Shown here one piece after another: positions 1 through 64,000 of a stretch of 64,000 nucleotides of DNA. Numbering within the stretch: position 1 is the first letter of the stretch; the number at the start of each line of letters is the position of its first letter. The translations under genes were made by a program, and so were the position numbers. The stretch is taken from assembly GCA_030407315.1 (NCBI GenBank), contig JALQPE010000659.1:1-64000 (forward strand), in the 5' to 3' direction. The stretch comes from Asparagopsis taxiformis (taxonomy: Eukaryota > Rhodophyta > Florideophyceae > Bonnemaisoniales > Bonnemaisoniaceae). A model generated the notes under the pieces. It ran no database searches and was not told the origin of the DNA. It saw only the letters and a list, made by a program, of their open reading frames with translations.

Positions 1-370
1 TTTCTTTACCGGGTAAAAAAATTGTGGCCGCTGTAATGAAACGTTTTCTTACAGCAAAGTCATCGTAACGATGACTTTGCTGTAAGGAACCGTTTTCTTG
101 CAGTGGCCAAGAATTTTTTACCGGGTAAAAAATCAGCAAGAAATTTTACCGGGTAAAAAATTGTGGCCGCTGTAATGTTTTGCTTTCTTACAGCAAAGTC
201 ATCGTTACGATGACTTTGCTGTAAGAAAACGTTTCATTACAGCGGCCACAATTTTTTTACCCGGTAAAGAAATCATGGCTGCTGTAATGATTTGTTTTCT
301 TACAGCAAAGTCATCGTAACGATGACTTTGCTGTCAGCATCCCCGGTAAACGGCCCGCACTGTAATGGGG
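1..370. repeat. Palindrome cluster P1 (three 37 bp palindromes)
   Basis: Three copies of a 37 bp perfect palindrome with a one-base centre (arms TTACAGCAAAGTCATCGT) lie at 49-85, 188-224 and 300-336. The last ends in TCA rather than TAA. They are joined by spacers that are themselves inverted: GGTAAA boxes, AATTTTTTACC tracts and GGCCGCTGTAATG words. The cluster sits just 3' of the leftward ParB/methyltransferase/SET gene and closes with CCGGTAAACGGCCCGCACTG, which also ends the clusters near 12040 and 51060. The window opens inside the cluster, so its left end is unknown. Confidence 0.9.
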
Positions 371-641
371 TGACTGCTTCTCCTACATCGCTCTGTTACT
401 GGTGTTCTACATGCTGCGTTGCTACACAATTTCGCACTCACATCTTTCTAGTTTCTCTCCCTTTCGTATCCATAGGTATAGCAGTTGAAAAGTGGATAGT
501 TTGCACTCCAGGCCGCAGATGCCTTCCTGCAGTCATGTCACGATTGTTGTAGTGTAGTCTATAATATCTAGCGCTCTTGGAAGATGATGCACAGTCTATT
601 GTCTCTGTCAATGCGTGTTTACTCAAATCTATCAAAGTAGC

Positions 642-3600
642 TCAGTTAGCTGGCCAATATTTTCTACCATAGTCAGCAAATATCTCCTCATCAGCTTCAA
701 CGTCTCTGGTCAGAACGACCTTGACAGCATGGGGATTCTTGATATTCGAAGCAAAGTCCGGTTTGTCTATGGCATCGCCTTGTCGAAACTCGGCTGACTG
801 TGTTCGACTCACCTCGGTCGCTTTCTCCGTTCCGTCAATGACCCGACAATCATTGAGGTAGCTGGTACAATTATAGACCGCTGGAACGAGCCAGACCTTC
901 CGAACAGGTGCACCCCTCCCTATGTACGTGGTTTCCAATTCCATGTTGTAGTCCTGGAACCTCTGTCCTGTGCACCCAAATCCTTCCGGGCCGTACATCA
1001 CTGATCTCTGCGGTTCCGAGTCTCGAATCTTCGCATAGAAAATCGTCCCGTTGTACCAGCCAATGACCGTCCCCTTCTTCAGTTTCTTCGCCGCGAATAC
1101 GCCAAACCCACCACCTCTTACCTCCGATTGCGAAACATAGACACCGTAGAATGCGGCATCAGCAGCCAGAATCGCGTCCGGGTCTATGCTCCAAAACGAG
1201 TGCATGTCCTCGGCCGGCCACTGGTCCATAGGCACCCCGCTCAATCTGTGAAGCATAGAACCGTCCTTCTTCATTGACGCAACGAACACAAGCAGATGGT
1301 TCGGCAATGCTGTCACAGCAGGTAAACCTTCTGGTGCATCTGAGATGTGCTTCTGACGAAGCCTTGGAGCTTTTCCTGTGACCGGTACCGACTCGTCCCC
1401 AAGAATACTCTCCACCTCACACTGCAAGATCCCCCCATATCGCCCGGCTTTCACCTCACTGACGAAAGCATGCAGTATCCACTCCTGCGATGCATCGTGG
1501 CTCTTTTTTTCCTTCTCACACCCAATGAACCGACGATACGTACCATCCCTCAACGTCATACACGCTATGGCTGTGCTGTATGTTCCCGAGAAGAAATCCA
1601 TCACGATATCGTTCTGCTTCGAAAATCGTTCCAGAAGCTCACGAAGAGTGGTCAACGCCTTCTGCTCATGGCGCAGTCGGTTGTTCTGCCCATCGTATTG
1701 AGCTTCACCAGCCGACAACCTCGGAACGTTGTCAATCGCGTTGGTGAACCCAGGGTGCCTCGATATGTCCGGATTGTGCAACCTGTAATCCACCATATCG
1801 TATGCAGCCATACCCTTCCCCCGCTTATACGCATGGATAACGAAATCGTGCATATTATGCAGTGTGCACGTTTTCGTCGATGGATTGGACGTAAAGCTGT
1901 GTGGTCGGCGAGATAGCACGACTGGAACACTGTCCACAATCATCTTGCCAGGCTCGGCATTTCTGATTGCATCCATCCATGCCACGAGTTGGCGCACGCT
2001 GGAATAGATTAGAGCATGACCGCCAGGCCGAAGAACTCGAACTATTTCACACGCAACACTCGCCAACTCTTCCGGCTCCAGAATATCGTACTCCGAGTTT
2101 TCTCTGCCGCCTTCCCGCCTCGTGTTGAATGGAGGATCAGTGAGCACAAGCTGAACACTGTCCTCCAACACGCCATCTTCCAGGAAACTAATTTTGTCCT
2201 CCACCTCTTTGGCTACATCAGTGGCGTCACAATTCACAGTGTGAATGTAACGCCCCATCACAGCTTCCAGCTTGGTGACATATTCCGGCTTGGATTCCTT
2301 TCCGACGTCAACGAGCGGTGCTTCTGTAGGCGATACAGTGTCAACCTCCATAGCGTCATCCTCGGCCGCACCTTCTCTTGTTGCTGTTTCGCTAGCAACC
2401 GCCGCATTATCGTCCTCTCCACCACCGCGCTCCAGCCTAGCCTTCTTCCTCTGTGGCTCCAGACTATCCTCTTCTATATCCTCGCTGCCATTGTTTGGCA
2501 CTGCTGCGGATATTTCCATCTGCGCAGGTGCACCTTCAAGGATGCCAGGCTCGGGCGTATCCTCAAGACTGTGCAACTCATCCATGGTCAGAGGAAGCTT
2601 TCGTTGCTCTCGGGTTCGCAATAACCAAGCCTTCAGCCTCCTCTGACCATCCAGGGCATGAGACGTGTTCAACTTGGCTCGCATGAACGAGTTCAATCCG
2701 AACTTGTCAGGAGTGTCGAAAAGCAAGGCTCGAAGTCTCTGCATCAGCTGACCACGCTCGGCGAACACATTCACCTCAGTGACACATTGGCGTATCGACA
2801 GCAGGAAGGCGCTTGTCAATGATCGCAGCCTTGCATCCACAGCCACTGGAAGGTCGGCACAGAACCCGTTTTCACTGTCTACAGTTTTCGGGACAATGGT
2901 CAGGTTTTTCCGATGCTCCTCGACCGCGCAGCCATCAGACCGATTCGGGAGTGACCTGAAGCAAAGGCTCGCAGGATCGAATACCATGAACGGCCAGCAC
3001 ATCGATTCAACATCCTCATACCCCAACACTCTTGCCCCGGTATCCCACGCAGCTAACACACGGTCGACAACAAATCCAAGCTGGTTGGCTTGCGCACTGG
3101 ATGTTGCAATTCCAACCATTCCACCACCACCAATGGCCCCGGATGTGGCTCTGGCCCGCCTAGATGGCGCACTGCCCATCTCCTTACTGCGAATAGCCAA
3201 GATACACTGGCACATCATAACCATCAGCCTCCTGAACCGCTTCTGGCTAGCCTGCAAAGAATCTTGCATGTCGGATGTAGCGCCGTCTAGAAAGTACCTG
3301 CTCGAAAGCAGTTCGCGGTTCAGTGGAGAGGACAATTCTCCGCGGGGTGTCTTGCCAAACATTTCGACGGCACGAGAACTAGTCACCCCCACCTGTTTCG
3401 GAAACTCAACCATCCTCGGAGAATCACCCATCTCTGCATTGAGTCCCCATGCATGACAAAACATTTGCCACAGACGCAAATCAATCGCACTCGAATCTTC
3501 TGCTCGGTGATACGGCCGAAGCACAGCCAGGATAGACATGCATGAGCTGTACTGCGGTTTACCACTCAGGCTTGAAGCAATTTGGCCGCTTGGATCGCAG

Positions 3601-4108
3601 GACTTGATCCAGCCCAACACATCGGCCATCCTCACAGACGAAATATGAGCGTACTTGTCCTTTCCTTTTTGGACCCAGTACTCGTCTCTGAGATCAACGG
3701 CGATCATCAGATACTCAACAAACATCATGCGCCTTTGCAGGCCTGCAATGTCGTTGGATGTCGTCGCTCTCACACGGTCCAGCACAACAGCAGTACTGCT
3801 GTTGGTGTCCGCCACGATAGACTCTTCTCGCATAGGAATCGTAACGCCAGGAGGAAAGACGCCCTTCTCCATTCCACGTACAATTGCCATGCAGCGGTGC
3901 GCTCCATCCAATATCTCCAGAACGCCTTCTCGAAACCTGCCAGTCACGGATGAGCTGTGTCATAACCGCTGTTGCGAATGCTCTCCATGAGCGCTTCCAC
4001 ATGACTTGCATCAACATCGCGAATCGATACGAATTTGCTGACTTGATTGGGGTCGATGAACACCCATCCGTCGTGCTTTTCACCGTGATTGTGGAACGTT
4101 CCTTCCAT
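642..4108 (-). pseudogene. ParB-like / DNA methyltransferase / SET fusion, copy 1 (one frameshift)
   Basis: One frame runs open for 1101 residues from 3947 to a TGA at 642. The true start is probably the ATG at 4108-4106, in a perfect GCCATGG context, giving about 1155 residues. A 1 bp deletion near 3952, absent from copy 2, breaks the first 53 codons off. Counting from codon 3947: a ParB/sulfiredoxin-type DGAHR motif (14-18), a long helical region, a basic KKAR stretch inside acidic low complexity (near 500), a methyltransferase with TDPPF (motif IV, 603-607) before DFFSG (motif I, 784-788), then a SET domain (about 935-1098) with RGGGFGVF, YLNDC and FADYGRKYW. Motif order IV-then-I is that of beta-class N6-adenine/N4-cytosine DNA methyltransferases (N6_N4_Mtase family). 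ParB-plus-methylase pairs are known from phages and bacteria; the added SET domain is eukaryotic. Likely nuclear, modifying both DNA and protein (inference). Domain calls are strong; activity is untested. Confidence 0.88.
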
Positions 4109-4631
4109 GGCGAACAAAGGTAGAGTTTTTAAGAAAGGGATAGTTGGTTGCTGCTTGACCAGGGTGGCGCAAAGCAGAAGTTGGTTGTTTAAAACAAAGT
4201 GTCAGCGAGTGGTAGCACTTCGGTGGCTGTTTCCTTTCCACCCCTGTCCGAACCTTTACAAGATAACTACATCGACTGTTAGCTCAATAATCAATGTAAT
4301 ACTAAAGTAATACTCAAAATATTTTTCCATGCAATTTATTGGGCCCCGTAACATCTCTAAGCGTATCTTTGTAGTCCAATCGTATGCATCCGACATTCAC
4401 TTCTAGAACGATTATTCACATCAAATTTTATGCTGCAATCAGTTCATGGCAGACGTGTCAATTTCAGTTCATGACTGACGTGTCAATTTTGTCAATTGTC
4501 CATTCTATTTCTACACCACCTAAACATCTCTTCTGGACCTTTCCAATCCTCCTAGTATATACTACTCTTTAGCAGAAGGTAACGGTTAGGCTTTCACTAA
4601 TACAACAATTCTATCCCATAGCTATCCCAAC
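4109..4631. other. Intergenic gap between divergent genes
   Basis: About 520 bases lie between the starts of the leftward SET gene and the rightward Tudor-like frame, so any promoter for either would be here. It is AT-rich from about 4260. I see no convincing motif and no repeat of the palindrome family. Confidence 0.5.
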
Positions 4632-6040
4632 ATGCTTCCTCTCGCTCCAAACGACGTTATAGAAGTTCAATGGGAACTTCGGCCGTTTGGGAGGAAACGA
4701 AAAATTGTGTGGTGGTCTGCAATCGTCAAGGAAATTACTCAGGTCAAGACCGAAACAGACCCATTCCTCCATGCATTGCTCGAATACAAAGCTGGATATG
4801 GTTTCGACTCTACCCTTTCTCAAGTCAAGATTTCAGATCGTAACGAGCTCGTCGACAAGGATTCCGGAAGGGTTCTCCCGTGGCGAAGTGGTGAGCTTCG
4901 CAGTATGGACTCACCTGCATCCCCAGCAGAGAGAGACCCGGACTACGGCATTGACCACACTCGCCACCGCCACCGCGGCATCCTTCAAGATTGCACTGCG
5001 GATCAAATGAAGAAGACCATAGCAGAAATGCTGGCAAGATTGGAAAAGCTGGAGTCAGCTGCCAAACATCCTCTTCCCCTCCATTCGATTCCAACAGCTC
5101 CATGACCTCCTCTGCTCTGACTGTATGTAGCATTCTGTTTCAGAAGCTTGGTGTGTACACGGACAAGCCCCTCTCCCTCCGGATGACAAAATCCGAGCAC
5201 TCCAGGGGAATGCGACAAACATCGCAAGAAGAAATCAGAGTACAGGCTGACTGCTCCCTTGCTCAATTCCGCACTATTGCCATTCAATGCAAGGCGAAAG
5301 AGAATCGTGATGTTCTCTTCCTGCCGTCCTTTGAGGACATCACCTTTCCCTCTGGAAATGAGTCGGATCTTTCCATCATTTTCCCCACCTTTCAGGCACT
5401 ATGTGACTCCATAGGTACCTCGCAACACGGGTTCCAGAAAATATTGGTGAAGAGCAGGGCGGAACGCGATGGAGGCAGCTCATCGATTGTCCGAATTTTA
5501 GGAAATCTAGTCGACGTTGACTGCTCTCATGATGCTCCTTCTTCCGCATTTCTCGTCGGCTCATCTGCTTACGTCCTGTCCAGCCCAGACCAACGTATGA
5601 CAGTTCTTTGCAGAGACTCCTACGAGTTTGACCATGTCAACAATACATTTTTACATCCCCTATGTCTTAGCCAACTATCACAGTCTAGCATCGTGGACTC
5701 TTTCCACCTACGTGATAAGGCTACTGTTACTTATGGAGCAACGTTTTCGTTACTGTGGAGACGTATTCAGCGCCGAGCTTGTTACAGCACTTTCCAGCCT
5801 CTATCAACCGCAGAGACGTTGGTACACTACATCTACGCTTACCTTGCTGTATTTTCAGTGGTACTACTATATGCCAGGAGCTTGAAGACATTGGCTATGA
5901 GGCTATCTCTCGTCTTGGCTTCAATGCGGATTCAGACACTACCCACCCACCCTCTCCTCCACCTGCCACCTGCAGTCCGGAGCAAAAATGATAAAGCACA
6001 CCTATCCGTAGTTATCCTGTTCCTGGGTATTCCATTCTAG
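4632..6040 (+). pseudogene. Decayed gene with a Tudor/chromo-like N-terminus
   Basis: The first frame (4632-5105, 157 codons) starts MLPLAPNDVIEVQWEL and contains a WWSAIVKEI stretch followed by LLEYKAGYGF. This pattern suggests a small SH3-like barrel of the Tudor type, then a coiled-coil tail (EMLARLEKLES). A second frame opens at 4991-6040. Either a frameshift near 5080 or an intron with a donor near 4890 (GTGAGC) and an acceptor at 5142 (TTTCAG) could join them; I cannot decide. After about 5740 the plausible protein jumps frame again, so the 3' part is decayed. The whole gene is missing from copy 2 of the repeat. If the barrel is real, a chromatin-reader role would fit its neighbours, but that is a guess. 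Confidence 0.45.
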
Positions 6041-6306
6041 AGCTCCTGTGGCCATCAATTTCTAGTAAAGACGGATACCCTCGCCCCTTCCTACTTCGAC
6101 TATTCCACTACCTGTCTCTGCGCTGTTCCTTCGACTTGACACTATCGTCTGACTGGTTTCCTGATGTCTCGCACCTATCTACTTCCATCTATTACAAAAT
6201 TCACCTCAACAGAAATTTTATTTCTTCATTCTTCGTCTACTACACCGAAACTGGTTTCATCCGATACTACTCCCTTCATTCTCGATTTCATCATCGACGA
6301 ATACCT

Positions 6307-7791
6307 TCACATATTCTGCATCTCCTCCGTCCTCTTCCATAGACCTGAAGCTCTCCTCCAGCACTGATTCCCCCCATCGTCTACGTTCAGTTCTTCATAT
6401 CTATCACGCGATATAGTCAAAACCTCCTCATTCATGAACCGACTACTCACCCGCTCCCCGGGAAGAAGCAGTTTCACTGCTTCATTGATTTCCCGGATTT
6501 GCGCTCCTTCCACCTCTGTTCCACTTTGAAATTTCAAAATCGTTCGGAACCCGTATGCAAGTATGTAGATGAATTGCAAGGAGTATTCTGAACGTCGCAG
6601 GAACATGTTCTTATCAGAACATTGCGTGTAGGCGACTGCAAAGTTCAGTGCAACCTCTACTAAATTGATCCTCCTAGTCAAAAACCTCTTGTCCGGTTCT
6701 CCAATTATTTGAACTTCGTACTCGACTTTGAATAGCATTTCTTTTCGCACTGCAATGAAGTCGCGAAGAATCTTCATATTCTTGTCATCCATTGCTGCAC
6801 GCTCCGCTGCATTCATTTTCCTCTGCGCCGAGTACAGACTTGGAACTGACTCAATGTCCAGCCCACCGTCGTGCAAATGATGCTCCATTCGGACTGAACC
6901 TTGAAACCCACTGTATAGAACGAATCCAAGATCTCGGATGAACCGGTTTCGCACATGATCTCTGGACTTGTTCATAAACCCGGTCACTGCTGTGAGTGCC
7001 GATTTCGTCACAGTGATGCCTACCTCCTTTCTGTGCAACGGCCCATTGTCTCCAACCTTTCTTCGCTTCTGCTTTCGAGCGGCCCCATCACTTCCCTCGG
7101 ACGTCCCATGCATTCCATCCATGCGAGCAGAGTCCGTTCCGCGAATTGTCTCCTCAATGGTCCCGGTAGTCACATACCCCCGCGCCCTCCACCGTTCGAT
7201 ACCTTCCGACGTTCCATTGGAGCTGGAACGGTCTCCTCCCTCTCTGAAAGAATTGTTTTGACACGTATTCTTGATTAAAGAGGTCACAACTTGGCAGCGC
7301 AATTCAATGTGGTTCCGGCCGGCAAGCGTCCTATTGAACACATCCTTTCGCTCATTGCTCTGCCTGGCGAACATCAGCGTATTGATTAGCTGGCATCCGT
7401 TGAAATGCCTATCCCTCTTATCCACCATTGCCTTCGTGTACGTTGGAACAACAGCACACAGCACAGCACACACCATTTCGAACGTGAACGATTTCTCCGC
7501 ATCCTGCGCAATGCGGAGACGTTCCCTGTCCTTCTCGGAGGCGATCTTCTTCGGATGTCCTTGTCCCTGGCTCAGAAGCCCATCGACGATGCTCTTGACC
7601 TCCTGCATATCGGTGTTTAGCATGGAGACAGTCTTGGCGACATTTCCGAGAGTCTCGCGTAATTGAATGGTGCTCTTCTCGACGGCATCCATTTTATCAC
7701 TCAGGGCTTTCAACTCTGCAGTGATGTTCGAAAAGCCCTCACGCGTTATTTCGGAAAATGCGGCGATGCTTACGGAGGTTTCGGGATTCAT
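6307..7791 (-). pseudogene. Conserved coiled-coil protein of unknown function, copy 1
   Basis: The frame starts at the ATG at 7791-7789 (MNPETSVSIAAFSEI). An upstream extension would need a GTG start, so I reject it. It is open for about 494 codons. Residues 10-80 are heptad-rich and predict a coiled coil. The middle is rich in charged and Ser/Gly residues with a KQKRRK basic patch. The C-terminal half is ordered, with a conserved KSRDHVRNRFIRDLG segment. I recognise no family. Near 6367 this copy has lost one base relative to copy 2, which replaces the acidic C-terminus with a short wrong tail ending at 6307. Conservation in both copies suggests a structural or DNA-binding accessory protein of the element. 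Confidence 0.7.
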
Positions 7792-8285
7792 CTTGACCTT
7801 GCAATTGGAGTTTGCTAAAAGGAGAATTGCTTTGAAGGATGTCACGCTTAGTACAGCAGTGTTGTAGCAAATATCATTTCAGTGGATGCATCCATCCTGG
7901 TCTACTCTACATAATAATAATGCTTCCCAGTGCTCCGTAACGGTTATTTTTCATAATTTAGTGGTGGATGGTGCGTATTCTTTCCTTTGCCACCACCCAC
8001 GTCCTGTGCATACCACACCTCGCTACCAGACTGACGTCTCCTACTAGACACTTTCAATGCAAAGATAGATAGGTATAATTTGAAATGCTAAACTCAACAT
8101 ATTATAGCTACTATGTACATTCTCTCCTTACGGTGAGACAAACCAGATATGTTCTGTTCTCCCAATCTTCCTTTCTCCAACGTCCTATTCAGCATCTAGC
8201 TTCCCCGCACCCAACTATCTGTAAAGCACCATCACAATTAATATAGTCGTATACCACACACCATTCCAATATTTACCTTCACACC
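7792..8285. other. Non-coding stretch upstream of the coiled-coil gene
   Basis: About 490 bases of pyrimidine-rich, AT-leaning DNA separate the coiled-coil gene from the CACTA-type end. It is conserved in copy 2 (56813-57299). I find no gene. A promoter for the leftward coiled-coil gene would have to lie here. Confidence 0.5.
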
Positions 8286-8693
8286 AACACTATGCTCCAT
8301 ATTTCCTCTAAGTCCACTCCACCAGACAGTGTTGTCAAACAATGCACGGTACTACCCGCAGACAATACAATTTGCTATCTACACTACTGTCTACAGATTT
8401 CCCCAGACAGTGCAGTAATACAGTACAATGTATTGTCTCAGACAGTAAAATGTACTGTCTGCACATACTGTCTGGCGGCAACACTTCCGGACAGTAAAAT
8501 TTACTGTTCTGGACAGTAAATTTTACTGTTTTTGGTACTGTCCAGATTTCGTGCCAGTTTACTGCTGCAGCAGTATTCTGAAATTTCCAGACAGTAAATT
8601 TTACTGTCTCCGCGCACTGTCTTGGCCAGACAGTAATTTTTACTGTCTCAGACAGTAAATTTACTGTCTGTTTTCATTCTCAACACCGTAGTG
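8286..8693. mobile_element. CACTA-type right terminus of copy 1
   Basis: The terminus ends in TCAACACCGTAGTG at 8693, the reverse complement of the CACTACGGTGTTGA that starts the nested element at 35013. Inside it I count sixteen GACAGT/ACTGTC words in both orientations, many paired as CAGACAGTAAA...TTTACTGTCTG, which are typical subterminal transposase-binding repeats of CACTA/Mirage/Chapaev (CMC) elements. The same terminus occurs at 49100-49506 and 57300-57691. The matching left end of this copy lies outside the window. Confidence 0.88.
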
Positions 8694-8765
8694 ATATCCA
8701 TATAACCAGGCGACATGCCAACTCTAGTGTCTGCGCAGGCACAACATTCTTTATAGTCTAACAAA

Positions 8766-8993
8766 AACCGCTGACATGGCACGTTATCGCTTATGCAATC
8801 ATCCACACGACATATGCTACCGGTGACTCTAATTTCTGCCACAATTTCGAGCTAGGGTTATTCTAAGATTTGGTCGCACAACCGCTGACATGGCTCGCCA
8901 TCGCTCATGAAACCATCCACACGACATATGCTACCGGTGACTCTAATTCCTGCCGAAACTTTCAGCTAGGGGTATTCGCAGAGGTGGTTGTAC
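8766..8993. repeat. Two tandem units of about 114 bp
   Basis: Two adjacent units begin AACCGCTGACATGG at 8766 and 8880 and share CATCCACACGACATATGCTA. They lie just outside the CACTA-type end, in what looks like flanking DNA. No coding potential seen. Confidence 0.8.
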
Positions 8994-9225
8994 AGCTGCT
9001 GACACTTGCTAAAATATGCAGGGGCTGCCTAATGTAACCCATTTGTTGTAATAGAACAATCACAGTTGTTTCGAAACCAGTGACGAACACTACAATGATG
9101 ACAGTATCGTGCATGTGTTTGTCACTTGGTTCTCTGCTACAGAGGAGAACAAATAATGAACATTTCCTTTAGCATTGGTAGGGGCAACGATATTATTGCT
9201 TCTAGGACTCACGTTTCAGCAACGT
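8994..9225. other. Unassigned flanking DNA
   Basis: AT-rich DNA between two tandem-repeat blocks. No gene or repeat recognised. Confidence 0.4.
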
Positions 9226-9655
9226 TGTGAACATAATCGTCACTGATTTCGCTACCCCTCATAAGTGTTCCAGACCACATTGTACAGAAAAAGAAAGCGT
9301 TTGTGTCACTGGATTGACTACCGCTGACCAGAATACGTGTATCGTAATGTATCCTGGCTACACGTGTTGTAATCGGCCGCACGACCTCTGGCGCACACAC
9401 ACCCCCATTTTGGTTTTTTAGTGAGCCATTTGTGTCACTGGATTGACTACCGCTGACCATAACACGTGTACCATAATGTGTCCTAGTTACACATGTTGTC
9501 ATCGGACACACGACCTCTGGCGCACACCCCCCATTTTTGGTGTGCTGTGAGACCATACGTGTCACTGGTTTCACTACCGCTGACCAGAACACGTGTACCA
9601 TAATGTGTCCTGGCTACACGTGTGGTCATCGGCCGCACGACCTCCGGTACACAAT
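9226..9655. repeat. Tandem repeat of about 128 bp, three units plus a partial one
   Basis: Units start GTGTCACTGG at 9303, 9432 and 9559. Each contains CTACCGCTGACCA, a CTACACGTGT/TTACACATGT word and CGCACGACCTC or CACACGACCTC. A partial, diverged unit precedes them from about 9226. The longer translations here all follow the repeat period, so I do not regard them as genes. Confidence 0.85.
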
Positions 9656-9979
9656 GCGGAGAGTTGGATCGAAATCGACGGACCGGGCTCGACTTGGCGC
9701 TGTTTTGTACCGTATCAATTGTTTCGGTTCGCCGACCAGTCGGCACGGCATGGCTCAGCTCAGATGCTGGGGCGATGGCAGCAATGCAAACACAGATGAT
9801 GTTGGGTTAAATTGAAATTATTGATATTGTTTGCCATGCACCGCGTCGCGGCCAACTCGGTATCTGTCGGGTGTGGTGTACCACAACCAACTCTTCTTGT
9901 ACACAATGGGCAAACTACTTTGGAGTGGTGCTCATTCAAGGTTATTGGCGGGTGCACGGGGTGTGACGAGTGGCCATAG

Positions 9980-11789
9980 CTGAGGATAAACAGTTCTATG
10001 TCTTTGATTACACTAACGTCGAGACGAAGGCTGTGAGCTCGGCGGAGCTTATTGGCAAGAGCGGAGGACATGAGAATCCAGAGAAATGGTGATGATGATG
10101 ATGGTATACATCCCACTATGGAAAGCAGGGGAAATTGGCATTGGTTGCAGACGTTTAGAACCTCAGCTGTCTAAAACTATGAAAGGGGGTCTTTGTAAAG
10201 CCTTGGGCACGGTGCAAGCACTTTCTTTGCCTCTGATCAAGTTTGATAACGTCCCTGGCAGTGAATCAGGGCAAGAAAAATTGGCTGATACGAGAGGTCG
10301 CATATTGTCTGCCAGTTGGGACTCCCAACTTGGGAATCTAGGGACGAAATGGTGCCTTGCTGGCATCGATTATACACCTGTATTCGGGGGAGGAAGAGGC
10401 GTTCGACGTTTATCTGCAAAACTGAAGGAAGAAAATATACCTACTCTGATTCATGTACACTGCCTGCAATGTATGTACCACATAATTCCATACGCATTCC
10501 ACGGCTTGATATTATAGTCGATGTATTTGTAGACTCTTGGGCGAGAAAGATATACTCTTGCAGCTCGAGAGGAAGAGTGATAATATGGAATGAAGACAAG
10601 AAATGGTAGTCTTTGCAGGCTGGCACACTAGACGAAGAAGAGGTCACTTGTATGCAAATATTATGTACGCAGGAAAAAGCAATTCTGGGTACAAACCTCG
10701 GAAGACTGTTGGTAATTGATTTGAATAGTGGGAATATGATGCAAACTTCGGACGCGCACACGGATAGCGTGACCTCGCTGGCCGTTGACACCAGCAAAGT
10801 TTATCCGGTTTCTGCATCAACGGATGAAACGATCATCGTCTGGGACATAGCATGTTTCGGCGACACGAGATATGTTTTGCAGGAGCACATGACATGGACG
10901 AGAAGTGTGATATTGAGCGGTGATACTAAACTACTAGCCTCAGGATCAAGCGATGGAACTATTCATTTGTGGTATTTAGAGCTTCGCGATCATCGTTGGA
11001 AATCGTCTGACGAACATGGCCGACCTGTAGAGCGCGTTGTGTTCAGTGCCGATGATCGACTGCTGTATTCTGCAGACTATGATACTATATGTGTGTGTCG
11101 GATGAGCAACGGTGGTCGTGACGTTGCCTTACTACAAACAAACCCTCTGTCATACATCGATATACGACATCGATTCGCTTTGTATCGCAGAAAACTCGGA
11201 ACTATTGGTGTTGCATCGGAATGGTGTACATGTTTGGAACGTTGGACAAATTGACAGCAAGAAAGGAGGAAACGATGCTTTTATGTCGCATGTGCGCAAA
11301 TTTGTAGTGTCTGCAGATGGAGAACACGTGTTGACATGGAGCGAAGGTGCGAAATATCTGGAGATACGCAACTTGAGTGAGGTTGCACAGGGCATCGATC
11401 GCGTCATTTGGAGTTTCAGAATTCCGCATCGATTTCAACCAGAATCACTGGCCGTGTCTAGCGACCAGCGGCTTATTGCCTACTCCAGTGCATGCAAGTG
11501 TGTCGTGCATGTTGGCCACGTGCGTAACAGACAGATTTTGCACTCGCTGTTCAATCTGGAGCATTGGGTGTTGTCGAAAGCCGCGGACGAAGCTTGCAAT
11601 TCGTCCAATTGTTCAAGTTCCGACGATTCGAGTAGTGTGACAGGTGGTGGTCCATGGCGGGACCTCGAATCGCTATGGTTCAGTTCAGATGGAAGTGTTA
11701 TTTCGGGTGTGGGAGTTGCAGCGCTGATTGGAGACGGTCGAGGGAAAGTCGATTTCGTGGAACGTGGCGTCAGGAGAGGCAGTGGATGA
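9980..11789 (+). pseudogene. WD40-repeat protein pseudogene
   Basis: From 10316 to 11254 one frame encodes beta-propeller blades. Visible repeats end in GRVIIWN, DETIIVWD and DGTIHLWY, spaced as WD40 blades, with a typical AHTDSVTSLAV start of a blade. An in-frame TAG at 10607-10609 interrupts it. Near 11150-11200 the coding frame shifts, and blades continue to a TGA at 11789 (HRNGVHVWN, KYLEIRNL). Upstream at about 9980-10092 a coding-like piece (EDKQFYVFDYTNVE) may be an earlier exon. No partner or pathway can be named. It lies between two mobile elements and ends about 40 bases before the giant inverted repeat, so the insertion may have cut it. Confidence 0.7.
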
Positions 11790-12012
11790 CGCGCAGCTCG
11801 TTGGCGAGAGTAGTGGTTCGAATTGCATAGACTACAACAATCCTGACATGACTGCAGGAAGGCATCTGCGGCCTGGAGTGCAAACTACCTAATTTTCTAC
11901 TGCTATACCTATGGGTACGACTAGAAGAGAAACTAGAAAGATGTGAGTGAGAAATTGTGTAGCAACGCAGCATGTAGAACACCAGTAAGAGAGCGATGTA
12001 GGAGAAGCAGTC

Positions 12013-12115
12013 ACCCCATTACAGTACGGGCCGTTTACCGGGGATGCTGACAGCAAAGTCATCGTTACGATGACTTTGCTGTAAGGAACCCTGGTAAACG
12101 GCTTCGGCTGTAAGC
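12013..12115. repeat. Palindrome cluster P2 (one palindrome)
   Basis: One 37 bp palindrome is flanked by GGGCCGTTTACCGGGGATGC on the left and CCTGGTAAACGGCTTCGG on the right. The flanks are imperfect inverted copies, so the whole unit is a nested palindrome. It lies 3' of the ParB/2OG fusion gene. The mirror copy is at 50970-51065. Confidence 0.85.
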
Positions 12116-12581
12116 AGCAGGGAGTTCTCCCATCTTGGTAAAGGTGAGAAGCGAAGTTTGAAGTCGGGAAAATTGCTCAGGAAAGGTCTGTACGGCTGTG
12201 AGCAGCTCTCAGGAGTATTTTAGCTCACGTGGTCTCTGTTCAGGGTATACCCTGTATATATATAGGTAGCCTAGTGTAGGTGGGAAGATAGACGAAAATT
12301 CTACCAATAATTTATCACAGTGACGGCTCTCGTAGTCGAAATCTGCGCGTTGTCAAGGGTCGAAACTAGTCTTCCCCTACGGCCTAGCTAGTAAAATCAT
12401 GCAACGTTGTAGACTAATATTAAAAAGTAGCAAGCAATCTGCTGAGTAGCACTAAAGTATGAGATGAAGGACAGATGTATAGATGAAAACCGAAAAGTGG
12501 GCTAAGATAACAATGTTGAGGTGAGAAAGACAGAACTTTTTAGCAGGGAACAGTAGTATAGGTTTTTATACTTCTGGTATG
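12116..12581. other. Non-coding gap 3' of the ParB/2OG gene
   Basis: Contains the CCATCTTGGTAAAGGTGAG spacer word found after other palindrome clusters and a TA-rich GTATATATATAGG stretch at about 12252. No gene seen. Confidence 0.5.
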
Positions 12582-15500
12582 CTATCTATTGCTCCTATCG
12601 TACTTGTAATATTCGACGGTGTGGATGTGGTCTGTGAGGACGTCCTTCTCCGTCTTCAAGTAGATGTGGCCGCGCGTGGGCAGGCCATAGACTAACTTCT
12701 CGCCTGCAGGAAGATCTCCTCGGCTGAAGCCGACCCCGTAATGGTAAAGGTCACCGCGACCAACCAATACGGAATAGGGCGGCACCCAAAAGGTGAGAGG
12801 GGGAACCTTCCACATATCAGCGTCCGGATTGACTAGGCATACATGACTATAAGGCGCAGCTACTATAAAGAACCCATCGGCTCCGCTCGACATCATGAAA
12901 TATGATGGAGACTTGGTAGGACTGCCATGACTATTCGTCGTTACCTTGAAGTCCGTGTGCCCATCCTGGTCCGCAGCCCCATCTGCTGTAAGAAGCAGCC
13001 GGAATCCTGTCTTACTCCGCACAAACACCAAGAGCAAGCTCTGCCACCAACTTGTTCTTATACATCTCCAAATTGCCCTCCTCCAACTTGTCGCACAACT
13101 CACGCCGCGGCAGAGTGAGGCGCCCACGACCACCATCGATGCGGTCCTTCGCATCACCCACGTTGTGGATGAACTGCCACGGCGAAGGATCGAAGCCGGG
13201 CTTTGCGAAAGCTGGCGGCTCGTCCTGTGGCTCCCTGTCGTCATCATTAGAATCAGACTGCTGGGAGGGTTTTTCAACCTCCTCAACCAGCGGGAATTGC
13301 CTAGCGAAGTGTCCGAACAACTCATGCGTCGCATTACCAGCCGTGGACGATGCCAACAGGCCTTCCATAACAATAACCCAAGTGTTCCAACAACGCCCGC
13401 TTCACCGCAAAGTACCTGTCCACCACCGTATCCTCAGCACCCGGCGATGCAGCTGCATGGAATGCTGCCGCCCTCATTTCCGCCCGAACCGTCTCCACCG
13501 TCGTACTTTCCATGTAGTACTTCATCCGGCTGCCAGACGCAATTGCGCTGGGGAGAACGGCGGCCACATTCTCATCGACGATACTGTCGGGAATGGGATT
13601 CTCCTGGGCGTCGTCGAACTGGAGAACCGGCTCCCGAGAGCGACCTCGGGAAGCCGACTTGGATTTCTTTGACGACGACTTTGATGAAGTCTCACCGAGC
13701 TTCCTCTTTTTGGTAGAGGTCTCGGGCGTCGCAGAAGCGGCTTCCAAGTTGCGCTTCCCGAGGATGGAGTTTTCACCCGCATCCTCGGGGGCGCTCTCCA
13801 GCTCGACGACCTCCACAGCACCACCCGCCGTTCCACCACGACCGGAACGACTCGCTTGCAGGCGGGTACTCCTTCTGGGCATCACTTTCCTCCCAGAAGT
13901 TTCCACTCCGGGCGGTGCAGAATCACTGACTTCGATAACATCCCCGTCAGGATCTGCACCGCCCTTCGCACTGCTGCCCTCGACCACATTCTCGGGAGTA
14001 GGGCCCTCCGTCGAAATCCTCGCAACCGTCTTCTGTCCAACCCCACCGGATGGTGAAGGGACGAAACTGTCATCGCTGGAGCTTCCCGAACTGCTAGCAG
14101 ATGCAGAACGGGAAGCTTCGACAGCGGGGGCCGGAGCAGCAGGGTGCTGTTCGGCAGCCGGAGTCGCAGGCTCAGGCTGCGAAGCCGGTGAGACCTGCTC
14201 CTGCGCGGCTTGGACAGGACGGTTGGGGGTATCAGTCCCGGTGTGGGAAACTGGACCAGAGCGTTCGCTGCCATCCTGGAGACCACGCGCAGTCGGCTTG
14301 ACCGGGGTCACCGCAGGGGAGGATGCAGACACGGCAGGGGTAGAGACAGGAACAGGGGTAACCTCGGAATCGCTGGAAGATTCCAATTGAGGTGGTGGGG
14401 GCAAAGGAATGGAGGATGAAGGGATGGGCAAGGAATTGGAAGAGGAAGGGATGGGGGCATCATCACCACATGTGGCTGGGAGCGCAGCATGTGGGATGTC
14501 TGGGTACATCGCGTGAAAGCGTTTCCGCATAAGCATGTCGCGGTACCCAGTGACGCGCAGGAGCATTTTCCTGGCGTCCTTCCCGAAGACAGACTTCTTA
14601 CGGGGAAAAATGTTCTCCGACTTGTAACCATCGGGGGGGCCTTCCTTGGGACGGAAGTCTGCCCAGCACCCCTTCTTGGGGACCATCTGAGCAAGAACTT
14701 CGACAACGCGCTAGCGAATGTCGAAGCTCTTGCTCGGGTCACCCACGCTGGGAATTGACCCATCCAGCATCCTCATCACATCCGAAACGTTCCAATACTC
14801 CGCCACCTCCTTCACGTACCCGAAGATTTCGAACAAACCAGCAATCCATTCCTGCCCAATGGTACCAACCGAGTACGGTTTCAGCCCGGCCGACCGACGG
14901 CTACAAGTGTAGCGCGCCGTCATCTCCAGGATGAAACACTTCTGTACATCCGGAGCACTCCTGAACGACCCATTGAACAACAAGTTCACCGTAAACCCAG
15001 CCAAATCCTCTGTGGAAGAGAACTGCACGAACTCCGGCCTGTTCGGGATGCTCGACCAGTACTTGAAAGCAGGGCTTTCAATGGTCTTGAACCCTCGCGC
15101 GATGGAGACGTAGCGCATGAGCTGTCTCGGACGAATCCAGCTCAGCGCTTTCCGTTCTTTAATGTACTGAACGGTCGGCTCGATCTTCTTCTTTCCCAGG
15201 CGGTGGATATTGATGAACTCCATCACAGAGCACACATTGTCAGCAACTGTTACCTCGCTGACGTTGTGGGTGTGGAAGTTCATCAGCCGTGAAAGCGGGA
15301 GTACTTCTTCGGAGCAGAAGACATCCCGGCCAAGCCGAGTCGGTGGGAGGAGAAAGTCGACTGGAATGGTTCCAAAGCGACGGTAGATGTCAGACTTGAC
15401 AAACTCCTCCCACTCTGGACTGTCCTTCGCAGGAGCAGGTCCAGCCGACTCGAGAATGGCCTTCAACGCGGTCACTCGGTGAGATCCATCGACATATTGC

Positions 15501-16162
15501 AGTCGTACTTTTGCATTGGAATCAATCACCTCGCAGACGGACACGCGTGAAGCAATCACGGAAAATCCCTGAGTGAGAAACGTTTTCTTCAACTCATCAA
15601 CGCGATGCGGCCTGACCACCCTGGAGACGACTGCCGGAGGAGAAACATCCAGGGGGGAAATGAAGACTGGAATGTTTCGGCAGCTCTCCGGACTTATGTC
15701 GTAGTCCACATCCACCGGGATGGGCACTGTGCCAGGGTAGGCCAGCCTGGTGCTGCGGAGAGGCTTGTTCGGTACGATGTCACGAGCGTTGTGATCATCG
15801 ACCTTCTCCGCAACCTCTGCCAAGTCGCTGCCGAACGCGATGATCATGTCCGGAGCAGGCGAGCTAGGCAGAGGAGCACCAGATCCCTCGACGGCTGGCG
15901 CCGCTTCGGCAGATTGAGCCGGAAGCGGAGTTGCGGGAACGCCAGCGTCGATTGAAGTGACAGCCGCGGGATAGGAAGCCGAAGGGGGGAGGGGACGGGC
16001 TTAGGTTCTGGGCTGAGCTGGGTCAGCGCTGCAGCAGCTTCGCAAACGTCCATGGGGACAGTGGGGCAGAGAAGGAGAGGGAGAAGGAGTGGGAGAATCG
16101 TTGTCACGGCGGCTGGCAGAGCGCACCTGGCGGTCGAAAGCGTTGGGGGATTGTTGAGCCAT
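12582..16162 (-). pseudogene. ParB-like / 2OG-oxygenase-like fusion, left-arm copy
   Basis: I read one gene of about 1190 codons. It starts at the ATG at 16162-16160 (GCAATGG; MAQQSPNAFDRQ). A Pro/Ser/Ala-rich leader needs two shifts, one at a C-run near 15985, to enter the frame from 15847. That frame holds a ParB-type DGSHR motif (residues 120-124 from 15847), then FPRKKSVFGKDARKM, low complexity and a basic nuclear-type patch (TKKRKLGE...SSKKSKS). A single in-frame TAG at 14711-14713 splits it. Frame changes near 13350 and 13045 lead to the C-terminal domain, which has GHTDF (HxD near 12955), SPSYFMMSSGADGFF, PPYSVLVGRGDLYHYG and RGHIYLK. This HxD...H...R layout fits a double-stranded beta-helix 2OG-Fe(II) oxygenase, so an oxidative demethylase is possible but unproven. 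Both arms share most lesions, so decay predates the duplication. Confidence 0.72.
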
Positions 16163-16367
16163 TGCTTTGATGAGAGATTGACAAACGAAGAGTGAAAGAT
16201 TGAGAAAGAGAGAATAAGATCTGAGCGACAAGCTGTTTTGCTGCGTAAGCTGAGTAGGATAGGAGAAACTCAGTCAGTTAACACATTCCCATTAGTATAC
16301 ACCCTGCTAATGAAATTCAGCGGTTGACCAATCCGAACCTTCCACATCACTTCTCGTTGTCCGACAA
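16163..16367. other. Upstream region of the ParB/2OG gene
   Basis: About 200 bases between the start codon and palindrome cluster P3, with a CT-rich leader on the coding strand (TTCTCTCTTTCTCAATC). This is the likely promoter and 5' leader of the leftward gene. No specific motif can be named. Confidence 0.45.
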
Positions 16368-16576
16368 TTACAGCTCAGGCAGTTTACCAAGGATCCTTAC
16401 AGCAAAGCCATCGTTACGATGACTTTGCTGTAAGAAAACGTTTTCATTACAGTGGCCAGGAATTTTTTTCCGGGTAAAGAAATCATGGCCACTGTAATGT
16501 TTTGTTTCCTGACAGCAAAGTCATCGTAACGATGACTTTGCTGTAAGCATCCCTGGTAAACTGCTCCATCTGTAAG
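16368..16576. repeat. Palindrome cluster P3 (two palindromes)
   Basis: Two 37 bp palindromes are joined by a spacer with TTTCATTACAGTGGCCAGG and its inverse CATGGCCACTGTAATG around TTTCCGGGTAAAG. The outer ends are TTACAGCTCAGGCAGTTTACC and its inverse GGTAAACTGCTCCATCTGTAAG, so the unit folds at several nested levels like a foldback element. The mirror is 32014-32222. Confidence 0.88.
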
Positions 16577-17098
16577 ACGTTGTTCTCAACCTTCGCTCTC
16601 ATGTCTGTTGCCCTCCTTCATCATCTTCACCTCCCTTCCCCCTACGCACCACATCTCTACTGTCGCTCTGCCCGCCCCTTTGGTGCATGTAATATTTTCT
16701 TACCACTCCCATAGTCTACACATACTGCTGCCTTCATACTTCGGCATGCCTACCCTTCCATCTTTCTCTCCCGTGCTAGGCCTAGAGCACATCTTACTTA
16801 CTTTATATCATTGTATAGTTAGAAACTAGAGAATAATAATTACATCACTAGAGTACACTGCAAATGTTAGTCACTATGGTTGGTGTGGTATACAACACCC
16901 TACCTCCTTCATGAGTAAACTTTGCGCACAGAACCGTTCAGTACCAGGTAGTGCAGCCAGCGCAAACCAGGCTTGCACGACGCAGAATGCTCCCCAGAGC
17001 CGCCAACAGCCGTCCAAACCATCGTTGTACGATGTTCCCGCCTCCACACTTCCCTTCTCACCTTTCCCAAGGTGGGAGACGGACGAAACTCCCAACCG
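16577..17098. repeat. R1 spacer repeat between palindrome clusters
   Basis: This spacer recurs inverted at 31492-32013 and, more diverged, in the same sense as 31492-32013 at about 38582-39277, 39489-40167 and 40546-41270. Shared words include CACCTTGGGAAAGGTGAG (opposite strand) and ATGCACCAAAGGGGCGGGCA (opposite strand). The small reading frames in it follow the repeat and are not credible genes. Confidence 0.82.
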
Positions 17099-17383
17099 CT
17101 TACAGCCGAAGCCGTTTACCTGGGATGCTTACAGAAAAGTCATCGTTACGATGACTTTGCTGTAAGGAATGGTTTGATTACAGTGGAGAGAAAATTTTAC
17201 CGGGTAAAAAATCAGCAAGAATTTTTTACCCCGTAAAAAATTGTGGCCGCTGTAATGATTTGATTTCTTACAGCAAAGTCATCGTAACGATGACTTTGCT
17301 GTAAGAAATCAAATCATTACAGCAAAGTCATGGTTACGATGACTTTGCTGTCAGCACCCCAGCGGAACTGCATCATCTGTAAG
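17099..17383. repeat. Palindrome cluster P4 (three palindrome copies, two variant)
   Basis: Three palindrome copies, two of them diverged (CAGAAAAGTC; CATGGTTACG), are separated by a spacer of two GGTAAAAAAT boxes and a GGCCGCTGTAATG word. The outer ends are CTTACAGCCGAAGCCGTTTACC and GGAACTGCATCATCTGTAAG. The cluster lies 3' of the small 2OG-like gene. The mirror is 31208-31491. Confidence 0.86.
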
Positions 17384-17609
17384 CCTTCCGCACCTCAATG
17401 TTGCAGCTGAAGACGACTGCGATATTACCTTGTTCTGTTCTATTCTAGTAGTGCCCGCCATAGTTTCCTCCCCTTCTCATATTAAATTGAGTATTGCATA
17501 TCTCCTGACCCGTCTACATACCTAAACGTCATGTACTAGCCTAAGTTTCATCGTTTACTTGAAGGCGGCCTTTATGCCTGCCATAGAATGCTATTAAGAA
17601 CTAATTCCA

Positions 17610-18061
17610 TCAGATATCCAAACGCTCCCAGTAGTTGACATTGAAGGGAGGCTGTAGCAACTTCTCCCTGGAAGTTCGAAGTGATAGATGTGACCAGATG
17701 GGATGCTGGTACCTCACCGAAGAACGACCCTCCGCGAATCCCATTCCTCCGTGATACACGTCCGTTCGGCATACAAGCAAGGAATACGGTGGGATGCGCA
17801 CGTTCGTCACTGGCACGCGGTACTTGTCTTTCGCTGGATGACTTAGGCACACATGGCTGAACTTGGCGATACGAATGATGAACCCATCCGCACCAGCAGC
17901 CATCATGAAATATGATGGCGAGCTGAGAGGACCAGTTCCAGTTCCCTCACGGACGGGAACATCGGTATGCATAAGTTGCTCCTGACTACCTTCTGCGGTC
18001 AAAATCAGACGAAGAACCGTTTCTGGAAAAACCACCGCTTCAACGCTGGTTCCGAGCGGAT
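17610..18061 (-). pseudogene. Small 2OG-oxygenase-like gene fragment, left arm
   Basis: An open frame of about 150 codons ends at a TGA at 17610. It is a diverged paralogue of the C-terminal domain of the ParB/2OG gene. LMHTDVP (the HxD, near 17970) corresponds to GHTDF, SPSYFMMAAGADGFI to SPSYFMMSSGADGFF, PPYSLLVCRTDVYHGG to PPYSVLVGRGDLYHYG, and HIWSHLSL-like residues to the RGHIYL strand. There is no good ATG at the 5' end: the frame has an ATG only at 18035, inside the domain, and a stop before 18061. It is therefore a fragment or a terminal exon. The metal-binding HxD and distal H are kept. Confidence 0.55.
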
Positions 18062-18903
18062 CAGAATATTATTTTTTGTAATCAGAATGAGATTTTCTAC
18101 GTGCTGGCAATGATATGTCACGCATGTCACGATACGCAGTAATTGAGATAGTGATATATAACATTGCGTGACATAACAGAACGAGCGTAGCTGGAGACAC
18201 GTGTCTCTATTGCAGAAAACATTCAATAGACGAATCATGTAGACTGAGATACACATGGAATGTCGTATACGACACTATGTACACTGGGCACTGCAGAGTC
18301 TACTACTACATACCCTCAAATCTTGCCTTCTGTGCGCCTCTTCATTCATTGTGCTGAGCCACTGTAGTGCTAGACAGGCTGTCTCTGTATAAACAAGTCT
18401 GTAGCACCTCTCCCCAGATCTACAGATTCTATAGGATTGAATAGAAGGTCATGGATCTGTGTGCATCGAGATAAAAGGCTCTTCGCTTCCCCTTCTCTGA
18501 GGAAGGTACGATACCATCAATTTAGAAGTGATTGTGTGCCTCAAATTTTCTTTGGACAGCTGTCCGCTCTCTAAATTGCGCTAGGTACCTAGAAAATTAC
18601 CATTACCACGTGCTAATGGTAATTTTCCAATGACATGTATGAGAAAGCAGTGTCATCAGGAATAAATTTGAATTGAACCAAAACTTCTTTGTGACGCACA
18701 CTGAAAGTATCAATGTTATTTTTCTGGGAAATTTCAGATTTGGCAGTTTAATTTTGGCCTTGTGCAACACGGAGAGAAATTTTGGCACGGAAAATGAGAA
18801 TGCTATTCAGTACACGGGGAAACGGACTGGATTCTTCCATGAATGTAGTCCATTATGGACTACTGGGCGTCACATGACTGCTTCAATGTGCTGGGCTGGA
18901 ACT
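18062..18903. other. Unassigned arm DNA with a short perfect hairpin
   Basis: No gene recognised. At 18592-18627 the sequence GAAAATTACCATTA is followed after CCACGTGC by TAATGGTAATTTTC, a hairpin with 14 bp arms. The mirror is at about 29966-30001. Confidence 0.55.
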
Positions 18904-20041
18904 CTATTGCGATCTAAGTGATCTAGCAGCGCTAAAATCTTCCTTCCTCTTCACCCTCGCATACGGTCTGAAACTGCGGAAGAAATGAACACTTCCCATT
19001 GGAGGTGCACCATCACCATCACTCTGCGATATCATGCAAGAGAGCCAAGTCGTGAAAACCACATCTCGATTGAACTGTCTCAGATGGAAATCTTCCTGGT
19101 TCTGCAACTCTCATCCCCAGATCCATCCCTGCAGTAAACTATGGGCGATTTCATTCAAAATGATCACGACCAGACTGCTGCCGGCTGGTGACATACTTAA
19201 TTTGCGCAAAAGACATGACCATTTGGTCATTATGGTCTACAACCTGAATGGTATCCATTAGACCGAACGAATCCTGATTGCATGCTATACTAACTACAAT
19301 AGATACGTTCTGTGTATGGCTTCTATTGCACTTTGTTCTGCCGAACTGCCATAACGGAAATACTTTCCCATCCAGTACTGTTCGAACAGTTCGATCGAAC
19401 TGAACCATCCAACGTCAGCACGTGCAAATTCACATAACGCACATCAGGGTGCCATGCTGTGTTCTTACATAGCAGTACCAAGAAGGGTATCCTTTGTGGG
19501 ATACCAGACGCATAGAAAGCATATTCCAGGACCAAATGTTCTGACGGGATTTGGGAGGAGTTCAGCAACTGCTCTGGGTGCCATGGAGTCAATTGTGAAA
19601 TTGCCCATAGTTGGGCTACTACTAATTTCATACGCACATTCATTCATGATTTATGCATTGAGTTTAGCAAGAACATTGAGGCGATTATGTTTGAAGCGCA
19701 ACAATATTCATGGTCAGGTTGAATGGACGTTGTTACATGGTTCAATTGTATAATTGATACCAATGTTCGGGAGTTTACTGAATGAAAATAAGATTGCAGA
19801 AGTCTATATGGCTGCTTTTATGTTATATTATCAGCGACGTCTGATGGCCACATGTGGGTTGGATAGTCTGCAAGGGGAGGGATTCAGTTCGATTGTGTCG
19901 AGATTGTTCATCGAGATTGAATCGGTGGTGCATTTGTTGTATTGGACTGGCGGAACTCTGATTGAAAATACACAACGCACTGATGATCCCCTGTAGATGG
20001 CACATGTCATGATAAATATGGGGCTGTTTGTACCAGCCCAA
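18904..20041 (-). pseudogene. Decayed coding tract of unknown family, left arm
   Basis: Several short frames in succession look like remnants of one leftward gene: 19823-20041, 19323-19643, 19151-19408 and 18904-19107. Coding-like segments include DTIQVVDHNDQMVMSFAQI and PPMGSVHFFRSFRPYARVK. The frame changes between them and there are many stops. I recognise no family. The tract is copied in the right arm at 28552-29689, and the arms are nearly identical, so its conservation there says nothing about selection. Confidence 0.35.
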
Positions 20042-20907
20042 TTCTACATGAAGCGAGTAAGCATACGACCGTGTGATATGCTAACGGTGGTTTGTACATA
20101 CATACATGATACCACCCGGTACTTGCAATCATGGTTTGCTGCATGAAAGTTCTGGTTGATCTACTAGTCGACTACAGAAAACGTTAGTGATGGTAGTGCG
20201 AGAGGTTGTGACTATGGCTGAATCATCATTTGACCGAAAATAGAAGCTGTGCGATGAATGCTGAAGGCCTATGGCAATGAACTGTGCTCAAGTGTCCCTA
20301 GAGGCAGTCTACATTTTTCAACAGCGCAGTGACTGCCAACAGCTTTCTTCCAGAGGAAGAAACGGGTGCATTCCATTTCAAACGGCCTTAATTCGGATGT
20401 GCACACTCCAGGAGACTAGGTTTCACATTTGAAGCTGCATTAGTTCATCCAGGAAGTCTTCACTCAACTCATATCCTTTGCTCAGGACCTACGGGACTGT
20501 TGAAGAACTAAATAGGCTATGATGGAGAGCTTAAATTGTGGTTCTTACACTGAAGAGTAATATTGAAAGATTCTCTCTGTATCAACACGAAAGACCTACT
20601 TCTGATGCAGACTACTAGGAAGACAGTCAGACTCTGGGAAGTACAGAAAAGGGGATGTTCGCGGAATTGAAGGAAACTGAACAATGACCCAATATCTTCC
20701 ATCCTTAAAATCTTTTTCATAATTCATGAAGGAGAGAATACGCCAGTTTCACATTGGTTCGCCTACAAAAAGTCCCTAAACGCCTAACCTTTCGTCTAGA
20801 CTAGTTCTTACTTTAGAAACGTAACGGCCGAGATGTGAAGAACGTGAACTAGAGGAATTTCGAAGTGAATTGAGGAGCTCAATTTATGTTAGTAACACAA
20901 TGGACAT
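20042..20907. other. Inner arm end and start of the unique core
   Basis: The inverted repeat ends at 20467. From 20468 the DNA has no counterpart in the window. No gene or motif recognised before the transposase stop codon. Confidence 0.5.
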
Positions 20908-23165
20908 TCATCTGAGAGTTTGGCAATCGTGAAGAAAATTACTTCGCAAAAGCTTAACAACGTCCATACGCAGTTCCCCGCTTCGTGTTAAGTCTTCAAA
21001 CTCTACTAAAACACTGTCGGGCGGAATTATATCCTTCCACGGTTTCTTACTTCTTTCGTCCGTTGAGAGATAAGATGATTTGTATGCACTTTTGTACACA
21101 TCTCGCATGGATAGTGGCTCATACCAATGAACTTCCAGCTTCTCGACGACACCCTCATTATCGTATTGAATGCTACATATCTTAGCGACCCAGAAAGCGC
21201 ATTGTGGGGTAGACACTTCGGGACGTACAGCCACAAATCGATTCAGCGTATACTCATGACGACTCCGGATAGGATTTGGACTCCATTCTTCTTCTGCCAC
21301 ATTTTTTTCTACATCAGTTCCTAGAGGTGAAATATACCTCAGCTCCACGCAAGTTTCCAAATCCCAGTGAAAATCTTCTTCCCGTGTATTATATACTGAT
21401 GATGCCAGCTGCCTCAAAGAAGCCATTTTCTGAGCACAGTTAACTCGTCCCGCTTCTGATTGATATCGTTTTTCTACTTCATGAAGCCCGTCTGGGCATG
21501 ATATTAGGGTAGGTGGTGTTTTAGCAAGATCTGGAAGCTCCTTTAAGAAGGAACATGGGTATCGATGATTTTGTGAGTCGAGACGAATCCAGACACCATC
21601 GCAGTTGACTTTCACGTGGCATAAAGTATTGATCTTCTCAGAAATACTGGAGGAAGGATTTTCTCTTCGATTAAATCGAAAGTACCGAAAATCGGTGAAC
21701 TTCTGGACCTTCGTGAGGATATTCTGACTTGTGCACAAACCGGAAAAGTTCGCTACATGTTGAATGTGATTGACAAAAGGAGCTGGAGTGTAGGAAGCTC
21801 GGAGCTGATTGTGCAACTCGATAAGGGTAATTGCATCGTTCGAACGCAGGCGTCCTGAAGTGCAACTGAAGCACTGATAGATATCGACATGAGTATGTCC
21901 GATGGGAAGGAAGGAAACTTGCACCTCATCAAATAATCTCCAGCCAACGAGTGACTCAAGGTACGCGAAGAGAAATCTGTTCTTATTTTCTCTTGTACAG
22001 TTGTCTAACTGTATGAAGAGGGTTCTCGGAAGCCGGGAGTTCCGAGCTCGCTCAGAAATGAAGCGATGAATGGCCTCAATTATATAGTTGGCTCCTGTCT
22101 CGAACTCTTCTGTCATAGTATACAGATACAAATTCTTAACAGTTTTGTGCTCAATGATACCAATCAACTTCACGTTCAATGCCTTTCCCCTCGTGTTTTT
22201 TGTATGCACAGCAAAATGCGGTAGTCCGAATGCGGACTGATCAGCGCCTTCCACACATATGGAAACATATTCGTGTGGTTGTAGAATAGCCTTTCCCGTT
22301 TCCTTCTTGTATTCCAGTCTCTCTCTTGCTATCATGTCCACATGGCCTTTTCGGCGACTTAGAAGATCTTCTGTCGGCCCATTTGTATGGCAAGCATCCA
22401 TAATTGCTGCTCTAATTTCCTCGCAGATTGTACACTTCGTGAATCTTGATAGTTTGCGGACTTTCAGGGAGAAACGATGCTCTTTCCATGTCTTGTAAAA
22501 ATAGGGGCGACTCGGTGGATTTTTCGAACAAAGAAGCTCATGTTCCGTGCAGAATAACTCATATACCTCACGCTTTCTGAAAAAGGGTAGGTGCTGTTCT
22601 TCCCTATCTGGCATATTTCCTGCATTTCTTTCGGGAAGACGGTCAAGGAAAGAAATTATGGGCTCCCTTTTTGTACAGTGTGTGATTGTTCTTCTATTGG
22701 ACGCAATAGTTCTATTTGTTAGGCTTTGTTCAGTTCCTTTAACGTCACACTGAAGGTACCTTGAAAAACCAAAAGCGCTGCTCAAGAAGTTCGCACATAC
22801 AATTTTGCCATTGAATCTGAACACGCCCGGAGAATGTTTTCTAGAGTTATCAACTCCGAGCATACTCATGAGAAAATTCCTTCTTGCTTTGCTTGTTATT
22901 AAAGATACCTCTGCCATTTTCGTGTGAAGAAATCGAGGAGCACATTGACGGAAGCATCGCTTCTTGCAGCAACGTTTACTTCTCAAGAAACCTGTTGATA
23001 ATTTTTTACGGCCTCCATTCTTCTCTTCTTCATGGAACCTGATCTCTCAGGGACTACAGTAACTCCTTCCTTAAAAAGGTTTGAACTGCGATCACAGCTC
23101 TCAACGCTATGAAACTCATTCGTACGATGCGTAGATAGAAACCCAACATATCGTTTGTGGCACAT
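20908..23165 (-). pseudogene. DUF7869-type DDE transposase in the element core
   Basis: A frame of 692 codons (22986 to the TGA at 20908) is open, but it has no ATG at its start. The N-terminus appears to lie one frame away, in a segment beginning at an ATG at 23165 or 23033 (MKKRRMEAVKN) and running into 22983. One frameshift near 22985-23000 would join them. Visible parts, counted from 22986, are a Cys-rich start (RCCKKRCFRQC), a CTICEEI zinc-type site, EGADQSAFG (D249), QLDNCTRENKN (D328) and GHTHVDIYQCFS (D368). The LDN...ENKN and GHTHxDI signatures are those of the DUF7869 family, regarded as an RNase-H-fold transposase/integrase and common in algae, oomycetes and molluscs. The three acidic residues are the natural candidates for a DDD/E triad. 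It is the only transposase inside the giant palindrome. Confidence 0.78.
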
Positions 23166-24859
23166 GTTTTTGTCTCCATTGTAGTCTTGGAGAGGCAGGG
23201 GGGATGAGACCGCTCTGCAGCAGTAGGAGGGAATAAAGTTCCCGAAATCAATCCATCTTCCATCTCGTGGAGGGTGAAGAACTTGGCAAAACCTCCGTGT
23301 ATGAGTTTTTGGTTGTATGCACTACAGCAGAGTATGCTTTGTCCAAATTGATCAATTTGAGCTCGGACGTGGTTCAATTTGAATATGAGTGAATTGGAAA
23401 TGTGCTGGATATGGTCATGCTCAAAACACAGACGGTAGAGAAGCACATTATATCAGAAAGCGGTAAACCTATCCTCTGATATTGATAATTCGAAATAGGT
23501 TGAGGAACTTGCTAGAGAACAGAATCCGAAACTGATGCGATCCTATTCGCCGAATTTTCTTTCATATTTCAGGGTTGTTGTTCATGACAACAAATTTCCT
23601 ATTTTCTTGACATTATCCTTTCTCAATGGTCACATGTCAGTATACATTATGACCAGTCAGTTCCATACATACTCTTTTTCGGAGCAATTTCTATTGTCCC
23701 ATGAATTCATCTACAATACGATATTTATACTGATGAAAAGATGGATCAAGCTGAGCTCGTCACGTGGCTATGTCTCCGAGGCTCATATAGAATTACACTC
23801 CTCTCTGTATCATGGCCCAGCTGAGTAGGACTAGAATAGAACCACAGTCATGCGATGATCGTTCACATCTTATTCTAGAAATGAAAACGGCGTGGTAAAT
23901 TTTTCTTTACATATCTTCCTGTCGGCCCAGTAGATTCATCGGAATGAAATCGCAGTGGTGACGTGTCTGGACACATCACTCTCATGTCCGCTGAGTAAAA
24001 AGACATGTGAATACTGAATACTTCGTTAAACGGATCTATGTGCACTGGTATTATTCCACAAATTCATATTTCGTTACGAGTTTACAAATGGGCAGCTCAC
24101 AATGAGAGGGATTTTCTGTCTTATTCTGTTTCCTTTCGACCTCACCAAATATCTATTCTTGCGATCGTTATAAAGATAACATTCGTCCCGAACAGAACAG
24201 AGCAATGAACTGAAGCAATCTATATGAACTAGTTCCAACCGTTTGACGAGTGGTTGATTTCAGATCTGAGGCGCTCATTCAATGCTGTCGTCGACTAAAG
24301 TAATCCTAAACCTACCTCGTACATGGACAAGAAAGCTTCCAAAATGCTGCAATGTCGCATTTCGCATTCGAACTTGTCACTGGTCTTTACAGATTCTCAA
24401 TTGTATCAAGATCTGGGTCATGCGATCGATACTACTGCTTCCCTCATATGTGTGCTGAGATGAGTTTCAACATGTACGCATGGGAAAATGGCATATCGTA
24501 ATGTCCATACTACAGATGGATCGATGAATCTCTGTTCGGATACCTGCCTGGGCCCATCCAGACAATAATTTACTCTGTAGCATTCATGCCAATACAGGTA
24601 CATTAATTCGGACATTTTTGAAATCAATTCTACTGTGCATGAGTTATATCACAGTTCCGAAAAGGAGCCATGAATCTCAGGAGCCCTTGCGCTATTCTTT
24701 CGTAAGCTGTGGATCTATATAAAATGCAGTGACTCAGTTGAGGAGGTCGTCAATGTCTGCAGAGCTGCAGACCATCCTCAATCCTCTGCACTTCATAGAA
24801 CGCTACTTGGCTACTATCGATCGAAAATTTTTTTCAATCTGATTACATTCTTTTGTGAC
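23166..24859. other. Core DNA without a recognised gene
   Basis: About 1.7 kb between two divergent genes of the core, so it should hold their promoters. It is AT-rich. Short frames (for example 23054-23446 on the minus strand and 23535-23828 on the plus strand) show no recognisable motif. No palindrome cluster is present, unlike in the arms. Confidence 0.5.
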
Positions 24860-27799
24860 ATGAGAGGAGCACGAAAAGAGCTTGAGTCGCTTCACCGATC
24901 TGTTGGCTCTCGCTCAACAGCCCAAAGTACCACAAGATTTTTAGACCTTATCGAAGGAGCCGTGAACGTTAAAGTGAATCCGATGGCATGCATCCCGATG
25001 ACAAACATTAGAAAGGTCTCTACATCGGGAGTGGAACGCTTGAAGCTTATTTTGGAAACAAATGGATTCATATCGGGATCAGATCTAGGTATTGTTATGA
25101 AGCTAACTGGGGTTCATCGTCACTTCGTGTTCAATCATTTCAAGAATATAGGCCTAAGCGCAGATGAGGCCAAAGAAAAGAGTGCTTCACATAAGGAATG
25201 GTTCGGGATAATCGATGGTATGCATCGTCAATGCGCAATCGCTGAACTAATGAAGTCCAACGAGAAACGCTGGGGAGATTTCCGATGGCCTGTGATGCTT
25301 CTGAAGGGTGGACATCCAATGTTGACACTCAAACAACTAGCACGCTCCCAGAATGCTAGGCACTCTGAAACATTTTACGTCGAACCTACCCTGTATGACA
25401 CACTGTATGGGTTACGTGAAGAACACGAACGATTGAGCCGCGAGAAGAACGTCAAAAAAGTAACCTATGCTGACGTTGCGGCTGCTTATGATGGCTCTGT
25501 TCATGCATAAGAAAGTACCGTTAAGCAAATTGCGGCCACCGCACCTCGCCTACCACGAGCAGTTATTGAGGCTATTGGATCAATCATGAATGAGGAACAT
25601 CCAAAACTAGCAATCGAAGTATGCTCCAGCAAAGATGATAATCTCACCCCAGAAACCGTCTCGAGTAGGATTGACTGCCGTGTTTTTCGTCGATTTATCA
25701 ACATAACCTCGCTAAAGCAATCCACTGTCTTCATGAAAGCTGACGAAACGGACGGCGAGGAAATCCAGGTGAATACTATTTTCAGGCTGAAAGAAATATG
25801 TCAAAACCAAGGGTACAAACCGGTCCAGCACACTATAGTGTCACAGCAATACAGAAATGCCTCTCGCGCATTGTACGAGGCTCGAAAGTTCGAGAAATTT
25901 CTGGAAAGCTCTAATTGGCCTACTGATATGCAGACTGTTCGAACAAACTTGTTACAAGGCACCCGGCTTGACAAAGAAGTCGAATTGAACTCTGGAAACG
26001 ATAAGGACATTCTTCCCTTCTTGCTGAATTTATTTGAAGAGCTCTACCCGTCTTCAGCCCCATTGAAAGAAGCGAAGTACAGAGCACAAGTGTATCCCTC
26101 TACCGAAGCTATTGCAAAGTCTCCAGATTCACAACACAAAAACCTCCGTGAAGCAGGAACAACTAGTTTGTTCGAAGGCGAGAATACTCCCATCAGTACA
26201 GCAACTGCAGAGGAAGAACTCGAAGATGTGACACACTGTCGTGATTTACAAAGACATGAATCACATGTACGTGGCAAAGATGATTCAAACAACCAAAAAA
26301 ATATGAATGATGGTGCAAAAAAACCGGGCCAGCGGATGCACCCATCTACAGTTCAAGAAGAAACTCCTTTTCCCGCAGGAGAATTTATCGATGAAGGCAA
26401 AGTGAAGTTCCATTCATCAGAAGTTTCAGAACGTTTGCAGACTAAACTTGCAGTCATTGGGAAAGATGAATCTTCCAAAGAAGTAAACACAAAAAAGAGA
26501 AGCTCTGCTTACGCAGAGGATCTTTTGAAGTCGAGACGCGTAAACTGTCATCAAATGACATGGTAGCAGTATGAGAAAAGCATCAGAAGTCCTGGGGATG
26601 ATCTTTTTGATATGATATGTACTGATCCTCCCTATGGATTAGACCCGAATGCTGCCGAAACTGGAAAGACGTATTTGGACCATCTCGACGACAAAGACAT
26701 GTCATCCTTTTCGCAGTTCTCGTTCAGAGTCCTGAAACCGGGTGGTTACATTTTCATTTTCACCTCTGTGCGGTATATACAGAAGTGGATAACTGCAATC
26801 CGAGAGAATGGGTTCAAATCGATGAGCCATGTATTTACGATTGTCGAGTCAATGAAGGGTTTATAGTTCCACAGGTTGTCAGCATTCCCACAGAACCTTG
26901 TCGAATATGCTGTTGTAGCTCGCAAGAACGGCACGCACCCACAAAACTTTACTCCAGACTTCGAGAGTCCGTACCACAGAGTTTCATGTAACTTGAGGAG
27001 GAGGCTTTCAGCCATAACCAATGTGCCAGTGACTCCTAATAAGTTGTTGTTCCCTGGGAAGAAATCAGTAGTGAGGGTTGAGGAGAAGAACGTCAATCTT
27101 CTCACTGAAATTCTGACAACGTTTTGTCCGGGAGATGGTTCAGTTTTGGATGCCTTCGCAGGAACGATGTCTACTGCATCAGCTTGTCTTGAAACCAACC
27201 GTTCTTGTGTATGTATTGAGATGGATTCGGAGTGTTTTCGTCCAGCACACGAACGTCTTCGTGCCAAGGCTCTATCTATGGACAGAAGTGTCAGTTTCGT
27301 GAAGCAGCCTGGCAGGTGTGCTCTTACAAAACGGCAGAAGATTAATGATTCCACGAAGAGTGCGACAGATGAGACCCAGACACAATTTTTCAATGAGAGT
27401 TCAGTACCTGCGAAATCTATGGATTTATCCTCAATTTCAAAAGACTTATGTGCTTACGAGCACCTATGTACAGGGGATGATGCAGAGCTTCTGATTGAAG
27501 GGAAGGTTGTAGGTCTTGCCCAGGTACCACTTCCAGCTCCAGACGAGAAACAATCCGTTCGGCGCATCTTGCATAACACCAACCTTGCAGACCTTTCTCA
27601 AAATGGTGAATACTTGGTAGTTGTCTGGAGATTGCGGATCAATCCAGAGTGCGTTAACATTGCCTTCCCCTATCCTTCACCCGGCGCGGATGAAAAAATT
27701 ATCACGCTTGGGGATTTCAAAGATAGCTTCTACTGCTGGGATGCTAATCAGATGAGAATGATCAGTGATAGTGGCTCGACCGTATTGAATGAACAGTAG
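24860..27799 (+). pseudogene. Second ParB-like / DNA methyltransferase gene, three in-frame stops
   Basis: A single frame of 980 codons runs from the ATG at 24860 to a TAG at 27797-27799 with no frameshift. It is interrupted by TAA at 25508, TAG at 26564 and TAG at 26864. The order of parts is a ParB-type DGMHR (residues 119-123, inside WFGIIDGMHRQCAI), a helical middle, a charged low-complexity linker, TDPPYG (motif IV, near 588-592), FSFRVLKPGGYIFIF, and LDAFAGTMSTASACL (motif I, near 763). It is thus a beta-class N6_N4_Mtase like the SET fusion, but with the DPPY form and with no SET domain. The 190-residue tail after motif I is unrecognised. Sequence similarity to the SET fusion is low apart from motifs, so it is an old paralogue or a separate capture. 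As written it cannot make a full protein without readthrough. Confidence 0.8.
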
Positions 27800-28125
27800 A
27801 GAATTTTACCATCTCTTTCAAACAATTGATCATTCCACCCGAGTAGATTCACAGCTCCCGCATAATAAGTTCTGTCTTGAGAGCACTCCGATCTTTTCCA
27901 AAGACACTGCGGAGAACACATTGCAAGAAATAGATTGCTCTAGTCTGTGAGCAGCTACAGCTGTTCTTCTTGACAGACGAACAAATTTAGCGTCAGAAAA
28001 TTCTTCATGGAGACCAATTCTAAAGCAGCCAATTTGCACAGTTCATACAAGATCTTCAAGATCTTGCGTTTTTCTTAATAAGATACGAACCAAAAAACGA
28101 TAGAAACCATGCCTAGGACTATGGA
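27800..28125. other. End of the unique core
   Basis: About 330 bases between the methyltransferase stop and the inner border of the right arm. No gene or repeat recognised. Confidence 0.5.
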
Positions 28126-28551
28126 TTGAGTGAAGACTTCCTAGATGAACTAATGCAGCTTCAAATGTGAAACCTAGTCTCCTGGAGTGTGCACATCCGA
28201 ATTAAGGCCGTTTGAAATGGAATGCACCCGTTTCTTCCTCTGGAAGAAAGCTGTTGGCAGTCACTGCGCTGTTGAAAAATGTAGACTGCCTCTAGGGACA
28301 CTTGAGCACAGTTCATTGCCATAGGCCTTCAGCATTCATCGCACAGCTTCTATTTTCGGTCAAATGATGATTCAGCCATAGTCACAACCTCTCGCACTAC
28401 CATCACTAACGTTTTCTGTAGTCGACTAGTAGATCAACCAGAACTTTCATGCAGCAAACCATGATTGCAAGTACCGGGTGGTATCATGTATGTATGTACA
28501 AACCACCGTTAGCATATCACACGGTCGTATGCTTACTCGCTTCATGTAGAA

Positions 28552-29689
28552 TTGGGCTGGTACAAACAGCCCCATATTTATCATGACATGTGCCATCTAC
28601 AGGGGATCATCAGTGCGTTGTGTATTTTCAATCAGAGTTCCGCCAGTCCAATACAACAAATGCACCACCGATTCAATCTCGATGAACAATCTCGACACAA
28701 TCGAACTGAATCCCTCCCCTTGCAGACTATCCAACCCACATGTGGCCATCAGACGTCGCTGATAATATAACATAAAAGCAGCCATATAGACTTCTGCAAT
28801 CTTATTTTCATTCAGTAAACTCCCGAACATTGGTATCAATTATACAATTGAACCATGTAACAACGTCCATTCAACCTGACCATGAATATTGTTGCGCTTC
28901 AAACATAATCGCCTCAATGTTCTTGCTAAACTCAATGCATAAATCATGAATGAATGTGCGTATGAAATTAGTAGTAGCCCAACTATGGGCAATTTCACAA
29001 TTGACTCCATGGCACCCAGAGCAGTTGCTGAACTCCTCCCAAATCCCGTCAGAACATTTGGTCCTGGAATATGCTTTCTATGCGTCTGGTATCCCACAAA
29101 GGATACCCTTCTTGGTACTGCTATGTAAGAACACAGCATGGCACCCTGATGTGCGTTATGTGAATTTGCACGTGCTGACGTTGGATGGTTCAGTTCGATC
29201 GAACTGTTCGAACAGTACTGGATGGGAAAGTATTTCCGTTATGGCAGTTCGGCAGAACAAAGTGCAATAGAAGCCATACACAGAACGTATCTATTGTAGT
29301 TAGTATAGCATGCAATCAGGATTCGTTCGGTCTAATGGATACCATTCAGGTTGTAGACCATAATGACCAAATGGTCATGTCTTTTGCGCAAATTAAGTAT
29401 GTCACCAGCCGGCAGCAGTCTGGTCGTGATCATTTTGAATGAAATCGCCCATAGTTTACTGCAGGGATGGATCTGGGGATGAGAGTTGCAGAACCAGGAA
29501 GATTTCCATCTGAGACAGTTCAATCGAGATGTGGTTTTCACGACTTGGCTCTCTTGCATGATATCGCAGAGTGATGGTGATGGTGCACCTCCAATGGGAA
29601 GTGTTCATTTCTTCCGCAGTTTCAGACCGTATGCGAGGGTGAAGAGGAAGGAAGATTTTAGCGCTGCTAGATCACTTAGATCGCAATAG
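28552..29689 (+). pseudogene. Decayed coding tract of unknown family, right arm
   Basis: Mirror of 18904-20041, with the same short frames (28552-28770, 28950-29270, 29185-29442, 29486-29689) and the same breaks. Nothing further can be said about its identity. Confidence 0.35.
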
Positions 29690-30531
29690 AGTTCCAGCCC
29701 AGCACATTGAAGCAGTCATGTGACGCCCAGTAGTCCATAATGGACTACATTCATGGAAGAATCCAGTCCGTTTCCCCGTGTACTGAATAGCATTCTCATT
29801 TTCCGTGCCAAAATTTCTCTCCGTGTTGCACAAGGCCAAATTAAACTGCCAAATCTGAAATTTCCCAGAAAAATAACATTGATACTTTCAGTGTGCGTCA
29901 CAAAGAAGTTTTGGTTCAATTCAAATTTATTCCTGATGACACTGCTTTCTCATACATGTCATTGGAAAATTACCATTAGCACGTGGTAATGGTAATTTTC
30001 TAGGTACCTAGCGCAATTTAGAGAGCGGACAGCTGTCCAAAGAAAATTTGAGGCACACAATCACTTCTAAATTGATGGTATCGTACCTTCCTCAGAGAAG
30101 GGAAGCGAAGAGCCTTTTATCTCGATGCACACAGATCCATGACCTTCTATTCAATCCTATAGAATCTGTAGATCTGGGGAGAGGTGCTACAGACTTGTTT
30201 ATACAGAGACAGCCTGTCTAGCACTACAGTGGCTCAGCACAATGAATGAAGAGGCGCACAGAAGGCAAGATTTGAGGGTATGTAGTAGTAGACTCTGCAG
30301 TGCCCAGTGTACATAGTGTCGTATACGACATTCCATGTGTATCTCAGTCTACATGATTCGTCTATTGAATGTTTTCTGCAATAGAGACACGTGTCTCCAG
30401 CTACGCTCGTTCTGTTATGTCACGCAATGTTATATATCACTATCTCAATTACTGCGTATCGTGACATGCGTGACATATCATTGCCAGCACGTAGAAAATC
30501 TCATTCTGATTACAAAAAATAATATTCTGAT

Positions 30532-30981
30532 CCGCTCGGAACCAGCGTTGAAGCGGTGGTTTTTCCAGAAACGGTTCTTCGTCTGATTTTGACCGCAGAA
30601 GGTAGTCAGGAGCAACTTATGCATACCGATGTTCCCGTCCGTGAGGGAACTGGAACTGGTCCTCTCAGCTCGCCATCATATTTCATGATGGCTGCTGGTG
30701 CGGATGGGTTCATCATTCGTATCGCCAAGTTCAGCCATGTGTGCCTAAGTCATCCAGCGAAAGACAAGTACCGCGTGCCAGTGACGAACGTGCGCATCCC
30801 ACCGTATTCCTTGCTTGTATGCCGAACGGACGTGTATCACGGAGGAATGGGATTCGCGGAGGGTCGTTCTTCGGTGAGGTACCAGCATCCCATCTGGTCA
30901 CATCTATCACTTCGAACTTCCAGGGAGAAGTTGCTACAGCCTCCCTTCAATGTCAACTACTGGGAGCGTTTGGATATCTGA
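30532..30981 (+). pseudogene. Small 2OG-oxygenase-like gene fragment, right arm
   Basis: Mirror of 17610-18061 with identical coding sequence. It has LMHTDVP, SPSYFMMAAGADGFI and the distal YHGG histidine. It starts without an ATG and ends at a TGA. Upstream (about 30010-30530) no 5' exon can be recognised. Confidence 0.55.
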
Positions 30982-31207
30982 TGGAATTAGTTCTTAATAG
31001 CATTCTATGGCAGGCATAAAGGCCGCCTTCAAGTAAACGATGAAACTTAGGCTAGTACATGACGTTTAGGTATGTAGACGGGTCAGGAGATATGCAATAC
31101 TCAATTTAATATGAGAAGGGGAGGAAACTATGGCGGGCACTACTAGAATAGAACAGAACAAGGTAATATCGCAGTCGTCTTCAGCTGCAACATTGAGGTG
31201 CGGAAGG

Positions 31208-31491
31208 CTTACAGATGATGCAGTTCCGCTGGGGTGCTGACAGCAAAGTCATCGTAACCATGACTTTGCTGTAATGATTTGATTTCTTACAGCAAAGTCA
31301 TCGTTACGATGACTTTGCTGTAAGAAATCAAATCATTACAGCGGCCACAATTTTTTACGGGGTAAAAAATTCTTGCTGATTTTTTACCCGGTAAAATTTT
31401 CTCTCCACTGTAATCAAACCATCCTTACAGCAAAGTCATCGTAACGATGACTTTTCTGTAAGCATCCCAGGTAAACGGCTTCGGCTGTAAG
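31208..31491. repeat. Palindrome cluster P5
   Basis: Mirror of cluster P4, with three palindrome copies (two variant) and the same nested outer ends. Confidence 0.86.
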
Positions 31492-32013
31492 CGGTTGGGA
31501 GTTTCGTCCGTCTCCCACCTTGGGAAAGGTGAGAAGGGAAGTGTGGAGGCGGGAACATCGTACAACGATGGTTTGGACGGCTGTTGGCGGCTCTGGGGAG
31601 CATTCTGCGTCGTGCAAGCCTGGTTTGCGCTGGCTGCACTACCTGGTACTGAACGGTTCTGTGCGCAAAGTTTACTCATGAAGGAGGTAGGGTGTTGTAT
31701 ACCACACCAACCATAGTGACTAACATTTGCAGTGTACTCTAGTGATGTAATTATTATTCTCTAGTTTCTAACTATACAATGATATAAAGTAAGTAAGATG
31801 TGCTCTAGGCCTAGCACGGGAGAGAAAGATGGAAGGGTAGGCATGCCGAAGTATGAAGGCAGCAGTATGTGTAGACTATGGGAGTGGTAAGAAAATATTA
31901 CATGCACCAAAGGGGCGGGCAGAGCGACAGTAGAGATGTGGTGCGTAGGGGGAAGGGAGGTGAAGATGATGAAGGAGGGCAACAGACATGAGAGCGAAGG
32001 TTGAGAACAACGT
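31492..32013. repeat. R1 spacer repeat, right arm
   Basis: Mirror of 16577-17098, in the same sense as the three units inside the nested element at 38582-41270. Confidence 0.82.
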
Positions 32014-32222
32014 CTTACAGATGGAGCAGTTTACCAGGGATGCTTACAGCAAAGTCATCGTTACGATGACTTTGCTGTCAGGAAACAAAACATTACAGTG
32101 GCCATGATTTCTTTACCCGGAAAAAAATTCCTGGCCACTGTAATGAAAACGTTTTCTTACAGCAAAGTCATCGTAACGATGGCTTTGCTGTAAGGATCCT
32201 TGGTAAACTGCCTGAGCTGTAA
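32014..32222. repeat. Palindrome cluster P6
   Basis: Mirror of cluster P3, with two palindromes. It lies about 200 bases 5' of the ParB/2OG start codon at 32428. Confidence 0.88.
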
Positions 32223-32427
32223 TTGTCGGACAACGAGAAGTGATGTGGAAGGTTCGGATTGGTCAACCGCTGAATTTCATTAGCAGGGTGTATACTAATG
32301 GGAATGTGTTAACTGACTGAGTTTCTCCTATCCTACTCAGCTTACGCAGCAAAACAGCTTGTCGCTCAGATCTTATTCTCTCTTTCTCAATCTTTCACTC
32401 TTCGTTTGTCAATCTCTCATCAAAGCA

Positions 32428-35012
32428 ATGGCTCAACAATCCCCCAACGCTTTCGACCGCCAGGTGCGCTCTGCCAGCCGCCGTGACAACGATTCTCCCA
32501 CTCCTTCTCCCTCTCCTTCTCTGCCCCACTGTCCCCATGGACGTTTGCGAAGCTGCTGCAGCGCTGACCCAGCTCAGCCCAGAACCTAAGCCCGTCCCCT
32601 CCCCCCTTCGGCTTCCTATCCCGCGGCTGTCACTTCAATCGACGCTGGCGTTCCCGCAACTCCGCTTCCGGCTCAATCTGCCGAAGCGGCGCCAGCCGTC
32701 GAGGGATCTGGTGCTCCTCTGCCTAGCTCGCCTGCTCCGGACATGATCATCGCGTTCGGCAGCGACTTGGCAGAGGTTGCGGAGAAGGTCGATGATCACA
32801 ACGCTCGTGACATCGTACCGAACAAGCCTCTCCGCAGCACCAGGCTGGCCTACCCTGGCACAGTGCCCATCCCGGTGGATGTGGACTACGACATAAGTCC
32901 GGAGAGCTGCCGAAACTTTGCAGTCTTCATTTCCCCCCTGGATGTTTCTCCTCCGGCAGTCGTGTCCAGGGTGGTCAGGCCGCATCGCGTTGATGAGTTG
33001 AAGAAAACGTTTCTCACTCAGGGATTTTCCGTGATTGCTTCACGCGTGTCCGTTTGCGAGGTGATTGATTCCAGTGCCAAAGTACGACTGCAATATGTCG
33101 ATGGATCTCACCGAGTGACCGCGTTGAAGGCCATTCTCGAGTCGGCTGGACCTGCTCCTGCGAAGGACAGTCCAGAGTGGGAGGAGTTTGTCAAGTCTGA
33201 CATCTACCGTCGCTTTGGAACCATTCCAGTCGACTTTCTCCTCCCACCGACTCGGCTTGGCCGGGATGTCTTCTGCTCCGAAGAAGTACTCCCGCTTTCA
33301 CGGCTGATGAACTTCCACACCCACAACGTCAGCGAGGTAACAGTTGCTGACAATGTGTGCTCTGTGATGGAGTTCATCAATATCCACCGCCTGGGAAAGA
33401 AGAAGATCGAGCCGACCGTTCAGTACATTAAAGAACGGAAAGCGCTGAGCTGGATTCGTCCGAGACAGCTCATGCGCTACGTCTCCATCGCGCGAGGGTT
33501 CAAGACCATTGAAAGCCCTGCTTTCAAGTACTGGTCGAGCATCCCGAACAGGCCGGAGTTCGTGCAGTTCTCTTCCACAGAGGATTTGGCTGGGTTTACG
33601 GTGAACTTGTTGTTCAATGGGTCGTTCAGGAGTGCTCCGGATGTACAGAAGTGTTTCATCCTGGAGATGACGGCGCGCTACACTTGTAGCCGTCGGTCGG
33701 CCGGGCTGAAACCGTACTCGGTTGGCACCATTGGGCAGGAATGGATTGCTGGTTTGTTCGAAATCTTCGGGTACGTGAAGGAGGTGGCGGAGTATTGGAA
33801 CGTTTCGGATGTGATGAGGATGCTGGATGGGTCAATTCCAGCGTGGGTGACCCGAGCAAGAGCTTCGACATTCGCTAGCGCGTTGTCGAAGTTCTTGCTC
33901 AGATGGTCCCCAAGAAGGGGTGCTGGGCAGACTTCCGTCCCAAGGAAGGCCCCCCCGATGGTTACAAGTCGGAGAACATTTTTCCCCGTAAGAAGTCTGT
34001 CTTCGGGAAGGACGCCAGGAAAATGCTCCTGCGCGTCACTGGGTACCGCGACATGCTTATGCGGAAACGCTTTCACGCGATGTACCCAGACATCCCACAT
34101 GCTGCGCTCCCAGCCACATGTGGTGATGATGCCCCCATCCCTTCCTCTTCCAATTCCTTGCCCATCCCTTCATCCTCCATTCCTTTGCCCCCACCACCTC
34201 AATTGGAATCTTCCAGCGATTCCGAGGTTACCCCTGTTCCTGTCTCTACCCCTGCCGTGTCTGCATCCTCCCCTGCGGTGACCCCGGTCAAGCCGACTGC
34301 GCGTGGTCCCCAGGATGGCAGCGAACGCTCTGGTCTAGTTTCCCACACCGGGACTGATACCCCCAACCGTCCTGTCCAAGCCGCGCAGGAGCAGGTCTCA
34401 CCGGCTTCGCAGCCTGAGCCTGCGACTCCGGCTGCCGAGCAGCACCCTGCTGCTCCGGCCCCGCTGTCGAAGCTTCCCGTTCTGCATCTGCTAGCAGTTC
34501 GGGAAGCTCCAGCGATGACAGTTTCGTCCCTTCACCATCCGGTGGGGTTGGACAGAAGACGGTTGCGAGGATTTCGACGGAGGGCCCTACTCCCGAGAAT
34601 GTGGTCGAGGGCAGCAGTGCGAAGGGCGGTGCAGATCCTGACGGGGATGTTATCGAAGTCAGTGATTCTGCACCGCCCGGAGTGGAAACTTCTGGGAGGA
34701 AAGTGATGCCCAGAAGGAGTACCCGCCTGCAAGCGAGTCGTTCCGGTCGTGGTGGAACGGCGGGTGGTGCTGTGGAGGTCGTCGAGCTGGAGAGCGCCCC
34801 CGAGGATGCGGGTGAAAACTCCATCCTCGGGAAGCGCAACTTGGAAGCCGCTTCTGCGACGCCCGAGACCTCTACCAAAAAGAGGAAGCTCGGTGAGACT
34901 TCATCAAAGTCGTCGTCAAAGAAATCCAAGTCGGCTTCCCGAGGTCGCTCTCGGGAGCCGGTTCTCCAGTTCGACGACGCCCAGGAGAATCCCATTCCCG
35001 ACAGTATCGTCG
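32428..35012 (+). pseudogene. ParB/2OG fusion, right-arm copy, 5' part
   Basis: Same gene as 12582-16162, with the start ATG at 32428-32430 and the DGSHR motif in a frame from 32743. A lost C near 33839 shifts the frame, so the ParB-like part reads into a wrong tail ending at 34281 while the correct frame resumes from 33903. A further change near 34460 moves the Ser-rich region out of frame again. The frame holding the basic patch runs to 35012, where the nested element cuts the gene in the middle of an Asp-Ser-Ile-Val segment. The 3' part continues at 49507. Confidence 0.72.
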
Positions 35013-35640
35013 CACTACGGTGTTGAAAAGGGGGCCTCAGACAGTACTGCGAGACAGTGATTTTTACTGTCTGAGACAGTAAAAATCACTATGCGGCAAA
35101 TGAAAATTAATGCCACACTTGGAGACAGTGATTTGTACTGTCTGGCAGACAGTACGGAACACTGTCTGCAGACAGTAAAAAACACTGTCTCACAGTACTG
35201 TCTGAGGCAGTGAATGGAGACAGTAAAAATTAATGATTTATTCAATAGTTGGATATGATGTAATTTACTGTACTGGGCAGTGTTGGCGGATAGTGTTTTG
35301 TATTGGCCAAGGCAACATGGCCGGATAGTGAAATACGCTGCCTGGGACAATAGATGGAACCAACACGGTGCACTGTCCTGGGCAGTACCTGGAGACAGTG
35401 ATTTTCACTGTCCTGGGCAGTACCTGGAGACAGTGATTTTCATTGTCCTGGGCAGTACCTGTAGACAGTACTTTGTGCTGCCCTGGGCAGTACCTGTAGA
35501 CAGTATTTCGTGCTGCCCTGGGCAGCACCTGTAGACAATACTTTGTGCTGCCCTGGGCAGCACCTGGAGACAGTATTTCGTGCTGCCCTGGGCAGCACCT
35601 GGAGACAGTAAAAGTAGTGTCCTGATATAGTAAAATTCGG
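35013..35640. repeat. Left subterminal repeats and GACAGT minisatellite
   Basis: Begins CACTACGGTGTTGAAAAGGG and continues with inverted GACAGT/ACTGTC words. From about 35385 to 35610 the words are arranged as a minisatellite of roughly 36 bp (CCTGGGCAGTACCTGGAGAC units, about six copies). The short reading frames here simply follow the repeat. Confidence 0.88.
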
Positions 35641-36290
35641 TGTCTGGGAGTGGTGGATGAGATGGAGCGTCACGCTGTCGTGGGCATCTTTCTGGGGTAG
35701 AGGAAGGCAGTTCTAGCGCTATGAGGATGGGGCATGGACGGTATTCATATGGGAATGGACAGAATAGTACGGCTAGGAATTTTTATTTCGTAGTGACTAT
35801 GATCTAGCGAGAGGTATACGCGGTAGGATAGGTAGCAATCTAAGAGGGTGCGATATGGGAAGCTTCACTCTGTATTTGTTTATTTGCGCAGGCTACATTG
35901 AGAGTAAACTATCCCTATGTTAAAACTGCTTCTACTACAACTAACACTATTCTGACGAGTAAAACTAAAACTACTAGAAAAGCCTACAAATCCATCAATT
36001 GATTGAGCTGCATGAATGAACTAAGAAAGAAAGAGAAGAAGAGAAAAATGATGTAGGGAAAGGAAACAAGTTAGTGACGTTGAATTGGAGTTGTAAATTA
36101 ATGGTGATTAGGAGACTAACATACCATAACGAATACCATTGTATCCCAAATCGAAATATGTACTCACAGGAAGAGCAGAAAAGAAATGGAGAACGAGTAA
36201 GAGAGAAAGATGAATGAAAGAAGAAGTGGAAAATTCACCGACTGAAAACCTGAGGAAGTGAAAACAAATAGGATACTGGGTTAGTGGCGT

Positions 36291-36330
36291 GAAATGTGGA
36301 AACGTACCATATGATACGTTTCCACATTTC
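36291..36330. repeat. 40 bp near-perfect palindrome
   Basis: GAAATGTGGAAACGTACCAT is followed directly by its inverse, with two mismatched positions next to the centre. Could form a cruciform or hairpin. Confidence 0.8.
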
Positions 36331-36356
36331 CATCTCCATATCCGTCGGAAAAAAGA

Positions 36357-36420
36357 AACAATAATCACGCTTTGGAAGCAGTATTGATATCTATACCGCT
36401 TCCAAAGTGTAGTTATTGTT
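36357..36420. repeat. Hairpin with 23 bp arms
   Basis: AACAATAATCACGCTTTGGA and three more bases pair with the inverse at 36398-36420, with one or two mismatches and an 18 base loop. Confidence 0.75.
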
Positions 36421-38099
36421 GCTTTGTTGCCGGAGGATACAGAGATGGAAACAGGGATTTCCAGAATCTGTCGTTTAAGTAGTACTCTGCGGGCGGAAAG
36501 GACGTGTAGGAGAACAATAGAGGGATAAATTTAAAACAGAGCGGTGCGATGTGAGGCCCAGAAAAACGAAGCCTAGGGTGTGAATTACGCTTAGAAGCAC
36601 ATGATCTGGCAGAACAGTCCCACATGATCGCATCTTCGACCGCCTTTTATGGTCTAGAATGACGTCATCACTACAGAAATATAGGAAAAACACTAGCATA
36701 TGGGGCCTACAGAAAAGGGGGAGGTGAGGAGTAAGAAAAATGGCGCACTTTCCTGGACGAGGAGTCCGCGCTTCCAGTGATGATGTGGCTGGTATATATA
36801 GATGACGTCATTACATACTCTGAGCACACTTGGCAGGCAGTCAAAGCGGGCCACGTAGATGGTGGCGGTTAGGAAATAGCAGTGTGGAAGAAATTTTATA
36901 ATTTTCATGTTGCAAGCGAGCAGTGAATCTGCATTTTAATAAATAAATATATGCTAATTTAAGATATCACACCGAGTACGATTAAACGAGAGATCATGTT
37001 TTCACCTTGTGAATAGGGCCTAGAATATGGTAGAGTATACAACTAGGAACTACGTGTATGAGAAAATCAGATTCGGTATTAGTGCTTAGAGCATCACCGT
37101 GTAATAAACGTAAATGGATACGTCTTTGACAGGTTTGTCTTGAGGGAATGCGATACAAGATAGCAAAACCATTTTGAGTAGGTCCAGCCCGGATATAATA
37201 GCAATAATTCAGCAGAAAGTAATAAGCATAGGACAAATCATTGTGGTGAACCAGTTCATCTGATCGAATGAAACCCTCGAAAGGTTTCGTAACGGTTGAA
37301 TGTAGTGGCAGAGAAGTAGCAGAGAAGATTAATTCTCCCTCAGCTAGCGAGACAATCATCACTACTGCGCAGTACAGTTCGCCTGAAATGCAAGTTGACC
37401 CTCGCAAAGTGAATGTCAGAGGTTTTTCACAAGTGGTTGAAGAAGTCTGCAACGATGGAGCAATTCGTGCGAACAGATTTGGTAGCAGAAAACTTGAAAG
37501 GGGTCGGGGATACTCATCATCGCATTGAAGAGCGCATTTTATTCATCCTTGTTGACTTTCATGACGACTTGATAGACAGAAGCAGTCTGAGAACCAAGAA
37601 CGGGATGTTTACAAACAGTTTCGATGACAAACTGGAATATGCTGCGGGGACAAAGGCAATTCATCTTACCAAGGCCGAAGAGGACAGAGAACGGAGTCGA
37701 ATGAAAACAAGTCCAGGTTGGATAAGAAGCGAAGAAGATAACCCAAGATTCTCTGAACCCGGTATGCCTGATAAAAACAATGAGACTGAGCCTCCCCGGT
37801 AAAAGAATAGGAGATTCACTGCAGGGAAACGAACGACTGGAGAAGAAGCACTACTTTTCACTGATGAGCAAGAAAACTCCCTTTCAGACGGCACATTTGC
37901 TGAAAAACTATTTGAGAAGTTGCCTTTATGCATTCCTTCCAGCTCGAGAGTGAAGTATTGTATCGCAGGAGATATAAAATACTGAGCTCCTTATGAGCAA
38001 GAGAGGAAACGATGGCGGGTGGCACTGGAATAGAACAAGAAGGCGATGAGCGTAATGACGCAGTCGTCTTCGTCTGCAAAATTGAGAGGATCAGGAAGG

Positions 38100-38581
38100 C
38101 TTACGGAGGGGGCAGTTTCGGCGGAGCGCCGACAGAAAAGTCATGGTAACGATCGCAGCGATGACTTTGCTGTGAGGCAACAAAATATTACAGCAGCCAC
38201 GATTTTTACCCTGGAAAAAACTTTTTGGTAATTTTTTTACCCGGTAAAAACTATTCGGTCACTGCGATAGCAATGTTTCCTCACAGCAGCCAGGATTTTT
38301 TTACCTGGTAAAAATTTCTTGGTGATTTTGTACCTGGTAAAAATTCTTGGTGATTTTTTACCCGGTAAAAATTCTCCAGTCACTGTAATGGCAACGTTTC
38401 CTTACAGGAAAGCCATCGTTACGATGACTTTGCTGTAAGGAAACGTTTCATTACAGCAGCTGCAATTTTTTACCCGGTAAAAAATTCTTCGGCCACTGTA
38501 ATGGAGACCTTTCCTTACAGCAAAGTCATCGTAACGATGACTTTGCTGTAAGCATCCCTTGTAAACGGCTTCTGCTGTAAG
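38100..38581. repeat. Palindrome cluster P7
   Basis: Three palindrome copies; the first is broken (AAAAGTCATGGTAACGATCG) and the second has one mismatch (GGAAAGCC). Spacers repeat ACCCGGTAAAAATTCTT words. The outer right end is GTAAACGGCTTCTGCTGTAAG. Confidence 0.84.
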
Positions 38582-39277
38582 CGTTTGGGAGTTTAGTCAC
38601 TCTCCCACCTTGGGAAGGATAGGAGGGGAAGTGTGAAGTCGGGAACATCGCGAGCGGTTTGTTTCGACTAGTGTTCATGGCTCTGGCGAGCACTCTGTGT
38701 TACGCTCAACCGGGTCTGAGCTGGATGCAACACATAGTATGGCAGCAAGAGTGCACAAAATTTGTGCCACCATTTTCTCACGGCAGAGACTCGGGCGGCC
38801 GAAATCCGACCTCGCTGAAAAGAGCTAGAACAGGTCTGGAGTACATCCAAGACTGCTGGAAAGGTGCTATCAGAAATTTTCCTGAGCATGCGAGGGGCTT
38901 TCCTCACCGAAATCGAGCATAGCAGTTCTGCGACCAAAGCTTACTCATGGAGGAGGTAGGGTGCTGGGTACCACCCCAACCATAGCTACTTACATTTGCA
39001 GTGTACTCTAGCCATCTAGTTAGTATTCTACTTCCTCACTGTACAATGATGTTCAGGAAGTTGGATATGCTCTGGGCCTAGCACAGGAGAGGAAGAAGGA
39101 AGGGTGGGCATGCAGAAGTATAGAGGCAGTAGTATGTGAAGACTATGGCAGTGGTAGAGAAGTATTTCATGCACCAAAGGGGCGGGCAGAGTGGCACTAG
39201 AGACGTGGTGCGCAGGGCGAAGGGAGGTGGAGATGATGGAGGACAACAGACATGAGAGCGAGGGTTGAGACCAACGG

Positions 39278-39488
39278 CTTACAGATGGAGCAGTTTACTA
39301 GGGATGCTTACAGCAAAGTCATCGTTACGATGACTTTGCTGTAAGGAAAGGTTTCATTACAGTAGCCATGATTTCTTTACCCGGTAAAAAATTCTTCGGC
39401 CACTGTAATGAAAACATTTTCTTACAGCAAAGTCATCGTAACGATGACTTTGCTGTAAGCATCCCTGGTAAACTGCCTCAGCTGTAAG
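39278..39488. repeat. Palindrome cluster P8
   Basis: A compact 211 bp unit: outer CTTACAGATGGAGCAGTTTAC, palindrome, GTAGCCATGATTTCTTTACC spacer, palindrome, and outer GGTAAACTGCCTCAGCTG. It is the clearest example of the two-palindrome foldback form. No convincing target duplication flanks it. Confidence 0.87.
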
Positions 39489-40167
39489 CGGCTGGGGGCT
39501 TGGTCCCTCCCTCACCTTGGGAAGGGTGAGCAAGGAATTGTGAAGCCAGAAAACATGGCAAAGGGATGGTTTGGACGGCTGTTGGCGGCGTTGGGGAGCA
39601 CTCTGCGTCGTGCTCACCCGGTCTGGGCTGGGTACCCTATCTGGTACGGCGGCAGGAGTGCACAAAATATGAAACACAATTTTCGCAAGAGTGAAATTCT
39701 GACTGTCGAAACTCAACCTCCCTAAAATGAACTAGAGCTGGCGTGAGCACCTCCACGACGTCTGGAAGGTACTGACAGCACGTTTTCGGAGCATGGGCGT
39801 AGCTGTCCTCTCTGAGATCAAGCATAGGGTATCCGTCGCCAGATTCTATTCCTGGTGCCATGTGGCACAGTGACCACACCAAATTGCCCTTTTTAGTACA
39901 ATATAGATTTTTGTTACTCGGAATCTAGCTGTCTTCTATACCAATATAGTTGGTAAGTAAGCTAGCCTAGGATTGTAGGACAATCAGGAAGGATGGGGGG
40001 TTAGGTATGCAGCAACATGAAGGGATAGTATGAGTAGACTATGGCGGTGGTAAACACAAGGATTACACTCACCGAAGGGTCGGCTGGAGTGACACCGGAG
40101 TCGACATAGCAGGGAGGCTGGGATGAAGGAAGACAAGAGACATGAGAGAGAGGGTGAAGCCAGACCG

Positions 40168-40545
40168 CTTACAGCTGAGGCAGTTTACCGAGGGTGCTGA
40201 CAGCAAAGTCATCGTTACGATGACTTTGCTGTAAGAAAAGATAACATTACAGCAGGCACGATTTTTTACCCGGTAAAAAAATTCTTGGTGATTTTTTACC
40301 CGGTAAAAATTCTTCGCCCACTGTAATGTTTCCTTTTCTTACAGCAAAGTCATCGTAACGATGACTTTGCTGTAAGTAAACGTTTCATTACAGTAGCCAC
40401 GATTTTTTACCCGGTAAAAAATTCCTTGTGATTTTTTTACCCGGTAAAATCCTTCGCCCACTGTAATGTCTTCTTTTCTTACAGCAAAGTCATCGTAACG
40501 ATGACTTTGCTGTAAGCATCCCTGGTAAATTGCCTCAGCTGTAAG
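40168..40545. repeat. Palindrome cluster P9
   Basis: Three 37 bp palindromes with two ACCCGGTAAAAA spacers, between CTTACAGCTGAGGCAGTTTACC and GGTAAATTGCCTCAGCTG. Confidence 0.87.
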
Positions 40546-41399
40546 TGGCAGGGGAGCTTGGTCCCTCTCTTACCTTGGGAAGGGTGAGATAGGAATTGTG
40601 AAGTCGAGAACATTGTGGAAGGATGGTTTCGACGGCTTTGGGCGGCTTTGAAGAGCGATCTGTGTCTTGTTCACCCGGCCTGAACTACCTAAAAATTTCA
40701 GTATTGCGAGAGGAGCACGCAAAATTACAACCACCATGGTGGTGGGAAAATGCATTTTCTCACGACAGAGATTCTGGCGGTCGAAACTCAAACTCGTTAA
40801 AATGGACTAGAGTTGGTGTGAACACCTCCAGGACCTCTGGAAAGGTACTACCTGCACATTTCCCGAGGCTACAAGAAGCTGGTCTCTCCAATATCAAGCA
40901 TAGATTATCGGTGCGCAAAATCTACTCCTGGTGCTGTGTAGCACATTGACTATACAAAACCGTCCGTTTCCCGTTCTAATAAACTATACTCTCAAGTAGG
41001 TAGGAATCTAGATATTCACTTTACATCGATGGTTATGAAGTAGGTTAGCCTAGGATTGAAGGACAGAATGTAAAGGATAGGATGGTAGGCATGGGGTAAA
41101 ATGAAGGCGGTGGTATGAGTAGAATACGGAAGTGGTAGACAGGTATTTAATGCACAGGAGGGGCGTGTGAAGTGACACCAGAGGCGCATTGCGTCACAGG
41201 AAGGGAGACTGGAATGATGAAGGAGAACTAGAGAAATGAGAGATAGGTTGTGGAGGCATGCTTCTAGCTCTATTATATAACTACATTGCTCCTCTATAGG
41301 CTACGCAATCCATTCCAGCAGTTCTAGTTAAAAATGGACTATATGAATGTTTCATTTCAATGTCAGCATTGTGCAGTTGAGCCTCTTCAAGGTCCGAAA

Positions 41400-42150
41400 A
41401 CTTGTCCAGAGTACGCTTCCAGGCCACTCGAAGGAATCCAGAACACTTGCACTTCGTTCTTACAAAGTTCAATTTTGGCTATCACATCTCCAGTTGTGGG
41501 AGTCTGGTGACCAAAAATCGATGCATTCTGGAATCCCTACCACGCAAGTCCGCAGCTTTACGGAAGCATAAAACACTTTTCCGTACTCCCTAGAGCCACT
41601 CCAGCCCTTACGGATCACTTGCACTTCGTTCCGACAAAGTTCAATTTTGGCCATCACATCTCCAGTTGTGAGAATCTGGCGAGCAAAAATTAGTGAACTC
41701 CGGAAGCTCTACCTCGCAAGCCACCAGCTTTCAGGGCGAATAAAACCGGTTACAGTACTCCCCAGACTCACTCCAACCCTCCCAGACCACTTGCACTTCG
41801 TCCCGACAAAGTTCACTTTTGGCCATCACATCTCCAGTTGTGGGAATCTGGTGACCAAAAATCGATGCATTCTGTCAGCCCTAATGCGCAAGCCAGCAGC
41901 TTTACGAACTCATAGAACACTTTTCCGTACTCCCTAGAGCCACTCCAACCCTTACAGACCACTTACACATCATTCGGACAAAGTTCAATTTTGACCATCA
42001 CATCTCCAGTTGTAACAATCTGGTGACCGAAAATCGATGAATTCTACCAGCCCTACTACGCAAGCCAGAAGCTTTGAGTGCAATTAAAACACGTTTTAGT
42101 GCTTCCTAGAACCACCCCAACCCATCCAGACCACTTTGCAGCCTTTTTCG
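41400..42150. repeat. Tandem repeat of about 175 bp, four to five units
   Basis: Units share GACAAAGTTCAATTTTGGCC, ATCACATCTCCAGTTGT, GAATCTGGTGACCAAAAATC, GCAGCTTTACG and TACTCCCTAGAGCCACTCC. Later units are diverged. Apparent reading frames recur with the repeat and are not genes. Confidence 0.85.
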
Positions 42151-42210
42151 CGGGGTCCGAAATCGTCTCCTTCTTCTTCCCGAGTGAGAAACATCAGTCC
42201 CTCTCGAAAG

Positions 42211-42552
42211 CTTACAGAGAGGTTGGTTTACCATGGTTTCTTACAGCAAAGTCATCGTTAAGATGACTTTGCTGTAATGTTTTGTTTTCTTACAGCAAAG
42301 TCATCGTAACGATGACTTTGCTGTAATGTTTTGTTTTCTTACAGTAAAGTCATCGTAACGATGACTTTGCTGTAATGTTTTGTTTTCTTACAGCAAAGTC
42401 ATCGTAACGATGACTTTGCTGTAATGTTTTGTTTTCTTACAGCAAAGTCATCGTAACGATGACTTTGCTGTAATGTTTTGTTTTCTTACAGCAAAGTCAT
42501 CGTAACGATGACTTTGCTGTAAGCAACCTGGGTAAACTGCCTTTGCTGTAAG
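42211..42552. repeat. Palindrome array P10: six palindromes at about 49 bp spacing
   Basis: Six 37 bp palindromes run head to tail, each separated by the 12 base linker TGTTTTGTTTTC. The first has one changed centre base (GTTAAG) and the third has CAGTAAAG. The array is framed by CTTACAGAGAGGTTGGTTTACC and GGTAAACTGCCTTTGCTG. It looks like a recent expansion of the palindrome by replication slippage or unequal exchange. Confidence 0.92.
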
Positions 42553-42740
42553 AAAACTGAATAGCAGTTCCGACAGCTTGTCCTGAAGAGGCAAATCCGC
42601 CTTAACGATGACTTTGCTGTAAGAAAATAGAGAACTTACAGTTTTGACAGCTTGTCCTGAAGAAAAAAATCCGCCTTAACGATGACTTTGCTGTAAGAAA
42701 ACAGAGTAATTACAGTTCTGACAGCTTGTCCTGAATACCC
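42553..42740. repeat. Half-palindrome tandem repeat of about 68 bp
   Basis: About two and a half units of GACAGCTTGTCCTGAA, AAATCCGCCTTAACGATGAC, TTTGCTGTAAGAAAA. They keep only the right half of the 37 bp palindrome. Confidence 0.82.
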
Positions 42741-43199
42741 GTCCTCCCGCACAAGTTCATTGTCTGTTACCTACCCTAGAGCTCTCTTAACGTTCCCAGT
42801 CCCAGCTGTCGTACCACTTGAACACTCATGTAGTATATTTGTATGGCTATACACATTAGAATCATCATTGATGGAAAGCATCGGTTCCTTTTATTGTTGC
42901 GGATAATTCTCTACCGAGGGTTCAAACGACGCTTTACCGTAGTTGTCCATAAAGTCGTGGCGAACAGTTGCATACAAATATCTCTTCTCGAATGTGCGTA
43001 GTGCGGACATAGATTCCAATCCTAACATGGTACTATCACTTGACGGTCACGCTCAGGGGTACGGAGTTCATGTACATGACCATGAAGAGGAGTTTCGTGT
43101 GCTAGAAAATGCAATGGATGATGGTAGCGAAATGGTTCACCAACAAGAGTATTCGTCGCTGGAGGCTGCGCAACGCGATGAATTTATATTGCACAGTGG
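42741..43199. other. Junction between repeats and the decayed gene block
   Basis: A short frame from 42943 (SLDGHAQGYGVHVHDHEEEF) looks coding-like but matches nothing I know. It runs up to the UPF0126-like pseudogene and might be its 5' part. Confidence 0.35.
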
Positions 43200-43818
43200 C
43201 TTAAGCCACTGTTCAATATGAGCTTGCCGATCAGGAAGCTAAGGAACAACAGGACATGCTGGGCGCGGTGGTGGTGGGAACGACGACCGCGTCGGGCGGC
43301 GGCACGATTTGCGATGGTCTTATCATCTGGACACGTCCGTTCCGGACCACTGAACCGGGTTATCTCACTCTATCCATCCTGGTATCATTGGCGACATTCT
43401 CGCTCTGGCCACGCCAATAAGACGCCAAGGTGTCGCCGTTTTTCGCCACCGACGCGCTGGGCTTCGGCGCCTTCTGCGTCATCGGCGCGCAGAACGGACT
43501 CCACGCCCACTTCATCCCGCTGATCTGCGTGCTATGCGGTCACATGCCGGCATGGCGACCGCTACATTTGGCGGCGCCGTTCGCGATGTGCATTGTAAAC
43601 GCGATGTGGGTGTTCTGCATAGTCATTCGGAGATTTGTGAATCCACAGCGGCTGCGGGCGCCGCCATGTATGTATTCGTGCGCAACCTGTCACCGCGTTC
43701 CGCCGCCTGCGTTGCGGCTGGTGTAGGCGTCGCAGTGCTTACAAGGGGCGTCGCATATACGCGCGGCATTCGATTGCCGGTTTGGGATAACGCTACGGAA
43801 GATGCGAAACAGATGTAA
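43200..43818 (+). pseudogene. UPF0126/TRIC-like membrane protein pseudogene
   Basis: GC-rich DNA unlike its surroundings. One frame reads DMLGAVVVGTTTASGGGTIC then RTTEPGYLTLSILVSLATF. After an in-frame TAA it continues SPFFATDALGFGAFCVIGAQ. A frameshift near 43545 leads to MATATFGGAVRDV and then HSEICESTAAAGAAMYVFV. The two blocks with GGGTI and ATFGGAVRDV, each followed by membrane segments, are the duplicated half-units of the UPF0126 (YicG/TRIC) family. These are small integral membrane channels or transporters. Key glycines are kept; the reading frame is not. It is probably a captured or stranded host gene. Confidence 0.72.
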
Positions 43819-44401
43819 CACGCTGCTTTTTTGTTGCAGAGCGCGTACATTGTTGGTGTTTGTTGGCGGCTGATGCTGTCGGCGCGAAATGCGATGGTTG
43901 TAGATGGTGCGCACATTCCTTCCAACCCATCTTGTTGAGGTCCTGAAGACAAACGACAAGAGCATAAGCGCGCTCGGCGTTTGCGAACGCAAATGCAAGG
44001 TCGCCATCCTTGTCGAGCTGTAGACTTACGCGGCGAATAACCTCTACAGCGAGCTGGGGTGGTTTGGCGGTGCGGTGCGGTAAAATCGATCCTCATTCTT
44101 ACGGTACTCCGCAGCCATCAGTTTGAGGAGACTGGGTAATGCGAGGGTGGAATGTGAAATGGCAGCTTTTGGCGAAAGCAAGAAGCTAGACGGTTGCACA
44201 GCTTAGTTATGAGCAGGAAATTTGGGCTGTAATGTGTCGGAGCCTAGTGAAAGAAATTGCATTGTTGTCATTGGCGAACTTCCAAGTTGCAACAGGTAGA
44301 CATTTCTCAAACGTCATTACGGGCTACCCAGCGATACACGTGCGTCAAATATCGGCGCCTGCAATAAATATTTTATTTCATCGTTTCTACGCACTTCATC
44401 T

Positions 44402-45236
44402 CTACCCAGCCTGCGAGCCATCCGGCACTTTGAATACATTGTTTGCCTCTGATCGTAACACTCGGATGATGATCACAATGCCCGCACCAGCTGCCAACAC
44501 AGCGTACACAATCGACACGATGTACGTCACTGAGTCGTAAGTTGATGGTGCAACGACCACATACCAGAACAAACTCAGATTGCCGACGATCAACAACGGT
44601 TCCAGCTTCGAGATGAACACGGTCAGCACAGCTAACGAAGACACTCATAAAGTCAGCACACCAAACGCAGTCCACCGGTATTTGCGTGGATTGTGTAACA
44701 AATTGCGTTGACCGTTCGCGTTGGGGTAAAACACACCAAGGATTAAAATCGGGATCAGTGACAGCTGTTTCAACAGCATGTACAATAATTGCAGAAACAG
44801 AACCGGAATGATTATCCCCATGTCAGCGCCCAGGATTCCGCATTGTACGCCTAGATAATCATCAACGAAAACGGACACCTCCTCCCGATTCGACAACCAT
44901 TCGATAAAAATTCAACAAGCTCAACACAACATTTGTAATCTCATGCGCTATATACAATGCAGCTGAACAAATCAACAGTGTCTTCACAAACGTACTACAC
45001 GTCACTTCTCTGAAAAATGTCGACTTGTCTAGCAAAAACGAATTATCTTGACTATTAACCATTGATTGGTGTTCCTCCGCCGCTATCGGGCTTTTTGGGC
45101 TGGGTAAAGTTTCGGGCAAAACATGGATATTGTCTGTTGTGGCTGTTGCAGGTGTTGCACTTTTGAGCTCGGACAAAGGCCATGGCGCAGATTCTAGTGT
45201 AACCGGTGATGTTGTCTGCATTCTTTTTCTCCACAT
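44402..45236 (-). pseudogene. Decayed polytopic membrane protein
   Basis: Consecutive leftward frames (44862-45236, 44645-44896, 44402-44644) overlap at frame breaks and read as one protein with several hydrophobic segments: TLLICSAALYIAHEI, VLFLQLLYMLLKQLSLIPIL, SLFWYVVVAP and YIVSIVYAVLAAGAGIVIII. No family recognised. Confidence 0.45.
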
Positions 45237-45249
45237 ACATCATTCGCTT

Positions 45250-45729
45250 GAGTAACTATTTTAACACAGTAGCTGCCACACCGCTTGTTGCTACGAAGAT
45301 TTTTGTACAGACATTGTTATCATTTGCATGAACGGCGTTTGCGAAAATCGGGGCAGTGCTCAATCATTATGCTCCGACAGACGTGTCATCCGGAACGGAG
45401 GAAGTGATCACTTGGCATCAATGTCCATGGCATCGATGCCATGGACATTGGCTGGAATTGCAGTGAATGTGGCCGTTGTTAGCTGGACGGGGCTATTCTC
45501 TTCAGCCGTATCTGGTTGGGCGCAAACGAAAGGGCAACAGGTCGTTCCGGCAAGTGAGGCTGTTGTCATTTTCCCAACACAGCCGCTTTGGGCAAGTACT
45601 CTAGCTGCACTGCTGTTGGGGGAGAGTTTTGGACCGAAAGGATTCGCTGGCGGTGCGTTGATTGTTGTGGCAACACTGATAGCAAGCAGGCTAAGTGGTG
45701 AGGGAGAACAGAAGGATGCAGCAGAGTGA
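45250..45729 (+). pseudogene. EamA-type transporter fragment
   Basis: The frame ending at the TGA at 45729 contains WTLAGIAVNVAVVSWTGLFS, GWAQTKGQQVVPASEAVVIF, PTQPLWASTLAALLLGESFG and FAGGALIVVATLIASRL. This is the C-terminal half of an EamA (drug/metabolite transporter) unit, with the typical QTKGQ...ASEA loop and the LLLGE motif before the last helix. The N-terminal half is not present in any frame, so it is a fragment. The group moves small metabolites across membranes; plant and algal members include plastid-envelope transporters. Substrate cannot be told. Confidence 0.65.
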
Positions 45730-46053
45730 GGTTATTGAAATTTTCAAGTGTTGCCAACTGCGCTGGACAACTGCAACGGAGCCTCTGTTTCGGACGATAG
45801 GGGTTTCTTGGGTTGCAGTGAACGAACTGGGTGTGTGTTAATCTGTCAATGCATAAAATCAACTTTTCGCGGTTGCTGCTTCCTCAAGCACTGTACCGGA
45901 GACCATAAGTTGTCAACTAGACCCACTTAGAAGGCTTGTAAATTGTTTCTTTACCTGCAATAAGAAATGTTTATAATAGTGCACAAGGAGAAAAAATCGC
46001 ATTTTAGAGCGAAGCAAGTTGGTAGCGAGCAAATGCCGGTCGATGTGTTTTAG

Positions 46054-47350
46054 TTACCATATGGTTAAATGGGGTAACTGAGCGACCAGCAAGTTAGGGC
46101 CGTCTCCTATTGCAAACAAGATTTGTGGCCCACAGGCAAAGAAATTAACAAGAGTCTCTGTGGAAGCGTGCATATCTACATACGGCTCAACGAGTTGTTG
46201 CAGGTTAATGCTCGAGATAGATAGGTCATCATCGCACAGAAACATCACATCCCCATTCTCAGCAAGAAATACACAGCATGGCGGTTCTCGGTGCGAAAGT
46301 ACAGTCAAAGAAGATATATCTTCTTCAACTGTATACATTTGATGTCGTAGGGTTGAACAGTGGCTTGGTTTCAACAACTCTACCCGATGTGTAGCGAATA
46401 TATACAACATGCAGACTATTTGCGAGAGGAGCGCGATTAGGAATAGGCACTCACGGTCGGTGATGGGTCTCCAACAGTTTGCACGAATAGGACTGCTGTG
46501 CGGAGCTCTCGAGAAACGTGACGGCCAGAGGTTTGAATTTGGATAATGGAACATGAAATGCAATCCTTGTGTCTTCAATAAAGAATACCTCGCTGTCGGC
46601 CAGTAGTGCAAGGACAAGAGTACCGGAAGGAGTAATTAGAATGACGTGCATCGAGAGCGATGAGGATCTATTTGTGATGGTGATATCTAGAGATTTAGTT
46701 TGAAGGATTGCATTGTAACCTGATTGAAAGGTATAGATTGTTAAGGTATCAGCGCCGGCGTGAACTGCGAGAGAATATTGGGCATGGTTATATGTCAGAA
46801 ATGGTTGGGAAGAGGCTTTCTGTGGGATGGTTAATGCCAGAGTGTGATAAGCATGGCGGAGATGTGGCGGTAAGTTTGAGGCGACCGGAATTGTGGATGG
46901 ATCGTATTCTGGAGCCGCTTTGGATTGTAGAGAAGTGGGAGGCGAGATGAAAGCGAGAGTTCTTCCTGGACAGTTGCGCGGAAATGAAAGCGTCGACAGT
47001 AGTACAATTCACATGAGAAGCGCTGCCGTGCGAGGATTGGGCAGAACGAGAGAGGATTGATGGTACAACGATGGTAAGTCCTAAATTATGATGGCGAGAG
47101 CTGAATCGTCTGGTGTTACGGCTATAGCAGCAATATCAAAGTCTTCTGGTGCGGGCCATTGCGAAATGAATTTGACCTGAGCTGGTGGAGTTGTTGGGGA
47201 TTGCGGAGTGATTACCGTGAGCAGCGAAGTAGTTGCAAAGGACAGGATAGTATCACCAGTGACTGCGTATCGAACAGGACATGATTGCAAGGGAGATGAG
47301 GGATAGGGAGGTGGTTTTACCACGATTGGCGGAGACGATACCCCTTGCAT
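46054..47350 (-). pseudogene. Decayed beta-propeller-like gene
   Basis: Leftward coding-like pieces are 47081-47350 (FDIAAIAVTPDDSALAII, a typical WD40 blade strand), 46451-46651 (ILITPSGTLVLALLADSEVF) and 46054-46617 (CCVFLAENGDVMFLCDDD). Frames change between pieces. The pattern would fit a WD-repeat protein of the WDR4/Trm82 kind, but that is weak. Confidence 0.35.
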
Positions 47351-47779
47351 GTGAAGCCGAGTGAACGATAGTGCGTTTGGACTGAGGCGACTGCAACGTG
47401 CTCGGAAATTTTATAAATTTGATGATGGAAGGGACAGACTGCCCTTCGTCTTCTGTGCGCTGATCTCATTGTACTTTGCTGATCTGCAAATCGTGCAGAT
47501 GATGCACCGTGGACAACCTCGGTCGTGTTGAACGTCTTTCCGATCGTGAACAACCGACCACGTCGCGGTCATGCCGCCATCCTCCCAACGCCCAATTCGC
47601 TTTTCCTTAACTTTCCAAACCATGCAACGACGAACGGTCCCGTTTGCCTTCCAGTCCTCCTCACTGTCCTCACTGCCATCGATTCGTCGAATCGGTTCCC
47701 AGCCGCTCACCTCCAACTTCTGCCGTCCCATCGTCCACTCTCACCCCGTGCAGTACCATGTCATTTCACGCCGACGACC

Positions 47780-48728
47780 ATGTCTGCCTTTCGGCTCACT
47801 CCGCGTCCCAACTCAGACAACGAGCAGCATGTTGCAACAGCGCGTGCAGTAACTCCGATGCGCCGTCGCGGTGCTGCTCCCGAGCAAAATCGCTTCTCTG
47901 AGGAGCAGCCATTGCCTTCTCAGCGCCGCTCCGATCTAATGGCACCAAAGCAAGTTGGCTTCTGGGCGCTCATTCCTTACATGGCAGCCACAGCAGTTGT
48001 CATGGCTTCGATGTAGGTAGCCAAGAAACGCTTTGTTGCCCGTCAGCAGCAGCTCGTGGCTGAATATGGTCAGCTTGTTGTGCTTTATGGTACCACGCCT
48101 GATTATATGCGTGAGGTCACCTCTGAGTACAAACGCAAACTTGGTCCAGGTATCTTGCGCGGTGCCTTGTTTTCCAGCTACTTGAGCAATCTCGTCACTG
48201 AGAAGACAATTGTACCATCGGCAATTCAAGATGTGGCTGTTATCAAAGCCCTGCTTAAAATTGGCAACGATAAGGCTGTGAATGTTTTCAAAAATCTTGC
48301 CCCGACGATGCAAGACGCGCCAAGTTTGCTCGGAAAACTACTCTTTCCTTGCAGAGCGCGTGCTGCCCCCAGAGCAAGTGCAGCGCCTGTCGCTCGTCCC
48401 GCTCTTTCCGTACAGCGAGAGTACAGTGCGAGATCTGCAGCGCAACATGCTCGAGCGATGCTATCGCGAATACGTGAATCAACAGATCGAGGAAAATGAA
48501 ATCCAAGAGGCGCCGATGACAGCTGCTGCCAATTTACGAATGGATGCATCAGATGCAAAGGTATTGTTCGATGGTATCATCCTCTCGAGACAGCGCAAAC
48601 GTGATGAGGAAGCAGCGGCCTTGGCTGCCGCTGAAGCCGAAGAGTCTACAAAGCCGCAAGTGGCTGAACTTGATTATCCTGCTAGATCTGGAGAACCGGC
48701 TGTTCATGCCGCATCTGTGTGGGGTTGA
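47780..48728 (+). pseudogene. Membrane-anchored alpha-helical protein, broken
   Basis: ATG at 47780 (MSAFRLTPRPN). One hydrophobic segment (WALIPYMAATAVVMASM) is followed by an in-frame TAG at 48014, and the same frame continues VAKKRFVARQQQLVAEYG to about 48345. A frameshift then leads to FLAERVLPPEQVQRLS, PYSESTVRDLQRNMLERCYR and an Ala/Glu-rich tail ending at a TGA at 48728. The helical part resembles plastid-envelope proteins of the Tic110 kind, but I would not insist. It is the last gene of the captured block. Confidence 0.45.
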
Positions 48729-49099
48729 GCGGCTAAAGCGGCGCAGTGTAGTACTTCCTCATAGCAGTTATTGTCTTTATTATCATTGAAAACTTTACTA
48801 TTAACAGAACTACTAAATCGACTTAACTAAATCTCAAACTCGAACTGTCACTGTCGCTGTTACGTGGCAGTACTACCAACGTGACTCAGAAGTGATTCAT
48901 TCCATGTCTTACAAAGATGATCCTATTGTGCTTATGTATGACATAAACCATCATACCCATCCGAAGGCGGTCGATCCGCTCTCCTGTAGAACTTATCTTC
49001 CCTCTTACTAACTTTGCTACCTACAAATATCTGAAAAGCTCCATCAAAATCAATATAGTCGTGAACCACAAACCATTCCAATATTTACCTTCAAATCAA
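48729..49099. other. Gap before the nested element's right end
   Basis: Begins in unrecognised DNA. From about 49040 it matches the DNA before the CACTA-type ends at 8230 and 57250. No gene. Confidence 0.5.
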
Positions 49100-49506
49100 C
49101 ACTATGCTCCATATTTTCTCTCAAGTCCACTCCACCAGACAGTGTTGTCAACCAATGCACATTACTACCCGCAGACAATACAATTTGCTATCTACACTAC
49201 TGTCTACAGATTTCCCCAGACAGTGCAGTATTCCAATACAATGCATTGCCTCGGACAGTAAAATGTACTGTCCGCGCATACTGTCTGGCGGCAACACTTC
49301 CGGACAGTAAAATTTACTGTTCTGGACAGTAAATTTTACTGTTTTTGGTACTGTCCAGATTTCGTGCCAGTTTACTGCTGCAGCAGTATTCTGAAATTTC
49401 CAGACAGTAAATTTTACTGTCTCCGCGCACTGTCTTGGCCAGACAGTAATTTTTACTGTCTCAGACAGTAAATTTACTGTCTTTTTTCATTCTCAACACC
49501 GTAGTG
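49100..49506. repeat. Right subterminal repeats of the nested element
   Basis: Almost identical to 8286-8693, with the same series of CAGACAGT/TACTGTC words and the closing TCAACACCGTAGTG. Confidence 0.9.
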
Positions 49507-50502
49507 CGATGAGAATGTGGCCGCCGTTCTCCCCAGCGCAATTGCGTCTGGCAGCCGGATGAAGTACTACATGGAAAGTACGACGGTGGAGACGGTTCGG
49601 GCGGAAATGAGGGCGGCAGCATTCCATGCAGCTGCATCGCCGGGTGCTGAGGATACGGTGGTGGACAGGTACTTTGCGGTGAAGCGGGCGTTGTTGGAAC
49701 ACTTGGGTTATTGTTATGGAAGGCCTGTTGGCATCGTCCACGGCTGGTAATGCGACGCATGAGTTGTTCGGACACTTCGCTAGGCAATTCCCGCTGGTTG
49801 AGGAGGTTGAAAAACCCTCCCAGCAGTCTGATTCTAATGATGACGACAGGGAGCCACAGGACGAGCCGCCAGCTTTCGCAAAGCCCGGCTTCGATCCTTC
49901 GCCGTGGCAGTTCATCCACAACGTGGGTGATGCGAAGGACCGCATCGATGGTGGTCGTGGGCGCCTCACTCTGCCGCGGCGTGAGTTGTGCGACAAGTTG
50001 GAGGAGGGCAATTTGGAGATGTATAAGAACAAGTTGGTGGCAGAGCTTGCTCTTGGTGTTTGTGCGGAGTAAGACAGGATTCCGGCTGCTTCTTACAGCA
50101 GATGGGGCTGCGGACCAGGATGGGCACACGGACTTCAAGGTAACGACGAATAGTCATGGCAGTCCTACCAAGTCTCCATCATATTTCATGATGTCGAGCG
50201 GAGCCGATGGGTTCTTTATAGTAGCTGCGCCTTATAGTCATGTATGCCTAGTCAATCCGGACGCTGATATGTGGAAGGTTCCCCCTCTCACCTTTTGGGT
50301 GCCGCCCTATTCCGTATTGGTTGGTCGCGGTGACCTTTACCATTACGGGGTCGGCTTCAGCCGAGGAGATCTTCCTGCAGGCGAGAAGTTAGTCTATGGC
50401 CTGCCCACGCGCGGCCACATCTACTTGAAGACGGAGAAGGACGTCCTCACAGACCACATCCACACCGTCGAATATTACAAGTACGATAGGAGCAATAGAT
50501 AG
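49507..50502 (+). pseudogene. ParB/2OG fusion, right-arm copy, 3' part
   Basis: Continues the gene cut at 35012. It first reads SAIASGSRMKYYMESTTVET in one frame to 49750, then shifts (NATHELFGHFARQF) to 50072, and shifts again to the 2OG-like domain with GHTDF, SPSYFMMSSGADGFF, YHYGVGF and RGHIYLK, ending at a TAG at 50500-50502. The same two frame changes occur in the left arm, so they were there before the arms separated, or the arms convert each other. Confidence 0.72.
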
Positions 50503-50969
50503 CATACCAGAAGTATAAAAACCTATACTACTGTTCCCTGCTAAAAAGTTCTGTCTTTCTCACCTCAACATTGTTATCTTAGCCCACTTTTCGGTTTTCA
50601 TCTATACATCTGTCCTTCATCTCATACTTTAGTGCTACTCAGCAGATTGCTTGCTACTTTTTAATATTAGTCTACAACGTTGCATGATTTTACTAGCTAG
50701 GCCGTAGGGGAAGACTAGTTTCGACCCTTGACAACGCGCAGATTTCGACTACGAGAGCCGTCACTGTGATAAATTATTGGTAGAATTTTCGTCTATCTTC
50801 CCACCTACACTAGGCTACCTATATATATACAGGGTATACCCTGAACAGAGACCACGTGAGCTAAAATACTCCTGAGAGCTGCTCACAGCCGTACAGACCT
50901 TTCCTGAGCAATTTTCCCGACTTCAAACTTCGCTTCTCACCTTTACCAAGATGGGAGAACTCCCTGCTG

Positions 50970-51065
50970 CTTACAGCCGAAGCCGTTTACCAGGGTTCCT
51001 TACAGCAAAGTCATCGTAACGATGACTTTGCTGTCAGCATCCCCGGTAAACGGCCCGCACTGTAA
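50970..51065. repeat. Palindrome cluster P11
   Basis: Mirror of cluster P2, with one palindrome between CTTACAGCCGAAGCCGTTTACC and CCGGTAAACGGCCCGCACTG. Its right part equals 300-366 of copy 1, where the cluster has two more palindromes, so the copy number changes between elements. Confidence 0.86.
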
Positions 51066-51341
51066 TGGGGTGACTGCTTCTCCTACATCGCTCTCTTACT
51101 GGTGTTCTACATGCTGCGTTGCTACACAATTTCTCACTCACATCTTTCTAGTTTCTCTTCTAGTCGTACCCATAGGTATAGCAGTAGAAAATTAGGTAGT
51201 TTGCACTCCAGGCCGCAGATGCCTTCCTGCAGTCATGTCAGGATTGTTGTAGTCTAGTCTATAATATCTAGCGCTCTTGGAAGATGATGCACAGTCTATT
51301 GTTCCTGCCAATGCGTGTTTATTCAAATATATCAAAGTAGC

Positions 51342-54300
51342 TCAGTTAGCTGGCCAATATTTTCTACCATAGTCGACAAATATCTCCTCATCAGCTTCAA
51401 CGTCTCTGGTCAGAACGACCTTGACAGCATGGGGATTCTTGATATTTGAAGCAAAGTCCGGTTTGTCTATGGCATCGCCTTGTCGAAACTCGGCCGACTG
51501 TGTTCGACTCACCTCGGTCGCTTCCTCCGTTCCGTCAATGACCCGACAATCATTGAGGTAGCTGATACAATTATAGACCGCAGGAACGAGCCAGACCCTC
51601 CGAACAGGTGCATCCGTCCCTATGTGCGTGGTTTCCAACTCCATGCTGTAGTCCTGGAACCTCTCTCCTGTGCACCCAAATCCTTCCGGGCCGTACATCA
51701 CTGATCTCTGCGGTTCTGAGTCTCGAATCTTCGCGTAGAAAATCGCCCCGTTGTAGCAGCCAATGACCGTCCCCTTCTTCAGTTTCTTCGCCGCGAATAC
51801 GCCAAACCCACCACCTCTTACCTCCGATTGCGAAACATAGACACCGTAGAATGCGGCATCGGCAGCCAGAATCGCGTCCGGGTCTATGCTCCAAAACGAG
51901 TGCATGTCCTCGGCAGGCCACTGGTCCATAGGCACCCCGCTCAATCTGTGAAGCATAGACCCGTCCTTCTTCATTGACGCAACGAACACAAGCAGATGGT
52001 TCGGCAATGCTGTCACAGCAGGGAATCCTTCTGGTGCGTCTGAGATGTGCTTCTGACGAAGCCTTGGAGCTTTTCCTGTGACCGGTACCGACTCGTCCCC
52101 AAGAATACTCTCCACCTCACGCTGCAAGATCCCCCCATATCGCCCGGCTTTCACCTCACTGACGAAAGCATGCAGTATCCACTCCTGCGATGCATCGTGG
52201 CACCTTTTTTCCTTCTCACACCCAATGAACCGACGATACGTACCATCCCTCAACGTCATACACGCTATGGCTGTGCTGTATGTTCCCGAGAAGAAATCCA
52301 TCACGATATCGTTCTGCTTCGAAAATCGTTCCAGAAGCTCACGAAGAGTGGTCAACGCCTTCTGCTCATGGCGCAGTCGGTTGTTCTGCCCATCGTATTG
52401 AGCTTCACCAGCCGACAACCTCGGAACGTTGTCAATCGCGTTGGTGAACCCAGGGTGCCTCGATATGTCCGGATTGTGCAACCTGTAATCCACCATATCG
52501 TACGCAGCCATACCCTTCCCCCGCTTATACGCATGGATAACGAAATCGTGCATATTATGCAGTGTGCACGTTTTCGTCGATGGATTGGACGTAAAGCTGT
52601 GTGGTCGGCGAGAAAGCACGACTGAAACACTGTCCACAATCATCTTGCCAGGCTCGGCATTTCTGATTGCATCCATGCCACGAGTTGGCGCACGCTGGAA
52701 TAGATCAGAGCATGACCGCCAGGCCGAAGAACTCGAACTATTTCACACGCAACACTCGCCAACTCTTCCGGCTCCAGAATATCGTACTCCGAGTTTTCCC
52801 TGCCGCCTTCCCGCCTCGTGTTGAATGGAGGATCAGTGAGCACAAGCTGAACACTGTCCTCCAACACGCCATCTTCCAGGAAACTAATTTTGTCCTCCAC
52901 CTCTTTGGCTACATCAGTGGCGTCACAATTCACAGTGTGAATGTAACGCCCCATCACAGCTTCTAGCTTGGTGACGTATTCTGGCTTGGTTTCCTTTCCG
53001 ACGTCAACGAGCGGTGCTTCTGTAGGCGATACAGTGTCAACCTCCATAGCGTTATCCTCGTCCGCACCTTCTCTTGTTGCTGTTTCGCTAGCAACCGCCG
53101 CATTGTCGTCCTCTCCACCACCGCGCTCCAGCCTAGCCTTCTTCCTCTGTGGCTCCAGACTATCCTCTTCCATATCCTCGCTGCCATTGTTTGGCACTGC
53201 TGCCGATGTTCCATCTGCGCAGGTGCACCTTCAAGGATGCCAGGCTCGGGCGTATCCTCAAGACTGTGCAACTCATCCATGGTCAGAGGAAGCTTTCGTT
53301 GCTCTCGGGCTCGCAATATCCAAGCCTTCAGCCTCCTCTGACCATCCAGGGCATGAGACGTGTTCAACTTGGCTCGCATGAACGAGTTCAATCCGAACTT
53401 GTCAGGAGTGTCGAAAAGCAAGGCTCGAAGTCTCTGCATCAGCTGACCACGCTCGGCGAAAACATTCACCTCAGTGACACATTGGCGTATCGACAGCAGG
53501 AAGGCGCTTGTCAATGATCGCAGCCTTGCATCCACTGCCACTGGAAGGTCGGCACAGAACCCGTTTTCACTGTCTACAGTTTTCGGGACAATGGTCAGGT
53601 TTTTCCGATGCTCCTCGACCGCTCAGCCATCAGACCGATTCGGGAGTGACCTGAAGCAAAGGCTCGCAGGATCGAATACCATGAACGGCCAGCACATCGA
53701 TTCAACATCCTCATACCCCAACACTCTTGCCCCGGTATCCCACGCAGCTAACACAAGGTCGACAACAAATCCAAGCTGGTTGGCTTGCGCACTGGATGTT
53801 GCAATTCCAACCATTCCACCACCACCAATGGCCCCGGATGTGGCTCTGGCCCGCCTAGATGGCTCACTACCCATCTCCTTACTGCGAATATCCAAGATAC
53901 ACTGGCACATCATAACCATCAGCCTCCTGAACCGCTTCTGGCTAGCCTGCAAAGAATCTTTCATGTCGGGTGTAGCGCCGTCGAGAAAGTACCTGTTCGA
54001 AAGCAGTTCGCGGTTTAGTGGAGAGGACAATTCTCCGCGGGGTGTCTTGCCAAACATTTCGACGGCACGAGAACTAGTCACCCCCACCTGTTTCGGAAAT
54101 TCAACCATCCCTGGAGAATCACCCATCTCTGCATTGAGTCCCCATGCATGACAAAACATTTGCCACAGACGCAAATCAATCGCACTCGAATCTTCTGCTC
54201 GGTGATACGGCCGAAGCACAGCCAGGATAGACATGCATGAGCTGTACTGCGGTTTACCACTCAGGCTTGAAGCAATTTGGCCGCTTGGATCGCAGGATTT

Positions 54301-54804
54301 GATCCAGCCCAACACATCAGCCATTCTCACAGACGAAATATGAGCGTACTTGTCTTTCCCGTTTTGGACCCAGTACTCGTCTCTGAGATCAACGGCGATC
54401 ATCAGATACTCAACAAACATCATGCGCCTTTGCAGGCCTGCAATGTCGTTGGATGTCGTTGCTCTCACACGGTCCAGCACAACAGCAGTACTGCTGTTGG
54501 TGTCCGCCACGATAGACTCTTCTCGCATAGGAATCGTAACGCCAGGAGGAAAGACGCCCTTCTCCATTCCACGTACAATTGCCATGCACCTGTGCGCTCC
54601 ATCCAATATCTCCAGAACGCCTTCTCGAAACCTGCCAGTCACGGGATGAGCTGTGTCATAACCGCTGTCACGAATGCTCTCCATGAGCGCTTCCACATGA
54701 CTTCCATCGACATCGCGAATCGATACGAATTTGCTGACTTGATTGGGGTCGATGAACACCCATCCGTCGTGCTTTTCACCGTGATTGTGGAACGTTCCTT
54801 CCAT
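51342..54804 (-). pseudogene. ParB-like / DNA methyltransferase / SET fusion, copy 2
   Basis: The start ATG is at 54804-54802 in GCCATGG, with an intact N-terminus (MEGTFHNHGEKHDGWVFIDP; DGAHR near residue 72) that copy 1 has lost. Three lesions follow relative to copy 1: a TGA at 53620-53622 (Cys to stop), a 1 bp deletion near 53207 and a 4 bp deletion near 52674. The methyltransferase TDPPF, DFFSG and the SET motifs RGGGFGVF, YLNDC and DYGRKYW are all present, the last with one Ala-to-Val change just before (IFVDYG). The lesions do not overlap with that of copy 1. Confidence 0.88.
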
Positions 54805-55296
54805 GGCGAACAAAGATAAAGTTTTTAAGAAGGGGATAGTTGGTTGCTGCTTGACCAGGGTGGCGCAAAGCAGAAGTTGGTTGTTTGAAACAAAGTGTCA
54901 GCTAGTGGTAGCACTTCGGTGGCTGTTTCCTATCCACCCCTGTCTGAACCTTTACAAGATAACTATATCGACTGTTAGCTCAATATTCAATGTAATACTA
55001 AAGTAATACTCAAAATATTTTTCCATGCAATTTATTGGGCCCCGTAACATCTCTAAACGTATCTTTGTAGTCCAATCGTATGCATCCGACATTCACTTCT
55101 AGAACGTTTATTCGCATCCTGATTCGCGACTATTCCACTGTCTGTCTCTACGCTGTTCCTTCGACTTGACACTATCGTCTGACTGGTTTTCTGATGTCTC
55201 GTATCTATCTACTTCCATCTATTACAAAATTCAACTCAACAGAAATTTTATTTCTTCATTCTTCGTCTACTATACCGAAACCGGTTTCATCCGATA
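54805..55296. other. Gap between copy-2 genes (deletion junction)
   Basis: Matches 4109-4414 and then 6090-6300 of copy 1, so the Tudor-like gene is absent. The join is near 55110-55125 (TTCGCATCCTGATTCGCGAC). No target duplication can be made out. Confidence 0.65.
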
Positions 55297-56812
55297 CTAC
55301 TCCCCTTCATTCTCGATTTCATCATCGACAAATACCTTCACATATTCTTCATCTCCTCCGTCCTCTTCCATAGACCTGAAGCTCTCCTCCAGCACTGAGT
55401 CCCCTCCATCGTCTACATTCAGTTCTTCATATCTATCACGCGATATAGTCAAAACCTCCTCATTCATAAAACGACTACTCACCCGCTCCCCGGGAAGAAG
55501 CAGTTTCACTGCTTCATTGATTTCCCGGATTTGCGCTCCTCCCACCTCTGCTCCACTTTGAAATTTCAAAATCGTTCGGAACCCGTATGCAAGTATGTAG
55601 ATAAATTGCAAGGAGTATTCTGAACGTCGCAGGAACATGTTCTTATCAGAACATTGCGTGTAGGCGACTGCAAAGTTCAGTGCAACCTCTACTAAATTGA
55701 TCCTCCTAGTCACAAACCTCTTGTCCGGTTCTCCAATTATTTGAACTTCGTACTCGACTTTTCTTTCGCACAGCAATGAAGTCGCGAAGAATCTTCATAT
55801 TCTTGTCATCCATTGCTGCGCGCTCCGCTGCATTCATTTTCCTCTGCGCCGAGTACAGACTTGGAACTGACCCAATGTCCAGCCCATCGTCGTGCAAATG
55901 ATGCTCCATGCCGACTGAACCTTGAAACCCACTGTATAGAACGAATCCAAGATCTCGGATGAACCGGTTTCGCACATGATCTCTGGACTTGTTCATAAAC
56001 CCGGTCACTGCCGTGAGTGCCGATTTCGTCACAGTGATGCCAACCTCCTTTCTGTGCAACGGCCCATTTTCACCAACCTTTCTTCGCTTCTGCTTTCGAG
56101 CGGCCCCATCACTTGCCTCAGACGTCCCATTCATTCCATCCATGCGGGCAGAGTCCGTTCCGCGAATTGTCTCCTCAATGGTCCCGGTAGTCACATACCC
56201 CCGCGCCCTCCATCGTTCGATACCTTCCGACGTTCCATTGGAGCTGGAACGGTCTCCTCCCTCTCTGAAAGAATTGTTTTGACACGTATTCTTGATTAAA
56301 GAGGTCACAACTTGACAGCGCAATTCAATGTGGTTCTGGCCGGCAAGCGTCCTATTGAACACATCCTTTCGCTCATTGCTCTGCCTGGCGAACATCAGCG
56401 TATTGATTAGCTGGCATCCGTTGAAATGCCTATCCCTCTTATCCACCATTGCCTTCGTGTACGTTGGAACAACAGCACACAGCACAGCACACACCATTTC
56501 GAACGTGAACGATTTCTCCGCATCCTGCGCAATGCGGAGACGTTCCCTGTCCTTCTCAGAGGCGTTCTTCTTCGGATGTCCTTGTCCCTGGCTCAGAAGC
56601 CCATCGACGATGCCCTTGACCTCCTGCATATCGGTGTTTAGCATGGAGACAGTCTTGGCGACATTTCCGAGAGTCTCGCGTAATTGAATGGTGCTCTTCT
56701 CGACGGCATCCATTTTATCACTCAGGGCTTTCAGCTCTGCAGTGATGTTCGAAAAGCCCTCACGCGTTATTTCGGAAAATGCAGCGATGCTCACGGAGGT
56801 TTCGGGATTCAT
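55297..56812 (-). pseudogene. Conserved coiled-coil protein of unknown function, copy 2
   Basis: Starts at the ATG at 56812 like copy 1. An 11-base deletion near 55765 shifts the frame after DFIAVRK. The rest follows in another frame and ends with an acidic tail (EEDGGDEEYVKVFVDDEIEN) at a TAG at 55297, which is the genuine C-terminus lost in copy 1. Family unknown. Confidence 0.7.
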
Positions 56813-57299
56813 GTTGAACTTGCAATTGGAGTTTGCTAAAAGGAGAAGTGCTTTGAAGGAAGGATGTCACGCTTAGTACAGCAGTGTTGTAGCAAATATC
56901 TTCTCAGTGGATGCATCCATCCTGTTCTACTCTACATAATAATAATGCTTCTCGGTGCTCCGTAACGGTTATTTTTCATAATTTAGTGGTGGATGGTGCG
57001 TATTCTTTCCTTTACCACCACCCACGTCCTGTACATACCACACCTCGCTACCAGACTGACGTCTCCTACTCGACACTTTCAATTCAAAGATAGATAGGTA
57101 TAATTTGAAATGCTAAACTCAACATAATATAGCTACTATGTACATTCTCTCCTTACAGTGAGACAAACGAGATATGTTCAATCTTCCCTATTTTTCTTTC
57201 TACAACGTCCTATTCAGCATCTGGCTTCCCCGCACCCAACTATCTGTAAAGCACCATCACAATTACTATAGTCGTATACAACACACCATTCCAATATTT
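56813..57299. other. Non-coding stretch, copy 2
   Basis: Counterpart of 7792-8285, with small differences. No gene. Confidence 0.5.
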
Positions 57300-57691
57300 A
57301 CCTTCACACCAACACTCCATATTTCCTCTAAGTCCACTCCACCAGACAGTTTTGTTAACCAATGCACGGTACTACCCGCAGATAATACAATTTGCTATCT
57401 ACACTACTGTCTACAGATTTCCCCAGACAGTGCAGTAATAAAATACAATGCACTGCCTCAGACAGTAAAATGTACTGTCTGCACATACTGTCTGGCGGCA
57501 ACACTTCCAGACAGTAAATTTTACTGTTTTTGGGACTGTCCAGATTTCGTGCCAGTTTATTGCTGCAGCAGTATTCTGAAATTTCCAGACAGTAAGTTTT
57601 ATTGTCTCCGCGCACTGTCTTGGCCAGACAGTAATTTTTACTGTCTCAGACAGTAAATTTACTGTCTTTTTTCATTCCCAACACCGTAGTG
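57300..57691. mobile_element. CACTA-type right terminus of copy 2
   Basis: Ends CCAACACCGTAGTG at 57691, one base different from the other two ends. The CAGACAGT/TACTGTC words are as in copy 1, with one pair missing. Copy 2 therefore closes like a CMC-superfamily element. Its left end is not found in the window. Confidence 0.88.
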
Positions 57692-58291
57692 TGCGTCTGG
57701 CTGAGTCCGCATGTATCCGTGAATTAGTTAGTAAGCGAACGTACGCGTAGCGATCCGATTACGTGTCACGGCGCGCCTGCGCGAACGCGTGCGCGCGAAC
57801 GAACCTGCGCGCTTGGCGCCACATGTAGCGCTTTCTACGAAATGCCCTTTATTTCCCCTTTTTGGGTTTTTTATGACGAAAGTCTTTTTCCCAAATATTT
57901 CCCTTTTTGCGTGCGGCCGCCGGCCGGCCGCGCAAGGACAGCCTGCCCCAAGTAAGTTAGCTATTAGTGGTCGCACTGCTTCGCACCTTACCAATAAACA
58001 GTCAGCATCTTCGCAGCTACGAGTTAAGCGTTTAGCGAATCGCGAGGACCGATTCCGTTGAAACGTTGCGTGCGGGTTGCTCACACGATCGCCGACGTTC
58101 GCGTGCGCGCTGCGCATAAACCGATCGTCGAACTGCGTCGCACCGCGATAGCGCGCGTTGCGTCGCACGCCACTAGGCCAGGGATTTACGACCCCTGTGT
58201 GGATCGCGTTGTGCTCGAGTTTACTAGGTGATCTCACCCTGAGATCACGGCTTGCGCCGGCCCGCGAATCCCGTGTTGCGATCGTTCCCTA
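57692..58291. other. CpG-dense spacer between two elements
   Basis: About 600 bases packed with CG dinucleotides (CGCGCCTGCGCGAACGCGTG; GCGGCCGCCGGCCGGCCGCG), in sharp contrast to the AT-leaning, CpG-poor DNA around it. The longer frames on both strands give Arg/Ala-rich products with no family. It may be a host CpG-rich flank, a solo LTR or another element. I cannot tell. Confidence 0.6.
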
Positions 58292-59480
58292 CACTACTGT
58301 GTCTGAAATCGGGCCTGGGGCAGTACTGTACGGCAGTAAAATTTAGTAATGTAAAAATATAAATTAATGCCCTACTTGCCGGCAGTACAGTGCACTGCCC
58401 GGAGGCAGTGGCCATGTGCTGCCGACGGCAGTAGAAAGTACTGCCTGGATGTATGACGTGAGGCAGTGGTGGGAGGCAGTGATACATGCTGGATTTAGAT
58501 TGTGTATCTGGCAGTGATTTGTGCTACATTGGCCTGTAAAATAAAGTAGTATATTGCGCTGACTTGGGCAGCACGGGGAGGAAGTAAAATATGCTGTCCA
58601 GAAATATGGCCCACGGCAGTATTATTTGGTGGCGTGCGATGCACCGTGTGGCAGTACAAGCTAGTGTTTCCGGCAGTGTGCTGTGCGCAGGCCCGAATGA
58701 CGGCAGCACATTTTACTATATTTAGAGATTGCCCCGATGTACTGTATGATACTGCCTGCAAGTCCTTCCAGAGGCAGAGAAATGTGCTGGATTCTATTCT
58801 TGGACAATGCAGTAATTTCTGCTGCTGTGTGGTGCTGCTTTTTTCTGTACTTACAGGTGGTGACAAGTATATTTTCTGGCAGCACAGTAATGTAGTGTAA
58901 TAGGATGACAGCTGACATACTGCGAGGCAGTGTATTCTATTGCCTGTGGAAGCGAGTGGGGACAGTAAATTATGATGTCTGACGCAATGTGTGAAAGCAA
59001 TGAAATGAGCTGCTGATAGTCTCTGGAAAAAGCTGCCTGATAGTACTGCTTTATGATACGAAAAGTGCTACCGTACCGTGCTACTTGCCGTGGTGGAAAG
59101 TGCTGCCGTGCTCTACTACTTGCGTATGTGTAAATCACTACCACGCTGTACTGCTCCAGGATATGTGAATTGCTGCCCCACAGCACTACAAAAAGTAGTA
59201 GATTTTGATGTATTATAGAGCTGTCCAGATCAGCGTAAAGTACTGTCTGATAGTGTTGTACTCGACAGGGGCATAGGACAGTACCAGTTACTGCCTGTGG
59301 CAGTGCAGTGTACTACCTGGAAGTGCTACCTGTGGCAGTACATTTCACTACCAGGAACTAGTGCTTGAGACAGTACAATTTACTGCCGGGAAGTCTATAC
59401 TGCACCAGTAAATTGTAGTGCCTGGCGGTACTGACTCGGACAGAACGGGAAAGTAGTAGAATATGATGCCTAGGGTAATA
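58292..59480. repeat. Left subterminal repeats with GGCAGT/ACTGCC words
   Basis: Over about 1.2 kb the words GGCAGT(A) and (T)ACTGCC recur in both orientations, getting sparser to the right. Such dense subterminal repeats are the usual transposase-binding region of CACTA elements. Confidence 0.82.
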
Positions 59481-60901
59481 CTTTCTAGTGCCTACAATTG
59501 ATGTTCAGGACGATAGAATCAGGTAGAAATGCCATTCCAGCCGCATGTTCAGGCATCTGGCTACGAAATGTCGGGCAGAATAGAGTATCTCTCTCGGTGG
59601 TCTTCATAGAAATGTATAGGGATAACCAAGTGTGATCTAAAAGGATGTCAGAATTTTCATGTAGCAAGGACAACGATGCCTGAAGGATTGTTTCAGTTCT
59701 ATCATTAGACTAGACTACTCATAAAATCGAACTATCGCATCTAAAATCTTACTATCTCTACAACCAGGACTATTGTGCAAGCAAATCGAGTTCCTTGCTG
59801 TTTCAAAACTACATGTGATGTTCAGACAGGAGGGAAATAAACACCATTACAGATGATTTGCAACAGGTTAGCAATCGGATATAGAAAAGTATTGTAAAGG
59901 ATGAGAAGAACATGAGTATGAATGGAATGAACAAACTTACCATCATTGAACTATTTTTGCGTGCAACGGTATTGGTTTAAGGTTGGAATGACGAAAACTG
60001 ATCCTATTCTAGTCTATTGATTCGAATGGTTTCTGGCATATGCATTGCTTAAGCAATACATATGCCAGAAACCATTCAAATCATCAATAGACTAGAATAG
60101 GATCAGTGAACAACGATACTCATGGTTAGTGCACTGTCTTCCATGGAAAACATGTGGAAAGAAATGAGAGAGGGGAAAGATACCTACTCGACAACGTACC
60201 AGCCTTACCTGTCATCTTCATGATACCTGGATGATGAAATGGTCCTATACGTCGCGCATCAACAGCCTTAAATAGACAGCTCATCCACACATGATGACCT
60301 CGTCGTAACTGGAAGGCAGATGATTTGGCAGACGATGATGTGGCAGATGATTTGGCAGCGGATGATCTGTCAAATTTTCCGGACGTGATAAAATAGCAGT
60401 AATTGAAATCATCCCCCTATGCAATGTCAAACCAACCTAAAAGTCTTGGTAATGATGCTTAGCTGCATACTGAAGGAGAAACATCCAATACATGCTGTGG
60501 ATTAGAGTAGTAGACAATCCGAAAGAGAATTGCAACCGTGTTCTCATCTATATATAGTTTATTACCATAGCAAGATTACTATTGAGGCCTATTATACCAT
60601 GTACTGAAGCTAAATTGTAAATGATTCGTGTATTTCATTCAGAAAAGGAAGCAGGAATCGTTGGAGGCATTAAAGCTCGCTGAAGAACCCAACATGGGAA
60701 ATCAAGTCACCTGTTCCTTGAGTTAGGTAGGACACTAGTCAGTGTGAAGTTTTCGATAAGATGTAACGGTAGGAAAATATAGGTACCATAAACTATTACA
60801 GTGGCATAGGTAAAAAGAGACGGATACCATCTTATTAGTTGCCTACTAGTTGAGATTAATCCACAATTTGTGCAAGGTTCTCTCGAATCCGAAGACAAGA
60901 G
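59481..60901. other. 5' region of the transposase gene
   Basis: AT-rich DNA with one long hairpin and no other recognised feature. It should hold the transposase promoter and possibly non-coding 5' exons. Confidence 0.5.
59998..60106. repeat. Long hairpin, arms of 53 and 56 bases
   Basis: CTGATCCTATTCTAGTCTAT and onward to 60050 pairs with 60051-60106 with no loop, broken only by a 3-base bulge (GAT) and one or two mismatches. It could be a small foldback element or a precursor of small RNAs. Confidence 0.85.
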
Positions 60902-63900
60902 ATGAAACGAACGGCTGTTCGGAAGAAAGGTACACCTCGAAGAACCCGGAGAAGGTTTGAATCATTGTCAATCCCATACGAAAGTGGGACAAGGCACGAA
61001 AATGGGGAAACTCCGCTAGTTTCGAACGAAACATTCGAGGTTCACGCCGATATACCAGACGAAAACGTCGGAAAAGCAACTGCTGAAGACGAGAATATTT
61101 CTAGTGGAAATGGACAAGAGCACATTGGATTTTTTGAGGCTGGAAAAGGTACCAGAGAAGAAGAAACGATAGGCTCTGAGGAAAGCTCGGCCGAGAGCTG
61201 TGATGACCACGACGGAGAAGAGGCATCGGAAGATGACCTCGGACTTGTGGATAAACTGCAGACCTGGCCAGTATTCTCTGCAATAATATTGTTTAGTGGA
61301 ACGCTACGGATGAAACGCAAGGACTATGAAGGTATGCGTGAGATGTCTAATTTCAAGCGGAACATTTCTGATCAAGCACCTAGCGACTCGTACATGAGGA
61401 AAGTCATTTTACCGTTCATTCTGAAAACATGTTTCCCACAAAGCATGGATACAACGTGTGAAATAGATGTAACAAAAAGCGGCTCTAGGCTTGGAAAGAT
61501 GTCTCCAGGACTGTCTAGTAGCCGTAGAGCTCATTGTACTACATCGGTACGAGTCGTGCTACCGAGCACATGGGCGGAAAGGGATATACAGACCGGACCC
61601 ATTCTGGACTGCATAAAGTCCAGTAAAACGGATCATAGTGATGAAAGGGAAGATGAAGCATATCAAATTGCTTCAGAAAGTATTGAAAACTCTTTCATTA
61701 TCAAATGCCGTTCAGCTGTTCTGAATGACCCATTCCATCGCATTTCGGTAAGTGCATCAGATCATGACGGTCACAAGATGCACAGAAAGGTATACGCCCG
61801 ACATGGAGACGAGTTGAGGATCATATGTATGCCGACGACAAATCAAGAGGCCCTGGTGGCTAAACTAGGAGGAGCCAGAACGAAACAGGGAAAGAACATC
61901 GAAACTGGAAAGAATTCTAGGATCAGAAGAAGTTTTGCAGCAAGGAGTGACTGGAGAATTGAAGCTATCACCATTGCAAGTTATCTTGCAACCGGAGAAG
62001 AACAAAAAGAATCAAATATGGAAGATGTGATAGGCCCGCAAATCGATGCAATGGAAGAAACTGAGAAAAGAAATGCGAGGCGTGTCGTCTCCACCACAAC
62101 GCTCGATGGAGAACATTGCAACAATGATATTCGGGCAGGTGACGCTATCACTCTGTTTCGGCCAAAAAGTAAGTCTGATGGGAGCACATTTGAAGAGTTA
62201 CTACTCGTGAACAGACATCTGAAAAAGGGACGCTCTGAACATGCGACTTTTCTCATTTGCTCCACAAGGGGAGCAACTGGGCAGCTACATCGCGAACAAA
62301 TTCGGGTGAAAGACGTCCAGCTCATAGGAGCTCCAGACAAGAGGTCTAGATGGCACCCCGGCTCTAAACGTATGGAAGCCTGCAGTGAGGGGAATCTTTC
62401 AGATGGCAGGAAATATATCGTATACCGATTTCTGCTATATGCTGATGACTTCCAGCCGTTCACAAGCCGGAAAGGAAGTTTTGGTGGCTGCTATATGCTT
62501 CCATTAGGCATACAGCCAAGCAAGAGAGCGAGCTTCCACGCAGTCCGCGTTCTTGGATTCGTTCCCCCGGGAGTTTCAACAAATGTTGTAATTGAGAGAG
62601 TTGTACCCGACATTGTGAAGGGAAGTACAGACGGTTTTCCAGCGAAAGATGCAAATGGAGAAGACGTGGTCATATTCCTGGATCCTGTTGGATTTATCGG
62701 AGATTACCCAGCTGTTTCGCATACTCTGGATGTCCGTGGACACACCAGTAATACACCATGCCATAGCTGCATTTTCGAAAAGCAAGATATTAGCAGCAGT
62801 GGAGGTTCACGAAATGCATACACAGCATTGCTAAACAGTCAGATGAGTACGCATGCCCGAGGAATGCACCGAAACAAGCTTGTGAGGGAAGTCGCATCGC
62901 AAGATCAGCTCAAAGTTCTTGGACTAAGCCTAGATCCGATTGAGAATAAGGCACTCCATAATTTGAGTGAATCCCTTAATCGTGTGCGGAGAGGAGTTCC
63001 TACAAACGAAGAAGGAGTTCCAGTTGTTCCTTGTCAATTCGATCCATATCGCTCTGCTGTAGTTGCCCCAGACCATCTGCTCTCCGGACTGGCTCAAGAT
63101 GTGATGAATGCGACAATCACTGCAGCAACACCTGTAATTCGAAATGTTGCGGAAACAGTTCTACTGAATACCCTCCGAATGTTCTGTTTGAGTAGTCAGA
63201 GTCAGGTATTCGGGCAGAACTACCTATTATCGATGAACATGAGCGATATATTCGCTGTTCTCGTTGTAGCTCCCCAAGCATTTTATTCGGCATTTCGTAT
63301 CGTCATCGGGAACTCTTGGGACGGGTATGAAAAACTTGAACGTATTCTTCGTTTGCTGAAAAAGTTTCAAATGGTTGTTGCCAGCATTCGATTCATCCCA
63401 ACATGGTGGATAGATGGACTTGAGTCAACCAGGAGGTTCGAGGCCGAGAATGGCGGACGTCATGACCACATTCTAGCTCTTGTTTCAGACTATATGAAAG
63501 AACTGCATGAGGTATGCAAGAAGGATCCTATTGCAATGAAACATCTGGACAAACCGAACTTGCATCGGTTGATAGAATTTTGCGTACATACATTACCAGC
63601 TTTTGGAGCTGCGAAACATGTGGAAGAGCTTTTATTCGAGAGAATGCACCAGCCTCTTAAAAGAGGGGTTCGAAACTCGAACCATAAGAATGAACATCTG
63701 TCATCAATGGAGCTCATCATGGCCGATGACTGGCTCGCACGAATAGCCATCACGCTGGGTGCGGTAGGTCACAATACAAAACAATGGACGTCTGCCGATT
63801 GCAGACGCGTGTATTTTGCACTAGGAAAAGGAATTTCGGAGAGTCCACATGCGACAGAAGAGGCAGCAAAAAGATGCTTCTTAAGTCCTGTATTCCATCC

Positions 63901-64000
63901 CATATCAGAGAGGAGCAGTACTATGGTGAGCACCCACTGTCCAATCACGCGGTGGCGAGGGGAATCTGTTGAAGACGCGGAAAATGTTCCGGCAGAAGAA
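60902..64000 (+). CDS. CMC/Tnp2-like DDE transposase, partial (1033 codons, no stop)
   Basis: An unbroken frame runs from the ATG at 60902 to the last base. Residues 1-120 are basic then acidic. The core has YADDF (D515/D516), a FGGCYMLPLG strand, FLDPVGFIGDYPAVSHTLDV (D601 in GDYPA), RGHTSNTPCHSC (zinc-type pair) and EELLFERMHQPLKR (E913, H916). The order of a D in a YxDDF strand, a GDxPA aspartate followed by a CxxC pair, and an E..H..LK helix is that of the RNase-H-fold transposases of the Tnp2/Plavaka/KDZ-CMC group. It probably cuts and joins the CACTACTGTG ends of its own element and may act on related non-autonomous ones. A continuous frame of this length argues for recent activity. The C-terminus is beyond the window. 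Confidence 0.85.
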   Translation, partial: MKRTAVRKKGTPRRTRRRFESLSIPYESGTRHENGETPLVSNETFEVHADIPDENVGKATAEDENISSGNGQEHIGFFEAGKGTREEETIGSEESSAESCDDHDGEEASEDDLGLVDKLQTWPVFSAIILFSGTLRMKRKDYEGMREMSNFKRNISDQAPSDSYMRKVILPFILKTCFPQSMDTTCEIDVTKSGSRLGKMSPGLSSSRRAHCTTSVRVVLPSTWAERDIQTGPILDCIKSSKTDHSDEREDEAYQIASESIENSFIIKCRSAVLNDPFHRISVSASDHDGHKMHRKVYARHGDELRIICMPTTNQEALVAKLGGARTKQGKNIETGKNSRIRRSFAARSDWRIEAITIASYLATGEEQKESNMEDVIGPQIDAMEETEKRNARRVVSTTTLDGEHCNNDIRAGDAITLFRPKSKSDGSTFEELLLVNRHLKKGRSEHATFLICSTRGATGQLHREQIRVKDVQLIGAPDKRSRWHPGSKRMEACSEGNLSDGRKYIVYRFLLYADDFQPFTSRKGSFGGCYMLPLGIQPSKRASFHAVRVLGFVPPGVSTNVVIERVVPDIVKGSTDGFPAKDANGEDVVIFLDPVGFIGDYPAVSHTLDVRGHTSNTPCHSCIFEKQDISSSGGSRNAYTALLNSQMSTHARGMHRNKLVREVASQDQLKVLGLSLDPIENKALHNLSESLNRVRRGVPTNEEGVPVVPCQFDPYRSAVVAPDHLLSGLAQDVMNATITAATPVIRNVAETVLLNTLRMFCLSSQSQVFGQNYLLSMNMSDIFAVLVVAPQAFYSAFRIVIGNSWDGYEKLERILRLLKKFQMVVASIRFIPTWWIDGLESTRRFEAENGGRHDHILALVSDYMKELHEVCKKDPIAMKHLDKPNLHRLIEFCVHTLPAFGAAKHVEELLFERMHQPLKRGVRNSNHKNEHLSSMELIMADDWLARIAITLGAVGHNTKQWTSADCRRVYFALGKGISESPHATEEAAKRCFLSPVFHPISERSSTMVSTHCPITRWRGESVEDAENVPAEE

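What the first reader, a model, noticed from the sequence alone, without database searches (positions are those of the whole stretch)
300..57691. A mobile DNA/chromatin-modification kit: three ParB-type fusions, methylases, SET, oxygenases and transposases in one element family
The arm, the core and the right-hand gene block are physically continuous on the right side (28126 to 57691). Within them are three different DGxHR proteins, two different beta-class DNA methyltransferases, one SET domain, two 2OG-like domains, a DUF7869 transposase, a coiled-coil protein and, in copy 1, a Tudor-like barrel. I know of no described eukaryotic transposon with this set. It could protect itself from silencing, mark its own ends, or control its own copy number.
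Basis: partly seen in the sequence, partly recalled or inferred. Interest (0 to 1): 0.92.

Follow-up and report, generated by a model that had tools for sequence, protein, structure and literature searches.

The report
CACTA-like transposon carrying chromatin-modifying enzymes
A jumping gene with hundreds of copies in one eukaryote-like genome, many of them nearly identical, carries its own DNA- and histone-modifying enzymes fused to a bacterial-type ParB-like domain, which suggests that it may write and erase chemical marks around itself.

Summary
Element A is a CACTA-like DNA transposon of about 26.4 kb (a composite size; no copy was read end to end): 14-bp inverted repeat CACTACGGTGTTGA, clustered subterminal motifs, and a 2-bp target duplication shown for its relative Z. 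It carries a 1288-aa putative transposase, two ParB-2OG-oxygenase-like proteins, one ParB-DNA-methyltransferase-SET protein and a coiled-coil-like protein. The methyltransferase motif occurs at 419 places and the left end at 1,106. Among best-scoring copies, spacing is nearly fixed (7 of 7, 11 of 11, 5 of 5 and 2 of 2 cross-checkable contigs); other pieces often depart from it. So A's kit travels together in young copies. Element X (DUF7869 plus a second ParB-methyltransferase, 2.44-kb inverted arms) is a separate transposon, found outside A at another locus and inserted in an A gene here. Z (35013-49506) is an insertion in A. A also carries arrays of a near-invariant palindrome of about 39 bp (31-bp core: 8,354 exact sites). 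I propose that the ParB-domain enzymes act on the element itself, most likely against silencing. Function, targets and host identity are untested.

The parts
1..8693 (+). Element A copy 1 (left part cut by contig start), right terminus at 8693
   Evidence: 296-8693 is 97.4%/95.1% to copy 2; 1-295 continues in C939 and C353 copies; 39 other scored genome copies end at query 693-703, i.e. window 8693 or up to 10 bases on; CACCGTAGTG terminus
642..4108 (-). ParB-MTase-SET gene of A copy 1; main frame 642-3959, N-terminal 62 codons in another frame at 3923-4108
   Evidence: Pfam N6_N4_Mtase E 2e-16 and SET E 4e-6; DGAHR and DPPFN; tblastn of P0004
6307..7878 (-). Coiled-coil-like protein of A copy 1
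   Evidence: open frame 523 aa; 39% homolog in L026
8001..8693 (+). Right subterminal region with GACAGTAA/TTACTGTC-type motifs
   Evidence: 11 motif hits in 8000-9000
11828..18041 (-). Inverted fragment of element A (ParB-2OG#2 and 3' end of ParB-2OG#1), truncated at 11828
   Evidence: self-BLAST; tblastn
12585..16000 (-). ParB-2OG#2 gene, left fragment, frame broken
   Evidence: DGSHR, HTD...H domain
18042..30549 (.). Element X: DUF7869 transposon with 2.44-kb terminal inverted arms, end AACGCTGGTTCCGAG
   Evidence: same element outside A at C2217:4496-23573, with a possible 4-bp TSD CTTG
20908..23046 (-). DUF7869 protein of X (putative transposase)
   Evidence: Pfam DUF7869 E 2.5e-47
24674..27799 (+). 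ParB-MTase gene of X, three in-frame stops in this copy
   Evidence: 16 relatives at 32-49% identity (P0009-P0024)
30550..35012 (+). Element A copy 2, first part (3' end of ParB-2OG#1, ParB-2OG#2)
   Evidence: query 30550-33200 matched 38 other contigs (22 over nearly its whole length), 37 of them from its first base; uninterrupted site for X in C2330 (L113)
35013..49506 (+). [not shown]
   Evidence: termini and empty site; 14-bp perfect TIR
49507..57691 (+). Element A copy 2, second part, right terminus at 57691
51342..54897 (-). ParB-MTase-SET gene of A copy 2, frame broken in places
   Evidence: (MTase E 1.6e-10, SET E 7e-8)
55399..56866 (-). Coiled-coil-like gene of A copy 2, frame broken
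31290..31320 (.). Example D1 palindrome core (19 exact core sites in the window start at 52, 191, 303, 12051, 16513, 17271, 31290, 32047, 38518, 39311, 39425, 40201, 40342, 40482, 42293, 42391, 42440, 42489, 51003)
   Evidence: genome count; conservation
60860..64000 (+). Transposase-like protein P0003 of a second, divergent A-like element that continues beyond the window (coiled-coil-like and ParB-2OG-like genes in L026)
   Evidence: 45% to P0058; L026 homologs 39% and 35%

Best explanation
Element A is a large CACTA-like cut-and-paste DNA transposon (about 26.4 kb). SHOWN: termini; gene order and spacing in best-scoring copies; high copy number; intact putative-transposase frames in the copies scored; ParB-type domains fused to modifying enzymes; arrays of a near-invariant dyad palindrome that in the window lie only in A and Z. 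INFERRED: the 1288-aa protein is the transposase acting at the CACTA ends and subterminal motifs. The ParB-type domains bring the enzymes to the element's own DNA, possibly via the palindromes. There the methyltransferase writes N6-adenine or N4-cytosine methylation and SET a histone lysine mark, while the 2OG oxygenases remove a host mark. The net effect is permissive chromatin and escape from silencing, which allowed the recent burst. X is an independent DUF7869 transposon that carries a related ParB-MTase and landed in A.
For: Ends: 14-bp perfect TIR; subterminal motifs only at element ends and at 58.5-59.5 kb. TSD CG with the empty site in the left arm. Linkage: TPase start to near end of MTase-SET 15.67-15.78 kb in 7 of 7 contigs shared; MTase-SET query to right-end query 4036-4043 bp in 11 of 11 contigs shared; left end to TPase 2.51-2.65 kb in 5 of 5 contigs shared and the listed part; TPase start to right end 23.8 kb in 2 of 2 contigs shared. 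Copies: 419 motif places, 1,106 left ends, reversed-pattern controls 0. Youth: 36 of 36 scored TPase places (the query's own among them) are identical open 1288-aa frames; 39 of 39 other scored MTase-SET places are about 100% over 3.3 kb. Domains: ParB region of P0004 hits phrog_4272 (1.7e-5) and ParB-like phrog_1033 (0.003), MTase phrog_67 (4e-23). Constraint: A-type pairs at 38-45% aa identity have pN 0.39-0.44 against 0.55 in one wrong-strand control. Palindrome: 33 of 43 non-redundant sites exact, core 97% against flanks 47-48%; 8,354 exact cores genome-wide.
Against: No functional, methylome or expression data. The 2OG domain has no Pfam or PDB match. ParB is a weak profile match, and no ParB-palindrome link was shown. 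The divergent A-like element in L026 has a ParB-type protein but no D1 palindrome. The CMC motif H(3-4)H was not found in the putative transposase. SET and linker divergence does not differ from the wrong-strand control; two close transposase copies show no constraint (pS 0.025, pN 0.029). Each ParB-2OG copy read over most of its length has a frame break. Of 10 contigs with the ParB-2OG#2-side sequence inside the listing (which stops at C562), 3 show the MTase motif near the expected place and 7 do not; C489 has a transposase but no listed motif where expected, and C74 has it about 1.1 kb closer (contig lengths unknown).
Confidence: 0.55

Rival explanations
1. Self-restraint: the element deposits DNA and histone methylation on its own copies to limit transposition, comparable to the bdelloid N4CMT/SETDB1 loop.
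For: MTase and SET in one protein would couple DNA and histone writing; in bdelloid rotifers 4mC marks transposons and a SETDB1 variant prefers 4mC DNA (PMC8885841, passages read).
Against: Hundreds of copies, many near-identical, suggest recent activity rather than restraint. The oxygenases would then be unexplained.
Confidence: 0.2
2. Transposition co-factors: methylation of the subterminal repeats regulates transposase binding and excision, with no role in chromatin silencing.
For: Dense subterminal motifs at the ends; methylation effects on a soybean CACTA element are in print (PMC4219821, search listing only).
Against: Does not explain SET, the oxygenases, or palindromes placed between genes instead of at the ends.
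Confidence: 0.12
3. The 'kit' is largely a nesting or assembly effect: three elements stacked in one repeat-rich contig.
Against: A's own genes keep near-fixed spacing in the cross-checked best-scoring copies.
Confidence: 0.08
4. Passenger cargo: captured genes carried without benefit to the element.
For: CACTA elements are known to capture genes (recalled); Z carries an EamA-like fragment; ParB-2OG frames are broken in the copies read.
Against: A similar protein set recurs in an A-like element at 38-45% identity, with pN below the wrong-strand control.
Confidence: 0.05

Closest known systems
TET/JBP-bearing DNA transposons of fungi (KDZ, EnSpm, Plavaka and others; Kojima 2025, PMC12730594: abstract, passages and Introduction read)
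   Same: DNA transposons carrying an oxygenase proposed to counter methylation-based silencing; EnSpm/CMCT termini mostly CA..TG and 2-5 bp TSD
   Different: A carries ParB-fused oxygenase-like proteins without a TET/JBP profile match, plus a DNA methyltransferase and SET in one protein
HarbingerS and MuDR elements of Phytophthora encoding SET (cited in PMC12730594; original reports not seen)
   Same: SET histone methyltransferase carried by a DNA transposon
   Different: different transposon type; here SET is fused to ParB and a DNA methyltransferase
DNMT-bearing retrotransposons of dinoflagellates and charophytes (PMC5890265: abstract, outline and passages read)
   Same: transposon-encoded DNA methyltransferase, in hundreds of copies in Symbiodinium
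   Different: C5 DNMT in retrotransposons; here an N6/N4-type enzyme in DNA transposons
Bdelloid rotifer N4CMT (PMC8885841: passages read)
   Same: bacterial-type N6_N4 methyltransferase joined to a chromatin domain in a eukaryote
   Different: a resident gene with a chromodomain; no ParB, SET or transposase in that protein
CACTA/EnSpm transposons
   Same: CACTA termini, short TSD, subterminal repeats, large size
   Different: unusual putative transposase without Pfam match; epigenetic gene cargo; internal palindrome arrays
Phage DNA methyltransferases of phrog_67 and ParB-like phrog_1033
   Same: distant domain homology (phage tblastn about 25% identity)
   Different: transposon proteins of 900-1155 aa with SET or long linkers; the phage tblastn places listed (15 of 108 and 10 of 39 records) cover the MTase part alone

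Membership tests
CACTA/EnSpm (CMCT clade) for element A | Termini CACTA...TAGTG with short TIR | tested here: met
   14-bp perfect TIR CACTACGGTGTTGA (measured on Z, whose ends A shares); 1,106 left ends genome-wide, control 0
CACTA/EnSpm (CMCT clade) for element A | 2-5 bp TSD | tested here: met
   CG duplication with empty site, shown once, for Z, which shares A's ends; not shown for an A copy itself
CACTA/EnSpm (CMCT clade) for element A | Subterminal repeats near both ends | tested here: met
   motif clusters only at ends plus 58.5-59.5 kb
CACTA/EnSpm (CMCT clade) for element A | DDE transposase with C(2)C | tested here: inconclusive
   C(2)C at 669-672 after conserved D residues in P0058 and P0003; no Pfam match; no structure obtained
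CACTA/EnSpm (CMCT clade) for element A | H(3-4)H between second D and E | tested here: not met
   no H(3-4)H after residue 669; conserved H at 929, 936, 944, 954 with other spacing
TET/JBP-bearing transposons | TET/JBP dioxygenase domain | tested here: not met
   no TET/JBP match for the 2OG-like proteins at E up to 10, nor for the L021 relative at E up to 1; HxD...H only
ParB-type proteins | ParB/DGQHR domain | tested here: inconclusive
   phrog_4272 1.7e-5 and phrog_1033 0.003 for P0004; DndB 7e-4 and TIGR03187 0.015 for L014; no Pfam ParB match; DGxHR in all three window types
Beta-class N6/N4 DNA methyltransferase | DPPY/F motif IV before the FxGT-type motif I, and a Pfam match | tested here: met
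   17 of 17 members of A4 match PF01555
Beta-class N6/N4 DNA methyltransferase | methyltransferase activity | not testable with these tools
   no assay or modification data
SET histone methyltransferase | SET fold with catalytic motifs | tested here: inconclusive
   Pfam 27.5 bits, above cutoff 22.4; ends EEIFADYG; the usual NHxxxPN region looks atypical (consensus recalled)
DUF7869 transposons (element X) | TIR-bounded mobile unit with TSD | tested here: inconclusive
   2.44-kb arms met; a possible 4-bp TSD CTTG seen at one locus only

The most novel reading that the evidence does not exclude
A self-addressing epigenetic transposon. ParB-type domains recognise the element's own arrays of a palindrome of about 39 bp (31-bp core at 8,354 exact sites) as a parS-like address, perhaps spreading from it, and thereby deliver a DNA methyltransferase-SET writer and oxygenase erasers to every copy, making a private chromatin domain. 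It would be a bacterial-type partition system turned into eukaryotic chromatin targeting, evolved in at least two transposon families (A and X).
Probability: 0.18. Interest if true: 0.95.

Novelty: new variant of a known kind. Interest (0 to 1): 0.82.

Why it matters
Transposons that carry one epigenetic enzyme are known. Here one high-copy, apparently recently active element carries a fused DNA-methylation and histone-methylation writer, two oxygenase-like erasers and a candidate private address sequence. Near-identical copies within one genome make it possible to ask directly, with native long-read methylation data, whether a transposon can program its own chromatin, and whether some eukaryotic 6mA or 4mC signals come from transposon-encoded enzymes.

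Tried and rejected
X and A as one element: rejected, since X is complete and outside A at C2216/C2217/C617, although X fragments also adjoin A-type or Z-type sequence in C608 and C1973. The 6.5-kb surplus in the C2216/C2217/C617 copies is an LTR retroelement (488-bp identical repeats), not lost X sequence.

The viral-contig scan with the ParB-MTase alignment kept 80 loci of 222 relatives, at 20-43% identity over the methyltransferase part; these loci were not examined further. P0004 found none. The listed phage tblastn places covered the MTase domain only. PDB by sequence: weak DpnA match for P0004 (E 0.002), nothing for the 2OG protein.

dN/dS: one row (DUF7869 window against C2217) was out of frame and dropped. 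Coiled-coil against L027:4418-5578 gave 20% identity, no better than the control, so not claimed.

Host identity: not obtained; the Rfam SSU and PF00012 searches did not complete. Structure prediction was never accepted, so no fold evidence exists.

Print searches: DUF7869, 0 papers; ParB + DNA methyltransferase + transposon + SET domain + eukaryot, 2 papers, a fungal-metabolism and a METTL review judged unrelated from the listing; wider searches. They cover open-licence PMC papers only. PMC12695648 (6mA across eukaryotes) was searched for passages only (no 'ParB').

Full report
What the window is. The window is C659:1-64000 of an assembly of 141.5 Mb in 3,156 contigs; C659 has 74,607 bases. 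The size and the gene types point to a eukaryote, but host identity was not obtained. The window is a stack of mobile elements. Self-comparison and comparison with other contigs of the same genome separate three units, which I call A, X and Z.

Element X (18042-30549). X has 2.44-kb terminal inverted arms ending in AACGCTGGTTCCGAG. It has a DUF7869 protein (20908-23046, E 2.5e-47) and a ParB-type methyltransferase gene (24674-27799) with three in-frame stops in this copy. The same element stands outside A at one other locus, seen in three overlapping contigs (C2216, C2217, C617; 99.7-99.9% alike over their overlaps). There its flanks show a possible 4-bp duplication, CTTG, and an LTR retroelement of about 6.56 kb sits in its core. 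X fragments also adjoin A-type or Z-type sequence in C608 and C1973. A second, divergent DUF7869 plus ParB-MTase pair lies at C2216:137,646-143,861 (41-43% and 35% identity), so this pair also recurs. The protein database gave 48 hits for the X methyltransferase. I took 17 of them (P0009-P0025) as family members: sixteen at 32-49% identity, some partial, and P0025 at 28%. DGxHR and DPPY both occur in 8 of these 17 (P0009-P0012, P0014-P0017). DUF7869 gave 150 scored places of 502 candidates in this genome, with a stop inside the match in 2 of the rows listed, and rang in none of 14 control genomes.

Element A. The genes at 1-8693 and 51-57.7 kb, together with the 'arm' genes at 11.8-18.0 and 30.5-35.0 kb, belong to one element. 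Z (35013-49506) interrupts A copy 2 with a CG duplication, and the uninterrupted site is present in the left arm. Z and A share the right end, and Z supplies the left end: CACTACGGTGTTGA...TCAACACCGTAGTG, a 14-bp perfect inverted repeat. The motif GACAGTAA/TTACTGTC (with one-base variants) clusters at these ends and at 58.5-59.5 kb, and nowhere else in the window. Left of the window's A genes, other copies show a 1288-aa protein (P0058, L029) and a first ParB-2OG paralog. C2330 (L113) shows the uninterrupted site where X sits in that paralog in the window. In C939 a transposase (13,935), a ParB-2OG gene (L031, from 24,501) and MTase-SET (29,713) follow each other on one contig.

Do A's genes travel together? 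The genome search scores only the best places, so these checks favour young copies, and distances are between query matches. Contigs in both the MTase-SET list and the transposase list: 7 (C337, C353, C632, C939, C1569, C1708, C1830), all with 15.67-15.78 kb from transposase start to the near end of MTase-SET, on opposite strands; C1830 has a second transposase place without a listed partner. MTase-SET and right end: 11 contigs besides the window (C3, C116, C132, C289, C502, C706, C747, C770, C788, C870, C1608), all 4,036-4,043 bp; C1608 has a second right end without a listed partner. Left end (listed part to C229) and transposase: 5 contigs (C11, C74, C146, C150, C219), all 2.51-2.65 kb. Transposase start and right end: 2 contigs (C1869, C2208), both 23.8 kb. 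Added up, this makes about 26.4 kb; no single copy was read end to end. Departures: C74 has the MTase motif about 1.1 kb closer; C489 has a transposase but no listed motif where expected. Of 10 contigs with the ParB-2OG#2-side sequence inside the listing, C375, C293 and C548 show the MTase motif near the expected distance, C62, C66, C221, C239, C348 and C474 do not, and C134 has one 21.9 kb away. Contig lengths there are unknown, so some may simply end.

Copy number. The 54-base methyltransferase motif with up to 3 mismatches occurs 419 times (reversed control 0), and the 24-base left end with up to 2 mismatches 1,106 times (control 0). At least one locus appears in three contigs, so these counts may be inflated. 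All 36 scored transposase places, the query's own included, are identical 1288-aa open frames (2,179 candidates). The 39 other scored MTase-SET places are about 100% identical over 3.3 kb (541 candidates). The amplification of this subset is therefore recent.

Protein domains. P0004 (ENA, 99% to the window protein, its only relative found) matches phage profiles at residues 23-104 (phrog_4272, unknown function, 1.7e-5) and 30-78 (ParB-like, 0.003), a DNA methyltransferase profile (4e-23) and SET. The two methyltransferases of A and X are distant homologs (29% over 237 columns for P0004 against P0010, E 2e-18). The oxygenase assignment rests on H205, D207 and H277 being invariant in five sequences, with no library match; the ParB-2OG query found one relative, 97%. 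The coiled-coil and Tudor claims rest on weak or sub-threshold Pfam hits.

Constraint. A second A-like element, about 40% identical, lies between 60.8 kb and about 72 kb of C659, with transposase-like, coiled-coil-like and ParB-2OG-like genes. pN is 0.39 (transposase), 0.42 (coiled-coil) and 0.44 (ParB-2OG), and 0.40 for the methyltransferase domain of a divergent MTase-SET in L027, against 0.55 in one wrong-strand control; pS is near saturation throughout. For the X pair it is 0.43 (DUF7869) and 0.48 (ParB-MTase). The SET and linker parts (0.57, 0.55) do not differ from the control. Two close transposase copies, L029 and L025 (96% aa), show no constraint (pS 0.025, pN 0.029).

The palindromes. 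A 33-bp dyad, ACAGCAAAGTCATCGT-W-ACGATGACTTTGCTGT, recurs between A's genes and in Z but not in X (19 exact cores in the window). The 31-bp core is found exactly at 8,354 sites in the genome (control 0). Of 75 sites in fetched sequence, 43 non-redundant ones have 97% mean conservation in the core against 47-48% in flanks. Sites were picked by similarity to the core, which inflates the core value, but 33 of 43 are exact and conservation continues about 4 bp beyond the selected 31 bp on each side. Spacings under 400 bp are 49, 100, 111-114 and 138-142 bp. The divergent A-like element has no D1 site but other palindromes at 60024-60077 and 64370-64403 of C659; X has one per arm, the divergent X-type stretch has a 64-bp one, and L027:1-6500 has none. 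RNA folding of four stretches gave z -2.9 to -15, as such palindromes would, so a 3'-end hairpin role remains open.

Caveat on the window palindrome. Outside X, the two arms (13576-18041 and 30550-35012) differ at 13 of 4466 positions and show no direct duplication around X. Either an inverted duplication or an assembler turning round in X's near-identical arms explains this. No conclusion about A depends on it.

Mechanism. Shown: structure, linkage in best-scoring copies, copy number, domains. Inferred: transposase identity, targeting by the ParB-type domains, enzyme activities, and the anti-silencing role. The published parallels are transposons with TET/JBP (PMC12730594), SET (cited there) or DNMT (PMC5890265), and the bdelloid N4CMT system (PMC8885841); none of the passages read describes ParB fusions.

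Noticed in passing
[not shown]
   Followed up: no
L010:169-6730 (C2217:10169-16730): LTR retroelement with identical 488-bp LTRs inside X.
   Followed up: partly
L032:871-6797: Retrotransposon with gypsy-like gag/pol and a chromodomain-like end (judged by eye from the frames) beside an A copy's ParB-2OG gene, which starts abruptly at 7716.
   Followed up: no
L027:1568-3322: Divergent methyltransferase-SET protein (34% to P0004) near another A-type right end.
   Followed up: partly
P0025: A database protein of 996 aa has ParB-like, methyltransferase and an SET-like C-terminal stretch (by eye; Pfam calls no SET): the architecture may exist in another organism.
   Followed up: partly
18592-18627 and 29965-30000; C659:60024-60077 and 64370-64403; L013:9900-9963: Long palindromes that differ between element families, some centred on CACGTG.
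   Followed up: partly
L021:1407-3068: 553-aa 2OG-like protein related to A's oxygenase (30%), no Pfam match.
   Followed up: partly
8766-9644, 41438-42136: Tandem repeats with periods of 114, 127 and 172 bp.
   Followed up: no
57704-58284: 84% similar stretch about 1 kb left of X at C2216/C2217/C617; origin unknown.
   Followed up: no
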